DNA from: Amphiura filiformis
Lineage: Eukaryota; Echinodermata; Ophiuroidea; Amphilepidida; Amphiuridae
NCBI RefSeq assembly: GCF_039555335.1
Contig: NC_092628.1
Coordinates: forward strand, 37,656,965-37,720,964
Length of the DNA stretch: 64,000 nt
Direction of reading: 5' to 3'
In this document: one piece after another, positions 1 to 64,000 of the stretch
Layout of the letters: each line of letters begins with the position of its first letter
Numbering within the stretch: position 1 is the stretch's first letter
Position numbers and translations under genes: made by a program
Notes under the pieces: model-generated
What the model saw: the letters and a program-made list of their open reading frames with translations, nothing else
Told to the model about the DNA's origin: nothing
The model's database searches: none

Positions 1-739
1 TTGTGATTGAGGTAAGCCTATATCTCGCTATGGTTTAAATCTTCCGGGCTCAGCGGCCACTACTATTGCTAACTACACCGTACACAACCATCTCAGGTAT
101 TTGCGGGCGCTTTTGGTGTTGAGCCTTGAGTTAATCTCTCATCAAACATCTGGCGTGCTTGTACTATACCATGCTTAGTACTTGTGGTTAATGGACTGAT
201 AAACAAGTATGCTTGACGACGTGTGTTATTAGAAAGCAAAGTCCCGGCAAAGTTCTGCTTAAAAATTCAAAGTCCATAGTTGAGTTTTTGTGGTTGCGCT
301 ATCAATAAAAAATCAGGGTTGTTCAGGATTAAGAGTGAGCCATTATAATTATGCCAGATAATGTTGCATTCAGTTGTATTTTTATTGTCACCTAATCATC
401 TGATATTCTTAATTCTTTGTGACCATTTTACTATTGAATACTTTAATTTTAATAAACATCAGGGTATAATTTCTGAGTTCAAATCGAAATGGGTTCATAT
501 CATGACTAATAATAACATATTTTTAATAAAATTTAAACTATGGCATAGTCTAATGTAAAACCAAGAAGGTATTCCGAATAAAATGAGTATTATGGCAACT
601 AAAAAGAATAGGATGATGGTGTCTCATTTGAATGCTTTGGACTTAAATTTATAAAGTCTTTTTGCCAGAAAAATTGTTCATGATTGGTCCGAGTGGATGA
701 AATGAAATGAAGTGCACCTCTGGACCAATGTGTAACCTC

Positions 740-1245
740 AGTAAACACATATCCACCAACCATATATTTCATATACCCCGAGAATTGGTGAATTATAGGG
801 GGGCAAAAGATTTTTAGCCGGAGCCAAGAGGGGGGGCAAACATTTCTTGGCAAGGTCAAAAGAAGGGGTCAAGCGATTTTTGGGCAGAATTGAAGAACGG
901 GGGGCAAGCAAATTTTGGCACAGATATTTTGGGTACCATTATTTATATTCGCTCCTGTAAAGGCGAGGGAAAAAACGATAAGTATAGGGAACACATTCAA
1001 ATATGCATACTTCTCATAATCAGCTTCACTTTGCAAGATTATATGATGAGACAATTTAAGGCATGAAGTCGGGTTCCCAAAATCTTGTATGTGTAAGGTG
1101 GGGGCAAAGGTTTTTGTCACATCGAAAGGGGGGGGCAAAGGAATTTGTTTTTACGGCCAAGGGAGGGCAAGCCATTTTTGGCAGACCATTTTGAGAATTC
1201 TACCACCCGAGGGTACATACATAATTATGGCACCACTCTAAATGA
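740..1245. mobile_element. G-run MITE family copy (GGGGGCAAGCGATTTTTGGC)
   Basis: GGTGAATTATAGGGGGGCAAA at one end and AATTCTACCACCCGAGGGTA with CATAATTATGGCACCAC at the other. Internal GGGGGCAAGC-ATTTTTGGCA phrases recur. Other copies: 26538-27024, 30207-30623 and a nested one starting 17653. Short minus-strand frames here are non-genic. Confidence 0.6.
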
Positions 1246-1249
1246 TCAG

Positions 1250-3210
1250 GGCCAACACCTGTGTCAGGGTCCAATTTTAGCTGAGCTGTGGCGAAAGGCT
1301 TTTTAAAAAGTGTTAAGGTCTTGGGTTTTTTTGGGGTGCAATCCTCCCTCACCCTCTTCCAAATGAACTCATATTGCCATTTTGATTATCTTATCATAGG
1401 TGCGACTGTTTTACCCCTACCAGGATGAACATTTGCAGGTTTAAAACCAGGGACCGTGGTATATAAAGGGACTGGAAAGCAGGATTAATTGATAGCTGGT
1501 TGTCAAGCCAATTGTAATTTTTGCCATTGAATTATCTTTCACCATCTTTGATTAGCTGGATGCAAAGGAAGCTGCGCCGAGGGCGATATTTTAATTTATG
1601 ATATTTACTCATATTTGCTCTACAAAATATCAAAAACACATCAAAGTATTCCAACATCTCTTAAGTTACTGACAAATTATTAACTAAAATATAAGCTCAT
1701 CTTTAACCGAAAATAATTTCTGTGTAGCATCGAGAATCATTTATGATACGATTTTAGAGGACAAAAATATGATATAATTTGTGGAGATACAGAATGCTTT
1801 AGAACAAACAAAAATTATATTTTTTCTGGAATGTGCATGCAATCATTACGCTTGGTATCTTCCTACCGATTTTTTGATACTGAAATAATTCTTAAGACAG
1901 ATGTTCTTTGAAGATTTATGTTGGCATTTCTAGATTTTTATACTTTGGGCAAACATGTAAGAAGCTCATTTCTCGCAATGTATTGTTGATAAGCCAAGCG
2001 CAGTGTTGTAACTATTAACTTTGGGATTAAATGATGGGTCTATTGGATCAACGTACATTCATGCTTGCTCAACTGAGAGATAATTTGTAAACTGTTAAAC
2101 TTGCATGGTACAATGGATGGAAGAAGCGCCCGAGGAAGGCGTTTCAAGTCCCCTCCATAAAAGGTCCCTTGTTTAAACCCAAATTCAGGGTCTTTGGTTA
2201 CCAATGTTCATTTTTATTTCATTTTGGCCTGTTTTTGAAGGACGTTTTTGTAACTATAATTAGCTTTTTCTGGTTTTTCCATCATATTCAGGTATTCAGT
2301 AAATCATAGTATATACACTGTAAATCCCTAGCTATAATGCTTTTTTGGAATATGTTAAGGTGTTCAGTCAATTGATAGCTATTGTTACTGTATGTCCTTT
2401 GTGAATAGAGGCACAATGGGCTATTCAATGCATGATAATTATACTACTGGCTTGTACAGGTGGCGTGCAAACAAAGAACATCAATTTAGTCAGACCAAAT
2501 ATCTCTTTAACTACCAACCTTTAAATAAATAAGTATAAAATTAGTATGCGACTTTACACTTTAGAGTTCGTGGTAGCATGTCGCCAAATTAGCTACAGAA
2601 ATTTTAGAAAATTGTCTATGATTAATTGCACAAGTAGTAGAAGCATGTAATATATTATTAGCAAAGGAAGCTTGTTGCAGTGAAAGAAGCAGATTTAAAT
2701 GTGGATGAACAAAATTGGGTTAACTCTCAATATGGAAGAGGGGCCCAACTCCATGAAGTTGGGTCTTTCTTACATTATAACCATGATCACATCAAATTGT
2801 CATTTGGTATTTTTGGAAACAAATAAATTTGGCAAAAACACAGAAAAACAGCAGTTCTGGGACGGAAGTTAGAAGCCCCATTTAAATACAGAACAGCTAA
2901 TTTAGATACCGTCAGTATTCAAATTCACAGACTATGTAAAAATGTCTTAAATACACGACTTGCGTGAACTAATTCTAGCGTTATGCTAGCACATCTATGA
3001 CAATGACCATGAGCAGCCCTAAAAACCAGATTCTGATATTTTTACGATCGTCAGGATGAACTTAAATCACTGAATGGGCACATGGAAGACTATTTAGAGA
3101 GTGGATTTTGGTTCACAAGCGGAAAGAACAGTCTAGCTGGCAATAAAATGCTGGGTCTAACTCATTTCTTGTAAAAAAAAATGCATTTTAGACCCTTCTT
3201 CCACTATGTA
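1250..3210. other. No recognisable gene or element
   Basis: AT-rich unique-looking sequence. Short frames have no domain motif or paired splice sites that convince me. The same holds for 1-740 and 4440-5265. Confidence 0.4.
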
Positions 3211-3218
3211 ATGACAAA

Positions 3219-4178
3219 CTTTGATGTACTTTATACCAAATCAATGGAAGCTCCGAATCTTTACAAAACTAATTTGATCTGGCGAAAACCAATAAGTTTT
3301 TTCAAAAACCAGTCTGTGTAACCCAGAGCCTTGGGGCCCATGCGGACAAAAAACAGTGCGAGCCCTTTAGCAGGGGTCGATTTAACAGTGGGCCAGAGGG
3401 GCCCCCAAAGTTACCATATGTGCATGTTCCTTTTAGCCCCATTAACACCATGTTTTGGACCAAAATATGGTAAAACTACAAAACTTGTCTAGCAGCTTCA
3501 ATTTCACATAGCAAAAATTGTTCTTCAGTTTGGGCTAATATAAAATTGTCCAAAAATTGAAATTCATTTTCGTGCAAATGTCCCAATACGATCTGGAACA
3601 AAATATGCTTATCTCCCNNNNNNNNNNNNNNNNNNNNNNNNNNNNNNNNNNNNNNNNNNNNNNNNNNNNNNNNNNNNNNNNNNNNNNNNNNNNNNNNNNN
3701 NNNNNNNNNNNNNNNNNNNNNNNNNNNNNNNNNNNNNNNNNNNNNNNNNNNNNNNNNNNNNNNNNNNNNNNNNNNNNNNNNNNNNNNNNNNNNNNNNNNN
3801 NNNNNNNNNNNNNNNNNAAAACTTTGATGTACTTTATGCAAATCAATGGAAGCTCGAACTGCAAAACTAATTTGATCAAGTGAAAACCAATAAATTTTTC
3901 AATAACCAGTGCCGTAGCAAAGCCTCGGGGGCCCATGGACAAAAACAGTGCGGAGCCCTTTTAGCAGGGCCGGATTTACCATTAGTCCAGAGGGCCCCCA
4001 AAATTGCCATGTGCATGTTCCTTTTAACCCGACAACACCATGTTTTGGACCAAAATATAGTAAAACTGCAAATTTTCAGTTTGGGCTAATATAAAATTGT
4101 CCAAAATTGACAAATTATTTCGCGTGCAAATGTCCCAGTACGATCTGAACAAACTATGCTTATATTGCTTATCTCCCT
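3219..4178. repeat. Direct repeat flanking the assembly gap
   Basis: Copy 1 (3219-3617) and copy 2 (3818-4178) share ACTTTGATGTACTTTAT, AAAACTAATTTGATC, CCATGTTTTGGACCAAAATA and ATGCTTAT-ATCTCCC, in the same order. Copy 2 has CAGTGCCGTAGC, a hAT-like end, with TTGCTATGCCCCTGATG at 4421-4437 as a possible partner. Confidence 0.8.
3618..3817. other. Assembly gap, 200 N
   Basis: Exactly 200 unknown bases, so the length is likely a placeholder. Similar sequence on both sides makes a misassembly or unresolved repeat likely. Confidence 0.98.
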
Positions 4179-5269
4179 ATAATTTGCAATGCTTCTGCCA
4201 CCACTGTCGATCTTATATATAGTAGGCCCCAATTTGTAAACCAAACCATCTCTTGAGTGCACATCCCTTCCTCAAAGCGAGTTTGGGGCCTCAAAATTTT
4301 AGCCTGGCCCAGGTAAATCAGCCCTGCCTTTTAGCATCTCCTTAATCAGTGCTTATTTCATTTTCTCTTTTGCTTGTGGCTCCTAGACTTTGATCACCCT
4401 GTCACCCCCCCCCACCCCGCTTGCTATGCCCCTGATGTAAACTGAAATTTGATGAACTGAGTTTAGCGAAGATAGATATTATCTGGAGTTCATTTTTTTC
4501 AAATACTGGTCATAAACTCAATAACTATTTTTCTTTTTCTGATTAATGATTTTCTTGTAACCATGTTTTTATGATGAACTTGGTCCCAATTTCAATGGCT
4601 CCCATGGGTCAAAGGTCATAATGGGGATCAGATTTCACAGTGATCCTTTTGGATTGTAATATACTTGTACCCCTTGTCACACCTATCTGAGTGGTTACAA
4701 CTGAGCTCAAAATTATTGGTACTCACTACTTGCACGGTTCCGCCATTATGTATTATGTTCAATGAGAGCCTCGAACTGACGTCACATGGAAGGAGTATTT
4801 ACACACAATGTAATATGACTGGTTCACTTCTCATTCATGTGTTCAGCCAGTTGGAGGCTAGTAGTGAATAGGAATGTTAGTTGTTTGGCTATACTCTCCT
4901 GGGAGTTACTGCTAATTGTCTTGTTATAACCCGTACGAAACTCTGGGAGCTGGTCCCGGCTGCGAAGGTCAATTGTGGAAGGTCTAAGGTGTGTGCTTCT
5001 AAGCAGCAAAGTCCCCAAGTTGTTTTACAATGGTTTATGGAATGATGTGGGGCTGTAGTGGTCAGCAACAACCTGTGAAGTGTATATGCCTATTGCCTAG
5101 GCTTGTGGATCAATGTCTAAGTGTTGTACCTGTGCATGGCGCATTATAAATCATTGCATTTAAAAAAAAATTTATACATCAACAATTTGTTGCAGAAAGT
5201 CCATGTTTTCAAACTGCTCTTATTTCAGCAAAACTTAATACTCCTGACAAAATGTGACCGTTACAGCAC

Positions 5270-5479
5270 GAATGAGCCGTAAATGTCCTCAATTGTATTC
5301 TGAGTTACAGTGTAAAATGGGCATGAAGGTCGTATTCATAGGTACCTCAATTTGGTGCTACGTGTACCTCATTTAATGAGATACACGTAGCACCAAATTG
5401 AAATACCTATGAATATGACCTTCATGCCCATTTTACACTGTAACTCAGAATACAATTGAGGACATTTACGGCTCATTCA
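5270..5479. repeat. Near-perfect 103-bp inverted repeat
   Basis: Arms 5270-5372 and 5377-5479 with almost no loop; centre CATTTAATG. Arms include AATGAGCCGTAAATGTCCTC and TTACAGTGTAAAATGGGCAT. Only a few mismatches, so a young foldback element or a recent arm conversion. Confidence 0.85.
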
Positions 5480-6701
5480 TATGTACTGTCACAAATACCA
5501 AAATCATTTGTTTGATATATCTATATGGTTGTGAATATAAGGTTCAAAAGTTATACATATTCCTATCAGATTTAAGCTGCAATAACCGGTGGGGACACGG
5601 CATCAGAAATTGCACCCAAATCATGAAATAAAATGTTGCAGAGTTCTTGCGACCAGTTTTGAAGAAATTGGATCATTGACGTTTACAACAGGTTGCTGTC
5701 ATTTACTTTGTCACCAACCTGTGAACTATGAATTCTACAGCAACATGACAATTCACTGTTATTCCTTCTGAGAGGAGCACTTTGAGGTATGTGACAACAG
5801 TATAAGACAATTTGAAACATTTGTTCCACTGTTATAGCAAGAAAATATACCAAACCCAGAACTAAAAGGGCAACATATGAGCATACAGACATACATTTCA
5901 TAGAAAAAAATATAACACCAACAAATCAATATTAGTTCAAATGTGTACAGTTTATTGTGAAGTTACGTCTCATAACAAAATAACATTTTAAGAAATAAAA
6001 CATTTCTTAACCAGCTACTTATCTGCAGTTAAAAAATGGTTCCAGAATGTCAGCAGACTGGTATGGGTGCAGATTCTAAAAATACAAATACCTACAATAT
6101 CTATACAAGTCATCATGACCACTGTACAACAAGCCTGAAATTCATTAGATGATTTGCATAATTCAACACTAAATATTGGGCAACAATTATATCACTTATT
6201 AGTTTGTTGATTGTAATTATTAATTTGAATGCTACAAAATGTAAATTAATTCTTAGTTTGGAAAATGTTTGAGTTAATATTTTCTTTCGAATCAGAACAG
6301 CCACTTTTAACAGGAACTCAGCCAGCTTTCATGAGTTTTCTCACATAGAATAGATTCTGCCTGCCCAAAATATGGCATGTGTCGTGGTCATGTCATATCA
6401 AGTACAAAATTATTGTTTAAAAATATGATTTTCCCCCTCTTTATTACAGTGTCAATGGAAATAAGATTTTGAATGATATACCTATTTCAAATTGCGTATG
6501 ACAAAGTCATTCTGATCATAGTTCGTATACAGAGGTATATAGACACAAATAAAATGTATCTCAAAATTAACATTGACAGTTGTAACTTACACATGGGATA
6601 TAATAGCAAACAAAAGAGTCTCTTAGTTAAATCTATTATGTTTCAAGTCACAGGAATCAATCCATTAAAATGATATGAAATGGAGACAGCAAAGAAAATT
6701 T

Positions 6702-6782
6702 GGCTGATACCGGACTTGAACTGGTGACCTCTGGCTAATGATAACCAGTGCTCTGCCATGATGCCATCTGAGCTAATCAGCT
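6702..6782 (-). tRNA. tRNA-like sequence (degenerate tRNA or SINE head)
   Basis: The minus strand folds as a cloverleaf. Acceptor arms AGCTGAT and ATCAGCC pair at 6 of 7 positions, D-stem GCTC/GAGC is perfect, anticodon stem is CTGGT/GCCAG, and the T-arm ACCAG-TTCAAGT-CCGGT pairs at 4 of 5. A-box-like TTAGCTCAGATGG and B-box AGTTCAAGTCC are present. The D-loop (16 nt) and the anticodon loop (8 nt) are too long, so a working tRNA is unlikely and the anticodon is ambiguous. Confidence 0.45.
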
Positions 6783-7893
6783 ATACTGAATGATACATTT
6801 TCTTTAATGCTTCATATCACATAAAACATTCATGGTAACTCATGACTAGTACAAATAAAAACAAAGTATTACTCTTTACCTTATTAAATCTGAGCATGGT
6901 CAGAAGCTGAAACTTATGCCTGAAAGACTGAAAAACAAGACTATTTTTATGATTTTGAATTGATGATAAATCTTATGACATATCTGTAAAACTGTAATCC
7001 AATTCACTGTTTGGCAAAAAAAAGGAGCCTGGGAGAATCATTTGACTGGTACATAATTTAACCCAAACACTAAGGCTTACATTCAGTGGTCCTGATGAAA
7101 TTTGAAACTTGGGCACTAAATGACCTGCATGTAACTGATAGTCCTACTAGCCTTCGGTTTTATGCTATAACAAGGACAGACTACTAACTTTAATTTCACT
7201 AACTAACATAATGCATTGAAGCTCAATAGAGTAATACAATGTCATGTCATGTGTCAGTAAATAAAGCTGATAGAGTCATAACCTCGGTACTGGTATATGA
7301 CACTTGATTAAAGTCTGTCACTAGCACACTTACAACCAACAACATAGCTAAACCACTATGCCTTGCTTGCATTGCCTTTGATCATAAGATTGTAGACTTT
7401 AATTTACACACATTTACACTAACTTATCATTCACCCTATGTGGCAATCTTGAATAATAAATACTGATCTTCTTTTTACACGTTTCATTTATGGAATTGTA
7501 CCACCAACTTCCAGGTCTTTACTATGTTTGTACACACATTATATATCTTGTGATCACATGGAGCACCATAAATACTGAACATAAAATATTTTTAATCATT
7601 TTTCTATATAACAATTTAGTGATACTATACAAAAATGATCTTTCTAGCTACATAAATAAGCTGCACAAAATAATCACATGGTAGCATAATAACAGATACA
7701 TAACAAAGACTAGATTATTTCTAAAACTTTGAAAAAATATTCCCAATTTGTCGAGTACAAAAATGAAACAAAGCATTACAATGATAACGATGATTACATA
7801 TTATGCTGCTATCTGGGATAACTGCCAAGATGTTTTCTTTTGCCTGCACATTGTTTGTTGGTCACTTACCAATGTACATTCTTAATTCTTCAG

Positions 7894-8156
7894 CAGGGGT
7901 AGCGCTAGAACTAAACACTCTGGTGTCCGCAGACACCCCCGAACTTGCAGAAAATTAAAAAGTAAGCGGTCCGGAGTAGAGTTTGGCGAGTCCGAGTTGC
8001 ACAAATGCAGCATAAATAGTATGCCTGCAATAGCGCTAGATCGAAAAACTGGGGGTCTGCAGGGACCCCTGAACTTGCAGAAAATTTAAAAACAGGGGGT
8101 CCAAACTCTATTTTGGTGGGTCCGGGACCCAAAACAGCAACCTAGCGCTACCCCTG
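7894..8156. mobile_element. hAT-like MITE, 263 bp, downstream of cyclin I
   Basis: Terminal repeats CAGGGGTAGCGCTAG and CTAGCGCTACCCCTG. Inside is a direct duplication (GAACTTGCAGAAAAT occurs twice, at about 7939 and 8071). Flanks TTCTTCAG and TATCTTCAG look like a mutated target duplication. Confidence 0.65.
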
Positions 8157-9477
8157 TATCTTCAGACACCTTTGATAGATAACTAATCATAATATTGCAA
8201 ACAGGCAATGCTTAGAAAATATCCATTAAATGAGGAATCATAGAAAAGAGGTGTATACATATCACTACACCTTCACTGTAATTATATAATTAACAAATGT
8301 CAGAAATCTTAAGAAAAATCTTTATTAAATGATTAGTCATAGAAAACTGTTATTTCTGTGCAATCTGCTGTAAGCATGACATGCACATTGGGCTTCGCAT
8401 AGACTAATTATCAGCAACTGATAGGTTTTCTGAAGCTTTCACAGATTGTAGAATTAATGCTTGTCACATGTTAGTATACTACTTTGTACTACTGTCTTGA
8501 AGAATTTGACTCTTGATAATTATAATTTGCTTGTTTGTAATTCACTCAACATTGATGTACAACACAATCTCTTGGCCTTAAAATGTATACACCCTCTGTA
8601 CTTACAATGAGCTATCATTGTGATGACAATCAATATATTGTTGCGACAACTAAACTGTATGGTTTGAGTGAATCACAATCAAAATGAATACAAATGATGC
8701 TGTTTATCGTGAGTTGTAAGAATGAAGTCCTATGAAAATAAAACCAAAATAAACAGGTAATTCAGCAATAGAAAAGACTTAGTGGATGAGTGTTGGACAT
8801 TTCCACACATTCGCTGATTTGCGCAACCATTTTGCAACTTAAAGTTAACTTAAATTACTACTGACCTGAATTAAGTCATATATTAAAGATGATGAATTTA
8901 CATCACATTATTACTAATCGATTATTTTCCATTTAAAAATCTGAATGAATAAACAATATATCTTTCCTGTACAAGGTAAAACAATCACATACTGTACACA
9001 TTTATATCAATAAATAGCAATCACTACCACTTCTACTCATACACAGTTAACCTTTCTACATTGGACCAATGTTAGTCTTGACACAAGTCTGCACTCTTGA
9101 CTGGACATAATTCAGTCTATTAACTTTTGTGTCATCAATTTCGCATACACCACTTTCAATACACCTTCAATTCCCTAAGCATACATTTCAAGTTCTATTA
9201 CTGAGTGCACTGCCACAAATTGACATGAACTAGAAATTATTGTTGATCTAATTCAATATGTCACTTCTAATCATTTCAGTATAGAGATATATATTTGGGT
9301 TGAATCTGTAGTTGCCTCACTTGATCAATTCAGACGTTTTAAGCTGTACTGGAGTGGTTTAAAACCTGTAAGCTTTTTGCCGTAATTGAACAGCAAACCA
9401 ACTTTCTTTCATCCCAGAAGTGACACATTGGATTAGATTGACTATAATATCTTGATATGTTAAAACTAATAAGCTAG

Positions 9478-12400
9478 CTAGGTAACCTGGATAGATTGGA
9501 GTGGTGGTATAGGAGAGATCCGTTCCCCTTTATCCTGCAAGATTTGAGTACTACAGGACACTGAGGAAGGTTTGCTGCTCCCGTTAGGGGGTACAACAGG
9601 AATGTGTGCTACATCCTGATTACTACTAGCATCTTCATTGTACAGACGCTTGATGCTATCTGCGATGTCCTCCATGTCTTCATGCGCCGTATTGGTCTTG
9701 GTGATACCTGCTTCACCACTACTCTTCTCTACCTGTTTGCCTAATGGCTTCTTTTCAGTGGGTGTGCTTTGTGTGGTAGGAGTAGAGATGATGTACACAG
9801 TGTTGGACGCTGGATGTCCCTCAAGTATGGTTGTTATCTGCTCTCGACAGTGGATGAGTTCTTGATTGTCGATCTGAAAGAGAAAAGAGATCATTGCACG
9901 TGCATAATTTGTGAAATGTTACCACTGCTCAAGTTTAATCTGGTTAAACTGATTGTCATTTTGCCCATGGATGTAGCATGAAGTGACAGAAGTGGGTACA
10001 GTGTAATTGGCTGATTGATTAAAGGTCATAGTATATTGGCCTCTCCTTGGCTTAACAAACAAACACACATCCCAGTTGTTTGAAGGTGCTTCTCAGGGTA
10101 TGTAGCAAGCAGTGTGAAAGGATGAAACCTTTTGTCGCAAACACAACAACCATTATATTTAACGTAATCAAGAAGATTTTGTAGGTAATGAACACAACGA
10201 GGTACAATGCCCACAGAGTATACCTGATGTTCGCAAAGTTGAAGATGCAGTAAGAGGAAGTAAGAGGAATATCACTGAATTACATTTTTGTGAATAAGTC
10301 GTCCACAGCTAATTTGCAAGTGACAGGTATGCAATAGGCACCAAGTTTATTCACAGCCATGTGTACTTCATAGTTGATGTTTATAAGAGGTCCCAGAATT
10401 AACCATTCTTTCTTGCAAATAAATACTACATACCTCTAAAATCCTTTGCAGCATGAAGGTCAGAGCTAACCAATCCGGTGATAAAACTTCTAGCTCTAAA
10501 CTGAACAAACTCAAAGCTAATGTTGACCCTGGATACACAGCCATCTTATGACTGGTCAGACATCGACATAAACGACTGGTCAAGATGTTCAGATGACGAG
10601 CTGGTGTCATGTGACCGAGGGGAGCTAATAACTGCTGTTGCTGAGTTAATACAATGGCATGAAACTGTCAAGGAAGAAAATCAGAAAGCTTAAAATTAAA
10701 ACACAATCACTGTATTATCATTCATAGTTGATTATCGCATTACAGGATTTCTATATTTATTCTGGATTATGCTGGAGTGTAAAGTTCAACACACTTTTCA
10801 TAACTGATTGTGCATTTTTGCTTGTTGTTCTCCTGTGTTGCTAACAATAGAATAGCTACTTACTATCTGCAGGAACTCCAAACTAGTTACACAGTTGATG
10901 TCCCACTTGAGTTTATCTAAGACAATACGTTCCATACGCAGCACTTCAGACACAGTGCAACCGCACTCACTATCCCGTACAAGGTCTACAGTAGCTGGTA
11001 CAGCCTGTACGGAAAATAAGTATACAACATTTTAGTATCAAGATAATTGGTCTTTTGTATTTTTCCTGAAGATAATTTTGTTGTTTATTTTGTGTTTTAA
11101 AGCAAGTAGATGCACTGTCATGCAAGGTCAAGTGATGGTAATTTACTGCAATATCAACCAAGGAAAATCTAAGATTGATAGGGGTAATGCTGGTTTTATA
11201 CTTTCTAGCGTGGCGTGATGCCTCATCATGCCGCTTGCACTTGTCTGCAAGCAGAGCAACACACTGCTGAGCCGCATGACTCTAAAAGCCACTCTTGCCG
11301 CTCCAAAATCGTAGTTTGTTCTCATACGTCAGAGCGGCACCGCTCCGAGTTGACTTGAATTCAATTCCCAGCGGTGCTGCCGCCGCAGTAAAGCGATCGA
11401 TATATCGGCTTGCCGCTGGTCACCGCTATCGTTTTTGGTGCGATTGCGCAGTGAAGTAAAATCATCTTCAGAGCGGCAGGAAAGTTTGAAACCAGCATAA
11501 CATCTATAGAATGAATTCAGATTTGCCCAGTACATAGTCAGTTTCCACCAGAAGACTGTCTAAATCAGTCCCAGTGCTGTTTACCTCTTCGCAATCAACT
11601 GATCAATAATTAATGGATAACAAAAAAATAATAAATTATTGCATTTCTGTATAATTTCTAGTACAAAATCCTCAAGTAGAAATATGTATATTACCTCATC
11701 TTCTTCCTTAAGCTTGGCAGCTAAAAAGAAGCAGCTGAAGGCAATGCATCTCAGATACTTAGGTCTGGCCTGGAAATACAAATAAAAAAAACATAAAACA
11801 ATTAATAGCAAAGAATAATAATCAATTAATGAATCTGCTCACACTACCAAATTGAATTCATGTCAATATTTTATTGCACAAAATTAACATTTGCCGGGGG
11901 CCCTGGTAGAGGTCATTGTCACACTGCTAAGGCTCCTTTGTACAACACCATGATGTAAACATCAATGTCAGCAAACTCTTATACAGCTTGTGTGGATTTC
12001 TGATCACGTTCTCGAAGGATGATAAGGATTTATAACAATAGTTTTGACATTGGATCAAGCCTTGGTATGGATAGAAGTTATTAAGCTGTTGTGAGTCAAA
12101 TCAGTCAATGCAATTTTTTATCAGTTATTGTTGTTGACATTAGATGACCTATATGATTAGTCATCATATTATTGCACTATTCTGGCACGTAGCTACATGT
12201 TACTTTTTTGTACATGTATATTGACTTATTTTATTGGTCTGTCAAATATTACAATAACACAAAATGATCAAAAATTTTATTTCATTGGCATCGCTTATTT
12301 GCTACTTGCACTTCATGTCATCAAGGTATAGTTATGGTTTTGTTTTCTTCAAGAACAAACCAAACAAAACTGAAACCGATGTGTTCTTTTTGAATTGAAA

Positions 12401-13367
12401 CATGTCTTGACTTACCTTGACAGTCATGAGAAAGCGATCCAATAAACTAACACTATGTACAAAAGTCTCTGGACTGAAATGAAACTTGTAATTCAACTCT
12501 AGCAGCCATTCTATCATCTCATCACGCTGATATGGGTGGATCTCCAAATTCTGAAATAACATTCATTATAAATAAATTGTTGAAAATTATTACCACCCAA
12601 ATGTGACATGATCAACATCTACTCAGAGGCAAAAGTGATATGAGTAAAGAAAGTTAAAATTCACAACTGGTCAGATTTATGTGCCGTGCCATATGTCGAG
12701 CATGAACATGAAGGTGATTAACACTCAAACTGATCGTTGGCTGATCAACAATCATGACAACAGTAGAAGGGGCAGAGACGTCGCCTCTTGTAGCCTTCGC
12801 TCCTTCATTCTACTAGTAGTAGCTAGATGATCATCATGTACCGGGAACAATTGGAAATGATTTTTCATATAAATATTAAGTGCCTGAGTTCATCAGATCA
12901 AATTGTAAATAAATTGAAAATGATTTAATAGTGAAGCTGTCTTCGTTTCAAAGATATGCACTGAAAATGAGTGAAAATAAAGTAGATGTCATAAATATCA
13001 AAACAGATTTTCCTGTTAAAACTTGAATCTTTGAGGTTTCAAATATGAATACGATTGGGTTCCTTAAATCTGATCTGATTCAATTCATTAGGTCTGCTCT
13101 TAGCTGCAGGACATTTTAACAGATCTAACAATAATCACTTCAAAGTTATTATAAATAGATCTGCCTCAAACATTAATTAAATCCAATTTAATTAATTAAT
13201 TAAATCCAATTTAGCCCCCTACCTATAATAGCCCTATACTGTAAATGATACTAGTGATTATTGATAATATATTATTGAATACATGAAATACTGACCTCTT
13301 CTGTGGGTAACCTGATGTTGAGTGGTTTCCAACACTGTCCCTCCTTATCGATGGCATCATGTAACAT
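9478..13367 (-). CDS. CCNI: Cyclin I, six coding exons, complete CDS predicted
   Basis: Exons in transcript order: 13367-13296, 12550-12416, 11769-11695, 11004-10864, 10664-10434, 9873-9478. All junctions are GT/AG and phase 0, giving 349 codons plus TAG (human cyclin I is about 377). The N-terminal cyclin box starts in exon 2 (PYQRDEMIEWLLELNYKF, then SLLDRFLMTVK) and continues in exon 3 (CIAFSCFFLAAK, EEDE). Exon 4 has GCTVSEVLRMERIVLDKLKW. Exon 5 carries the second cyclin fold (SLELEVLSPDWLALT). The tail keeps the cyclin-I signatures ELIHCRE, IKRLYNED and a PPLQ end. Cyclin I is an atypical cyclin, reported in vertebrates to work with CDK5 in cell survival; this copy's partner is not shown by sequence. 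The start ATG (13367-13365) has G at -3 and an in-frame TGA just upstream, but a further 5' exon could add residues. The family call is very firm; the exact N-terminus is not. Confidence 0.93.
11188..11497. mobile_element. PIF/Harbinger-like MITE in cyclin I intron 3
   Basis: TAA duplications (11185-11187 and 11498-11500) flank TGCTGGTTT ends with CAAACTTTCCTGCCGC-type subterminal sequence. The interior is unusually CpG-rich for this window (AGCGGCACCGCTCCGAG, GCTGCCGCCGC). A single end of the same type (TTATGCTGGTTTCATACTA) lies at 29787. Confidence 0.65.
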
Positions 13368-13569
13368 ACCGAAAGTATGTTGGCTTTCAGCTCAGCATTG
13401 CCTATGAGGAGCATGATGCTGTCCTACTACCTATGATGCCAACCCCACACACAACCAAAGGGACCTGTCCAATATGTGAAAAGAGAAACAACTTTCATAA
13501 GACTATTGATTTATCACAGATTATTAGTCAACATTTGGCAAACATTCACAAGAAACAAGAACATTTTAA

Positions 13570-13754
13570 GGGGGTACTACACCCAAGGTCTTGGCCAGCC
13601 ATGCGCCCACCCATCTTTTAAGACGGGCTAATCTAATTTTAGACGGGTGGATTTAATGGATAGCTCTAAAACAGATGATTTTAAGGTTATATGAACTTGA
13701 AACTAATTATAGGCACAAAATAGGCATACAATTGGCCAGAGGTGTAGTACCTCC
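13570..13754. mobile_element. TTAA-flanked MITE just upstream of cyclin I
   Basis: Ends GGGGGTACTACACCC and GGTGTAGTACCTCC lie between TTAA at 13566-13569 and 13755-13758. Same family as 31839-32183. TTAA targets are typical of piggyBac-type elements. It sits about 200 bases 5' of the cyclin I start codon. Confidence 0.7.
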
Positions 13755-13922
13755 TTAAAAACATTTGTTTGCTGGGAAGGCCAAGTAAATTTGATCGGAT
13801 CTATAATGATTTGGAATGCCTAATTTCAAAATTTTAAAATGAGAAAAGTATGAGCTTTCCCTGATACCATTTTGATGGGGGTAAAGTGAGTGGTGGATGA
13901 GGCTGCCAATCGGGACACTCAC

Positions 13923-14193
13923 CTTTAACGATCCTTTTAGTTTGCAAAAATATTGCCCATATAAGCCGGGATGATTTGAACAATAAATTCTCCCTGAATC
14001 AATTCCTCACAATATCTGTTCTGCTTTCGAATCAAAGCATGTTTTAAGCCATTGTGCACACCTTGGATGTATAGTAAGATTTCGGTGTATGTATAGTAAT
14101 TAAGTTTACCCAATATAAATGATGAAAAGCCACCTCGTGAGTTGTGCTCATCCCTTTCTATTTCCATAGCCTTTATTAACAAAGAACCAAGAA
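13923..14193 (-). CDS. Unexplained spliced-looking exon, product not recognised
   Basis: On the minus strand a pyrimidine-containing acceptor (TTTTATTGCCAG at 14195/14194) and a strong donor (GTTAAAG|GTGAGTG at 13923/13922) bracket 271 bases. One frame is open from the acceptor for about 85 codons (it includes RGGFSSFILGKLNYYTYTE and ELIQGEFIVQIIPAYMGN) and stops with TAA 15 bases before the donor. I do not recognise the peptide. It lies between cyclin I and its likely promoter, so it could be an alternative 5' exon, a terminal exon of an unseen gene, or a chance ORF. Reading it into the cyclin I frame through the nearby AG at 13383 meets a stop, so a simple N-terminal extension is not supported. 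Confidence 0.3.
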
Positions 14194-14322
14194 CTGGCAA
14201 TAAAATTTAAGAAGTGAGAGTATAAGTTAAAAATTGGTGGGTATTTCTAGTGCCGTACTATTACACTGACTTTCGTATTCGGCGAGGACGATTTCGACCT
14301 CCTCGTTTGTTTACAAACAGAG

Positions 14323-14570
14323 AGGTAGACAAAAGGTGCTGTCAAAACTGTTCCGCTTGTCCACATACCGGTACTCAAGTATCAAAAGGATGGTCCACAA
14401 TAGAGTGATTCACGCAACATGAATAGGATATTAAAAAACTGTGAAGTAGGACCATGTGCTTCCTTTGTCCAATTTGCCATCAAGATTTCGAATGAAAACA
14501 GTTCAGACCCAGAACACGATCATGTCAGAAATTAATATTTTGTTCTGGGTCTGATTATTCGGACTAGGGT
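14323..14570. repeat. Dispersed repeat, copy 1
   Basis: GTTCCGCTTGTCCA, CAATTTGCCATCAAGATTTC and CAGACCCAGAACACGATCAT are shared with 29308-29561 in the same orientation, at roughly 85-90 percent identity by eye. No coding capacity. Confidence 0.7.
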
Positions 14571-14739
14571 ATTTCATGATTTAGGTCTGTGCATCAATTT
14601 ATGATTTTGGACAAGTTTGCAGGGTCAGAGTCTGAAGGTTTCTAAGAATCTGTGAGAATTAATTGCATTAATGTGAAGATTCAAAATTAAACCCTGATTG
14701 AAATTCTGAATGTGGCTGACTCAAGCCCAAGCCCAAACT

Positions 14740-15389
14740 CAGTTCAGTGCGCTGTGAATTCACAGACTGTGAATTCAAATTCTCTTAGTACTACTAACTT
14801 CTATAGTACCCGTACTGCATTTTTAGCTAAGTTTTATTGCAAGGATGGTAAGTTACATGCAGGGTCAGAAATTGGCGAAATCCATTCTCGCAAAGATTCT
14901 TGTCAACAAAATTGCAAGAATCTAAATGGATTCTCGTAAATATTTCAATTTATCATACAAAGTTATATGGCGGGCATGGATTCTTGCAAAATTCCACTGG
15001 GAGAATTCAAAAAAAAGGATTCTCGCACTTATTTGCGAATTTCTGACCCTGACATGCACTTGTTAATATTGTGAGTTTATATTTCCTATGCATGCGCTTA
15101 CAACAACATCTAACAATGAACATAAGTTATGCTGCAAGTTAAGAGTTTTTCAGATAATTCTGCTATTAATAGTTTATTGCATCATTTTGCTCTGCTTTTA
15201 AATTGTAGCTTAGATAGATTTGACAGAATTTGAAGCAAAGACGCCAATGTATCAAACAGACTGCCTTTCGCTGGCAAAATTGAAACATGTGAAAAGTATG
15301 TGAAAACTGACCCCGGGTATGTGATTTCATGGGAGTGTGAATTCAGACAGGTCTGTGAATTCACAGCACCCCGAACTATAAACTGAACT
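14740..15389. mobile_element. Inverted-repeat element with CTGTGAATTCACAGAC ends
   Basis: CAGTTCAGTGCGCTGTGAAT at the left faces ACAGCACCCCGAACT and AAACTGAACTG at the right. The interior has GATTCTTG / CAAGAATC palindromes (14895-15030). Confidence 0.5.
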
Positions 15390-15427
15390 GCCAATCCATT
15401 TACTTCAAATTGTATCTAGCCTTCCAG

Positions 15428-15684
15428 ACTATAGCTAAAATAACAAATTCTCGATCATGAGAGGATGTACCTTCTGCGTCAGCGTACTTTTCATAGAATA
15501 ACACGATCGCGCGACCTGCATGACCGAACCTTGACCTTGCCTAGTAACGACCGTGTGATTGGTCAATTCTCAAAAGCTGTGTTTGCGCCGTAAGCGCCGG
15601 TATTTGCGTAGTACGCTCGGCGCAAATAACAGTGCGTACCCAAGGTGGCTCTCATGATCGAGAATTTAATATTTTGGCTATAGT
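15428..15684. mobile_element. 257-bp inverted-repeat element, CpG-rich centre
   Basis: Ends ACTATAGCTAAAATAACAAA and inverse (ATTTTGGCTATAGT), with TTCTCGATCATGAGAG inside each arm. The centre is CpG-rich (GCGCCGGTATTTGCG). Confidence 0.6.
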
Positions 15685-15689
15685 TCACC

Positions 15690-17640
15690 ACGTAAACTTA
15701 TGGCTCAAAATTCGGACCGCTCGCCAATAAGTTTACTGCTTTCTGTGTTTTGAAATTTGTTGACGTTTTAACGATCCTTGATCGCTTATTTTAGCTGTGT
15801 CACGTCACATGCATGACGCTGGTGGGTACCAACCAAACTTAAAAAAAAAAAAAACTCGATCGCCGATAACGATGTGATATGGGACTTACATAGGATTACA
15901 CAGAGATATTTCTTGCCAAAATTTGACCATTTCTAGGCAAGTTGGCCCTACTTTGAAAAAGGACAGTCTTAAGTAAGTATAAATGCAACGCTTTTGATGT
16001 TTTGATGTTTTGGGAGACTGGGAGGGATCAGAACAAAAAAATGATGGAGCCTATTCTTGACTGTGTAATGTTCCTTCAACCAGTTGCCGTGCGGTAACAG
16101 TCTTATACGATGGACAGATAGTATATCAGTTTGTGAATGAGGACATCGTATAAGTTCCTTGTACTACTTCCAGACCCTAACTAATTTACAAAAAATTTCA
16201 TCACAATCATTCAAAATGAAACTGGAAGTTGATGCAATCATCATCATGCATTGTAATTTGTATAGCATCTAACTAAGCATGGAGCCAACAGTTGACGTAG
16301 TGCACGGACCCGTGCGATGGCATCAGTCACTATCGCTTAAAATATTGTGTTTTAATCGATTAGGAAGTCAATTGGAAATTCTACATCATGAGCAGCAACT
16401 ACAGGAAGTAGAAAACTACAGAACATGAACCTCAAAATGTCGTAATTTATTTAATTTGTGTTGTAACATTCAACAAAGAGTCATTCAGCCACAATGATCA
16501 ATACAATGCAATAGCAACCGAAATCGTGAAATTGTGATGGTAACGCCCCAATTTCTAAACAAAATATAAGCACAAAATATAGTAGTCTGCATAAAATAAA
16601 CCTACTCGCAAGGATCTCTGGGTTGATCTTAAATGTTTTAATAGTTTAAGACGTTTGAAATATTGCTACGAGGAAGTAAGATTTATGCAAATTGGAAAAA
16701 CTCTTCCTTGTTTTGTTACGTTTACATGTTTAGGCGATTAAACAATAGGACAACTGTCAAATTTCGAAGGTCAGAATAGAATTTTCGAATTGACCTACCT
16801 TTTGGCAAAAAAACCGGCGCATGTGACGGCTTGGCGAATCACCGTGATCCATAAGCGTCTGTGAAAACTTTTTAGCACATTTTGGATTCGATTTTGTGCT
16901 TAAAACGATGCGAATTTAACAGAAAATAAAATAAATACAAAGGCGTTATCGGGTACAGCTGATAAAGATGAAGCGTATAAATGTTTACAAGATGACCGAC
17001 AAACAAACGTCATCTACCACAAATTCATCCGCACAAAATCTCGGGACACTGGCTCAGCTTGCCACACATACTTTTAAATATGCTAGTTTTCTGCTTAAAA
17101 GAATAATTTCATTAAAAAAATTGTAACTTGTATCAAAATATGTTAATTTTTGCTTGATTTATTATAATAACAATGTTCTAATTTATAACGTGTACCAACA
17201 TTATGGATGTGAGAAGTACTTCGGTCTTGAATCACGGGTCCAATTGAGGTCAAACAGCCGGTAAAATTTGCATAATTGATTGAATGAAAACCACCACTTG
17301 CTGGTAAAGGACAACCTCGTCCAGTACTGATTTCGTCCTGTATTAAAACATGGAAAAAATTCCAATTTGCCAAACAATTCTATATTCATTCATTTTTATA
17401 TTCTTTAAATTCTAATATTCTTTCTTAATATTCGATTTCCATAAACGTTTGTTATTCTTTAGTAGGGATATATAAAATGTAAATGATAAAAGCAAGTTAA
17501 AAATTCAGGTTCACGGGTCCCCAGCCCGGGGTCCCCAGGCCACCGTCGAGCCGGAGGTGAGCTGTGTGAGCTTCTAGTAGGCCTCTGTGAAAGTGAATAT
17601 TAATATTATTGTGGACAATGATTGGTTTTCTCAAACGTCA
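15690..17640. other. Mostly unique intergenic DNA
   Basis: Includes a small hairpin near 16100-16155 (TCTTATACGATG with CATCGTATAAG), the candidate cyclin I first exon at 16799-16960, and AT-rich sequence from 17060. No convincing protein exon seen. Confidence 0.4.
16799..16960 (-). promoter_or_regulatory. Candidate non-coding first exon upstream of cyclin I
   Basis: On the minus strand, a CpG-containing stretch (GATTCGCCAAGCCGTCAC, GCGCCGG) ends in a donor-like CAAAAG|GTAGGTC at 16799/16798. It is about 3.4 kb 5' of the cyclin I start. No upstream boundary is visible and nothing ties it directly to cyclin I except position and strand. Confidence 0.2.
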
Positions 17641-17768
17641 TCGAACGAAATTAGGGGCTGTGCAATAATTATGAGCGCGGGGAGGGTAAAACGGGGGGGG
17701 TGGACTCGTCAGCCGAAGGGGGGGGCAAGAAATTTTGGCAAGCCGAGAAAGGGGGGGGGCAAGTGACC

Positions 17769-18182
17769 CGAGGGACACTCAACTTTGGAAGTGACGGTAT
17801 GTGCCTGTCAATAGGCCCTTTCTTCTGAAGTCGACTATACCCGATGACCACCTTTTTTAAAAGTCATATAGGCCCCCTAGGCCTACCCGATGACCTCCTT
17901 TTTTTAGTTGCGGCTACCCAATGACCCCCTTTTTTCTATATTTTCTAGAATAGCATCATCAAAATGCAACAAAATAATGCCGAAACTTTAAATTTTGGTC
18001 CAATTTTTCAAAATTTTCTACCCGATGACCCTTTTTTGAAATCTTATATGCCTACTCAATAATCCCCTTTTTTTTAAAATATTATACCCAATGACCCCTT
18101 TTTGATTTTGTTTGTACGCAATTGACCCCCTTTTTTAAAATAACGCTTTGTTCCCGATATCCGTCATTTGTAAAGTTGAGTG
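17769..18182. mobile_element. CCCGATGACCCCTTTTTT element inserted in the G-run element
   Basis: Left end GAGGGACACTCAACTTTGGA and right end GTAAAGTTGAGTGCCCCCC are inverse. CAAGTGA occurs on both flanks. The interior has about six imperfect copies of CCCGATGACCCCTTTTTT about 40-60 bases apart. A related copy in the other orientation is at 24860-25100. End positions are good to a few bases. Confidence 0.6.
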
Positions 18183-18267
18183 CCCCCCCACAAGTGATTT
18201 TTGGCACATATTCTTGGGGCGCCTTTTAAATAGGGGGTGGTGTTATTTGGCAAATTTTGACTTTTTA

Positions 18268-20540
18268 ATGTGAGGACCCCCTCAAAATATGGAGTTGACT
18301 GTACTGAACAATAATATTGACTAGAAAAAAGTAAAAACATACTATAACTCCCCTGTACATACCCTCTGAAAGTTTTAAGTCAAGGTTTCCGAATTCGGCA
18401 GTCTTGCACAGTATTAATACACTACCAGATATGCATTTATATGAATATAGGCCTAATGGACATATTTGGTACAAGTAATAGAATTACTTTACTAGGCTGT
18501 TTTAATGGATATTTATACAATATTTAAAGGTCTTTGGTACAATTGTCGCATATGAATACAAAACAAAGCTAACTTTTGGGGAAAATTAGGCCTATAGCAA
18601 AATAATATATTTTGATGCCGAAATCTAGCTGTATTTTGTCTGACGTTGCCCTGTGCATCATTGCTCTGCATCATTTACATGATTTATATGACATCATTTG
18701 TTTCCACAACTACGAGCATGCCGCCAATCTGCTGGCCTGTATTATGAGATGCTTTTTAGATTTAGACTTCTGAAAGTCGTCATGAAGGCTTAATTAATTT
18801 GTCATCATATTAATTTGTGCAGGAGCACTGCTTGACCTTCAACAAGTTCTACATCAAATCTCAAGATTCCATTTTCAAGCAAGTTCATGATGGCTTGTCT
18901 AAACTAAATGCAGACAAACTTTTTAATATGAGCCTGCATTCAGCTTTGTGTCCTGAAAAGATTCCAACAGGCAAGATATAGGCCTATGACAATGACATTT
19001 AGGCAAGTCCAGCGCAAAGGTAGCTGCAAGTACAACTTCAACTTGCAGCAGGTTTTCAAACACAAAAGGTCAATATCTTTGGTTTCTGAGATAATGAACC
19101 ATCTTCACATTCTCTAGATCATAATTATATATAAATGTGAACACGGAGAAGATGAATAAAGTACATTGTACATAACCTTATGAGCGCAGTGTGGGATTTG
19201 TAAATTGCAATCTGTCGAGAAGGGGTGTAAAGCAGATAGATGCGTGAATCTAGCTCAGTTTAGGAGTACAACCATATCATGAAGTGAGGTGGGAAAATAA
19301 AAGAAATAATCAGTGCATGGTACACTAAAGGTCTAGAAAGCGAAGAACAGGAGAAAGCACCAAAATAAAGATATTAATAAGCTGAAGTGTATCCATGGGC
19401 GCGGTCCATCCACATCAGCTGCAGAAGTTGACAAGTTTGTGGAATCTCACAGCATATACGAATTTTTATTCAATAATGAACAAATACATTTTGGGCCACC
19501 AAAGCGGCATTATAAATCATTACATGAATAAATTACAAACAACATGAAATTGAACAGGAAGAATTAATTGATTTTGGTGAGCCTGTATCGCAGTCTCCAA
19601 ATGATGTTGGTTCCAATCATGGAACTGACAGAAGCATACTTGGCAACAGCCTTGGCAACACGTTTGGGGAAGCCAAGTTTCTTCAACCCACTTCGGAAAC
19701 GGTGATGAATATGGCCGAGTGACCCAATCACGAAGACAAGGATTTTGCAATCAAATCCGCACAATGTGAGCAAGTTACAAAGAGGAGTATACTTTTGGTG
19801 ATGAAGAGAACAAAGTAGTCCTAGAAATTTGCTACGTCGGTGTTTTAGCCTAAAACAGGTGACAAGTGACATCTTTAGTTTGATGAAGGACTGTAGAAAT
19901 CTTTCTACAACCACATAGGCCTATGCAACCAATCTAATATGAAACTACTGAGCTATTATAAAACTCCGCTGAACTATGTTACCTCAAAACCAAAAGTCAT
20001 GCTTTAAGATTTCAACTCAGCTATGAATGTTAGCTTCTTTTGGAAAAAGCTGTGTAAAATGGATGCTACAGACTGAAGTAAAATTATAACACATTGATAA
20101 GCCCTACAAACAGGCCTACATCATGTACATGAAATGATATCATAGATGTGTACTTTGCACAAAACATCAAGCTTAATAATACTTTATTGAGTAGACTTTT
20201 GGGACATGTAAGGTACATATCCGCACCCCCCTCCCCCTCTGCCCTTATGTATAACTGTAGGCCTATGGTCACTCAAAAATTTTGTACCCTGTAGAGCTGT
20301 TTCTGATATCTACATGTAAATTATCAAACTTCAAGAGTACAATTCTATCAATTGTACCATTCAATTTGCCCATTATATCATTAAACTGTGATTTTCTATA
20401 CAAGCCTGCCGAATTCGGCAACCTTGCACTTCGAATCTTCAGAGGGTATGTACAGGGGGTTAGACCCCCAAATTTTTTTTTAAAGAGGTGTTTTCTCTTT
20501 CAGGGTGACCATCTCCATATTTTAAGGGGGTCCTCAGAAA
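18268..20540. mobile_element. 2.3-kb block with about 135-bp inverted ends
   Basis: TGAGGACCCCCTCAAAATAT, CCCCTGTACATACCCTCTGA and TTCCGAATTCGGCAG at the left have inverse partners at 20405-20540. The middle holds the retroelement C-terminal fragment (19520-19914). Arms are only moderately similar, so the unit is old. Confidence 0.45.
19520..19914 (-). pseudogene. Retroelement C-terminal fragment
   Basis: The minus strand encodes KYTPLCNLLTLCGFDCKILV, FVIGSLGHIHHRFRSGLKKL and NIIWRLRYRLTKIN. This resembles the tail found after the RT in many invertebrate LINE-type polyproteins (a KY-PL, V-V-GSLG, leucine-rich pattern). No RT domain is visible upstream. It sits inside a larger pair of inverted ends (18268-20540). 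Confidence 0.5.
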
Positions 20541-20934
20541 AAATTTGATTTATCACCCCCCTCTATTTTAAAGTAAAACACTCAAAAAGGCTTAGGAAAA
20601 ACCGTATGTAGGCCCTACGGAAACGCTTATGCAAATTTTCCTGCTCGCTGCCCTACTCGCAAGGTTAGCAACAGACCATGCAAGTTGGGATCCCAAAAAT
20701 TTGGCACGGTGCGAGGGTGGGGGAGATTTTTGGCGGGCCGAGAAGGTGGGGGGGGGGGCAAGGGCAAGCTATTTTTGGCGAGCCGTTTGGAAATTTTAGC
20801 CCGGCGGGACTCATAATTATAGCACAGCCCTTTATGTCAACAAATAATGAAAATCAATGTTTGGTAAAATCGGTTGAAAACGATCTTTCCACTCAAGCAC
20901 AATTTTTGACCAAAACAATATTTATGTCATTAAG

Positions 20935-23900
20935 AGCCAATCTCCCTTATTATGTACCCATCTGTGATACAAAAAAGAATGGAATTTTCTCTAAAAAATA
21001 ATTTTGGTACATATTAGCACCAACAACTCACATGTAAAATATGAGCGTGCACAGCGCCCTCGTTCAGCTTAAAAAATTCTTGAAATTTCAGCCTCTCTGA
21101 GCCTTACTTGCAAATGGTAAACTTTGGAGGTGCATAACATCGTGCGCCATCATCATCCCAACCTGCATTTTGCATTTTTTTAAAGTACCAAATGGTTACA
21201 TTACAAAAACCAAGAAAAAAAAAATTGGGATCTTGATGGCGCACAAAATCAGCAAATCCAATGATTTGATGAAAAGCGCCCTCGTGCAAACTTCAAAGCA
21301 TCATAACGGGCTGCGCCATCAAGATCCCAAGTCCGAACAAGTTTGAAATTAAAGACCTCCATGGCAAGTTTCATTTTTCAGCAAAAAATTTTTGGGATTT
21401 CGTTGGCGAGTTAACAGAGGTCAAAGGTCAAAATTTCCTATTTTCGCACATATTTGCACGCCTGTATTATTGCGCGCCAACGTCACCTGACTCTCCGAAT
21501 AGCATTTCATCAAAGAAGAGGTAGGCCTAATTCTTTGCAAGAACTGAAAAAATTAGCTTGGGATCTCTTGATCTTCATATTTTTCTGATTTTTTGAAAAT
21601 GGACTTAGCCTCATTTTGGAGGTCAATTTGACCTCTTTTTCCCACTCGCTGCAGTCTGCACAATGTGGGCTTTTTACTGCATCACAAAAAGATGCGCCAA
21701 CAAGATCCCAATTTTATTAGTCATCTAGCTTCTTTGGCGACCAGTAGATAAAACACAAGCAACAGCTAATTGGGATCATGTGGGCGCACTAAGGGGGCTG
21801 GCATTTTCTTCGGAAGTGGGGGGTCACAAAAATACAGCGGGGTCATAGAATTTTCAGACCAAAAATAGGGGGGGTTATAATTTTTTAGCACCCAAAATAG
21901 GGGGGGTTATAGAATTATTAAGGGCTGGTGACTTAAAATTTTCGCGCGCTGCGCGCGCATTATGTAACTTCGAAGTCGAAATGTGCGTACAATCTATGCA
22001 AAATTTTTACACGCTCCGCACGCCTTCTTTACACTTACAATAAAAATTTTACCGCGTTCCACACACTTTCTTCACTTTTAAGTTTTGACGCGCTCCGCGC
22101 CTTAGTTCCGGCAATGAATAATTTTTCTTGAGTCTGTGTAGTTGGAAGGGGGGGGGGGTCATAAAATTTTTCGACCCGCGATAGGGGGGGGCGTAAAAAT
22201 TTTGCCCGCGATAGGGGGGGTCATAAAAAAATTGACTCCGGTCACCGACATATTTGTGACCCCCCCCTTCCGAAGAAAATGCCAGCCCCCTAATATATAA
22301 GAGGTCAAAGGTCAAGCTTTGTGCCAAAGTGATGCATATTTGCCTATGTGCAGCACGAAAGTGGAACTTTGACCCGCAATAAAAATGTGCGCCAACAAGA
22401 TCCCATCTTACTTTTTGGATGATTGGATAAAGGGGCTTATGTATAACTGATAACAAGTAAAAAAAAAGTGGGATCATGTGGGCGCACTAATTCAATAGAG
22501 GTCAAAGTTCATACTTTGTGCCGAATTGGCATTATTTTGCCTATGTGCAGCACAAAAGTGGAACTTTGACCCGAAATAAAAATGTGCGCCAACAAGATCC
22601 CATCTTACTTTTTGGATGATTGGATAAAGGGGCTTATGTATAACTAATAACAAGTAAAAAAAAAGTGGGATCATGTGGGCGCACTAATTCAATAGAGGTC
22701 AAAGTTCATACTTTGTGCCGAATTTTTTTTTCAATGGGGACCGGATCACCAGACATGTCTCATAGAAACTTGTGTGAGTGCATTTCAGATGATGCTGATT
22801 CCATCATGGTAGTTGGTGAGAGTAAAAAAAAAATTGTCAAAATACTTTTGTCATATTTTGCAAAATTTGAGTGAAAGGTTGCTGAATTCGGCAACTTTAG
22901 GCTAAAAATCGTTTAATTTTGTATGAAGTATGAACTTTGACCTCTATTGAATTAGTGCGCCCACATGATCCCACTTTTTTTTAACTTGTTATCAGTTATA
23001 CATAAGCCCCTTTATCCAATCATCCAAAAAGTAAGATGGGATCTTGTTGGCGCACTATTTTATTGCAGGTCAAAGTTCTACTTTTGTGCTGCACATAGGC
23101 AAAGTAATGCCAATTCGGCACAAAGTATGAACTTTGACCTCTATTGAATTTTATTTTATTTTTTGGACAGATCCAAGGGGGGTGTTTCACACCCGTAACA
23201 CCCCCCCTGCGTACGCCAATGGTGCAGCGAGTGGGAAAAAGAGGTCAAATTGACCTCCAAAATGAGGCTAAGTCCATTTTCAAAAAATCAGAAAAATATG
23301 AAGATCAAGAGATCCCAAGCTAATTTTTTCAGTTCTTGCAGAGAATTACCTCTTCTTTGATGAAATGCTATTCGGAGAGTCATGTGACGTTGGCGCGCAA
23401 TAATACAGGCGTGCAAAAATGTGCGAAAATAGGAAATTTTGACCTTTGACCTCTGTTAACTCTGTGCGCCAACGAAATCCCAAAAAAATTTTGCTGAAAA
23501 ATGAAACTTGCCATGGAGGTCTTTAATTTCAAACTTGTTCGGACTTGGGATCTTGATGGCGCAGCCCGTTATGATGCTTTGAAGTTTGCACGAGGGCGCT
23601 TTTCATCAAATCATTGGATTTGCTGATTTTGTGCGCCATCAAGATCCCAACTTATTTTCTTGGTTTTTGTAATGTAACCATTTGGTACTTTAAAAAATGC
23701 AAAATGCAGGTTGGGATGATGATGGCGCACGATGTTATGCACCTCCAAAGTTTACCATTTGCAAGTAAGGCTCAGAGAGGCTGAAATTTCAAGAATTTCT
23801 TTAAGCTGAATGAGGGCGCTGTGCACGCTCATATTTTACATGTGAGTTGTTGGTGCTAATATGTACCAAAATTATTTTTTAGAGAAAATTCTATTTTTTT

Positions 23901-23951
23901 TTGTATCACAACCCCCCTGATTTGGGTACATAAATAAGGGAGACTGGCTCT
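20935..23951. repeat. Large inverted repeat, about 3 kb
   Basis: The left arm (20935-21790) and the right arm (23220-23951) are inverse copies with high similarity over long stretches (for example GGTGCATAACATCGTGCGCC and its complement at 23720-23745). The centre holds two 198-bp direct copies (22385-22740) and one inverse copy (22930-23150). The motif GCGCCAWCAAGATCCCA recurs in alternating orientation about every 80 bases. No transposase motif was found; short frames here are not genes. Confidence 0.8.
21793..22290. mobile_element. PIF/Harbinger-like MITE nested in the large inverted repeat
   Basis: Ends GGGGGCTGGCATTTTCTTCG and the inverse CGAAGAAAATGCCAGCCCCC, flanked by TAA at 21790-21792 and 22291-22293. 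Only the left arm of the big inverted repeat carries it, so it inserted later. Confidence 0.75.
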
Positions 23952-23954
23952 TAA

Positions 23955-24614
23955 GGGATCTAAAATGAGCGTTTATTGCGTTTCGACAGTATTTTTGTGG
24001 GACATGAGAGCACCTCAGACCTATCGAATTGCATTCTGAATACGAAGCATGTCTTTCTGATATCAAATAATTTTCATTTTTGAAAATCACAATATAATAC
24101 AAATTTTATGACAAATTAAAAAATTTGATATTTTTCAAATTTTGATATAATATAACAGTCCTCGAAGTAAATTATATAAATCTAATGATATATTCTTAAA
24201 GTGTATGTAGCAGGAGGAAAAGCCGACGGTCAATTGAAAATTTTGACCTTTCATATTGAAGATATGGATTTTTTCCCAAAAAGACTTTATTTTTGTTTGG
24301 TGTTTTGGGAAAAAAAATCCATATCTTCAATACGAAAGGTCAAAATTTTCAATTGATCGTCGGCTTTTTATCCCACCTACATACACTTTAAGTATAAATC
24401 ATCAGATTAATAAAGTTTACTTCAAGTACTGTTAAATATCAAAAATATCAATTTTTAATGATTTGCCATAAAATGTGTATTAAATTGCGAATTTCAAAAA
24501 TCAAAATTATTTGATATCAGAATGACATTCTTCGTATTCAGAATGCAATTCGATATGTCTGATGTGCTCTAATGTCCCAAAATAAATACTGTCCAAACGT
24601 TCATACCCCAGCCC
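23955..24614. mobile_element. TTAA-flanked foldback element, 660 bp
   Basis: TTAA at 23951-23954 and 24615-24618. Ends GGGATCTAAAATGAGCGTTT and the inverse of GGGCTGGGGTATGAACGTTT. Arms pair almost to the middle (CATATCTTCAATACGAAAGG with its complement near 24260). A one-ended copy lies at 36210-36313 and a partial one at 50695-51000. Confidence 0.75.
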
Positions 24615-26339
24615 TTAAATGAAAGAGCACACTTTATTTTATATTGCCCACATACTATAGCCTCAGAATGTGCAATGGCCAATTCTCTTTAAATTGCAAA
24701 TCTTGTGCAAAAAGATCAACTTTAAAGGCCTACTTATTTTCGCCTGTAGTATGCCTATACAAATAACAATGAAGTGAATGAACTATGACTTTGCTAATGA
24801 GCGCTTATACAAATTGATTATATAATAAATTAGTATTCAAAATATTGAAATAATAATTTGCACGGGGGCAGGCTCAACTTTAGAAGTGACGGGTACCGGT
24901 ATGTCGTATGTGATGCATGAAGTATAGGGCACTATACTACGGTTGCGAACAAATATAAGGGGTTGGGGGGGGTCATTGGGTACAAACAAAATGAAAAAAG
25001 GCCCAAAAGGGGGGCATTGGGTATAATATTTTGAAAAAAGGGGCGCCGGGGTCATATGGTACTAGAAGTTCAAAAAAAGGGGTAATTGGGTAGAAAAATT
25101 TGATACAAATGGAGCAATGATTCCATTTCCAAATTTTGATTTGCTGACCAGATATTCGAAAATGTTCGTATTAATATTTTGTGGCATTTAAAAGGTCACT
25201 TCGTGATCCACAACCCGTAGGTATGTACCTCATCCCGGGTACCTCATCCCTTGGGCTCATCCCCCACTTTTTTTCAAAAAAACTTGAGATTTTTATACCA
25301 CAAGCATGCACTGCAAACCTCTGTGGCTATCATAGGTCATAGTGGCAGAACCGGTGGGGGGAGGGCAATGGCCCCTCCACTTTTTTTTGACCGGGGCCTG
25401 GCCCCCCCCCCACTTTTAACCCATGATAATATGTAACATGTCTAGGTGAACATAAATGATCAAATCTCTTCTAGACCCTTAACATGCTTAAAGAAAGTGT
25501 AAAAATGATGCACGATGGACCTTCATTTTGCAAAATTTTCCAATTCACGGTTTTAATAACATGGTTAATACTGCATGTACACAGTGTGTAGGCCTATGGA
25601 TAAACAAATTCCCCTTTTCGCTTCTGCTTTGGACACCAAACACTAAAAGCAATAATTTATACAATAGTGAAAACTTTACCACGAATGGCTTCAATTTTGG
25701 CCTTCATTTAACCCATTTCGGATTTTTCAAACTAAAATTACAATAATAGTGCCAGAATAGTCCACCAAATGGCTTCAATTGGGCCTTCAGCATGCAAAAG
25801 TTTCTCACTTCTGAGGGGGACACACGTCACATCCCCCCTCAGACACCCCCCTGTGTCGCGCACTGTGTTTAAATTTAATAAACATAAATAAAATTTAATA
25901 AACATAAATAAACTTCAATCGAGAGAGATTGTGCTGAGGGAACACTCTGTGAAAAGATTGAAAATTTCACTCTAAAAAGACTGAAATTTCACTCTTTGCA
26001 GAGTGAAAATTTTACTCGTATGAAGGAAAATATGCGATTTTCACTCTTATGGTAGATTCAAATGTCAATCTTTTCGATTGACCCGAATAGTCACTCCGAG
26101 GAGGATTGACTTTTTCACTCTTTAGAATTTAGCCTACCGGTATCTAAATTACAGATCCATATAAATGCCTGATTTTTGTCTTAACTTAGTATTTCGTGAT
26201 CCTAGCATCCTCTATTGTCATTTGTCATTAGATATCCACGAAAAAAAAAATTATTCCCAAATTAAAATTTCAGTTGATTCCGATTTTGCGTTCGCGAGTT
26301 ATGTGTATCACACTGCTCCATAGACAAATAATGCGTTGT
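24615..26339. other. No gene; G/C-run and CACTCT repeat debris
   Basis: Includes a reversed GGGGTCATTGGGTA element (24860-25100), C-run phrases near 25380-25410, and a cluster of CACTCT / AGAGTG words with small hairpins at 25970-26120 (CTTTGCAGAGTGAAAATTTT). No exon seen. Confidence 0.45.
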
Positions 26340-26369
26340 AATTTCGTTCTGGTGCACCAGAACGAAATT
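26340..26369. repeat. Perfect 30-bp palindrome
   Basis: AATTTCGTTCTGGTG followed at once by its exact complement, with centre GTGCAC and no loop. Confidence 0.9.
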
Positions 26370-26537
26370 CAAATTTCACGATATCTTTGCTAAACGAATT
26401 AATCTGCAAGAAATATTTTGTACATTAACATTATGTAGCCAGAGGTTTCCAGTGATATAAAAATCTCAACTTTTTTTTAGAAAAGTGGGGGGATGAGGCT
26501 GTGGATCACGAAATGCCCTTTTAAATACACGGGTCTC

Positions 26538-27024
26538 GGTGGTGCAATAATTATGTGTACCCCCGGGGTGGTGAATTATAAGGGCAAAAGGGGGGGGAAG
26601 CATTTTTGGCAGGTCAAAAGGGCCTAGGGGGGGGCAAGTGACTTTTGACAGGTCGAAAGGGGCAAGCAATTTTTGGCACAGATATTTTGGGTACCATTTT
26701 ATTTTACGCCCTAAAAAGGCGTAGGAAAACGTTAGGAACATGTTCAAATATGCAAAATTTCCTGCTCGCTGCGCTCGCATATTTAGGCTATATGAGACAG
26801 TTTAAGGTTTTAAATTCAGGTTCCCCAAAATCTTGCATGTGTAGGCCCTAGGTCCTAAGGGGGGCACAGTATCATTTGGCACAAAAAAAAGGGGGGGACA
26901 AAGGTTTTTGGCACGTCGAAAGGGGGGCAAAGATTTTTGGCACGGCCAAAGGGGGGGCAAGCGATTTTGGCAGACCATTTTGAGAATTCACCACCGGGGG
27001 GTACACATAATTATTGCACCACCC
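26538..27024. mobile_element. G-run MITE family copy, complete ends
   Basis: GGTGGTGCAATAATTATGTG and the inverse ACATAATTATTGCACCACC bound the element. Internally GGGGGCAAGCGATTTTGGCA-type phrases repeat five or more times. Confidence 0.7.
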
Positions 27025-27539
27025 CTTAACACATTTATGACAATGACAAAAGTACCAAAATCTGAATTTTGATGATTTTTACGATCGTCCCGATCAGCAA
27101 ATCACTGAATGGGCCTTTAACTATATATATCAGCCTCTTCTTGAAAGCATTTTGCCCTTGTACGGCAAGGTTCCAATATGCGTGGGGTGATCCTGTAAGG
27201 AGCCTAGCTGGGTGGAGGTCGCGTATTTGATTGACCTCCTAAGATTTTTTAATACTATCTGTGTTGACCTCTATAATTTGCGCTGACAAAACATTTATTC
27301 TGTAAAAATACACGGAATAAAATGTAAGTGTTTAATTATTTTACAACAATAAGCAAGTGTTATTCTTATATCAAAATCTGTGACCAAGACAGACTAATTT
27401 ACTTTGTGTAAAAACAATGAACAAAAAGCGCGCTAAATTTAACTGTAAAAAACCGTCAATAATAAATCAGCTGGTTGCCCGCGTCCCGCCCATTCTTCTT
27501 TGTTATGACCAAACAGCTGATTGAGGTCGATCACATAAA

Positions 27540-27680
27540 GCCGGCTTAATCATACAGCGGGAACTTGATCTTCTACTGTACTAAAGTACCATTGTTTATT
27601 TGTTATGATTGCGCAGTGGCAGTGCAATAATACATAAACACGGCCTTTCAACTTTTCTTCATCAGTTCCAGGCAAAATAG
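27540..27680 (+). promoter_or_regulatory. Candidate cyclin G promoter and non-coding first exon
   Basis: A locally GC-richer patch (CCCGCGTCCCGCCCATTC near 27480, then CACATAAAGCCGGC) precedes a sequence ending in a good splice donor, AAAATAG|GTAAGC at 27680/27681. The cyclin G start exon has its own acceptor, TTCATTTTTACAG at 30970, 24 bases before the ATG, so a spliced 5' UTR exon must exist somewhere upstream. This site fits but is not proven. Confidence 0.3.
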
Positions 27681-28071
27681 GTAAGCTTATGAACCGGGCT
27701 TTTAATTTATGAATATTAATATAAATAGTTCCAATAATTGGAACTCACGGCTCAATTCAACGTTCAAGTCGAAATTTGTTGTAGTAAATTCCAAGTACAC
27801 TGTACAACTTATGAATATAATGTATTATGAAGTATTATGGCATTGAATTGATTGTATGTAATAATGTATTAAAAAGCCTAGCTAGGCTAGGGCCTTCCTT
27901 TACTTGCTTTAGGGTTTTTTATTTATTTTTACATGTAAACAATGCAATGCAAACCAATGAAAGGGTTATAAAGTTTTTGTTCAGATTTCCTTTTACAAAA
28001 TAAGCGTACTGCTAGCCGTCCAGCGCGTATTATTTGCACAAGGTCCAATGCACACGCTTGACGTCGCGCAC

Positions 28072-29175
28072 ATATCGCTCATTCTACAAAATCCGGTGCC
28101 AATCCACTGTAAACATTGAAAAAATAAAAGAAGAAAAAAAAGACCTGCTTTTTGTGTTTTTTAAACAAATGTATCACTACTTTCAGATGTAAAAGATTGT
28201 CAACACCACTTGCATATTTTTCTTTCAGGACATCATGATGTTTTTTCACACTAAAACTCAATGTAATGTGAGCTACGTTACCGGCTACAAAATGGGTTGG
28301 TTTTACTTAATCCAAGGTCATAAAAAGCAAACGAAAGATCACTTGAGTGAAATGTAACACCGATTTCACCATTTCATAGAAGTTTTGAAGATGCATAAAT
28401 GAGTGCGTAACGTAGCTCACAGTAACGTAGTTCACGGGTTTTTAATGTTTTTGATGTGATTTGCGAACGTTAGAATGTTATGTCGGTTAATTCTAATATA
28501 AATGGGATTCGATCACTGGTACCTATCACATATTATTAGGAAGTACTTGTTATACAAGTGCATATACTACTATGGAATTCTGGTAACGTAGCTCACCAAT
28601 CTTAACATGGTCGGTCGAAATTTCAATGTTTACAACATTTCTATGCCAAAAATGCTACAGCATCACGATTTTACTGTTATTTTAAAAACCTATGAGTGTT
28701 TCCTTTCAAAACCGTAAACTACGTTGATACCTCTGTTTTACGTCTTTCCAATAACGTGTGTTAAAAAGTGGTAACGTAGCTCACAGCGTTTTCGGGGAGA
28801 GTGCAGTTTATTTTAGAATTACACAAAGAGCGCTTTTAATCACTAAAAATAATGTTGATATGCAATATGATGACGCCTTATCTAATTAAGAAACAACAAA
28901 TATGTAAAGATATCGCATTTATTCAAAGAAAATATTAAGGATCAGATTTGACACTTGAGCAGTGGAAACGCAATTTTAGCGATTTTCGAGCCTTTGCAAG
29001 GGTTAATCAGGCTGAAGAAAGCATTTAAAGTATGGACAACTATATATGTCTGTAGATCTCGTTTAGTTCTACCAGAAAAACAACATATTTGATGCCCTAA
29101 ATGCTCGACAAAGTATTTGTGGACCAAAGAATGGAAAAAGGGCTATTGGCACCGGATTTTGTAGAATGAGCGATA
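28072..29175. mobile_element. 1.1-kb element with 32-bp inverted ends and repeated GTAACGTAGCTCAC
   Basis: Ends ATATCGCTCATTCTACAAAA and inverse at 29144-29175. The 14-mer GTAACGTAGCTCAC (one base different in one copy) occurs at 28407, 28422, 28583, 28771 and, inverted, at 28268. No protein frame of note. It lies between the candidate cyclin G first exon and the start exon. Confidence 0.7.
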
Positions 29176-29307
29176 TACGCGATGGATAAGCTGTCAAAGG
29201 AAATCTGAATAAGACTTAACACTGTACTTCCCCAAGGCAGCTATAACATACATGTAAAGAATAAAACCCCCTATTAAAAGTAAAGAAATGCCTAATCATG
29301 TAATAGT

Positions 29308-29561
29308 GAGGTAGACAAATCAAAAGTCCGTTCCGCTTGTCCAAACACTCAAGTATCAGAAGGATGGCTGGTCCACAATAGCGTGATTCATGTAACATGA
29401 ATAGGGATTAAAAAGCTGTCAAGTATGTAGAGCCATGTCACATGTGCTTCTTTTGTCCAATTTGCCATCAAGATTTCATATGATATGGAAACAGTTCAGA
29501 CCCAGAACACGATCATGTCAGAAATTAATATTTTGTTCTGGGACTGATTATTCGGACTAAA
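29308..29561. repeat. Dispersed repeat, copy 2
   Basis: Second copy of the 250-base sequence at 14323-14570, in the same orientation, about 1.4 kb 5' of the cyclin G start exon. Confidence 0.7.
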
Positions 29562-30206
29562 TGTAAATGTATTCAGATTAGTTTTTAATTTTCTGACTGC
29601 TGTGTCAGTCTCTAAAATGTAAGTCGAGTAAGAAATTATATTTGATGTAATTATAGTAATTGTTATTTCTGTACACACGAAGACTTGACGAAGTGCGTTT
29701 TTCCTCATGATTGAATATTTGAGCCTGAGGCTACACTTTATTTATATCATTGTACATTTGTATACTGCACCAATAAAGTATCCTTATGCTGGTTTCATAC
29801 TACCCTGCCGTTTGTCAGCTGAGCGGCGTGGCGCCACGCATATTGCAGACAAGCGGACACAATCAAAAATGTTGCTAAAATTACACTTCAGCAAAATTTT
29901 AGACTGCCCAAAAATACATGTAGGCAAATCTTGCTCATCAAAATAACTTTCCAAATTTCAACATTAATAGAATAAATAACCTCCAATGCAAAAAAATTGC
30001 ACCACTGTCCGACCAAAAAACCATAGCAAAGCACTCTTTTATAGCTTTATGCGTAACTATCGTGTGCAAATTCGAAGCTAGAGTTCTCGAGTAAGCCACA
30101 AGGCTTTATATAAAAGCAGGCACCCAGGCTTTTTTACCTCATGGTTGCCCAGTTTTGGCTCCTGGTTAGTCCAGAACAAAATATTCATTTTGTTGATGGA
30201 TCCACG

Positions 30207-30623
30207 GGGCTGTGCAATAACAACATGCATGAGCACTTTCGGGGGGTAAATTTCGAACGGCCCACCAAGAATTGCTTGCCCCACCCTCTCGGCCTGCCCA
30301 CGGTACCCTTGCACATGCCAAATTTTTGGATTTCCAATTTGCAAACCTATATTGACTAGATATGTTGCGAGCGCAGCGAGCAGGAAAATTTGCATTAAAG
30401 CCTTTCCATACTGTTTTCCTTAGCCTTAGAGCGTTTATTTAAAAGGCTCTATGTGTGCCACATAAATTGGTGCCACATAAATGTGTGCCAAAAATTGCTT
30501 GCCCCCCCTCCCCCCTCGGCTGGCTAAAAATTGCTTTCCCCTACCCCCCTTTTCAGCTTGCCAAAAATGCCTTGCCCCCCCCAATTTTACCCTACCCCAG
30601 AGCTCATAATTATTGCACAGCCC
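30207..30623. mobile_element. G-run MITE family copy just upstream of cyclin G
   Basis: Ends GGGGCTGTGCAATAAC and CATAATTATTGCACAGCCC; the interior is in the opposite orientation to others (AATTGCTTGCCCC phrases). It ends about 350 bases before the cyclin G start exon. Confidence 0.65.
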
Positions 30624-30994
30624 TAAAGAACTTTCAAATATTGGCAAAGTTACCCTCGATAAAGAGAAAAGCGAGGGTAATAAATTTTGTTCCACTGGTT
30701 TCATTTTCCGGTGATCTTTTCTTTTAGACCACCCGAGCTATAACAGGTCAAAATTACATATTTTAATATCAAAATAAACTTTTGCATCAAGATTAAACAT
30801 TTTTTTTATAGCTATAGCAAACATGCCTTTTATTGAACATCGAACAAGCTTTATTAAAAATATGAATGTCTGTATCACACAGCTACAAACAAGCTAAATT
30901 CACAGGACCTTTCTCAAGTATAATAAGAATATTTATTCTTCATTTAAATATTTATTCTTCATTTTTACAGATTGTGTGAAGCAAACAAATCAGA

Positions 30995-33900
30995 ATGATT
31001 GGTGCTGCTGATGAGAGTTTTGAAAGGGATTCAGAAGAAGACATCTGTGCATCTTGTTGCAAACTCTCTGAGATTGAATCGTGTGAATGGCAGGTTGGCA
31101 CCCAGCAACCCAAATATAGTAGGAATGCTGAAAACAAAGGCTTCCTGTTACAGCAGATCCAGATAGCTGCCAATTTACAGGACATCTACCAACCAAACCT
31201 GAAACACTTACAAATTCCACAGGTAATGGTGAGAATGGTTTTTAAAAATGTGACCTGATGCACAATGAGGCACATGTCAGAAGAGGACAAATTTCTGTGT
31301 GTAAAATATTCTATGAATCAAGTCTCTTTCTCTTTCATTAACTCCAGTCAGCCGCAATAGCTTTGAAGTTCAACATACAGTGCTGTGTTTGCTTAGCATT
31401 ATTTCTTGTGTGTACATGTATATAAGACAGAACACACTGAACCTCAAAGCTAGTGCCGCTGACTAGTACTGAATAAAGTACTAGTGAGGTCAATTCAGAA
31501 TAAGCAATGTTTTACATATAGTCACTGCAAACATATGTTTTCAGTCTGGAAACCAGGTTACTGATCAATCTGACAAATTAGTAATGGAAGGGGATTTTTT
31601 TTACAGAAAAGTCCGCATTTACTAATTCTTATAATATAATTAACTAAAAACATTTTTTTGTCAAACTCTGACAACTATCCGTAATATTCAGTATAAATAT
31701 TGAAAAAATCACAGGCATTGACTCTTTATGCAAAAATTTCTGATAGATTTGCACAAAACTCAGCTACAATATGGGACCATTTCACATGACTTAAATTTTG
31801 ACAATTTGAGCATGCTTGTTTTTGAATTGTTCATTTAAGGGGTACTACACCCTGGCCAATTTTGTGCCTATTTTTGCATTTTCTCAAAATTATAGCACAT
31901 TGGTGACAAGTAAGATATGTATATTATAGGGCAAGGACTACAACTACTGTACTGAAAATTCAGCAACTCAAAGCAAGTAGTTATTGATTTATTGATCAAA
32001 TACTGGTTTTCCCTCATTTTTGACTGTAACTCCACAACTGTTGTCTGTGCTGAAATAAAATTTCAGAGCAGTAGTTGTAGTCCTTGCCCCTATAATATTC
32101 ATATATTACTTGTCCCCAATGCGCTATAATTTTGAGAAAAATGCAAAAATAGGCACAAAATTTGGCAGGGGTGTAGTACCCCCTTAAAGCAGAATACAAA
32201 TTAAATGTTTGCAGGAAAAAATGTGTTTATAACTGTTATACCTTAAATAAATACCGTATATTTTGTTGTTTCAGAACTGTCAGCACATTAGCAAGGATGT
32301 GATAACAACAGCCATGCATGATGTTTTAGTAGACAGGTTAAGAAGCTTATCAAGATATTACTCTCATTCGGCAAAGACGTTCTTCTTAGCAGTCAATATT
32401 ATGGACAGATTTCTGTCTGTGGTCAAGGTAAATAATTGATACAATTTATGCAGTTTTTTTATGTTCAATGTGATTCATCACAATTGAACTAAAAGGGGTT
32501 AAGGCACTTGGAAAAAGTCAACAATTTTGGTCTAAAAATTGGCCATGGTTAATGCTGTCCCATTCAAAAGTACAAGAAGACCACCCACACATTGTGAAGT
32601 CACTTGTCCAGACTTCCTGTCTACAAGCAATAATGGATGCCACTAGTGCTGGCATCAATGAATTGTTAAATACGAATTACTAAATTTGGTAATATAGACT
32701 GGCTACGGGCCTGTGCATGGTAACAATTGTGAAAATGCTATAGATGAGTTGACTTGTGACTTCATTGCAGATTGCACATGCATCATTACAGTTCCCATTG
32801 TTCCTTGCCTGGCGGTATGCGTGTGCAACTGTGCATCATATTTTGCTCAGGTCCTGTGCTTTAAAAAAAACATGCCACATCTCAATTTGAACAGTGTAGT
32901 GGTTGTATGCAGTTTGCTCAAGCATAATTTTTGTATCATATACCAGTCCCTTGCCTTTGTTGATAAACGTTGAGGTTAACTCATCTGTACTGTGATACCA
33001 TGCAGTGATTCAGACATGCCTGAGTGACTTGCCCTTGAGGTGCCTGAGTGAACTACTGATAATACCAATGAAGACATGCTAACGACTGCTAATCAATAAA
33101 TTGCTTTCATGATAAGATGAAAACCGTTTTAACTATGTTTATTATGATTTGTCATCAGGCTAAACCTCATCACTTACTATGTATAGCTGTGGCATCATAT
33201 TATCTGGCAGTCAAATCAATAGAGAAAGAAAAGGTGAGCATCAAGGTTTCTTTGGACCCCTATTCACATATAGAGTGGACTCCCTGATTTGCCATATTGG
33301 ACACCTGAATTCAGTAGATCAGTACTGATTGTGAAGCATACTGTCCGCATACATGTATTTCACTTACATGTACCATTAAATTAACGGGTGGTGTTACACA
33401 CACAGAAAGTTCTGAATATCGCTGAACTTTCAAGTTGCCAGGGTTTCCTCTTCATTTTCAAGGGAGAATATTATATTTATGGTCACTGATTCATGTATGA
33501 AAAAGATAATATCATATATGAAGGGCCTAGGGATATGCCACATACAATTTTTTTATTACAGCAAAAACTGCCCCTTATAAACTACATTTTGTAAAGAGAT
33601 AAAAATGGGCTATTCCACTTTGAAATCCATAAACATGACCTTAATCTCCCACACTGGGAGCTAGTGTTCATTTCAAATGGGGTTACCGGAAGAGGTAATT
33701 CCATTTGAAATCGACACCCACTGTGTATGAGATTAAGGTCATGTCTTCCATAGGGGTGCATGGATTTCAACTGGAATAGCCCAATGGGTGTTTGGAATAT
33801 GGGATGTCTACCCGGGTGTCCTGAAAGAACTGTATCGTCAGGAACTGAATTCTATGGGTATTTTAATGCATAAGCCAAACACAACTAAACAACCGATATG

Positions 33901-36900
33901 GTATCAGCTATATCACATGCTTTTTGAATTTTGACAATTGACCACTCCATTTTTTAACTAATAGAATTTTACAAAACTACCTCATTTTCAATCCGTTCCA
34001 CAGAGTCAAATATCTATCAATGACAATTATAGACGCCTCATGCGCTGAGGATGGGCAGTGATTAGCACTATATACAGATCATCGATTGATATTTGAATTC
34101 GTGGAAAGATGTGAAAATGAGGGAGTTTCGTAAAATTCTTATAACAAGAACGCCGGTTGTGGTCAAATGTCAAAATTCAAAAGTATGTGACAGCCGATTT
34201 ATTTCTCAACCACACCAATTATTTAGTTATGTATAGTTGTGGAGTAAAACCCTGCAATTAGTTTCTGATGATACAGTTCTTTCAGGGACAACCTGTGTGG
34301 TCAGAAATAATTAGTGTCCAGGATTAATGAGCTTATTTTTGGGTGGCAAGAAACAATGCATTCAAGCCAATGGGAAAATGCACTTCCTTTATTTGTCTGT
34401 TCCAACAGCTGTGACACCTCATGCAAATTTTCTTGGGTAGGATTAAGAAAATGTTCACTGGACAAGGACATACTGGAGGGGCTTGAAAACTAGCACTACA
34501 GCTCGGTTATATTGATTTTTATGCCAAGTAAATGTCAATACCTGCAATGCATCCAGGTAAATTAAAGAGGTGTCACTGAAGCTGGAATAGATTGTAGATC
34601 TTTAGTTATTTTTTATTGTTGACAATTTTAAGAAATTGTTATAGTTCATAGACTTGTAATTTTCTAGCATCAAATTGTTTAACCACTTTTATATGGTGCG
34701 CTTTTGTTCTCTTGCATATTACCTTGAAAAGCGTTCAATTTACCGGGTGTAGCAGAGCAAAATGCTACCCATTTTGAACAACCTGTTACACAAACATCAC
34801 CTAAATAATGTTTTCGCTCAAAATTGAACCCTGCTTGAAACTTGCAGCATTTATGTGAAATTTGAAATGCACATTTTTCAAAGTTTCTAGTGGTATTGTG
34901 TTTATTTATTCACTGCAGGATGTGATGTCTCCGGATCACTTAGTAAGGATCAGCCAATGTGGATGCTCTACAAGTGACATAGCCCGCATGGAGAAAATCA
35001 TTTGTAGCAAACTCAAGTGGGAATTAGATTCCCCTAGTGCACTCACATTCCTTGAAGTCTTCCATGCATGGTGTGTTGCTGAATCCATTATGGGTAACAA
35101 AGAAGATCAACATCAAGATCACATGGAGCAATTAACAAATATCTTAGAAGGCTGCATGTGCAATTTTCCTCTTACCTTGTTTCAGGTAAGCATGTCAGTT
35201 TGGTAAAATGGCAGTTGTGAATGTACTGAGTGTATAGATGATGATGATGCTTGCTAACAATGGCTGTGCAAGGCCTCTTACGTCGGACACCCACACTTTT
35301 TTCACCTTCATGCAGTATAAAAATGATTTAGTCCCGATATTTTATTAAGCTTACGAAAAATCACATTGCTTTCCAGTTCTGTCTAGTCTTCGTACTCCTC
35401 AAAGCTTTGAAGTTTCAAACCACCACATCCCCACATAATTAGTTAGGGCTCGAGTGTGCGCTGTGTAGCCTTCTTTCAGTCCAAACTAGTACTGTGGCTT
35501 TGTGGGTGCAATAGCAGCGCCTGTGATGTTGATGATGCTTTGACATCAGCCAAAAACTTAATCTTATGACACTGAATTTTGTATTGATTTGTGTCTTTTC
35601 TTTTATTTTGAGTACTTATTATATTATTATTAGTTATGATATTTAAATTCCAATTTTGGCGGATATGTACGGATTACCAAAAACTCTGGCGGATGACCAG
35701 ATTTCATGACCTGGTCATCCGCCGGATAACCTGATTTTTTTTCTGAATTTGTACACTGGTGGACCACATTAATGCTATTATCCTATCACTTATAATAATT
35801 TTGGTTGTAAAAACAAATTGTGGAAATTATCATATTTCAAATAACTTTATGTACTGCAACTTTGATGGTTGGTTGTCACGATTATAAGATTCAAGTTGCA
35901 TTCTGTGTTTGTTTTTATTTTCAGCCCAGTGTGCTTGCATTTACATTACTGTCAATACAACTACCTCGATATATAACTGTACATAACACAAGTGATATGG
36001 AGAACTTGGATTGGGTGCTTACTGGCCTACAACATTTCACCAAGGTAAGATACGTACACATGTAGATTCTTAAATTGTTTTGGATATATACAGTCATTTA
36101 ATTTTTACACCCAAAATTTAAGACCAACTTATTGATATTTTGATAGAATAATTAAGTTGTGATTAAACAATTCAACTCAAAACTGTAGAATAACAGTAGA
36201 ACAAAAATATTTGATACAGAAAGACATTGCTCGTATTCAAAATGCAATTTGATATGTCTGATGTGCTCTCATGTCCCACAAAAAATACTGTCGAAACCCT
36301 CATTCCAGATCCCTTAAGGTTGTCAATATTGATTTTATAGAAACCCTTGCATGTGTTGTCTAAAATATCCAGGTGATGTCTTTATATTCGCAGGTACATG
36401 TTTTTGGTGCAGACAATGTATTCCGTTGCATGGTTCCACCATGATGCAAGGAGAGCCTCAAACTGGCATGACATGAAAGGAAGAATTACATAACTGTACG
36501 CAATGTTCAATTACCATTCTTGCATGCTGCCAGATCGAGGCTTTCCTCACACATGGCGGAGCCATGCAATGGATGAATAGGCCAGCAAGTGCAGATGATA
36601 TGCATTCATAGACTATTGACATACTATAGACTTTTTTTCACTGTTCAACCTCTCGGTGATGTGCTAATAATGTACTTGCATATTGTTTTTCTTTCCCTAG
36701 ATGTCTTCCAGTGATATACAACGTTGCCAATGTCTGCTCAGGGATTTTCTTCTAGACTATTGTTCATCTAAGTGCAAGCGACCTACAAGCAAGTTGGTAT
36801 GGATTGTATCATCAAAAACAGCCAAAAACATGAGATTTAGTGCACAGATCTCCTCTGATTTGCAGACAATACCAGAGGACAGCACCCTGCTATCGGACCC

Positions 36901-38414
36901 TGAAATATCCTATGACAGGTAAAGCAATTTAGTCTCTCTAACACTTGAGTTTATGGCTCCATGTTTCATGGTGTCTGGTACAGCCACAGAATTAAAACCA
37001 GAGAACCAGGACTCGACCGCCATCTTGATACAGGCATGGAGCAAAAATTGGGGTATTCGGTTTCCTTCGAATGCGCCGAGGCATTCGTTGTCATGCAAGC
37101 GACATGGATGATGGGCGCATTTGAGAGACGCACTTGATGTGACCTGCATGTGAGTACCAAAATGCTTCAGATGAGACGCAAAATTGTTTTTGTTCGTCTC
37201 CGCGCACCGTCGGCAAGGACCCGAATACCCCCAATTTTCTCACCATAGCTGACGGCGCGATTGTATGTGGCGGTATAGGGAGTCCCGGTTCTCCTTCTCT
37301 AATTCTGTGGGTACAGCCTAATTAAACAGGGATAACCTGGCTCTTTTCTGGTCATATCGGTATATGGGAAAATATGTGATGTGATCAAGCTAAATGAGTC
37401 AACCACAATCAAAATTCTGTTTTCAATTTCATTAAATGTGCCATTCTCAGTGCTTTATTTTACTGATAAAATAATTGCTAATCATAATCTGTTCCAGAGA
37501 TATGGCCATTTTAGCGTTACTAAGAACAATAAAATACAAACCAACATCGGACTCAGTTTGCTTGATAACATCACATGCCATATTGGATTAAGGCCTAAAG
37601 TTCTAAAATAATCAAATGATATGAAGCATGGGCATGTGCACTACCTCCAATCCCATGTGCTATTGATACAACAGATTCCAAATAGATCGTAAACAAACAA
37701 GATACTTTCTAAGAGTCAAAAGTTTTCAAGGAGCATGACAGAACATGTCCTGTCCAAGAGCATTCCTATTTCAATGGTAAAAACTGTAAAGATATACCAT
37801 TATTATGTTTTCAGGGTTATTAGGAGTTAAGAAAACCTAATAATGATAATATTGGATGGCTTATTTCGCATGATACCATAACATATCGGATTCGTACAAA
37901 TATCAAACTCGCCGCTGGCTCGTCCGATATTTGTATGACTCATCCGATATGTTATGGTATCATGCTCAGCCATCCAATATTATATCATAATTGTTCCTAA
38001 TAAATGCATGGGGCATGCAATTGTTCCAAATAGGGGCATTTATTATAGGCAATTATATAACTCTTGGCCATGACTTTCATAGGATTTGCTGACATGTGCT
38101 GACAATGTCACTTCTAATTCTGGATGTATCTTATATGGGGAGGGTGGAATTGATATAATTGACATTTGAACTTTAAATATTATTGCCATAATAATGTATT
38201 GCACAATTTCTTCTCCAGCTCATCAGATGAAATTTGGGAAGCCAATTCATCAACAGAAGAACCAAGCAATCCAATAAAGCATCCAATAATGGTGGTGACA
38301 GCACCCTCTTCTAAGTCAGCTCAGTTCAGCGATCCAAGCAAACATTGTGCACTACCAGACGTCACATTATTTACAGCTCATAGTCCTAAATACATGGCCT
38401 ATTGTGTTCTATAA
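30995..38414 (+). CDS. CCNG: Cyclin G (G1/G2 family), seven coding exons
   Basis: Exons: 30995-31222, 32275-32427, 33159-33233, 34919-35185, 35925-36044, 36701-36918, 38219-38414. All introns are GT/AG; the first five are phase 0 and the last is phase 2 (AG plus C makes Ser). Total 418 codons plus TAA, longer than human CCNG1 (295) or CCNG2 (344). The cyclin box runs over exons 2-4 (FFLAVNIMDRFLSVVK; YYLAVKSIEKEK; RISQCGCSTSDIARMEKII). The second fold includes PSVLAFTLLSIQL. Exon 6 carries the cyclin-G hallmark SKLVWIVSSKTAKNM followed by LQTIPE, closest to CCNG2. The acidic N-terminal 76 residues and the Ser-rich last 65 are poorly conserved. The start ATG has A at -3 and an in-frame TGA 15 nt upstream in the same exon. 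Cyclin G proteins are unconventional cyclins linked to stress response and PP2A B' subunits in vertebrates; here that role is inferred from family only. Confidence 0.93.
31839..32183. mobile_element. TTAA-flanked MITE in cyclin G intron 1
   Basis: Ends GGGGTACTACACCCTGGCCA and the inverse CAGGGGTGTAGTACCCCC, between TTAA at 31835-31838 and 32184-32187. The inner arms pair for about 150 bases (AAGGACTACAACTACTG with its inverse). It ends about 90 bases before exon 2. Confidence 0.75.
33607..33782. mobile_element. Short MITE in cyclin G intron 3
   Basis: Terminal repeats GGGCTATTCCACTTTGAAAT and ATTTCAACTGGAATAGCCC, with inner inverse pairs (CATGACCTTAATCTC and GAGATTAAGGTCATG). Confidence 0.65.
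33963..34138. mobile_element. Short inverted-repeat element in cyclin G intron 3
   Basis: AGAATTTTACAAAACTACCT at the left pairs with GGGAGTTTCGTAAAATTCT at the right. The interior includes GACGCCTCATGCGCTGAGG. Non-coding. Confidence 0.55.
36210..36313. mobile_element. Single end of the TTAA foldback family in cyclin G intron 5
   Basis: AATGCAATTTGATATGTCTG, ATGTGCTCTCATGTCCC and a terminal CAGATCCCTTAA match one arm of the element at 23955-24614. The other arm is not seen. Confidence 0.6.
37836..37999. repeat. Foldback sequence in cyclin G intron 6
   Basis: AATATTGGATGGC, GATACCATAACATATCGGA and the inverse copies CCGATATGTTATGGTATC and GCCATCCAATATT make a long hairpin centred near 37915. 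Confidence 0.65.
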
Positions 38415-40285
38415 CTATAATAGTAGTTTTCATAGATAGCAATTAGTTGTAATTTACTGTGAGGATTTTATGTTTCTTCTTTACCAATATTATTGATTCA
38501 CCAGGAGTGCTTTGTCTAGTTTCTAATTGGAATCTTGAGGTATGGAAAGTGAAATAGCTTCATCAAGCATGAATATGTGCTGTCATTGACATTTTGGTAC
38601 CCCGGTGTCAACTTGATGTTATTTTCATATGATACAGCAACAATTGCTGTTTGAGGTTAAAGTTTGTTGAAGAAAAAGTGTATTTTCATAGCCATAGAAA
38701 AGTTTTTTGGGGTTGACCCTCTGTTTAAAGTATAATAGCTGGGAAAAATACTTACTCAATAATTGTTGTTGAACATCAAACTAGTTTAAACCAGTTGCTA
38801 CTAGTGAAGAACAGATCAAATCGGTAGTTTCTGAACCGACCAGATTTTCTATAAATTCTAAAATAGGATTAATTTGTCATGTAAGCAGACACAAATTCAA
38901 TTGTTACATCAGAAGCAAACTTCTTCAGACAAACACTTGAATACTAAGAAATATAACATCTTTTAAAATGATACCAAGGTTTGTGTCTGCTTAGATGACA
39001 AAAATCAATATGGTATACACATGTGTGCATTACAAGTGCAAACTATAATACTATTAATATACTTCCAAGTAATATGGTGGAAGTACACAGAAGTTTATTT
39101 ATAATTGAAAGTTTTTATTATTGAAACAATGAATTATTACTCATAAGAATTGATATATAAAGGTATAATTTTACTGTGCCTTACAAAATTTGACATTGCC
39201 TCCAACTAGATGAAATGGATTTGAACGGGGCAAAGAAGTAAAAACTAATGGTCTATAATGTTCACAAATTCTTCTAGACACACTTGACATTTTTTTGATA
39301 GAGTGATGTAAAAATCCTAAATCCCACTTACTCATTCCAATGATCTAATGTTATAATCTTGATATTTGGTGCTTGTATATGTGACACAATCTGCTCCATG
39401 GGGGCCAAAGGAGGCATTTTTGAAAATAGAGTTACTATAATTATTACCTTGTAGTAACGTTAGTCTATCATATTCTGAAAACACCAAAGGTCTAGCATAC
39501 TTGGTTCTAAAGTTATGAGGTTTTGTGATGTGTATTTTCTTGTTATTGTTTTTTACTCCATATTTTCTTATTTTTTTATTATTGTTTTTTACTCCATATT
39601 TTTGCCTTCTCAGTTTCAAATTTGCCGCCTTTGGCCCCCATGGGCCAGATCATGTCACATGTGCCTGGGATTCTTGTAGCTTAGGAAAGATTTAGGCCAA
39701 TATGATAGCAAAGAATGTAGCTGTAAGGGCTCTACACTGTCAGTAAAATATTTATATACTCTTTGAATGTTAGGTAATAACATCCTTGTTACAAAGTGGC
39801 TTATTTTCTAAAAATTGAGGGTCTGGTGGAAAACCATTATTCAAACCCGATTCTCATGTACACACGAATGAACTCAATAACATATTATTATAGGAATCTA
39901 AAATTGATATTTGTGCCCAGGTCTTATCTGTTGTGGCAAAATTTCCTCAATTATTGTAGCTGTTTCCTTGACATGCAATTTTTGGTAAAATAATTTGTGA
40001 AGGTTAAGATATGACTGTGGTGTCATGATTGATATTGTTTTGCAAACTTGACACCTACTGAAACCATCATCATGAATTAATATTGCTACTGTTAATACTG
40101 TAGATAGATAAGTTATTGTTAGGTGCTTTGTAAAGCACTTTGTGGTTTAATATTTACTGTTATTTGTTTTGCCAATGAAATCGAGTTTTACCTTGATATA
40201 GTTATATTGAATATATCCAAATTGTTAAGAATTTTTCTGTTACATGTAAGTGAAAATAAATGTCACAGAGCATTAATTAGAATAT
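38415..40285 (+). other. Probable 3' UTR of cyclin G
   Basis: Low-complexity AT-rich sequence after the cyclin G stop. An AATAAA at 40255-40260 lies about 130 bases before the hairpin satellite begins, so it is a plausible polyadenylation signal. Inside are small inverted repeats (38875-39005 and 39377-39655). The second contains a 36-bp direct duplication with TTTTTTACTCCATATTTT. No other coding signal seen. Confidence 0.4.
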
Positions 40286-40394
40286 GCATGTCTTTCATAT
40301 CCTTTTGTGTGTGCAGTTAAACACATCAACATATTAGAGTGCCATGTTGAAAGAAGAAATGACCTGAAAAATAGTGGAGTACCAGTATTAGCAT

Positions 40395-40923
40395 ATTAAA
40401 AGGTGCCAGTATACATTGCTATCTACTACTGATAGCAAGCATTACACATTGCTATCTACTATTGATAGGAAACATACATTGCTGTCTACTGCTAATAGCA
40501 ATATACATAGCTTTCTACTGCTGATAGCAACATAACATTGCTATCTACTGCTGATAGCAACAAACATTGCTACTGCTGATAGCAACATACATTGCTATCT
40601 ACTGCTGATAGCAACATACATTGCTATCTACTGCTTAATGCTTATAGCAACATATATTGCTATCTACTGCTGATAGCAACATACAATGCTATCTACTGCT
40701 GATAGCAACATACATTGCTATCTACTGCTTATAGCAACATACATTGCAATATTCTGCTGATAGCAACATACATTGCTATCTCGTGCTGCTACTGCTGGTA
40801 GCAATATACTGTTCCATATACTACTGATATAGCAACATACATTGCTATCTTGTGCTGATAGCAATATACATAGCTATCTACTGCTGATAGCAACATACAT
40901 TGCTATCACTGCTGATAGCAACA
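40395..40923. repeat. Hairpin satellite, first block
   Basis: Tandem copies of a unit close to ACATTGCTATCTACTGCTGA plus TAGCAACAT (29 bp), with a 27-bp variant lacking TA. Each unit carries the 8-bp inverted repeat TTGCTATC / GATAGCAA around TACTGCT. Units here are fairly diverged. Reading frames across the array are artefacts of the repeat. Confidence 0.9.
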
Positions 40924-40925
40924 TA

Positions 40926-41452
40926 AACTGAGCTCAAAAAGAAACTTATAATTTTTACAACTTGAATCACAAGGTCATATCTTAAATACTGTCAATCAAA
41001 ATGAACCAAAATTACACACAGGATTACCTTAATACTCTACTCAAAACACATGTCAGCAACCAAGCAGTTGTCCAACTGACACAACAGCAAAATGCACTGT
41101 CATGGGACAGCTTCCTGGACTTCCTTCACTTTAACAGCCCAACATTTGGCACCCAGGACAAAAAATCTGTCAGAATGCACACAGGATCCTTGCACAGATG
41201 ATAAAACGGTGCTGCTTTCTGCTTTTCATACACTTTTTTCATGAAACAGGGCTGGTCTGTGAATGTGGTCCAGGAAGCTGTCCCATGTCAGTGCATTTTG
41301 CTGTTGTGTCAGTTGGATAACTGCTTGGTTACTGACATGTGTTTTGAGTAGAGTATTGAAGTAAATCTGTGTGTAATTTTGGTTCAATTTGATGGACAGG
41401 ATTTCAAGATATGACCTTGTGAAAAATTATAAGTTTCTTTTTGAGCTCAGTT
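40926..41452. mobile_element. Foldback MITE inserted in the satellite at a TA
   Basis: Terminal inverted repeats begin AACTGAGCTCAAAAAGAAAC and extend about 190 bases, so the element is mostly a hairpin with a short unique centre. It is flanked by TA on both sides. Removing it and one TA restores the satellite sequence GCAACATACATTGC, which identifies the target. The TA duplication fits a Tc1/mariner-type non-autonomous element. The internal reading frames show no transposase motif. Confidence 0.8.
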
Positions 41453-41454
41453 TA

Positions 41455-41955
41455 CATTGCTATCTACTGCTGATAGCAACCTACATTGTTTTCTACTTTC
41501 TACAACACATTGCTATCACTGCTGATAGCAACATTCAATGCTATCTACTGCTAATGGCAACATCACACTGTTATCTACTGCTGATAGCAACATATATTGC
41601 TATCTACTGCTAATAGCAACATATATTGCTATCTACTGCTGATAGCAATATACTGTTCTATCTACTACTGATAGAGCAACATTGTTATCTACTGCTGATA
41701 GAAACATACATTGATATCTACTGCTGATATCAATATCCATAGCTATTTACTGCTGACAGCAATATACATTGCTATCTACTGCTGATATCAATATACATTG
41801 CTGATAGCCTATCTACTACTGATAGCAACATGTATTGCTATCACTGCTGATAGCAACATTCATTGCTATCTACTGCTGGTAGCAATATACATTGCTATCT
41901 ACTGCTGATAGCAACATACATTGCTATCTACTGCTGGTAGCAATATACATTAGAG
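41455..41955. repeat. Hairpin satellite, second block
   Basis: Continuation of the 27/29-bp hairpin satellite after the TA-inserted foldback element. Many units are diverged (ATATCAATATCC, CTACTACTGATAG). It ends just before a unique region that carries the tRNA-like sequence at 42511. Confidence 0.88.
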
Positions 41956-42510
41956 TCATGCGGTAGCATGACCAGCAAGTTTTAAAAAAAACGACTGATA
42001 AAGAAGAATAAACAGATGCACCGCAAGACTATATTTACACGGAACAAAACGCTATTGTTCTATGATATTTTTCGCTGGGTACAAAATATATCTAAAACCA
42101 TGCTAAATCTTATTTACTGTCCAAAGTGTCATATTTTAATAACTCATTATTTCAAAAAGTTACACCAATCTTACAGTCAATGCGATTGTTTGATAATAAA
42201 CAAACATTCTTGCTTTATTTCACGCGGTATTTCATAGCCAAAATTAGTGGCAAATCATAGCTAATCATACTGATATCCACAATCTTTCGTCACTGCTACA
42301 GCCATACATGGCTGTCACTGTCGCACCACTTTTCAGATTCACTTTCAAATATACCCTAGCATTTTCCTGGATACCCTACATACAAATTCTGGATCCCATT
42401 CGCCAACAAATCAAGTTTTTCACAATTCTTTTATTCTTTTCGGACCACAGCATACATTCATAGGCCCCTATTAATAAATACTCCACTTTCACACCTCGTT
42501 ATAACGGCAC

Positions 42511-42590
42511 GTCCCTGTGGCGAAGCGGTTAAGGCCATGGACTTCTAATCCATTTATGAATGTTTGCTCAAGTTCGAAACTTCTCACCAC
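42511..42590 (+). tRNA. tRNA-Ser-like pseudogene with a UCU-type anticodon loop
   Basis: A-box TGGCGAAGCGGTTAAGG, anticodon arm TGGACTTCTAATCCA, a longer variable region and B-box AAGTTCGAAACTT resemble a class II serine tRNA, but the anticodon triplet reads TCT instead of GCT. The 5' GTCCCTG does not pair with the 3' end, so the acceptor stem is lost. A T-run follows (CTTTTTTAAAAAA). Best read as a pseudogene or tRNA-derived repeat. Confidence 0.45.
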
Positions 42591-42886
42591 TTTTTTAAAA
42601 AATGTTTTATTAACCAATTTATTGTCATAAATCAAGAATAACACCATTTCGAACATCCATTGCTATTGTGATATTATATTTTTTTTCATCAAACAAACAT
42701 GTTTGATTTTTTATTCACATTTAGGCCTAGGCCTAGGCCTAGGGCCTACTTTCACCATCCAGATGCTTTCACCATGCCTGACTATCATGACATCTTCGTC
42801 ATTTAAAACCCATTTATCAGTGTCTCTGTTCACAGCTCAGACTGAAATTATATTTGGAATAAATATTATAAATTGTCACAAATTAA

Positions 42887-43655
42887 TAATCACAAACCGC
42901 GAAAGATCGCAAACAACTGCCGCTGAATATGAGAACCACAAACCGCGAAATTTGGATATCCAACTAGATTGCCTCGTAAGGCTACAAAGAATCACACACC
43001 ACGGAATATGGATATCCAACAAGCTTAAATTATAAATTAAGCTCCCGATAGAGGGCAGGGCTTGAAGGGAAATTAAAATCACAAACCGCGGAAGATCGCC
43101 GACAACCGCCGCTTAATAGGATATCCAACTAGATTGCCCCGCAGGGCTACAAAGAACCACAAACCGCGAAATTTGGATATCCAACCAGATTTCCCACAGG
43201 CCTATCGATTATAAAGAACCACAAACCGCGAAATATGGATATCTAACAAATTAAGACTTCAAACCGCGAAAGATCGGCAACAACTGCCGCTCAATATTGA
43301 TATCCAACTATATTGCCTCGCAGGGCTATAAAGAACCACAAATCGCGAAATTTGGATATGCAACTATTACCCCACAGGCGGGCCCACAGGGCTTCAAAGA
43401 ACCACAAACCACGAAATATGGATATCCAACAAGCTTAAACTATAAATTAGCTCCCGATAGAGGGCAGGGCTTGATGAGGGAAATTAAAACCGCAAACCAC
43501 GAAAGATCGCCGATAACCGCCGCTTAATAGGGATATTCAACTAGATTGCCCCGGAGGGCTATAAAGAACCACAAACCGCGAAATTTGGATCTGCAACTAG
43601 ATTTCCCCACAGGGCTACAAAGAACCACAAACCAAGAAATATGGATATCCAAGTA
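42887..43655. repeat. Tandem repeat with ACAAACCGCGAAA core, about 55 bp
   Basis: Repeated phrases AACCACAAACCGCGAAAT, TGGATATCCAACTAGATT and GCCCCGCAGGGCTACAAAG recur about every 55-60 bases. A longer period of roughly 400 bases is seen from two copies of GCTCCCGATAGAGGGCAGGG (43041 and 43451). A detached copy lies at 44735-44875. No gene is seen in it. Confidence 0.75.
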
Positions 43656-43659
43656 CTCA

Positions 43660-45200
43660 AGACGTTGTTTCTTTCGCAAAATTGAGATTTTTTGATATTT
43701 GTTACTTTGTTATGTTTTTTATAAATACAAGGAAAGAAAATCCAGATTTATAAACTCCAACTGCGCTATTTTATGGATTTTATTTCACAATTTCATTCGT
43801 GTTTGCAATTTTAAAAGAGAGAAAATCTTTGTTGTATCAACGAGGTACACTCGCGCAACAACGCATCGCGCTGCGTATCCCGCAATTTGTTAACGCACAG
43901 ATACGCTACGCATACGCGACGCTTATCTGCATGCGTGGCGCATCCTTTGGAAACACTAATTTCAAGTGGTCAAATGGCTCCGTTTTAGCTGATAAAATGT
44001 GGGTTTTTTCAAGTTCTCTCCCCCGATTTGAATATCAAGTTATGAATGGATTTCGCTCAAACTTCTCAACGGGCTGTGGATTTACCCGATGTTCACGTAA
44101 TATAAGGTAGAAAAACGAAAACTGCCGCATTCTCCTGTGAGATTCGATGAAAGGGCAAAATGTGACCACTTTAAACTTTGGGGCCATTATTTCAAAGTTC
44201 ATTTTCTCGGTAAAATGACGATTTAGGTACACGATAACTCAATAAATACAGCATCTATAGGTAAGCAAATATGATCATCGTAAAAAGCATGATCGACTCA
44301 AGAAACGGTTTTCTCATTTTTTTTTATTTTGGTCTATTTCCGATTTTAGGCATCATTTTGTGCAAATAGGCGTTTGTGAATTTTAAAAAGTTCATTTTGA
44401 TGCCTTATATGGTCAATATCTCAAAAACTAAGGCCAATATCAAAAAATAAAAAACCGTTTTTGGAATGGAGCCTCAAGATTGAGCTAAAAACAAAATAAA
44501 ATATTTTGGAAAGAGTGTTTTTTTGTTATAATGTATCAAACAAATATTGCCAAAAACTCACTTTTTGTGATTTTCTTCATAATTGTTGTTTTTACCCCAA
44601 ATCTGTATTTATATTAAGATTTATTGATGTCTTGCCTTTATAAAAATGTATACTTTTATATGTCTTGCGCGAATAATTACAAAGTTATTGCACTTTTACT
44701 ACATGCATGTCTGAGAGTACACAGCCACCTTAAACTATAAATTAGCTCCCGATAGATGGCAAGGTTTGATAAAAACCACAAACCACGAAAGATCGCCGAC
44801 AACCGCCACTTAATAGGAATATCCAACTAGGTTGCCCCGAAGGGCTACAAAGAACCAAAAACCGCGAAATTCGGACTTACTCTCTGTGTCTCTCTTGCAT
44901 TGTCAACATTGGGTGTGTGTTGTTCATATTTACATTTTCTTTACATAATTATTTACGTTGCCTTGAATAATTAAAGTATATTAAAATGTATATTGATCAT
45001 TGTGTACGCCTCATTACATTACAGTCACGCGTGACGATCAAGTTTTAAACGACTGATAAAGTTTTGTTTAATTATTTATTGTCATGAATCAAGAATAGCA
45101 ACTTCAAACATCTATTTTTCGTTTTATTCGTTTTATGGAGCACTTCGTAACCTGATGACTTTCCAAGCTTGGAGCTGATTGGCTACATTCATAAAAAGAA
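43660..45200. other. Unique-looking AT-rich DNA with one stray tandem-repeat unit
   Basis: Contains a CpG-rich patch around 43840-43940 (CGCATCGCGCTGCG, GCATACGCGACGC) and a detached 140-base copy of the ACAAACCGCG repeat at 44735-44875. No convincing exon or element ends were seen. Confidence 0.4.
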
Positions 45201-45207
45201 AAGAAAT

Positions 45208-45665
45208 CTACCAAAAAAACGTTGACAACGTAAAGAAATCAGCAAGTTTAAAAAACCCACCTCGGCTCACTTTTTGAAACTTGGTCCCATTTGTAAAAGG
45301 TACTGATTTAAACTTTATCATATTTATATAAATTTCCCTGAAGTGTTATGTATCTTAGCTTTAATGTGCAAATGCGATATTAATTTGTAAGCTTTCTGAA
45401 ACGACCTAAAAGGTTATTATCTTGTTCTTGCACGGTAAACCAATATCATATTGTGTTTTGTTTCATAATAATTATGATTAATGATTGAATTAAACGAATA
45501 ACAAGTAGGCTTGTAATCTTGTTGGAAACGCTGTATTCTGTTGAAATAAAATAAAAACACTGATTTGCTATTCGTGTTCAAAATGGGACCAAGTTTCAAA
45601 AAGTGAGCCGAGGTGGGTTTTTTAAACTTGCTGATTTCTTTACGTTGTCAACGTTTTTTTGGTAG
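45208..45665. mobile_element. Foldback element with about 90-bp inverted ends
   Basis: Ends start CTACCAAAAAAACGTTGACA and include GTAAAGAAATCAGCAAG and AACCCACCTCGGCTCAC, repeated in inverse at 45577-45665. The right end abuts the main satellite block directly. The centre is AT-rich and non-coding. Confidence 0.75.
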
Positions 45666-45666
45666 A

Positions 45667-48215
45667 TTGCTATCTACTGCTGATAGCAACATACATTGCT
45701 ATCTACTGCTGATAGAAACATACATTGATGTCTACTGCTGAAAGCAATATACATAGCTATCTACTACTGATAGCAACATGCATTGCTATCTACTGCTGAT
45801 AGCAACATACATTGTTATGTACTACTGATAGCAATATACATAGCTATCTACTACTGATAGCAACAATAACATTGTTATCTACTGTTGATAGCAACATACA
45901 TTGTAATCTACTGCTGATAGCAACATACATTCCTATCACTGCTTATAGCAACATACATTGCAATATTCTGCTGATAGCAACATACATTGCTATATACTGC
46001 TGATATCAATGTACACAGCTATCTGCTGGTGATAGCAATAAACATTGCTATCTTCGGCTGATAGCAACATTCATTGCTATCTACTGCTGATAGCACCATA
46101 CATTGCTATCACTGCTGATATCATCATAAAAACATACATTGGTATCTGCTGATAGAAATATACATAGCTATCTACTGCTGATAGCAACATAACATTGTTA
46201 TCTACTGCTGATAGCAACATACATTGTTATCTACTTCTGATAGCAGCAAACATTGCTATCACTGCTTATAGCAACATAGATTGCAATCTTCTGCTGATAG
46301 CAACATACATTGCTATCTACTGCTGATAGCAATATACATAGCTATCTACTGCTGATAGCAAAATGATATTGTTATCTACTGCTGATAGCAGCATACATTG
46401 CTATCACTGCTTATAGCAACATACATTGCAATCTTCTGCTGATAGCAACATACATTGCTATCTACTGCTGATAGCAATATACATAGCTATATCTACTGCT
46501 GATAGCAATATGCATTGCTATCTTTTGCTGATAGTAACATTCATTGCTATATACTGCTGATAGCAACATACATTGCTATCACTGCTGATATCTTCATAAA
46601 AAATATACATTGCTATCTACTGCTGATAGCAATACATAAACATAGCTATCTACTGCTGATAACATCTACTGCTGATAGCAATATATATAGCTATCTACTG
46701 CTGATAGCAACATGGCATTGTTATATACTGCTGATAGCAACATATATATTGCTATCTACTGCTGATAGCAACATACATATTGCTGTCTACTGTTGATAGC
46801 AACATGGCATTGTTATATACTGCTGATAGCAACATATACATTGCTATCTACTGCTGATAGCAACATACATTGCTATCTACTGTTGATAGCAACATACATT
46901 GCTATCTACTGCTGATAGCAACATACATTGCTATCTACTGCTGATAGCAACATACATTGCTATCTACTGCTGATAGCAACATACATTGCTGTCTACTGCT
47001 GATAGCAACATACATTGCTGTCTACTGCTGATAGCAACATACATTGCTGTCTACTGCTGATAGCAACATACATTGCTATCTACTGCTGATAGCAACATAC
47101 ATTGCTGTCACTGCTGATAGCAACATACATTGTAATCTACTGCTGATAGCAACATTGCTATTATTGCTGATAGCAACATACATTGCAATCTTCTGCTGAT
47201 AGCAACATACATTGCTATCTACTGCTGATAGCAACATACATTGCTATCTACTGCTGATAGCAATATACATTGCTATCTACTGCTGATAGCAACATACATT
47301 GCTATCTACTGCTGATAGCAACATACATTGATATCTACTGCTGATAGCAACATACATTGCTATCATATCACTGCTGATAGCAACATACATTGCTATCACT
47401 GCTGATAGCAACATACATTGCTGTCACTGCTGATAGCAACATGCATTGCTATCACTGCTGATAGCAACATACATTGCTATCACGGCTGATAGCAACATAC
47501 ATTGCTATCACTGCTGATAGCAACATACATTGCTATCTTCTGCTGATAGCAACATACATTGCTATCTACTGCTGATAGCAACATACATTGCTATCTACTG
47601 CTGATAGCAACATACATTGATATCTACTGCTGATAGCAACATACATTGCTATCTACTGCTGATAGCAACATACATTGATATCTACTGCTGATAGCAACAT
47701 ACATTGCTATCATATCACTGCTGATAGCAACATACATTGCTATCACTGCTGATAGCAACATACATTGCTGTCACTGCTGATAGCAACATGCATTGCTATC
47801 ACTGCTGATAGCAACATACATTGCTATCACTGTTGATAGCAACATACATTGCTATCTAGGCCTACTGCGGATAGCAACATACATTGCTGTCACTGCTGAT
47901 AGCAACATACATTGCTATCTACTGCTGAAAGCAACATACATTGCTATCACTGCTGATAGCAACATACATTGCTATCTACTGCTGATAGCAACATATATAC
48001 ATTGCTATCTACTGATGATAGCAACATACATTGCCATCACTGCTGTTAACAACATACATTGCAATTTTCTGCTGCATATATTGCTATCTACTGCTGATAG
48101 CAACATACATTGCTATCTACTGCTGATAGCAACATACATTGCTGTCACTGCTGATAGCAATATACATTGCTATCTACTGCTGATAGCAACATACATTGCT
48201 ATCACTCCTGATAGC
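45667..48215. repeat. Main hairpin satellite block, 2.5 kb
   Basis: Nearly uninterrupted 27/29-bp units, most homogeneous from about 46850 to 47850. Two unit types differ by TA in the loop (CTATCTACTGCTGATAG versus CTATCACTGCTGATAG). Multi-unit duplications are visible: the rare variant TATCATATCA occurs at 47361 and 47708, and a five-unit block repeats from 46263 to 46400. A long apparent reading frame here (47793-48242) is only the repeat. Confidence 0.92.
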
Positions 48216-48217
48216 AA

Positions 48218-48884
48218 CCCAGCAAACACAAAAACGTTTTAAAAACGTTTTAAATAAGTTATATTTTGGCTTTTGGTTTAGGTAAAAACGTTTTAATAAC
48301 ATTAAAATGTCGGGTTATATAAAGGTCATGAAAACGTTTTAAAACGTTTTGTATGAAAACACACTACAACAATATTTTTAAAATGTTTTCAAAACGGTAT
48401 TGTAAACTATTTGTGCAAACATTTTTTGCCAAATATTTTGTTAACACTTAAATAACATTATGTTAAAATATTTGCACCCAGCAAACACAGAAATGTTCTT
48501 AAAATGTTTTGTTCAAAACGTTTTAATAACATTTAAATGTCGGGTTATATAAACGTTATTGCAAATATTTTGGGCAAACATTTTTCGCAAAATATATTTT
48601 CATCCCCAAAATAACATTCTGTTTAGAATGTTTGGTATCAAGTTTTCAAAAATGTTTTTGGAATGTTATTAAAACGTTTTTATACCCTTTACATAACCCG
48701 ACATTTAAACATTTTCTGTAAAACATTTTGTGTTTGTTGGGCAGTAGATTATCAAAAAATGTTTTTCAATGTTATGAAAACGATTTATACCCTTAATATA
48801 CCCTTTATACGTATAACCCGACATTTCTGACAACCTTTTATAACCGTTTGCGAATGATGTCGAAAACGTTTTGTGTTTGCTGGG
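48218..48884. mobile_element. CCCAGCAAACAC-ended element inserted in the satellite
   Basis: Ends CCCAGCAAACACAAAAACGT and its inverse (ACGTTTTGTGTTTGCTGGG) surround 667 bases full of AAAACGTTTT-like words. An internal end-like copy lies at 48478. AA flanks both sides, and joining the flanks restores the satellite GATAGCAACATAC, so the target duplication is 2 bp or less. A related element lies at about 54066-54405. Confidence 0.75.
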
Positions 48885-48886
48885 AA

Positions 48887-49260
48887 CATACATAGATATC
48901 TACTGCTGAGAACAACATACATTGTTATGTGCTACTGATAGCAACATAGGGGGCCTATATTGCTATCTACTGCTGATGGCATCATACATTGCTATCTACT
49001 GGTGATAGCAACCAGTGCCGTAGCGTTATAGGGGCACGGGGGGGCACGTACCTCCCAATCGATCTGAATCCCCAATCAGACCCGGTGCCCCCCCCATCGG
49101 ATGACCCACGCTACGCCACTGATAGCAACATACATTGCTTTCACTGCTGATAGGAACATACATTGCTATCTACTACTACTAGCAATATACATTGCTATCA
49201 CTGGTGATAGCAACATACATTGCTATATACTGCTGATAGCAACATACATGTACATTTTGT
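48887..49260. repeat. Hairpin satellite, third block (with hAT MITE inside)
   Basis: Diverged 27/29-bp satellite units on both sides of the 109-bp hAT-type element at 49013-49121. The block ends at about 49255, where unrelated sequence with GTACTGACTCAAGG begins. Confidence 0.85.
49013..49121. mobile_element. hAT-type MITE, 109 bp, with perfect 8-bp target duplication
   Basis: Ends CAGTGCCGTAGCG and CGCTACGCCACTG are typical hAT terminal repeats (CAGTGGCGTAGC type). ATAGCAAC flanks it at 49005-49012 and 49122-49129, and that 8-mer is part of the satellite unit, so the empty site is known. The GC-rich interior has C-runs and no coding capacity. Confidence 0.88.
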
Positions 49261-49745
49261 TACGAGTCGTACTGACTCAAGGCCAAAATCACATTTTACC
49301 CGAACTCACACGAATGCACAACACAAATACACTGTTTGATTAAGCTAACAAAATCTAAGTCTTTAATTGAAAGCAAAGTATGATTGGTAGGCCTACATAT
49401 AACAACAATTGCATATACAATAAAATCACACAATCACAGTTTTATTCTATCAGTTCTTAACCAGTGGTCTTCTTGTTGGTGATCCTAGAGTTCTTGCAAT
49501 GTTCTGGACGACTGATGTATATATCCTCATTCACTTGTCCTGCAAATATCAGCGAAGTCCATTGCACACTTGCGTTTATAAATATCCTTGCGTATGAAAT
49601 CCTCACACGAACATGATGCTGCTTTCTCCAATCACTTCATCTTCTTGCGCTGCTTTCTCCAAAAATATATCTCCTTGCGCTGCTTTCTCCAAATATGTAT
49701 CTCCTTGCGCTGCTTTCTCCAAAAATGGTGTTTCTTTCACCAATC
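49260..49745. other. Non-satellite spacer with a short tandem repeat
   Basis: Contains four partial copies of a 34-base unit at about 49625-49740 (CTTGCGCTGCTTTCTCCAAA) before the satellite resumes. The rest is AT-rich with no gene seen. Confidence 0.55.
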
Positions 49746-49747
49746 AC

Positions 49748-50370
49748 TCGTTGCTATCTACTGCTGATAGCAATATACTGCTGATAGCAACATACATTTT
49801 TATCTACTACTGATAGCAACATACATTGTTATCATTGCTTATAGCAACATACATTGCAATCTTCTGCTGATAGCAACATACATTGCTATTTATTGCTGAA
49901 AGCAACATATATTTTTAATCTAGGCCTACTGCTGATAACAACACATATTGTTATCACTGCTAGCAACATACATTGCTATCTACTGTTAGTAGCAATATAC
50001 ATAGCTACCTACTCATTAAATTTGAGTTTGTTTAATATTAGTTGGTGGTCAAGTCTTAATATCAGCGACATAGTTTTCAAGGCGATATATGGCAATCTGG
50101 CGATCTGATGGGTGAACGGACATATAGACTTGCACTTGGGTGTCATCTGCTGATGATACATTGATTAGGCCTATCTGCTGATAGCATACTATGCTATCTT
50201 AGCAACACACATTGCTATCTGATGCGTATAGCAGCAATTATGGAATTATCATAAATTATGACTGCTAAATAACAACATACATATGTCTATAGCTACGTAT
50301 AGGCCTACTTCTGATGGCCGCTGCTGATAACTACAATTGCTATCTACTGTTGATAGCAATGAGTCGTAGT
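49748..50370. repeat. Hairpin satellite, scattered diverged units
   Basis: Single and short runs of satellite units (TTGCTATCTACTGCTGATAG) alternate with non-repeat DNA, as expected for the decaying edge of an array. Confidence 0.75.
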
Positions 50371-50379
50371 GTTCCTCTC

Positions 50380-50680
50380 TTACCGCGAAGATATTGGGCC
50401 AATCCAGGGCCCATGAGCAAATAATCTTGGTACAATATTGGCATACAAATGGATGCCAATGAATTACCAACAGAAAACAATATTGGTTAGACATTGGCCC
50501 ATACAGTATTGATCTCGATATTGAGCCATGAGTGGCCCAATATTGGCCAATTTAAACATTGCCAATATTGGGCCAATCCAGGGCCCATGGGCAAAACATC
50601 TTGGTACAATATTGTATCTAATAATGGGCCAATAAAATTTTAATATTGGACCAATCCCGGCCCAAGATTGTAATGCTGTC
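50380..50680. repeat. Repeats of CCAATATTGGGCCAATCCAG
   Basis: Phrases around ATATTGGGCCAATCC, GGGCCCATGAGCAAA and CTTGGTACAATATTG occur several times within 300 bases, partly in inverse orientation, which makes local hairpins. No gene seen. Confidence 0.55.
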
Positions 50681-50694
50681 TGGGGAGAGTGACG

Positions 50695-51000
50695 TTTGCA
50701 CAGTATTTTTGTGGGACCACACCAGACAAACCAAATTGCATTCTGAATACGAGGAATATCCTCCTGATATCAAATAATTTTGATTTTTTGAAATTCACGA
50801 TATAATAGAGGTCTACACATTTTATGACAAATTTAAAAAAAAAAATCTTTTTTTGTTATTTAACAGTCCTCGAAGCAAACTTAATAAATGTAATGATATG
50901 TACTTAAAGTGTAAGTAACTCGGATGAAAAGCAGTCCATCATATGAAAATGTTGACTTTTGTATTGAAGATATACATTCCCCCACCCCCCAAAAAAAATA
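50695..51000. mobile_element. Partial copy of the TTAA-type foldback family
   Basis: CAGTATTTTTGTGGGAC, AATTGCATTCTGAATACGA and TGATATCAAATAATTTTGAT match one arm of the foldback element at 23955-24614. Only one end is present. Confidence 0.65.
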
Positions 51001-51589
51001 TCGAAAAGTTTTACCTTTTACATTATATTCCAGATTCCAAAATACAGAACAATTTTTTTGGAATTAAAAAAAAAAAAACATTACCTTGTTTAATGAAACA
51101 TAGCTCAATCCTATTCCTTTAGTTTGTTCTAACTGACAATAAAAGTTCAATTTTATATTTAAATTCCTAAGAAAGCTAAATTTAGAAACCATTATTCTAA
51201 AGAAAATACCGTTCTAGGCCTATGCTTTTAATTTTAATGCTCCCACCGCCACTATAAATTAATTGAGTTGGCCTACTTTTTGGAGGATCGAACATGTTGA
51301 TTGTAGCATATTTACTTTGATCAGCTGGTACGATCGATTTAAATTATCCGCCAGGTGTTACGCATGTTTCAAACCGCATTCCATCGAATGCGTACCGATT
51401 TTACGAAGTGAAAATGTATTCCGCATGATAATAAAGTAGGGCTACCTCATATGAAATGGTGAAACTCTGATGATGGATCAAAGTATAGGCCTAAGTCATT
51501 TACACATAATTGTTTGCAACACGTGCATATCGTATAAAATTGCAAAATTATCTATTTGTTTATTTTATCGCGTTTCCTGCAGGTCACCA

Positions 51590-54500
51590 TTTTGCGCAGA
51601 CGACACGGAGTAAAGAGGTGCAGTAAAGAGGTCGAGATTTTGACAAAATGTTTTTACAGTCTTCGTTGCGAGTCGGCTGCTTGAGTTGTCTCAGGCGTAC
51701 CTTGGATATAAACCAGGAAATTTGACGGATAATTTCCCGAATTTATGATGAATTCATATGGAAATCATGATCGGAGAATGCTGAAGATATGTTTTAAAAA
51801 GTAAGTGATTATTATTCATCTGTTGTTTAATTGATAGAGGTTTGAAGGCATCTGGCCCACGTTCCCGGGCCTACGCTAGGGTCTATGGGCTAGCAACGTG
51901 CTGGTGTCTGCCCTATTTTTTGTTGCAGACCAGCCTGGCGATGCCAATTTTAAAGTTGGGGAGGACCTGATTAGCCCATGTGAAAGCCCTAGTATAGATA
52001 GGCCTATCTTGGCTACATACGACCACAATCTCAGAACTGCAGGCTTTACAATAGCAACACGGTAAAGAAAATTGCAAGGTGGTGAACTTGCCCCATACCA
52101 TGCATGCTGGGACAGGTTCGCCCATAATAAATATGGTGGGTTAGCCGGGGGGAGGGGAGGGGTCAATATGTTAGCCTATAACAATGATATTCAACGCAAA
52201 TATTTGGTAAGAGTATAGGCCTAGGCAGCAATTCTCTTCTGGGGAGATAAATTCAGTGGAAGGGTCGGGGTCAGGGTAAAATGTAGGGGTCCAAAGTGAG
52301 TAAAACATTTGTTTACCCCGGGATTTGTTTCCAGCTTCGGGGGATTATGGATTAGGACATAGGGAAGGTGGGGCATAACGGACCCCCGGGGCAAAACGGA
52401 ACCACCTGGAAAAATAGGCCTTGGCAATACTGCCGCCTATCGCAAATTATATTGAGGAACACAAGTATGGCTACGAGGATTTACAACAAAAATTTTATCT
52501 GAAACAATCCACTGACATTCGAGCAAGATCGAGTCAAAAAATTACTACCCGTCTGGTGTAAGATATGTAGATGTTTAATGCGCTGAAATTGTACTTCATT
52601 AATATCAGATTCCCAAATAATTGTCTATATTGTAAACACGAAGGTACTAGCCATGAGCTGTATTAAGTGCATGGCCTATATGCTACGATGTATTATGCAT
52701 GCAACCTATTTCTAAAAAATCGGGTATGGGGCAAAACGGAACCCTAGGTGTGGGGCATAACGGAACAGGGTTCCGTTTTGCCCCGGGCGTTTTGTCCCAC
52801 AGATGGGTTCCGTTTTGCCCCAATTGGACATAAGTTGTCTTCACTCAAGGAAATGTAGGCGTTATGTAGGGGCCAACTCGAACATGGTAAACACTTCGCT
52901 GAAACATAGACATATAACTAGACCTACAGATAGAATTAATGATTAAAAGTTTACCACTTACTCCACAGAGATGGTAGGCCTACTGAATATTTCTTTCTAA
53001 TCAAATATTGGTCATACATATTATAGGCCTACTAGGCCTATAAGAAGTTAACCACTCACTCCACAGAGATGGTAGGCCCACTTAATATTGTAACTGAATA
53101 TAGGCCTACATATAACTAGGCCTAGGGCCTACCGATGGAACAACTGATATAAGTTTGCACCCAGGGTGCCGTTTTGCCCCATAGGGGTTCCGTTTGCCCC
53201 GATAGTGGGGCAAAACGGATTTTTTTTTTTTTGAAAATATTTCTTCATTTTTATAAAAATTGTAAGATTCAAGTTATATTGGTTACTGGTATATTAAAGG
53301 TAAATACAAACTTCAACTGAACATATACTTTTTACAGTCATATTACTTATGGTGACGTCACAGAGCATCCTCAAAGTTAAGTGTTCCGTTATGCCCCACC
53401 TTCCCTAGGCCTAAACGGTGGTATGAGTAATGCTGATATCATAGGCCTATAACTTTAATTGCTTTCCAGTACCTCTACCTTGTTTGAGATTTTTTGCATG
53501 TAGAGATATTTCCACTTTTAGTAGGTCCTAAATGACAATGACTCCCAATCCCTAACTGGCGTACGAGCTTACGAGAGCCAGTAGTGACCGAGAAAAAGAG
53601 ATAGAGAAGCGACACTCTGTACAAACTGCCTATACCATGCTATACAGCAGTTGAAGACATGCAATTCGCAAGCGTCGTCGCCGGCCAAGTCTTACTACGA
53701 ACGTGTAATGAGAAGATACCATAGAGTCCTACATAGAGATCTGAGGAAGAGACGGTCCGAATTGACCTAGTGACCTATAATTTATTAGAGAATCACTAGA
53801 GTATAAGTCCGCCCACCGCTGTCAATCATTCTAATGAACAAATGAAACAAGCTCTGGCATTCTGGCAATGACGTAATCCTAATTATAAATGAGAAAATCA
53901 CATTGTACATGTAACTGTCTGCTGTACTTCATGTCTTCCAACAAGTGCCGGAATGTCGCGGCCCTGGTAGTGAACCCACTTATAGGTCACACACCAGTAG
54001 GCCTATAATGTGATGAAATCAGACCATAGGGCCTACTCCTTTAATGACTGTACGGATTTTCTTCCCAGCAAACACAGAACATTTGACAGATAATTTTTAA
54101 ATGTCGGGCTGATGATACAATGGTATATTAGGCCTAAATAGTTTGATAATAATTAATATTCAAAAACATTGTTGAAAACTTGTTATAAAACATTCTAACA
54201 TAGCCTAATATTATTTAATAAATGTTGACAAATATTTTGCAAAAATGTTTGCCAACAAATATTTAGCAATTGCACTTAGTGTTTTTCAAACGTTTTCATG
54301 ATATTTTAGGCCCAACTCGACTTTTAAATGTATCTAAATCGTTTTGATCAAAAGCAAAAGACATTTATAACGTTTATGAAAACATTATTTTGTGTGTTGC
54401 TAGTTGCATGCTAGTTCCCTGGCTAGTTCTGAAAATGCAACTTTTGAGCTAGAAATTGAAATTGAAATTTCATCTGGGAACCAAGGGAGAACAGTGCCAG

Positions 54501-54703
54501 TGCATTGATTGGTCACCCCAGGTTAAATAAATAAATAAATGAACGAACGAACGAACGAACGAACGAACGAACGAACGACCGAACGAACGAACGAACGAAC
54601 GAACGAACGAACGAACGAACAAACAAACAAACAAACAAACAAACAAACAAACAAACAAACAAACAAACAAACAAACAAACAAACAAACAAACAAACAAAC
54701 AAA

Positions 54704-54762
<59 letters not shown>

Positions 54763-54767
54763 ATATA

Positions 54768-54830
<63 letters not shown>

Positions 54831-54996
54831 ATAGCCCGCCCAAGTAAGTTAATCTATGTGAAAGATAGATAGACAATCAATCAATCAATATATCAATCAT
54901 GTATAGCCCTAATCCTCCCATATGTTTCTATTTTCAGCTAATCTTTAAGTGATAGAAATGGAAGATAATGATGGATGTAAACAGCGGAAGAATAAG
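51590..54996 (+). CDS. Candidate gene start with first coding exon; rest not found
   Basis: A spliced-looking exon at 54938-54996 has acceptor TTTCTATTTTCAG and donor AATAAG|GTAAGAT, and contains AGAAATGG, a strong start context, after in-frame TGATAG stops. It encodes MEDNDGCKQRKNK and ends in phase 0. Upstream, 51590-51800 is a CpG-bearing, non-repetitive patch (GCGCAGACGACACGGAG) ending in donor TTAAAAA|GTAAGTG, a good candidate 5' UTR exon. I found no convincing next exon to 64000, so the gene would continue past the window or be non-coding. Product unknown. Confidence 0.3.
52362..53405. mobile_element. Non-autonomous DNA transposon with GGGGCAAAACGGAACC motifs
   Basis: Ends GGGAAGGTGGGGCATAACGG and the inverse (CCGTTATGCCCCACCTTCCC) are flanked by TA on both sides (52360-52361 and 53406-53407). 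Internal copies of GGGGCAAAACGGAACC in both orientations occur around 52385, 52735, 52775, 52810 and 53190. No transposase frame seen. Confidence 0.75.
54066..54405. mobile_element. Second CCCAGCAAACAC element copy, degraded
   Basis: Starts CCCAGCAAACACAGAACATT and ends near ATTTTGTGTGTTGCTAG, with internal AACGTTTTCA-like words as in the element at 48218. The right end is mutated. Confidence 0.55.
54522..54832. repeat. Compound tetranucleotide microsatellite
   Basis: A run of AAAT, then GAAC (about 18 copies, one GACC variant), then AAAC (about 20), then AAAT (about 30, one TATA slip). The four blocks differ by single substitutions at one position of the unit, which suggests stepwise spread of point mutations. 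Reverse-strand frames of Phe-Val-Cys or Leu-Phe-Ile type are artefacts. Confidence 0.95.
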
Positions 54997-55099
54997 GTAA
55001 GATATAATAGTTCCCTTATATGAACCATGTCAGTTGCGGCACTGGGGGAGGGGGGAAAGCTCTTGTTGTCCCCTCCATAATAAAAAAATACATACATAC

Positions 55100-56250
55100 G
55101 TTGCTTTCTACTGCTGATAGCAACCTGCATTGCTTTCTACTGCTGATAGCATTATGTCTTGCCTTTTACTGCTGATAGCAACATACCATTGATATCTACC
55201 ATTGCTAGCAACATGCATTTTTCTAACGGCGATAGGAACACATACGTGCTACTGCTGATAGCAACATACATTGCTTTCTATACTGTTGATAGCAACTTAC
55301 ATTGCTATCTACTGCTGATAGCAACATTCATTGTTATCTATAGTACCACTGCTAGCAACATGCCATGCTTTTTACAGCTGATAGCAACATGCATTGCTTT
55401 CTTCTTCTGGCAATAGCAATAGCCTACCATTGATATCTACCACTGCTAGCAACACGCAATGCTTTCTTCTGGCGATAGGAACACACATTGCTATCTACTG
55501 CTGATAGCAACAAACATTGCTTTCTACTGCTGATAGCAACATATTATATAATCGTTTATATCTACCACTGATAGCATTTGTGTAATGGTCGAAATAATAC
55601 TCGGTAAAAGATGTGTTGTTCCGTTCTACTTATGGAGAATCCACCTTTCACTAAATGTGATTATTATTTCAACCATTAAACTCATATAGACAGGTAATAT
55701 TTGTATAACATTGCTATCTACTGCTGCTAGCAACATACATGCTATACGGCTAATGTAGCATCATACATTGCTGATCTACTTCTTGTATTATCTTGCATTG
55801 ATATCTACTGAAGATAGTAGTAACATACATCGCTACATGTACTGCTAGCAATATTATGTTATTTCCTGCTGTTAGCAACCTACATTGCTATCAACTCCTG
55901 CTAGCAATATACCTGCTATTTACTGCTGATAGTAGCTTGCATTGCTATCTACTGTTGATATAGCAACATAGACCTACATATTTGCTGCATGCTGCTAGCA
56001 ATAATACTGCTGAATGCTGTTATTAACATGCATTGCTATAGACTACTAGTAATATAAAAGCAGTTTACTGCTGTTAGCATTAGTATGTTCATTGCTAGCA
56101 ATATATCTGCTATTTACCGCTGATAGTAACATGCATTGCTATCTACTGCTGATAGCAACATATACATGCTATCATACTGAGAGTAACATGCATTGTTATC
56201 TACTGTTGTTATAGCAACACATTATGCTATATACTGCTAATAACAACATA
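55100..56250. repeat. Hairpin satellite, distal diverged block
   Basis: Satellite units with many substitutions (TTGCTTTCTACTGCTGATAG, TATCTACCACTGCTAGCAA) run up to the Penelope-like insertion at 56275 and reappear at 57163 on its other side. Confidence 0.8.
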
Positions 56251-56274
56251 CATTGGTATATATATATATATATA

Positions 56275-57165
56275 TAGTTGAACAACAGAAATTGGTAAAC
56301 AGCTCTGACCAAGCTTTCGCTATTAATACATAGCTTCTTCAGGGTAAAATTTACATGGAACAAAATTAAAAAGTCACCAAAAAAGAACACACAAATTCCG
56401 TGGTGTCGGAATGGGTGAAAACGAAAAGAGGACGTTGGAATGATGAAGCCAAAGTGGAAGGGGGCAGCAGAACACAAGCATTATTTTTCACGGATGTTTA
56501 GGCCATGGGGTGTGTATGTGTCAAGTTTGTTGATCCAAAATTTTTCCCGATATTGTCTACGGAATTTTGATTGAGAGCCTAGATTTTCAATAACAAAGAT
56601 TTGGAAGTGAGCCAGGGTGTGTCCTTTTTGAGAGAAATGAACAGCAACGGGTTTGTCCTGATGTTTTTTGGCGTTGTTGATGGTGGAGCGGTGATTATTC
56701 ATTCTAAGGCGTAGGCAGGTCCCGGTTTCCCCGACATATTGAATCCCACATTTAGTGCATTTAATCATGTAGACGACATTAGATGAGGCGCAGTTGGAAT
56801 CCTGCCTGATGGTGAAGGTTTCCTTTGTCTGATGGCTAGAAAAAGTGCTTGTGGTCTGCATGTGGGCACATGATTTACATCGGGGTTTGTTGCATGGTTT
56901 GCATGTGTGGGTTTGAATAATGTTTTGGTTGACCGTTTTGATTTGGGCTTTGACAAGAATGTCACGGAGGTTCTGGGGTCGTTTGAAGGACACAATTGGA
57001 AGATCCGGGAGGGCATTTTGAAGGCGAGGGTGACTTTGGATGATGGGCCAATGTTTTTGGAGAATTGTATTAAAGTTTGGGAGATTAGGGTGATATGACA
57101 CAACCAGAGGCACTCTGTTTTTAGATTTGTCTGTATTAGATTTGTATTGGAGAGTATAAATATAC
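56275..57165 (-). mobile_element. 5'-truncated Penelope-like retroelement with GIY-YIG endonuclease
   Basis: The minus strand is open from the satellite junction near 57165 to the stop at 56481. The protein ends with a Penelope-like C-terminal part: YHPNLPNFNTIL, FKRPQNLRDILVKAQ, the Cys-rich CKPCNKPRCKSCAHM linker, then a GIY-YIG nuclease (CTKCGIQYVGETGTCLRLRM, HRSTINN) and FRRQYREKFWINKLDT. The reverse transcriptase half is missing. The 3' UTR holds a hammerhead-like core at 56342-56315 and ends near a TA microsatellite (56253-56275). Satellite repeats flank both sides, so the copy inserted into the array after 5' truncation. The nuclease frame is intact. Confidence 0.8.
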
Positions 57166-57523
57166 TGCTGATAGCAACATACAGTGCTATTTACTGCCGA
57201 TCATCGCATTACATAGTACACAAATATGCTATGTGCCCTTGACAGCAATTACGGCGCTATGCTATTTACATGGCAATACGTCTAGCCCTTTTGTTTTCGA
57301 TTATGTATAATGTCGGGGTCTCAACCTTAAACCAACTAGATAGAACTCACAAACTCACCAGTCATGAACAACAGGCCCATTATTTCTGGCAATAGTCTGT
57401 TTGCTACTTTTATTTAATACGTAATGTTGTGCTATCTACTACTGACAGCAACATTGCACAATTGATCAGCTCGCTCGTTCCCCCCACCCACTCACCACTA
57501 ACTCTTTCACTCACCTTCTCCAC

Positions 57524-57703
57524 CAGCGTGTCCAGGATCTGTTCCTGCGGGGTGGGGGGCTCAGAGGGGCTTTCAGAGTTATGCGGGGTGGGGCTTAATG
57601 GCTAAAATCCCCGGAAACGGCTGATTTTACATGATTTTTAACAAAGTGCTGGGGTTTCAGCCCCCAAAGCACCCCCGGGAAAGCACCCCTGGACACGCCA
57701 CTG
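57524..57703. mobile_element. hAT-type MITE, 180 bp
   Basis: Ends CAGCGTGTCCAGG and CCTGGACACGCCACTG resemble the hAT CAGTGGCGTGTCC terminus; the left end has lost bases. Flanks TTCTCCAC and TTCTCGCT share only part of an 8-bp duplication, so the copy is old. Confidence 0.55.
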
Positions 57704-58539
57704 TTCTCGCTTCACGCACGGCACTCATTCATTACTAGTTTGTAGGCCTATTACAATTTACGCCCTCGATTCAACTGATTCAACTGATTTCCCTGCAAAA
57801 GAAGAAGTTTTAAACTAGGTCAGGCAATAATTATAGCTGAGTAGGGAATCAAGGCAGATATGGCAACTGGTGTTACGACACATATTTCAACTAAATATTT
57901 TACATGGGTTATCAATGATGATCTACTTTAAAGCACAAGCTAAAGTAGAATGAGACAAATTACCTAGTTTTAAATCCTCTTTTTATCCCAAGAGGGCTAT
58001 TTATCTGTAACATGTGTGCTACTCAGTCGGATCTACATGCCAAATATAGATGATTGATCGATATCACACACCATCAACATAGATGGTGATGATGAAATAT
58101 GCTCATTTTGTAAATCAACTGTCATACACCGTGCACCACGCACTGTTCCTTTCCATGTACGAATGTTTTAAGTTGCAAGAAAATGGCGAAACATTGATAC
58201 CCAATTGTATGCAAATTATCTCATCAATTATATTTGTCCTTAACTCATATTTTTAATTAATTTATCGGTTTTGATTTGAGTTGGGGACAAATATATTTTG
58301 AAATTAAAGTCAATATCAATAATCCTCGGCATCGTGTAAAATATATTTAAAGTATTTGTCATGCAAGTTTATAAAATTCTAATGACGTATTAATTCTGCC
58401 AAGAGACAAGGGAGAATCTAATAGTGCCTGAGCACATAATAGCCAAAATCATAGTACACCGAACAAGAAAATAAAATGAACAGACAGAAAATGGAGAAAC
58501 AGACCAGACCGAAATATGAAAAATTAAAAATTAAATACA

Positions 58540-60330
58540 GACTATACAAATGTGGTTGAGGAGGAGAACACATGGTCACTAAGCATGCTAATAGCAGATT
58601 TGAAGGTGGTTAGGGATGGGCATTTGACAGCATTGTAGGAAAGGTAGTTCCAGTGGGTAGACGCATAATGGGTAAAAAGATGGGAAAGACTGGGCGCAGA
58701 TGACGATTGACAGGTTTGGGCGATGAGCAAAGCTGCTAAAAACATCTTGTAAAGATGACACAGTGTAACAAGATCATGTGAGAAAGTGTACGTTGGGGAG
58801 ATGATCCTTGTGAGACAGTCTCCATTCTTGAAGATTCGTGCTGAAAGCACTAAAATGCTCTTTGTGATTGTCTTGTTTAAAAGGTGGGACAAGCATTGGT
58901 AAGTAATGCAGCCATATCCAAGGGTTGGTCAGGTATAGAGAGAACCCAAAACGGCGGATTTGAAGAGGAGCACTATGAAAATATCTATAGAAAGCCAATT
59001 GTTTTACGCGCTTTCTTGCATTATAATGTCGACATGGACATCTCAGGAGAGGTTGTTGGTAATCCAATATTTCAATTGACTGGTTATTCACGAAGGGCTG
59101 CATGTGTGGATAAGGGATAAAGGACCGTTTCGGTAGAGATAGTCATGATTTTACTGGCATTGGCAGACAGAGATTTGGAATTGAATAAGTTGTTGATAGC
59201 ATTAATATCTTTCTGGAAGCCGGACAGATCAGAAATAAGCGGCTTGTAAAGTGTGGTGTCATTTGCATACATACTGCAGTTACTGTCCGTTTTCCTATAC
59301 ACAATACACAGTGCTCTCACCATTGACGCGCGACCTTTACAAATAGTGTATGTTAGAAGTAAAGGCATTTGCCTAGTTAACATCACAGTGTGAAAAATAA
59401 CCGGCCAATATTTAAAGTATTCTCCAAACTTCTAGCAAATATATTTCTCTAACATGACCTGAAATGTTCAGAAATAGTCGCACTTTGGTAAAATATGAGT
59501 GAGGGCAATATATACAAGGCATAGCTAGCCAACTCCCCTTGTTAATTGAATGGAGATTTGACCGAAAATATTGGTAACGGACCGCTCACTTCTGAAGGAT
59601 GCCACAAAAAACGGTACAAGCTACATTTAAAGTATTCTCTGAAATTCTAAAAATATAGTTTTGTAACATGTCCTAAATTTTTAGCTAATTTAGGTGTTTG
59701 GAAGTAGTCGCACTTTTGTGTTTTAGGAAGGATATGTAAACGACAGATAACACCAAAAAATATGAAGAAATTATTTCCAAACCGTGTCAAGTCAACAATC
59801 ATTATGTTGCTCATTTTCAAGAATGCTGGTTAACAATAAGCAGACCATTGTCTCATTTCGTGAACAAAGGCCGACATACCATTGTTACCTTGCGTTTCCT
59901 TTATAATCGGTTACCCAACTGAAACTATAATACCAGCTCATTGCGATACCGCACAGGTAAAGCAGAAACATGTGTACAACCAGAGAAGATCTGATTTAAT
60001 CAGTTGAGCTGTTTTCAATGAGTGTTATCTTGGTTTAATAGCTTTTAATGGGGTTTAAGTCATGCAAAGGTCGTGGTGAATTCTACTGTAGACATGACTG
60101 CATCATGATATAGCACCAATGCGCCGTTCTGAGCTGTTCTGGGGGAAATAAGAGAGGCAAATATCATGGGCATGGACAAGAAACACAAGGGATCAGGACA
60201 GAGCCTTGTGGTACTCCGGACATGAATGGCGGGGCAGGTTTTCAGGTAACACCATGGACAGCAACAACCTGCGTTCTATTCAAAAGATATGAGCCCAGAT
60301 ATTAAAGATATGAGCCAGATAGACCAGTGA
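58540..60330 (-). mobile_element. Decayed LINE (non-LTR retrotransposon), split by an insertion
   Basis: On the minus strand SYLLNRTQVVAVHGV and then SGVPQGSVLIP (about 60210-60180) are the conserved palm motifs of a LINE reverse transcriptase. The catalytic block SMYANDTTLYKPLISDL, a changed YADD, is at about 59275-59225, about 900 bases away instead of roughly 100. Downstream peptides such as FQKDINAINNLFNSKSLSAN and LGYGCITYQ fit the LINE C-terminal region, broken by frameshifts. The extra 0.75 kb (about 59390-60150) is a later insertion. The family is CR1/Jockey-like by look only. Confidence 0.65.
59390..60150. mobile_element. Insertion of unknown type inside the LINE
   Basis: This block interrupts the LINE RT between its GVPQGSVL and YADD-type motifs. 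It contains two related segments (from about 59415 and 59625; both share TTTAAAGTATTCTC and AGTCGCACTTT), which suggests an internal duplication. I cannot see clear terminal repeats, so borders are approximate. Confidence 0.35.
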
Positions 60331-60738
60331 CCTGCCAGTGACGCTGGGTGTACTCTGTTGAATCGGTGATGATAGCCACACCCTGGTTCACATTGTCGGT
60401 TGGTATCATCGAGTGAGGTGTGATTTCAAGTGGTTTCTATACAAATTGAGTGTAATAGGAAGAATCGATTTTCCTTCCCGGAGTTCTTCTCAATCAATGT
60501 AGCTACTTTTAGCATAACTTCTTAAGGGATGTGAAAAGAGCGAACCGTGGTTTAGATTCCAGAGGGAGGGTGTCTGTAATATAACCGAGATCGCGCGCCA
60601 ATAAAAACTTACTGTAGTAATTTTCCTGGTTCCGAAGCCCGGATAATACCACTAAACCAACTTCATATCTGTTCTACAACCTGTGATATTAATTCTTGAT
60701 AATGCTTAACGGAAAAATCAATACTAATGTATGATTTA

Positions 60739-60914
60739 GGGATTCAATCATGTTTCACCGTTGTTCATCACCGTTTAACAACGATGCGGCCGCGTCGTCT
60801 GCGTGGTTTACTGCGCGAGGGCAGCTTTAGCTGCCCGAGCGAAGTAAACCACGCAGACGCGCCGGACGCGAGTTGTTAAACGGTGATGAACAACGGTGAA
60901 ACATGATTGAATCC
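60739..60914. repeat. Foldback element with GC-rich tip
   Basis: GGATTCAATCATGTTTCACC and GTTGTTCATCACCGTTTAAC at the left have exact inverse partners at 60870-60914. The tip is CpG-rich (GATGCGGCCGCGTCGTCTGC, GCGTGGTTTACT and inverse). A related end (CATCACGGATTAACAACGG) lies at 61206. Confidence 0.75.
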
Positions 60915-61304
60915 TTCAACAACGAAAAGAAGCTAAAGATCGTATAATTCACGATTATTTCACGAGGAAATGTCAGTTAATCATTGTCACTAAGCCTTAC
61001 AAAAACTTCGATGATTTCTCCGTTAATATCAGCAATAAAATTACAGAATAAAACGGCAAAGTTTAGCCGCTACCTGAAAATTACTGAATTCAACTTGTAA
61101 GCTTGCATACGCGCAAAGGTTCCAGGCATGACGAATTTTACGCGCTCTCGCGTAACGCGTAGTCTCGCTCGCGTTCGCGTATACGCTACAGTGAAAGTGT
61201 GGATTCATCACGGATTAACAACGGTTGGTTCCTGTACAAAGGTATAGGAGGAGTTGTTGAAATACGAGTGAATATTCATACGTAGTGGTAGATAAAATGA
61301 ATTC

Positions 61305-62614
61305 AAGTTTTAACTTCAACACTGCACTATTTTTCGCTCACCTGGAACGTTTTCACTAGTCCGACTAGCGTCTTCAGCAGATGGTGATGCTGTGTTGATA
61401 TTTGTCTATATTGTGTGTTTCGGGAGATCTATCTTCAGCGCTATGGATGTGCTATGGGAAGTTCGTGTAGTCCGCTTTCAGCTGACGCGTACATGGAATA
61501 CTTAGAGAGCCATGCATTAACATCTGCCCCCACCACCCACCGCGTGTATGGAAAAGATATGTGGATGATATCTTCGTGGTCATAAAAACTGCATATCGAG
61601 GAATTCACCGATCACATCAACAACATCGATCCCAACATCAAATTCACGCGGGAGGAAGAGGAAGACGGTAAACTTCCAATCCTTGAAACTTTAGTTTGTC
61701 GCCAACCGGATGGAACTCTCAAGGTCAAAGTTTACAGAAAACCAACGCACACAGAGCAATATTTAAACTTCTCCTCCCATCGTCCACTTTCAGTCAGACA
61801 AACTGTCAGTGTCGTAAGAACGCTACTACACACCGTGTGGAATCTGTTGTCACAGATTCGACTGATAAAGAGGAGGAGATAGCTCATGTGAAGAACGCAT
61901 TAAGGAACTGCGGCTATAAAGACTGGACGTTCTTTCGCGGCCAACCAAAGGGAAAGGACAGTACTTCTCAGAACAAAGACTCAGAGACTGCCAATAAAGG
62001 TTTTGTCACCTTACCTTATATAGAAGGTCTCTCTGAGAAATTACGCAGAGCTTTCAGGACCGCGGGAGTATCCACCTCCTTCAAACCACAAAATACGCTT
62101 AGGAGTGCACTATTTGCCCCTAAAGACAAGACAGAACCCTTTAAAGAGTCTGAAATTACCTGCACTGACTGTGACGCTAGTTACATTGGTGAATCCGCCA
62201 GGAAGCTTGAGAAAAGGCTCAGCGAACACAAGGCTGGCAGCTCCAAATCAGCGGTCAGGGAACATGTTGTAAGATCCAAAGGACACCAGATTGATTGGGA
62301 AAACGTCAAGGTGCTCGAAGAGTATTCCCGGAGAGTTCTTGAAGCCATTCACATAAGGACTCAAAAACCAAGACTAAATCGTGATCAAGGACTTGAAATA
62401 GATCCTATTTGGGATAACCTGCTGATGCCCGAGGGGGGCGCTACATCGTAACATCCTATGACGTCATTCTGTCAATCATATGACGTTATCAGTTAGGAAT
62501 ATCCCGATTGTAGACAAGATATCAACACAGCATCACCATCTGCTGAAGACGCTAGTCGGACTAGTGAAAACGTTCCAGGTGAGCGAAAAATAGTGTAGTT
62601 TTGAAGTTAAAATT
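61305..62614 (+). mobile_element. Degenerate Penelope-like element between inverted terminal repeats
   Basis: Arms of about 97 bases at 61305-61401 and 62518-62614 are inverted copies (each contains GCGTCTTCAGCAGATGGTGA or its complement). Between them, plus-strand reading gives SSCSPLSADAYMEYLESHAL, the RT catalytic RYVDDIFVV at about 61555-61580, FTREEEEDGKLPILETLV and KVKVYRKPTHTEQYLNF, then a GIY-YIG domain (CTDCDASYIGESARKLEKRL, 62160-62220) and a normal C-terminus at 62451. At least two frameshifts separate these blocks, so it is a pseudogene. The N-terminal RT half is absent. Penelope-like elements are known for repeated or inverted terminal segments, which matches this layout. Confidence 0.8.
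61696..62451 (+). pseudogene. Penelope-like C-terminal ORF (linker plus GIY-YIG)
   Basis: This 251-codon frame runs through the connecting region and the GIY-YIG endonuclease (ITCTDCDASYIGESARKLEK, then LSEHKAGSSKSAVREHVVRS and VLEAIHIRTQKPRLNRDQG). Its first part is out of frame with the upstream RT remnant: the RT thumb-like peptide KVYRKPTHTEQYLNFSS occupies another frame over the same start. It is therefore a fragment and not an independent gene. Confidence 0.7.
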
Positions 62615-62757
62615 TTAACTAATGTATGATGCCCTACTAAAGTAGCAATCGATCAATCTGCTCACTCAATCATCACGTTGTTCAAATAATCAATCAATCG
62701 AAAAATAAAATAAAATAAAATAAAATAAAATAAAATAAAATAAAATAAATAAATAAA

Positions 62758-63905
62758 AATTCAAAGAACAGACCTTCCAGAATAGGTAGTCGTTACTCTG
62801 AGTTTCATGCCTAAAAAGGCAATCGTCAGACGACACGATGAAATGCTTTTTGTTTTTGTTTTTGTTTTTGGTTGATTTGTATGGCGCTTTCAACTACCGA
62901 GGTTATTTGCGCCAGTACTCACTCCTTTGTCAAGTTGCACCTGTATTTCCATTCAGTCACAATACGTAGTTATCTGCTTCACTGCATCTTAGTTATTTCT
63001 ATCTTCTTCGTGCCTATCTCGTTGAATTTCTCTTGCTGTATATGGTCGTACGTACATTAAAATTTATTTCTTCGTCGACGTGGTAAAAACCAAACGGAGT
63101 CTCTTCAGAGCCACAACAGGCTGAGTCAGCCGAGGAAGGGCTAAAACGTGGTCAAAATACTTTGCATGATCCTCCGCTAGCTTGACTTCCTCGCATCCAA
63201 GCCTGTTCCCCAGAGCCCAAGTTAGCGTTATCCATCCGACACCACGTGGAGGTTTGGGTTGAGTTGCCCGCGAGCAAATACTTTGCCAGCTCTACGGGCC
63301 TTGTCGGACTATGAAATGCTTTGGGTGGACTACCATCTCTTGGGAATGTGAAAGAATATACATTCCATGGTGTCAACACAGCCAAAGTCTATTCAGAGTC
63401 GGTCTGTCTATCGGAGATAGTCAGAAAGTGCTCAACTGCAAAACAGGTTGTATTAACAACATTTTTCAGTTGACTATCTTTTGAATAAAGTGCTCAATCC
63501 CAAAGGAGAGCGTATAAAAATTCAAAGAACAGACCTACCTATTCTGGAAGGTCTGTTCTTTCACATTCTCCAAGAGATGGTAGTCCACCCCTAAAGCATT
63601 TCATCGTGTCGTCCGACGATTGCCTTTTTAGGCATGAAACTCAGAGTAATGACTACCTATTCTGGAAGGTCTGTTCTTTGAATTTTTATACGCTCTCCCT
63701 TTTGGGATTGAGCACTTTATTCAAAAGATAGTCTAACTTGAGAAAAATGTTGTTAATACGCTCCTGTAGACGATTGCCTTTTTAGGCATGAAACTCAGAG
63801 TAACGACTACCTATTCTGGAAGGTCTGTTCTTTGAATTTTTATACGCTCTCCCTTTTGGGATTGAGCACTTTATTCAAAAGATAGTCTAACTTGAGTAAA
63901 ATGTT
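62758..63905. repeat. Palindromic and tandem repeat cluster
   Basis: AATTCAAAGAACAGACCTTC-type sequence occurs at 62759 and 63519 and in inverse orientation from 63540 on. A 152-bp unit with TTTTGGGATTGAGCACTTTA and AGGTCTGTTCTTTGAATTTT is directly repeated at 63660-63755 and 63815-63900. No gene seen. Confidence 0.65.
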
Positions 63906-63970
<65 letters not shown>

Positions 63971-63985
63971 ATAGATAAATAGATA
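63905..63985. repeat. AAAT microsatellite
   Basis: About 17 copies of AAAT, ending in AGATAAATAGAT variants. A shorter AAAAT run lies at 62701-62745. Confidence 0.9.
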
Positions 63986-64000
63986 AAGCAGCATAAGAAA

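Follow-up and report, generated by a model that had tools for sequence, protein, structure and literature searches.

A divergent cyclin I and cyclin G gene pair in Amphiura filiformis: neighbouring paralogues with a common intron plan

Human CCNI and CCNG2, at 4q21, are adjacent and divergent genes with a gap of roughly 80 kb between them; this pair lies on chromosome 4, and chromosome 5 carries CCNI2 as well as CCNG1. Cyclin G is a stress- and p53-linked cyclin, and mammalian CCNG1 is a p53 target. Microsyntenic pairs in animals are usually discussed as unrelated genes tied by regulation. A published cyclin phylogeny reports that I and G form a cluster in every case, and traces them to one ancestor that split after the Nematostella lineage (PMC3923393). 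CCNI, CCNG1 and CCNG2 form one sub-group, and vertebrate CCNI, like CCNI2, binds and activates CDK5 (PMC5256034). Cyclin I and cyclin G2 both appear in a sea star transcriptome table, where the best match of either is a sea urchin sequence (PMC5584759, Table 3), and a lysine and a glutamate have been used for defining CDK-binding cyclins (PMC6971155). A gene list in PMC10343441 places ccni beside shroom3, septin11 and sowahb (spelt sqwahb there), and this list does not include CCNG2. Within the open-licence literature, no paper was found that joins CCNI and CCNG2 with synteny, 4q21 or SHROOM3, nor one that pairs them under duplication terms, which is weak evidence in both cases.

An adjoining, divergent pair of cyclin genes, cyclin I on the minus strand and cyclin G on the plus strand, is present in the 64-kb window, which is the whole stretch of A. 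filiformis DNA analysed here. Gene models were assembled exon by exon; their coordinates cover coding exons, and the 5' untranslated parts of both genes lie outside them. Cyclin I, read from 13367 down to 9478, has six coding exons that encode 349 aa. Exon 1 (13296..13367, minus strand, as for all six) carries the start codon and can be aligned with human CCNI close to the beginning of that protein; it is followed by exon 2 (12416..12550), a 75-bp exon 3 with lysine K88 (11695..11769), exon 4 with glutamate E119 in RME (10864..11004), exon 5 (10434..10664), and exon 6 (9478..9873), which ends in a stop at 9478 and encodes the C-terminal tail (DSIKRLYNED, SPIPPLQ) that aligns to human CCNI. The short exon 1 (72 bp) was located by scanning for ATG-to-donor stretches, and its start codon is well placed because an in-frame stop forms the ninth codon upstream. 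Cyclin G reads from 30995 to 38414 on the plus strand in seven coding exons that encode 418 aa: exon 1 with the start codon (30995..31222), exon 2 (32275..32427), a 75-bp exon 3 equal to cyclin I exon 3 in length and phase (33159..33233), exon 4 (34919..35185), exon 5 (35925..36044), exon 6 with the aligned stretches KLVWIVSSKTAKN and TIPED (36701..36918), and exon 7 with the stop at 38414 (38219..38414). Introns of the two genes are GT-AG in 11 of 11 cases, and both reading frames are unbroken; both genes are intact.

Both products are recognisable cyclins. In Pfam, where Cyclin_N has a cut-off of 23 bits, cyclin I matches it with 82.1 bits (E 3.5e-23) and cyclin G with 66.7 bits (E 2.1e-18); the weaker second cyclin fold, Cyclin_C, is found under the curated cut-off in each (E 0.0072 and E 0.00053, respectively). 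Cyclin I keeps K88 (in LAAK) and E119 (in RME) at the positions that we take to be the CDK-binding lysine and glutamate, and LAVK and RMEK of cyclin G align with the same columns. Each protein is a predicted cyclin-box partner of a CDK, which for vertebrate cyclin I is CDK5. The C-terminal tail of CCNI is present in cyclin I (D-IKRLYNED and SP-PPLQ are common to it and human CCNI), and cyclin I and human CCNI match, tail included, at 161 of 328 aligned residues. Cyclin G carries the downstream CCNG stretch SKLVWIVSSKTAKN ... TIPED, for which KL-WIVS-TA ... TIPE is the human CCNG1/2 counterpart, and it matches human CCNG2 at 110 of 303 aligned residues. Cyclin I has 63 matches in the PDB; the best 60 include D cyclins as the nearest chains and none that bears the name cyclin G or I. 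For cyclin G the nearest chain is cyclin E1, and none of its 53 matches bears either name. The pair resembles the animal cyclin G/I subfamily, as described in PMC3923393 and PMC6971155, in the Cyclin_N box, the CDK-binding lysine and glutamate, and the sister relationship of I and G. A. filiformis cyclin G differs in one of these residues from human CCNG2, which according to PMC6971155 has arginine where the lysine is kept here.

Family placement, like the alignments above, was assessed against human CCNI, CCNG1 and CCNG2 sequences that are not database entries. In phmmer, cyclin I scores 262.7 bits with CCNI, about 108 with G1/G2, 102 with its neighbour and 53 with D3, and cyclin G scores 158/148 with G2/G1, 103 with CCNI, 101 with its neighbour and 35 with E1. 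The trees, which are small and were built from a set missing CCNI2 and other invertebrate cyclins, join cyclin I to CCNI with support of 88/91 (68/58 without CCNE1, whose branch is long) and cyclin G to CCNG1 and CCNG2 with 83/81 (89/92 without CCNE1); neither branch is starred. Human CCNG1 and CCNG2 group to the exclusion of A. filiformis cyclin G with support of 98/97 (93/95 without CCNE1), a placement towards which the long branch of the latter (1.13 in the tree with CCNE1) could push it. The initial annotation had named the two proteins as CCNI and CCNG and had given a phylogeny that puts either outside these clades as refuting evidence; in the trees cyclin I lies on the CCNI side and cyclin G on the CCNG side, with moderate group support and with human sequences that are not database entries. 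Searches beyond animals matched 9 and 10 pattern stretches in viral contigs and 169 in contigs of prokaryote genomes, and none of these is a relative by tblastn. The best explanation is that cyclin I is the orthologue of vertebrate CCNI and cyclin G the single, pre-duplication orthologue of CCNG1 and CCNG2. Subject to the long-branch caveat, cyclin G most likely predates the vertebrate CCNG1/CCNG2 split, and because it falls outside CCNG1+CCNG2 the pair is most likely older than the vertebrate CCNG duplication.

The two neighbours are themselves paralogues built on one plan, a point absent from the initial annotation. Their direct comparison scores 296, against 56 for the best of 200 shuffles. 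Four introns match in both position and phase, which is phase 0 throughout (I24/G76, I69/G127, I94/G152 and I218/G281); these make up four of the five introns of cyclin I and four of the six of cyclin G, with one and two, respectively, unshared. All four matches fall in identical columns in a second alignment (MAFFT), I24/G76 sitting in a weakly aligned stretch. On the assumption of even intron placement, and taking a rounded length of 300 codons, at least four such coincidences would arise by chance with a probability of about 3e-9 if 900 sites are counted and of 2e-7 if phase is ignored. Common introns of this kind may stem from an older cyclin ancestor and give no date for the duplication.

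The interval between the start codons (13368..30994) was scanned with Pfam, tRNA, Rfam and self-match searches. Among the 90 ORFs of at least 55 aa that lie wholly inside it, the best Pfam match has E 0.022, and the weak matches were taken as chance; across the whole window, neither a tRNA nor an Rfam family that reaches the gathering score was found. As a control for the ORF scan, which misses untranslated exons and exons shorter than 55 aa, five of ten single ORFs around the cyclin genes matched Cyclin_N, four of them better than E 0.02. ORFs in the flanks that run into a 200-N gap were removed before counting, which left 145 of at least 55 aa, and 126 of these were scanned after 19 over satellite or simple arrays had been dropped. 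Two GIY-YIG fragments, which are retroelement-like, are the only credible Pfam matches among the 126; the other weak matches, the best of them at E 0.0051, were attributed to chance. With no gene recognised in interval or flanks, the cyclin pair looks isolated. None of the scanned flank ORFs could be recognised as a relative of shroom3, septin11 or sowahb, and the window showed no recognisable third gene by which to extend the comparison with the vertebrate neighbourhood. The layout described in the initial annotation is therefore borne out in each respect by the rebuilt models and scans: the pair is divergent with cyclin I on the minus and cyclin G on the plus strand, the start codons said to be about 17.6 kb apart are 17,628 bp apart, and the absence of another clear gene between them agrees with the lack of any Pfam match better than E 0.022.

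Repeats were counted as matches of at least 60 bp elsewhere in the window. They make up 25.6% of the interval and 17.3% of the span of the cyclin G gene, and they are absent from the span of cyclin I. A likely non-autonomous DNA transposon occupies 27977..29212, with inverted arms within 27977-28103 and 29145-29212 and an exact 32-bp core. Several candidate regulatory features of the interval were tried and rejected. CpG-rich areas at 15.3-17.3 kb and 28.0-29.2 kb were dropped as promoters; 24 such blocks, some overlapping, occur across the window, and the area at 28.0-29.2 kb upstream of cyclin G coincides with the likely transposon with inverted ends. A cluster of five copies of the GTAACGTAGCTCAC motif (one mismatched, one inverted) was also dropped, as all lie within the same element. 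Scans for bacterial-type promoters (61 against 55.3 in shuffled sequence, sd 7.4) and bacterial-type terminators (24 against 14.2, sd 4.6, hence above shuffled) were left unused because the patterns are bacterial.

The locus resembles the vertebrate CCNI-CCNG2 neighbourhood in that a single CCNI gene and a single CCNG gene stand side by side and point apart. It differs from it in that A. filiformis cyclin G lies outside CCNG1+CCNG2, and in spacing, with 17.6 kb between start codons here and roughly 80 kb between the human genes. The initial annotation had suggested that the linkage predates vertebrates. The age of the pair relative to the vertebrate CCNG split favours this suggestion; if the human arrangement is as given above, the CCNI-CCNG linkage likely descends from before vertebrates, in a comparison that draws on one invertebrate locus. 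We have good confidence that an inverted tandem duplication founded both the CCNI and the CCNG families and that their linkage has never been broken. A single ancestral G/I-type cyclin gene would have been copied in inverted orientation, and the two copies would have given rise to one family each, cyclin I and cyclin G, whose members would still stand back to back here. Two steps of this account are ones that we infer: the creation of both families by the inverted duplication itself, and an uninterrupted inheritance of the linkage. Because the neighbours are paralogues with matching introns, adjacency is expected from tandem duplication and needs no selection, and the linkage may have persisted simply by lack of breakage, with no special mechanism.

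Other origins of the adjacency fare poorly against this evidence. A recent duplication within the A. filiformis lineage, whose copies merely resemble CCNI and CCNG, would account for adjoining neighbours with four common introns; it merits almost no credence, since each protein scores higher with its human namesake than with its neighbour, and forcing the two window proteins together costs 40.0 log units and is rejected (p-AU 7.5e-6, for an alternative named only after the first tree had been seen). The two genes could instead have been separated and then have come side by side again by chance, independently here and in vertebrates. Nothing was found in favour of this very improbable course of events. 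In a genome of roughly 20,000-30,000 genes, we put the chance that two particular genes adjoin at about 1e-4, with the divergent arrangement at about a quarter of that, and the matching introns mark the neighbours as paralogues of one plan. Re-linkage of cyclin I and cyclin G after separation is considered improbable.

The initial annotation had also proposed that the pair may be kept by shared regulation, a suggestion that finds no support in 17.6 kb of interval with 25.6% repeats and a likely transposon between the genes. Selection through a bidirectional promoter, an enhancer common to both genes or a single regulatory domain would fit a linkage that is very long-lived, if the human arrangement is as given above, and would draw some encouragement from the sole full p53-type site of the window, which precedes the start codon of cyclin G by 144-176 bp (one site against a mean of 0.03 in 60 resampled sequences, by the consensus used). 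The 13-bp spacer of this site is the widest allowed, the site is silent on cyclin I, and the distance and repeat content of the interval weigh against selection, which we regard as an unlikely cause of the linkage. The site itself is a candidate that can be treated as a lead and no more. The divergent orientation is a feature in common with bidirectional (head-to-head) promoter pairs, which lie less than 1 kb apart (PMC2713978); here the distance of 17,628 bp is that between start codons, as distinct from transcription starts. Doubtful, too, is the broader proposition that the CCNI-CCNG pair is an unbroken early-bilaterian inverted duplication held by a shared regulatory domain as one regulatory unit across animals. 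The locus would be akin to conserved animal microsyntenic pairs, whose neighbours retain their order and orientation through long periods, and it differs from those usually discussed in that the partners are paralogous, so that plain inheritance is enough.

The microsynteny result as a whole is sound but modest, and its main new element is the intron plan common to the two cyclin neighbours. An unbroken inverted duplication would provide a concrete origin for two little-studied cyclins: one gene, an inverted copy, and then a functional split in which cyclin I became an activator of the CDK5 type and cyclin G was linked to stress and p53. It would also allow a simple ordering of the vertebrate copies, with CCNI-CCNG2 on human chromosome 4 and CCNI2 and CCNG1 on chromosome 5. 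If the divergent paralogue pair is conserved, joint regulation of both cyclins would become testable.

Matching to the p53 consensus reveals only one complete double site of this type across the 64 kb of the window, at 30819-30851, where it precedes the cyclin G ATG by 144-176 bp; 60 resampled sequences contain a mean of 0.03 such sites each. This candidate site is weak because its two halves are separated by a 13 bp spacer. Further into the interval between cyclin I and cyclin G, a CpG-rich element at 27977-29212 is likely to be a non-autonomous DNA transposon. Its inverted arms comprise 37 nt (95% identity) and 21 nt (90%) pairs, separated by 1,041 and 1,194 nt, respectively, and it holds five copies of GTAACGTAGCTCAC, one of which is mismatched and one inverted. 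Two copies of another repeat, at 14316-14566 and 29302-29559, lie close to opposite ends of the interval in the same orientation, with 81% identity over 273 aligned columns.

Downstream of cyclin G, arrays of a 29-bp satellite are spread over ~16 kb, with a main array of ~88 copies at 45666-48218 and smaller arrays at 40411-40925, 41453-41951, 49776-50013 and 55094-55542. ORFs at 56484-57200 (minus strand) and 61687-62448 (plus strand) have GIY-YIG nuclease ends (E-values of 2.7e-7 and 1.9e-4, the latter just under the curated cut-off) and are probably remnants of Penelope-like retroelements. An assembly gap of 200 N at 3618-3817 possibly marks a collapsed tandem duplication. The translated flanks of this gap, at about 3273-3475 and 3871-4091, appear similar by eye.

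Cyclin I (9478-13367) is near human CCNI, which it matches at 161 of 328 aligned residues, and has an end branch of 0.39, whereas cyclin G (30995-38414) is much further from human CCNG2, with 110 of 303 aligned residues matching and an end branch of 1.13. Judged from these comparisons, rates after the split are unequal, with far greater divergence in cyclin G than in cyclin I.
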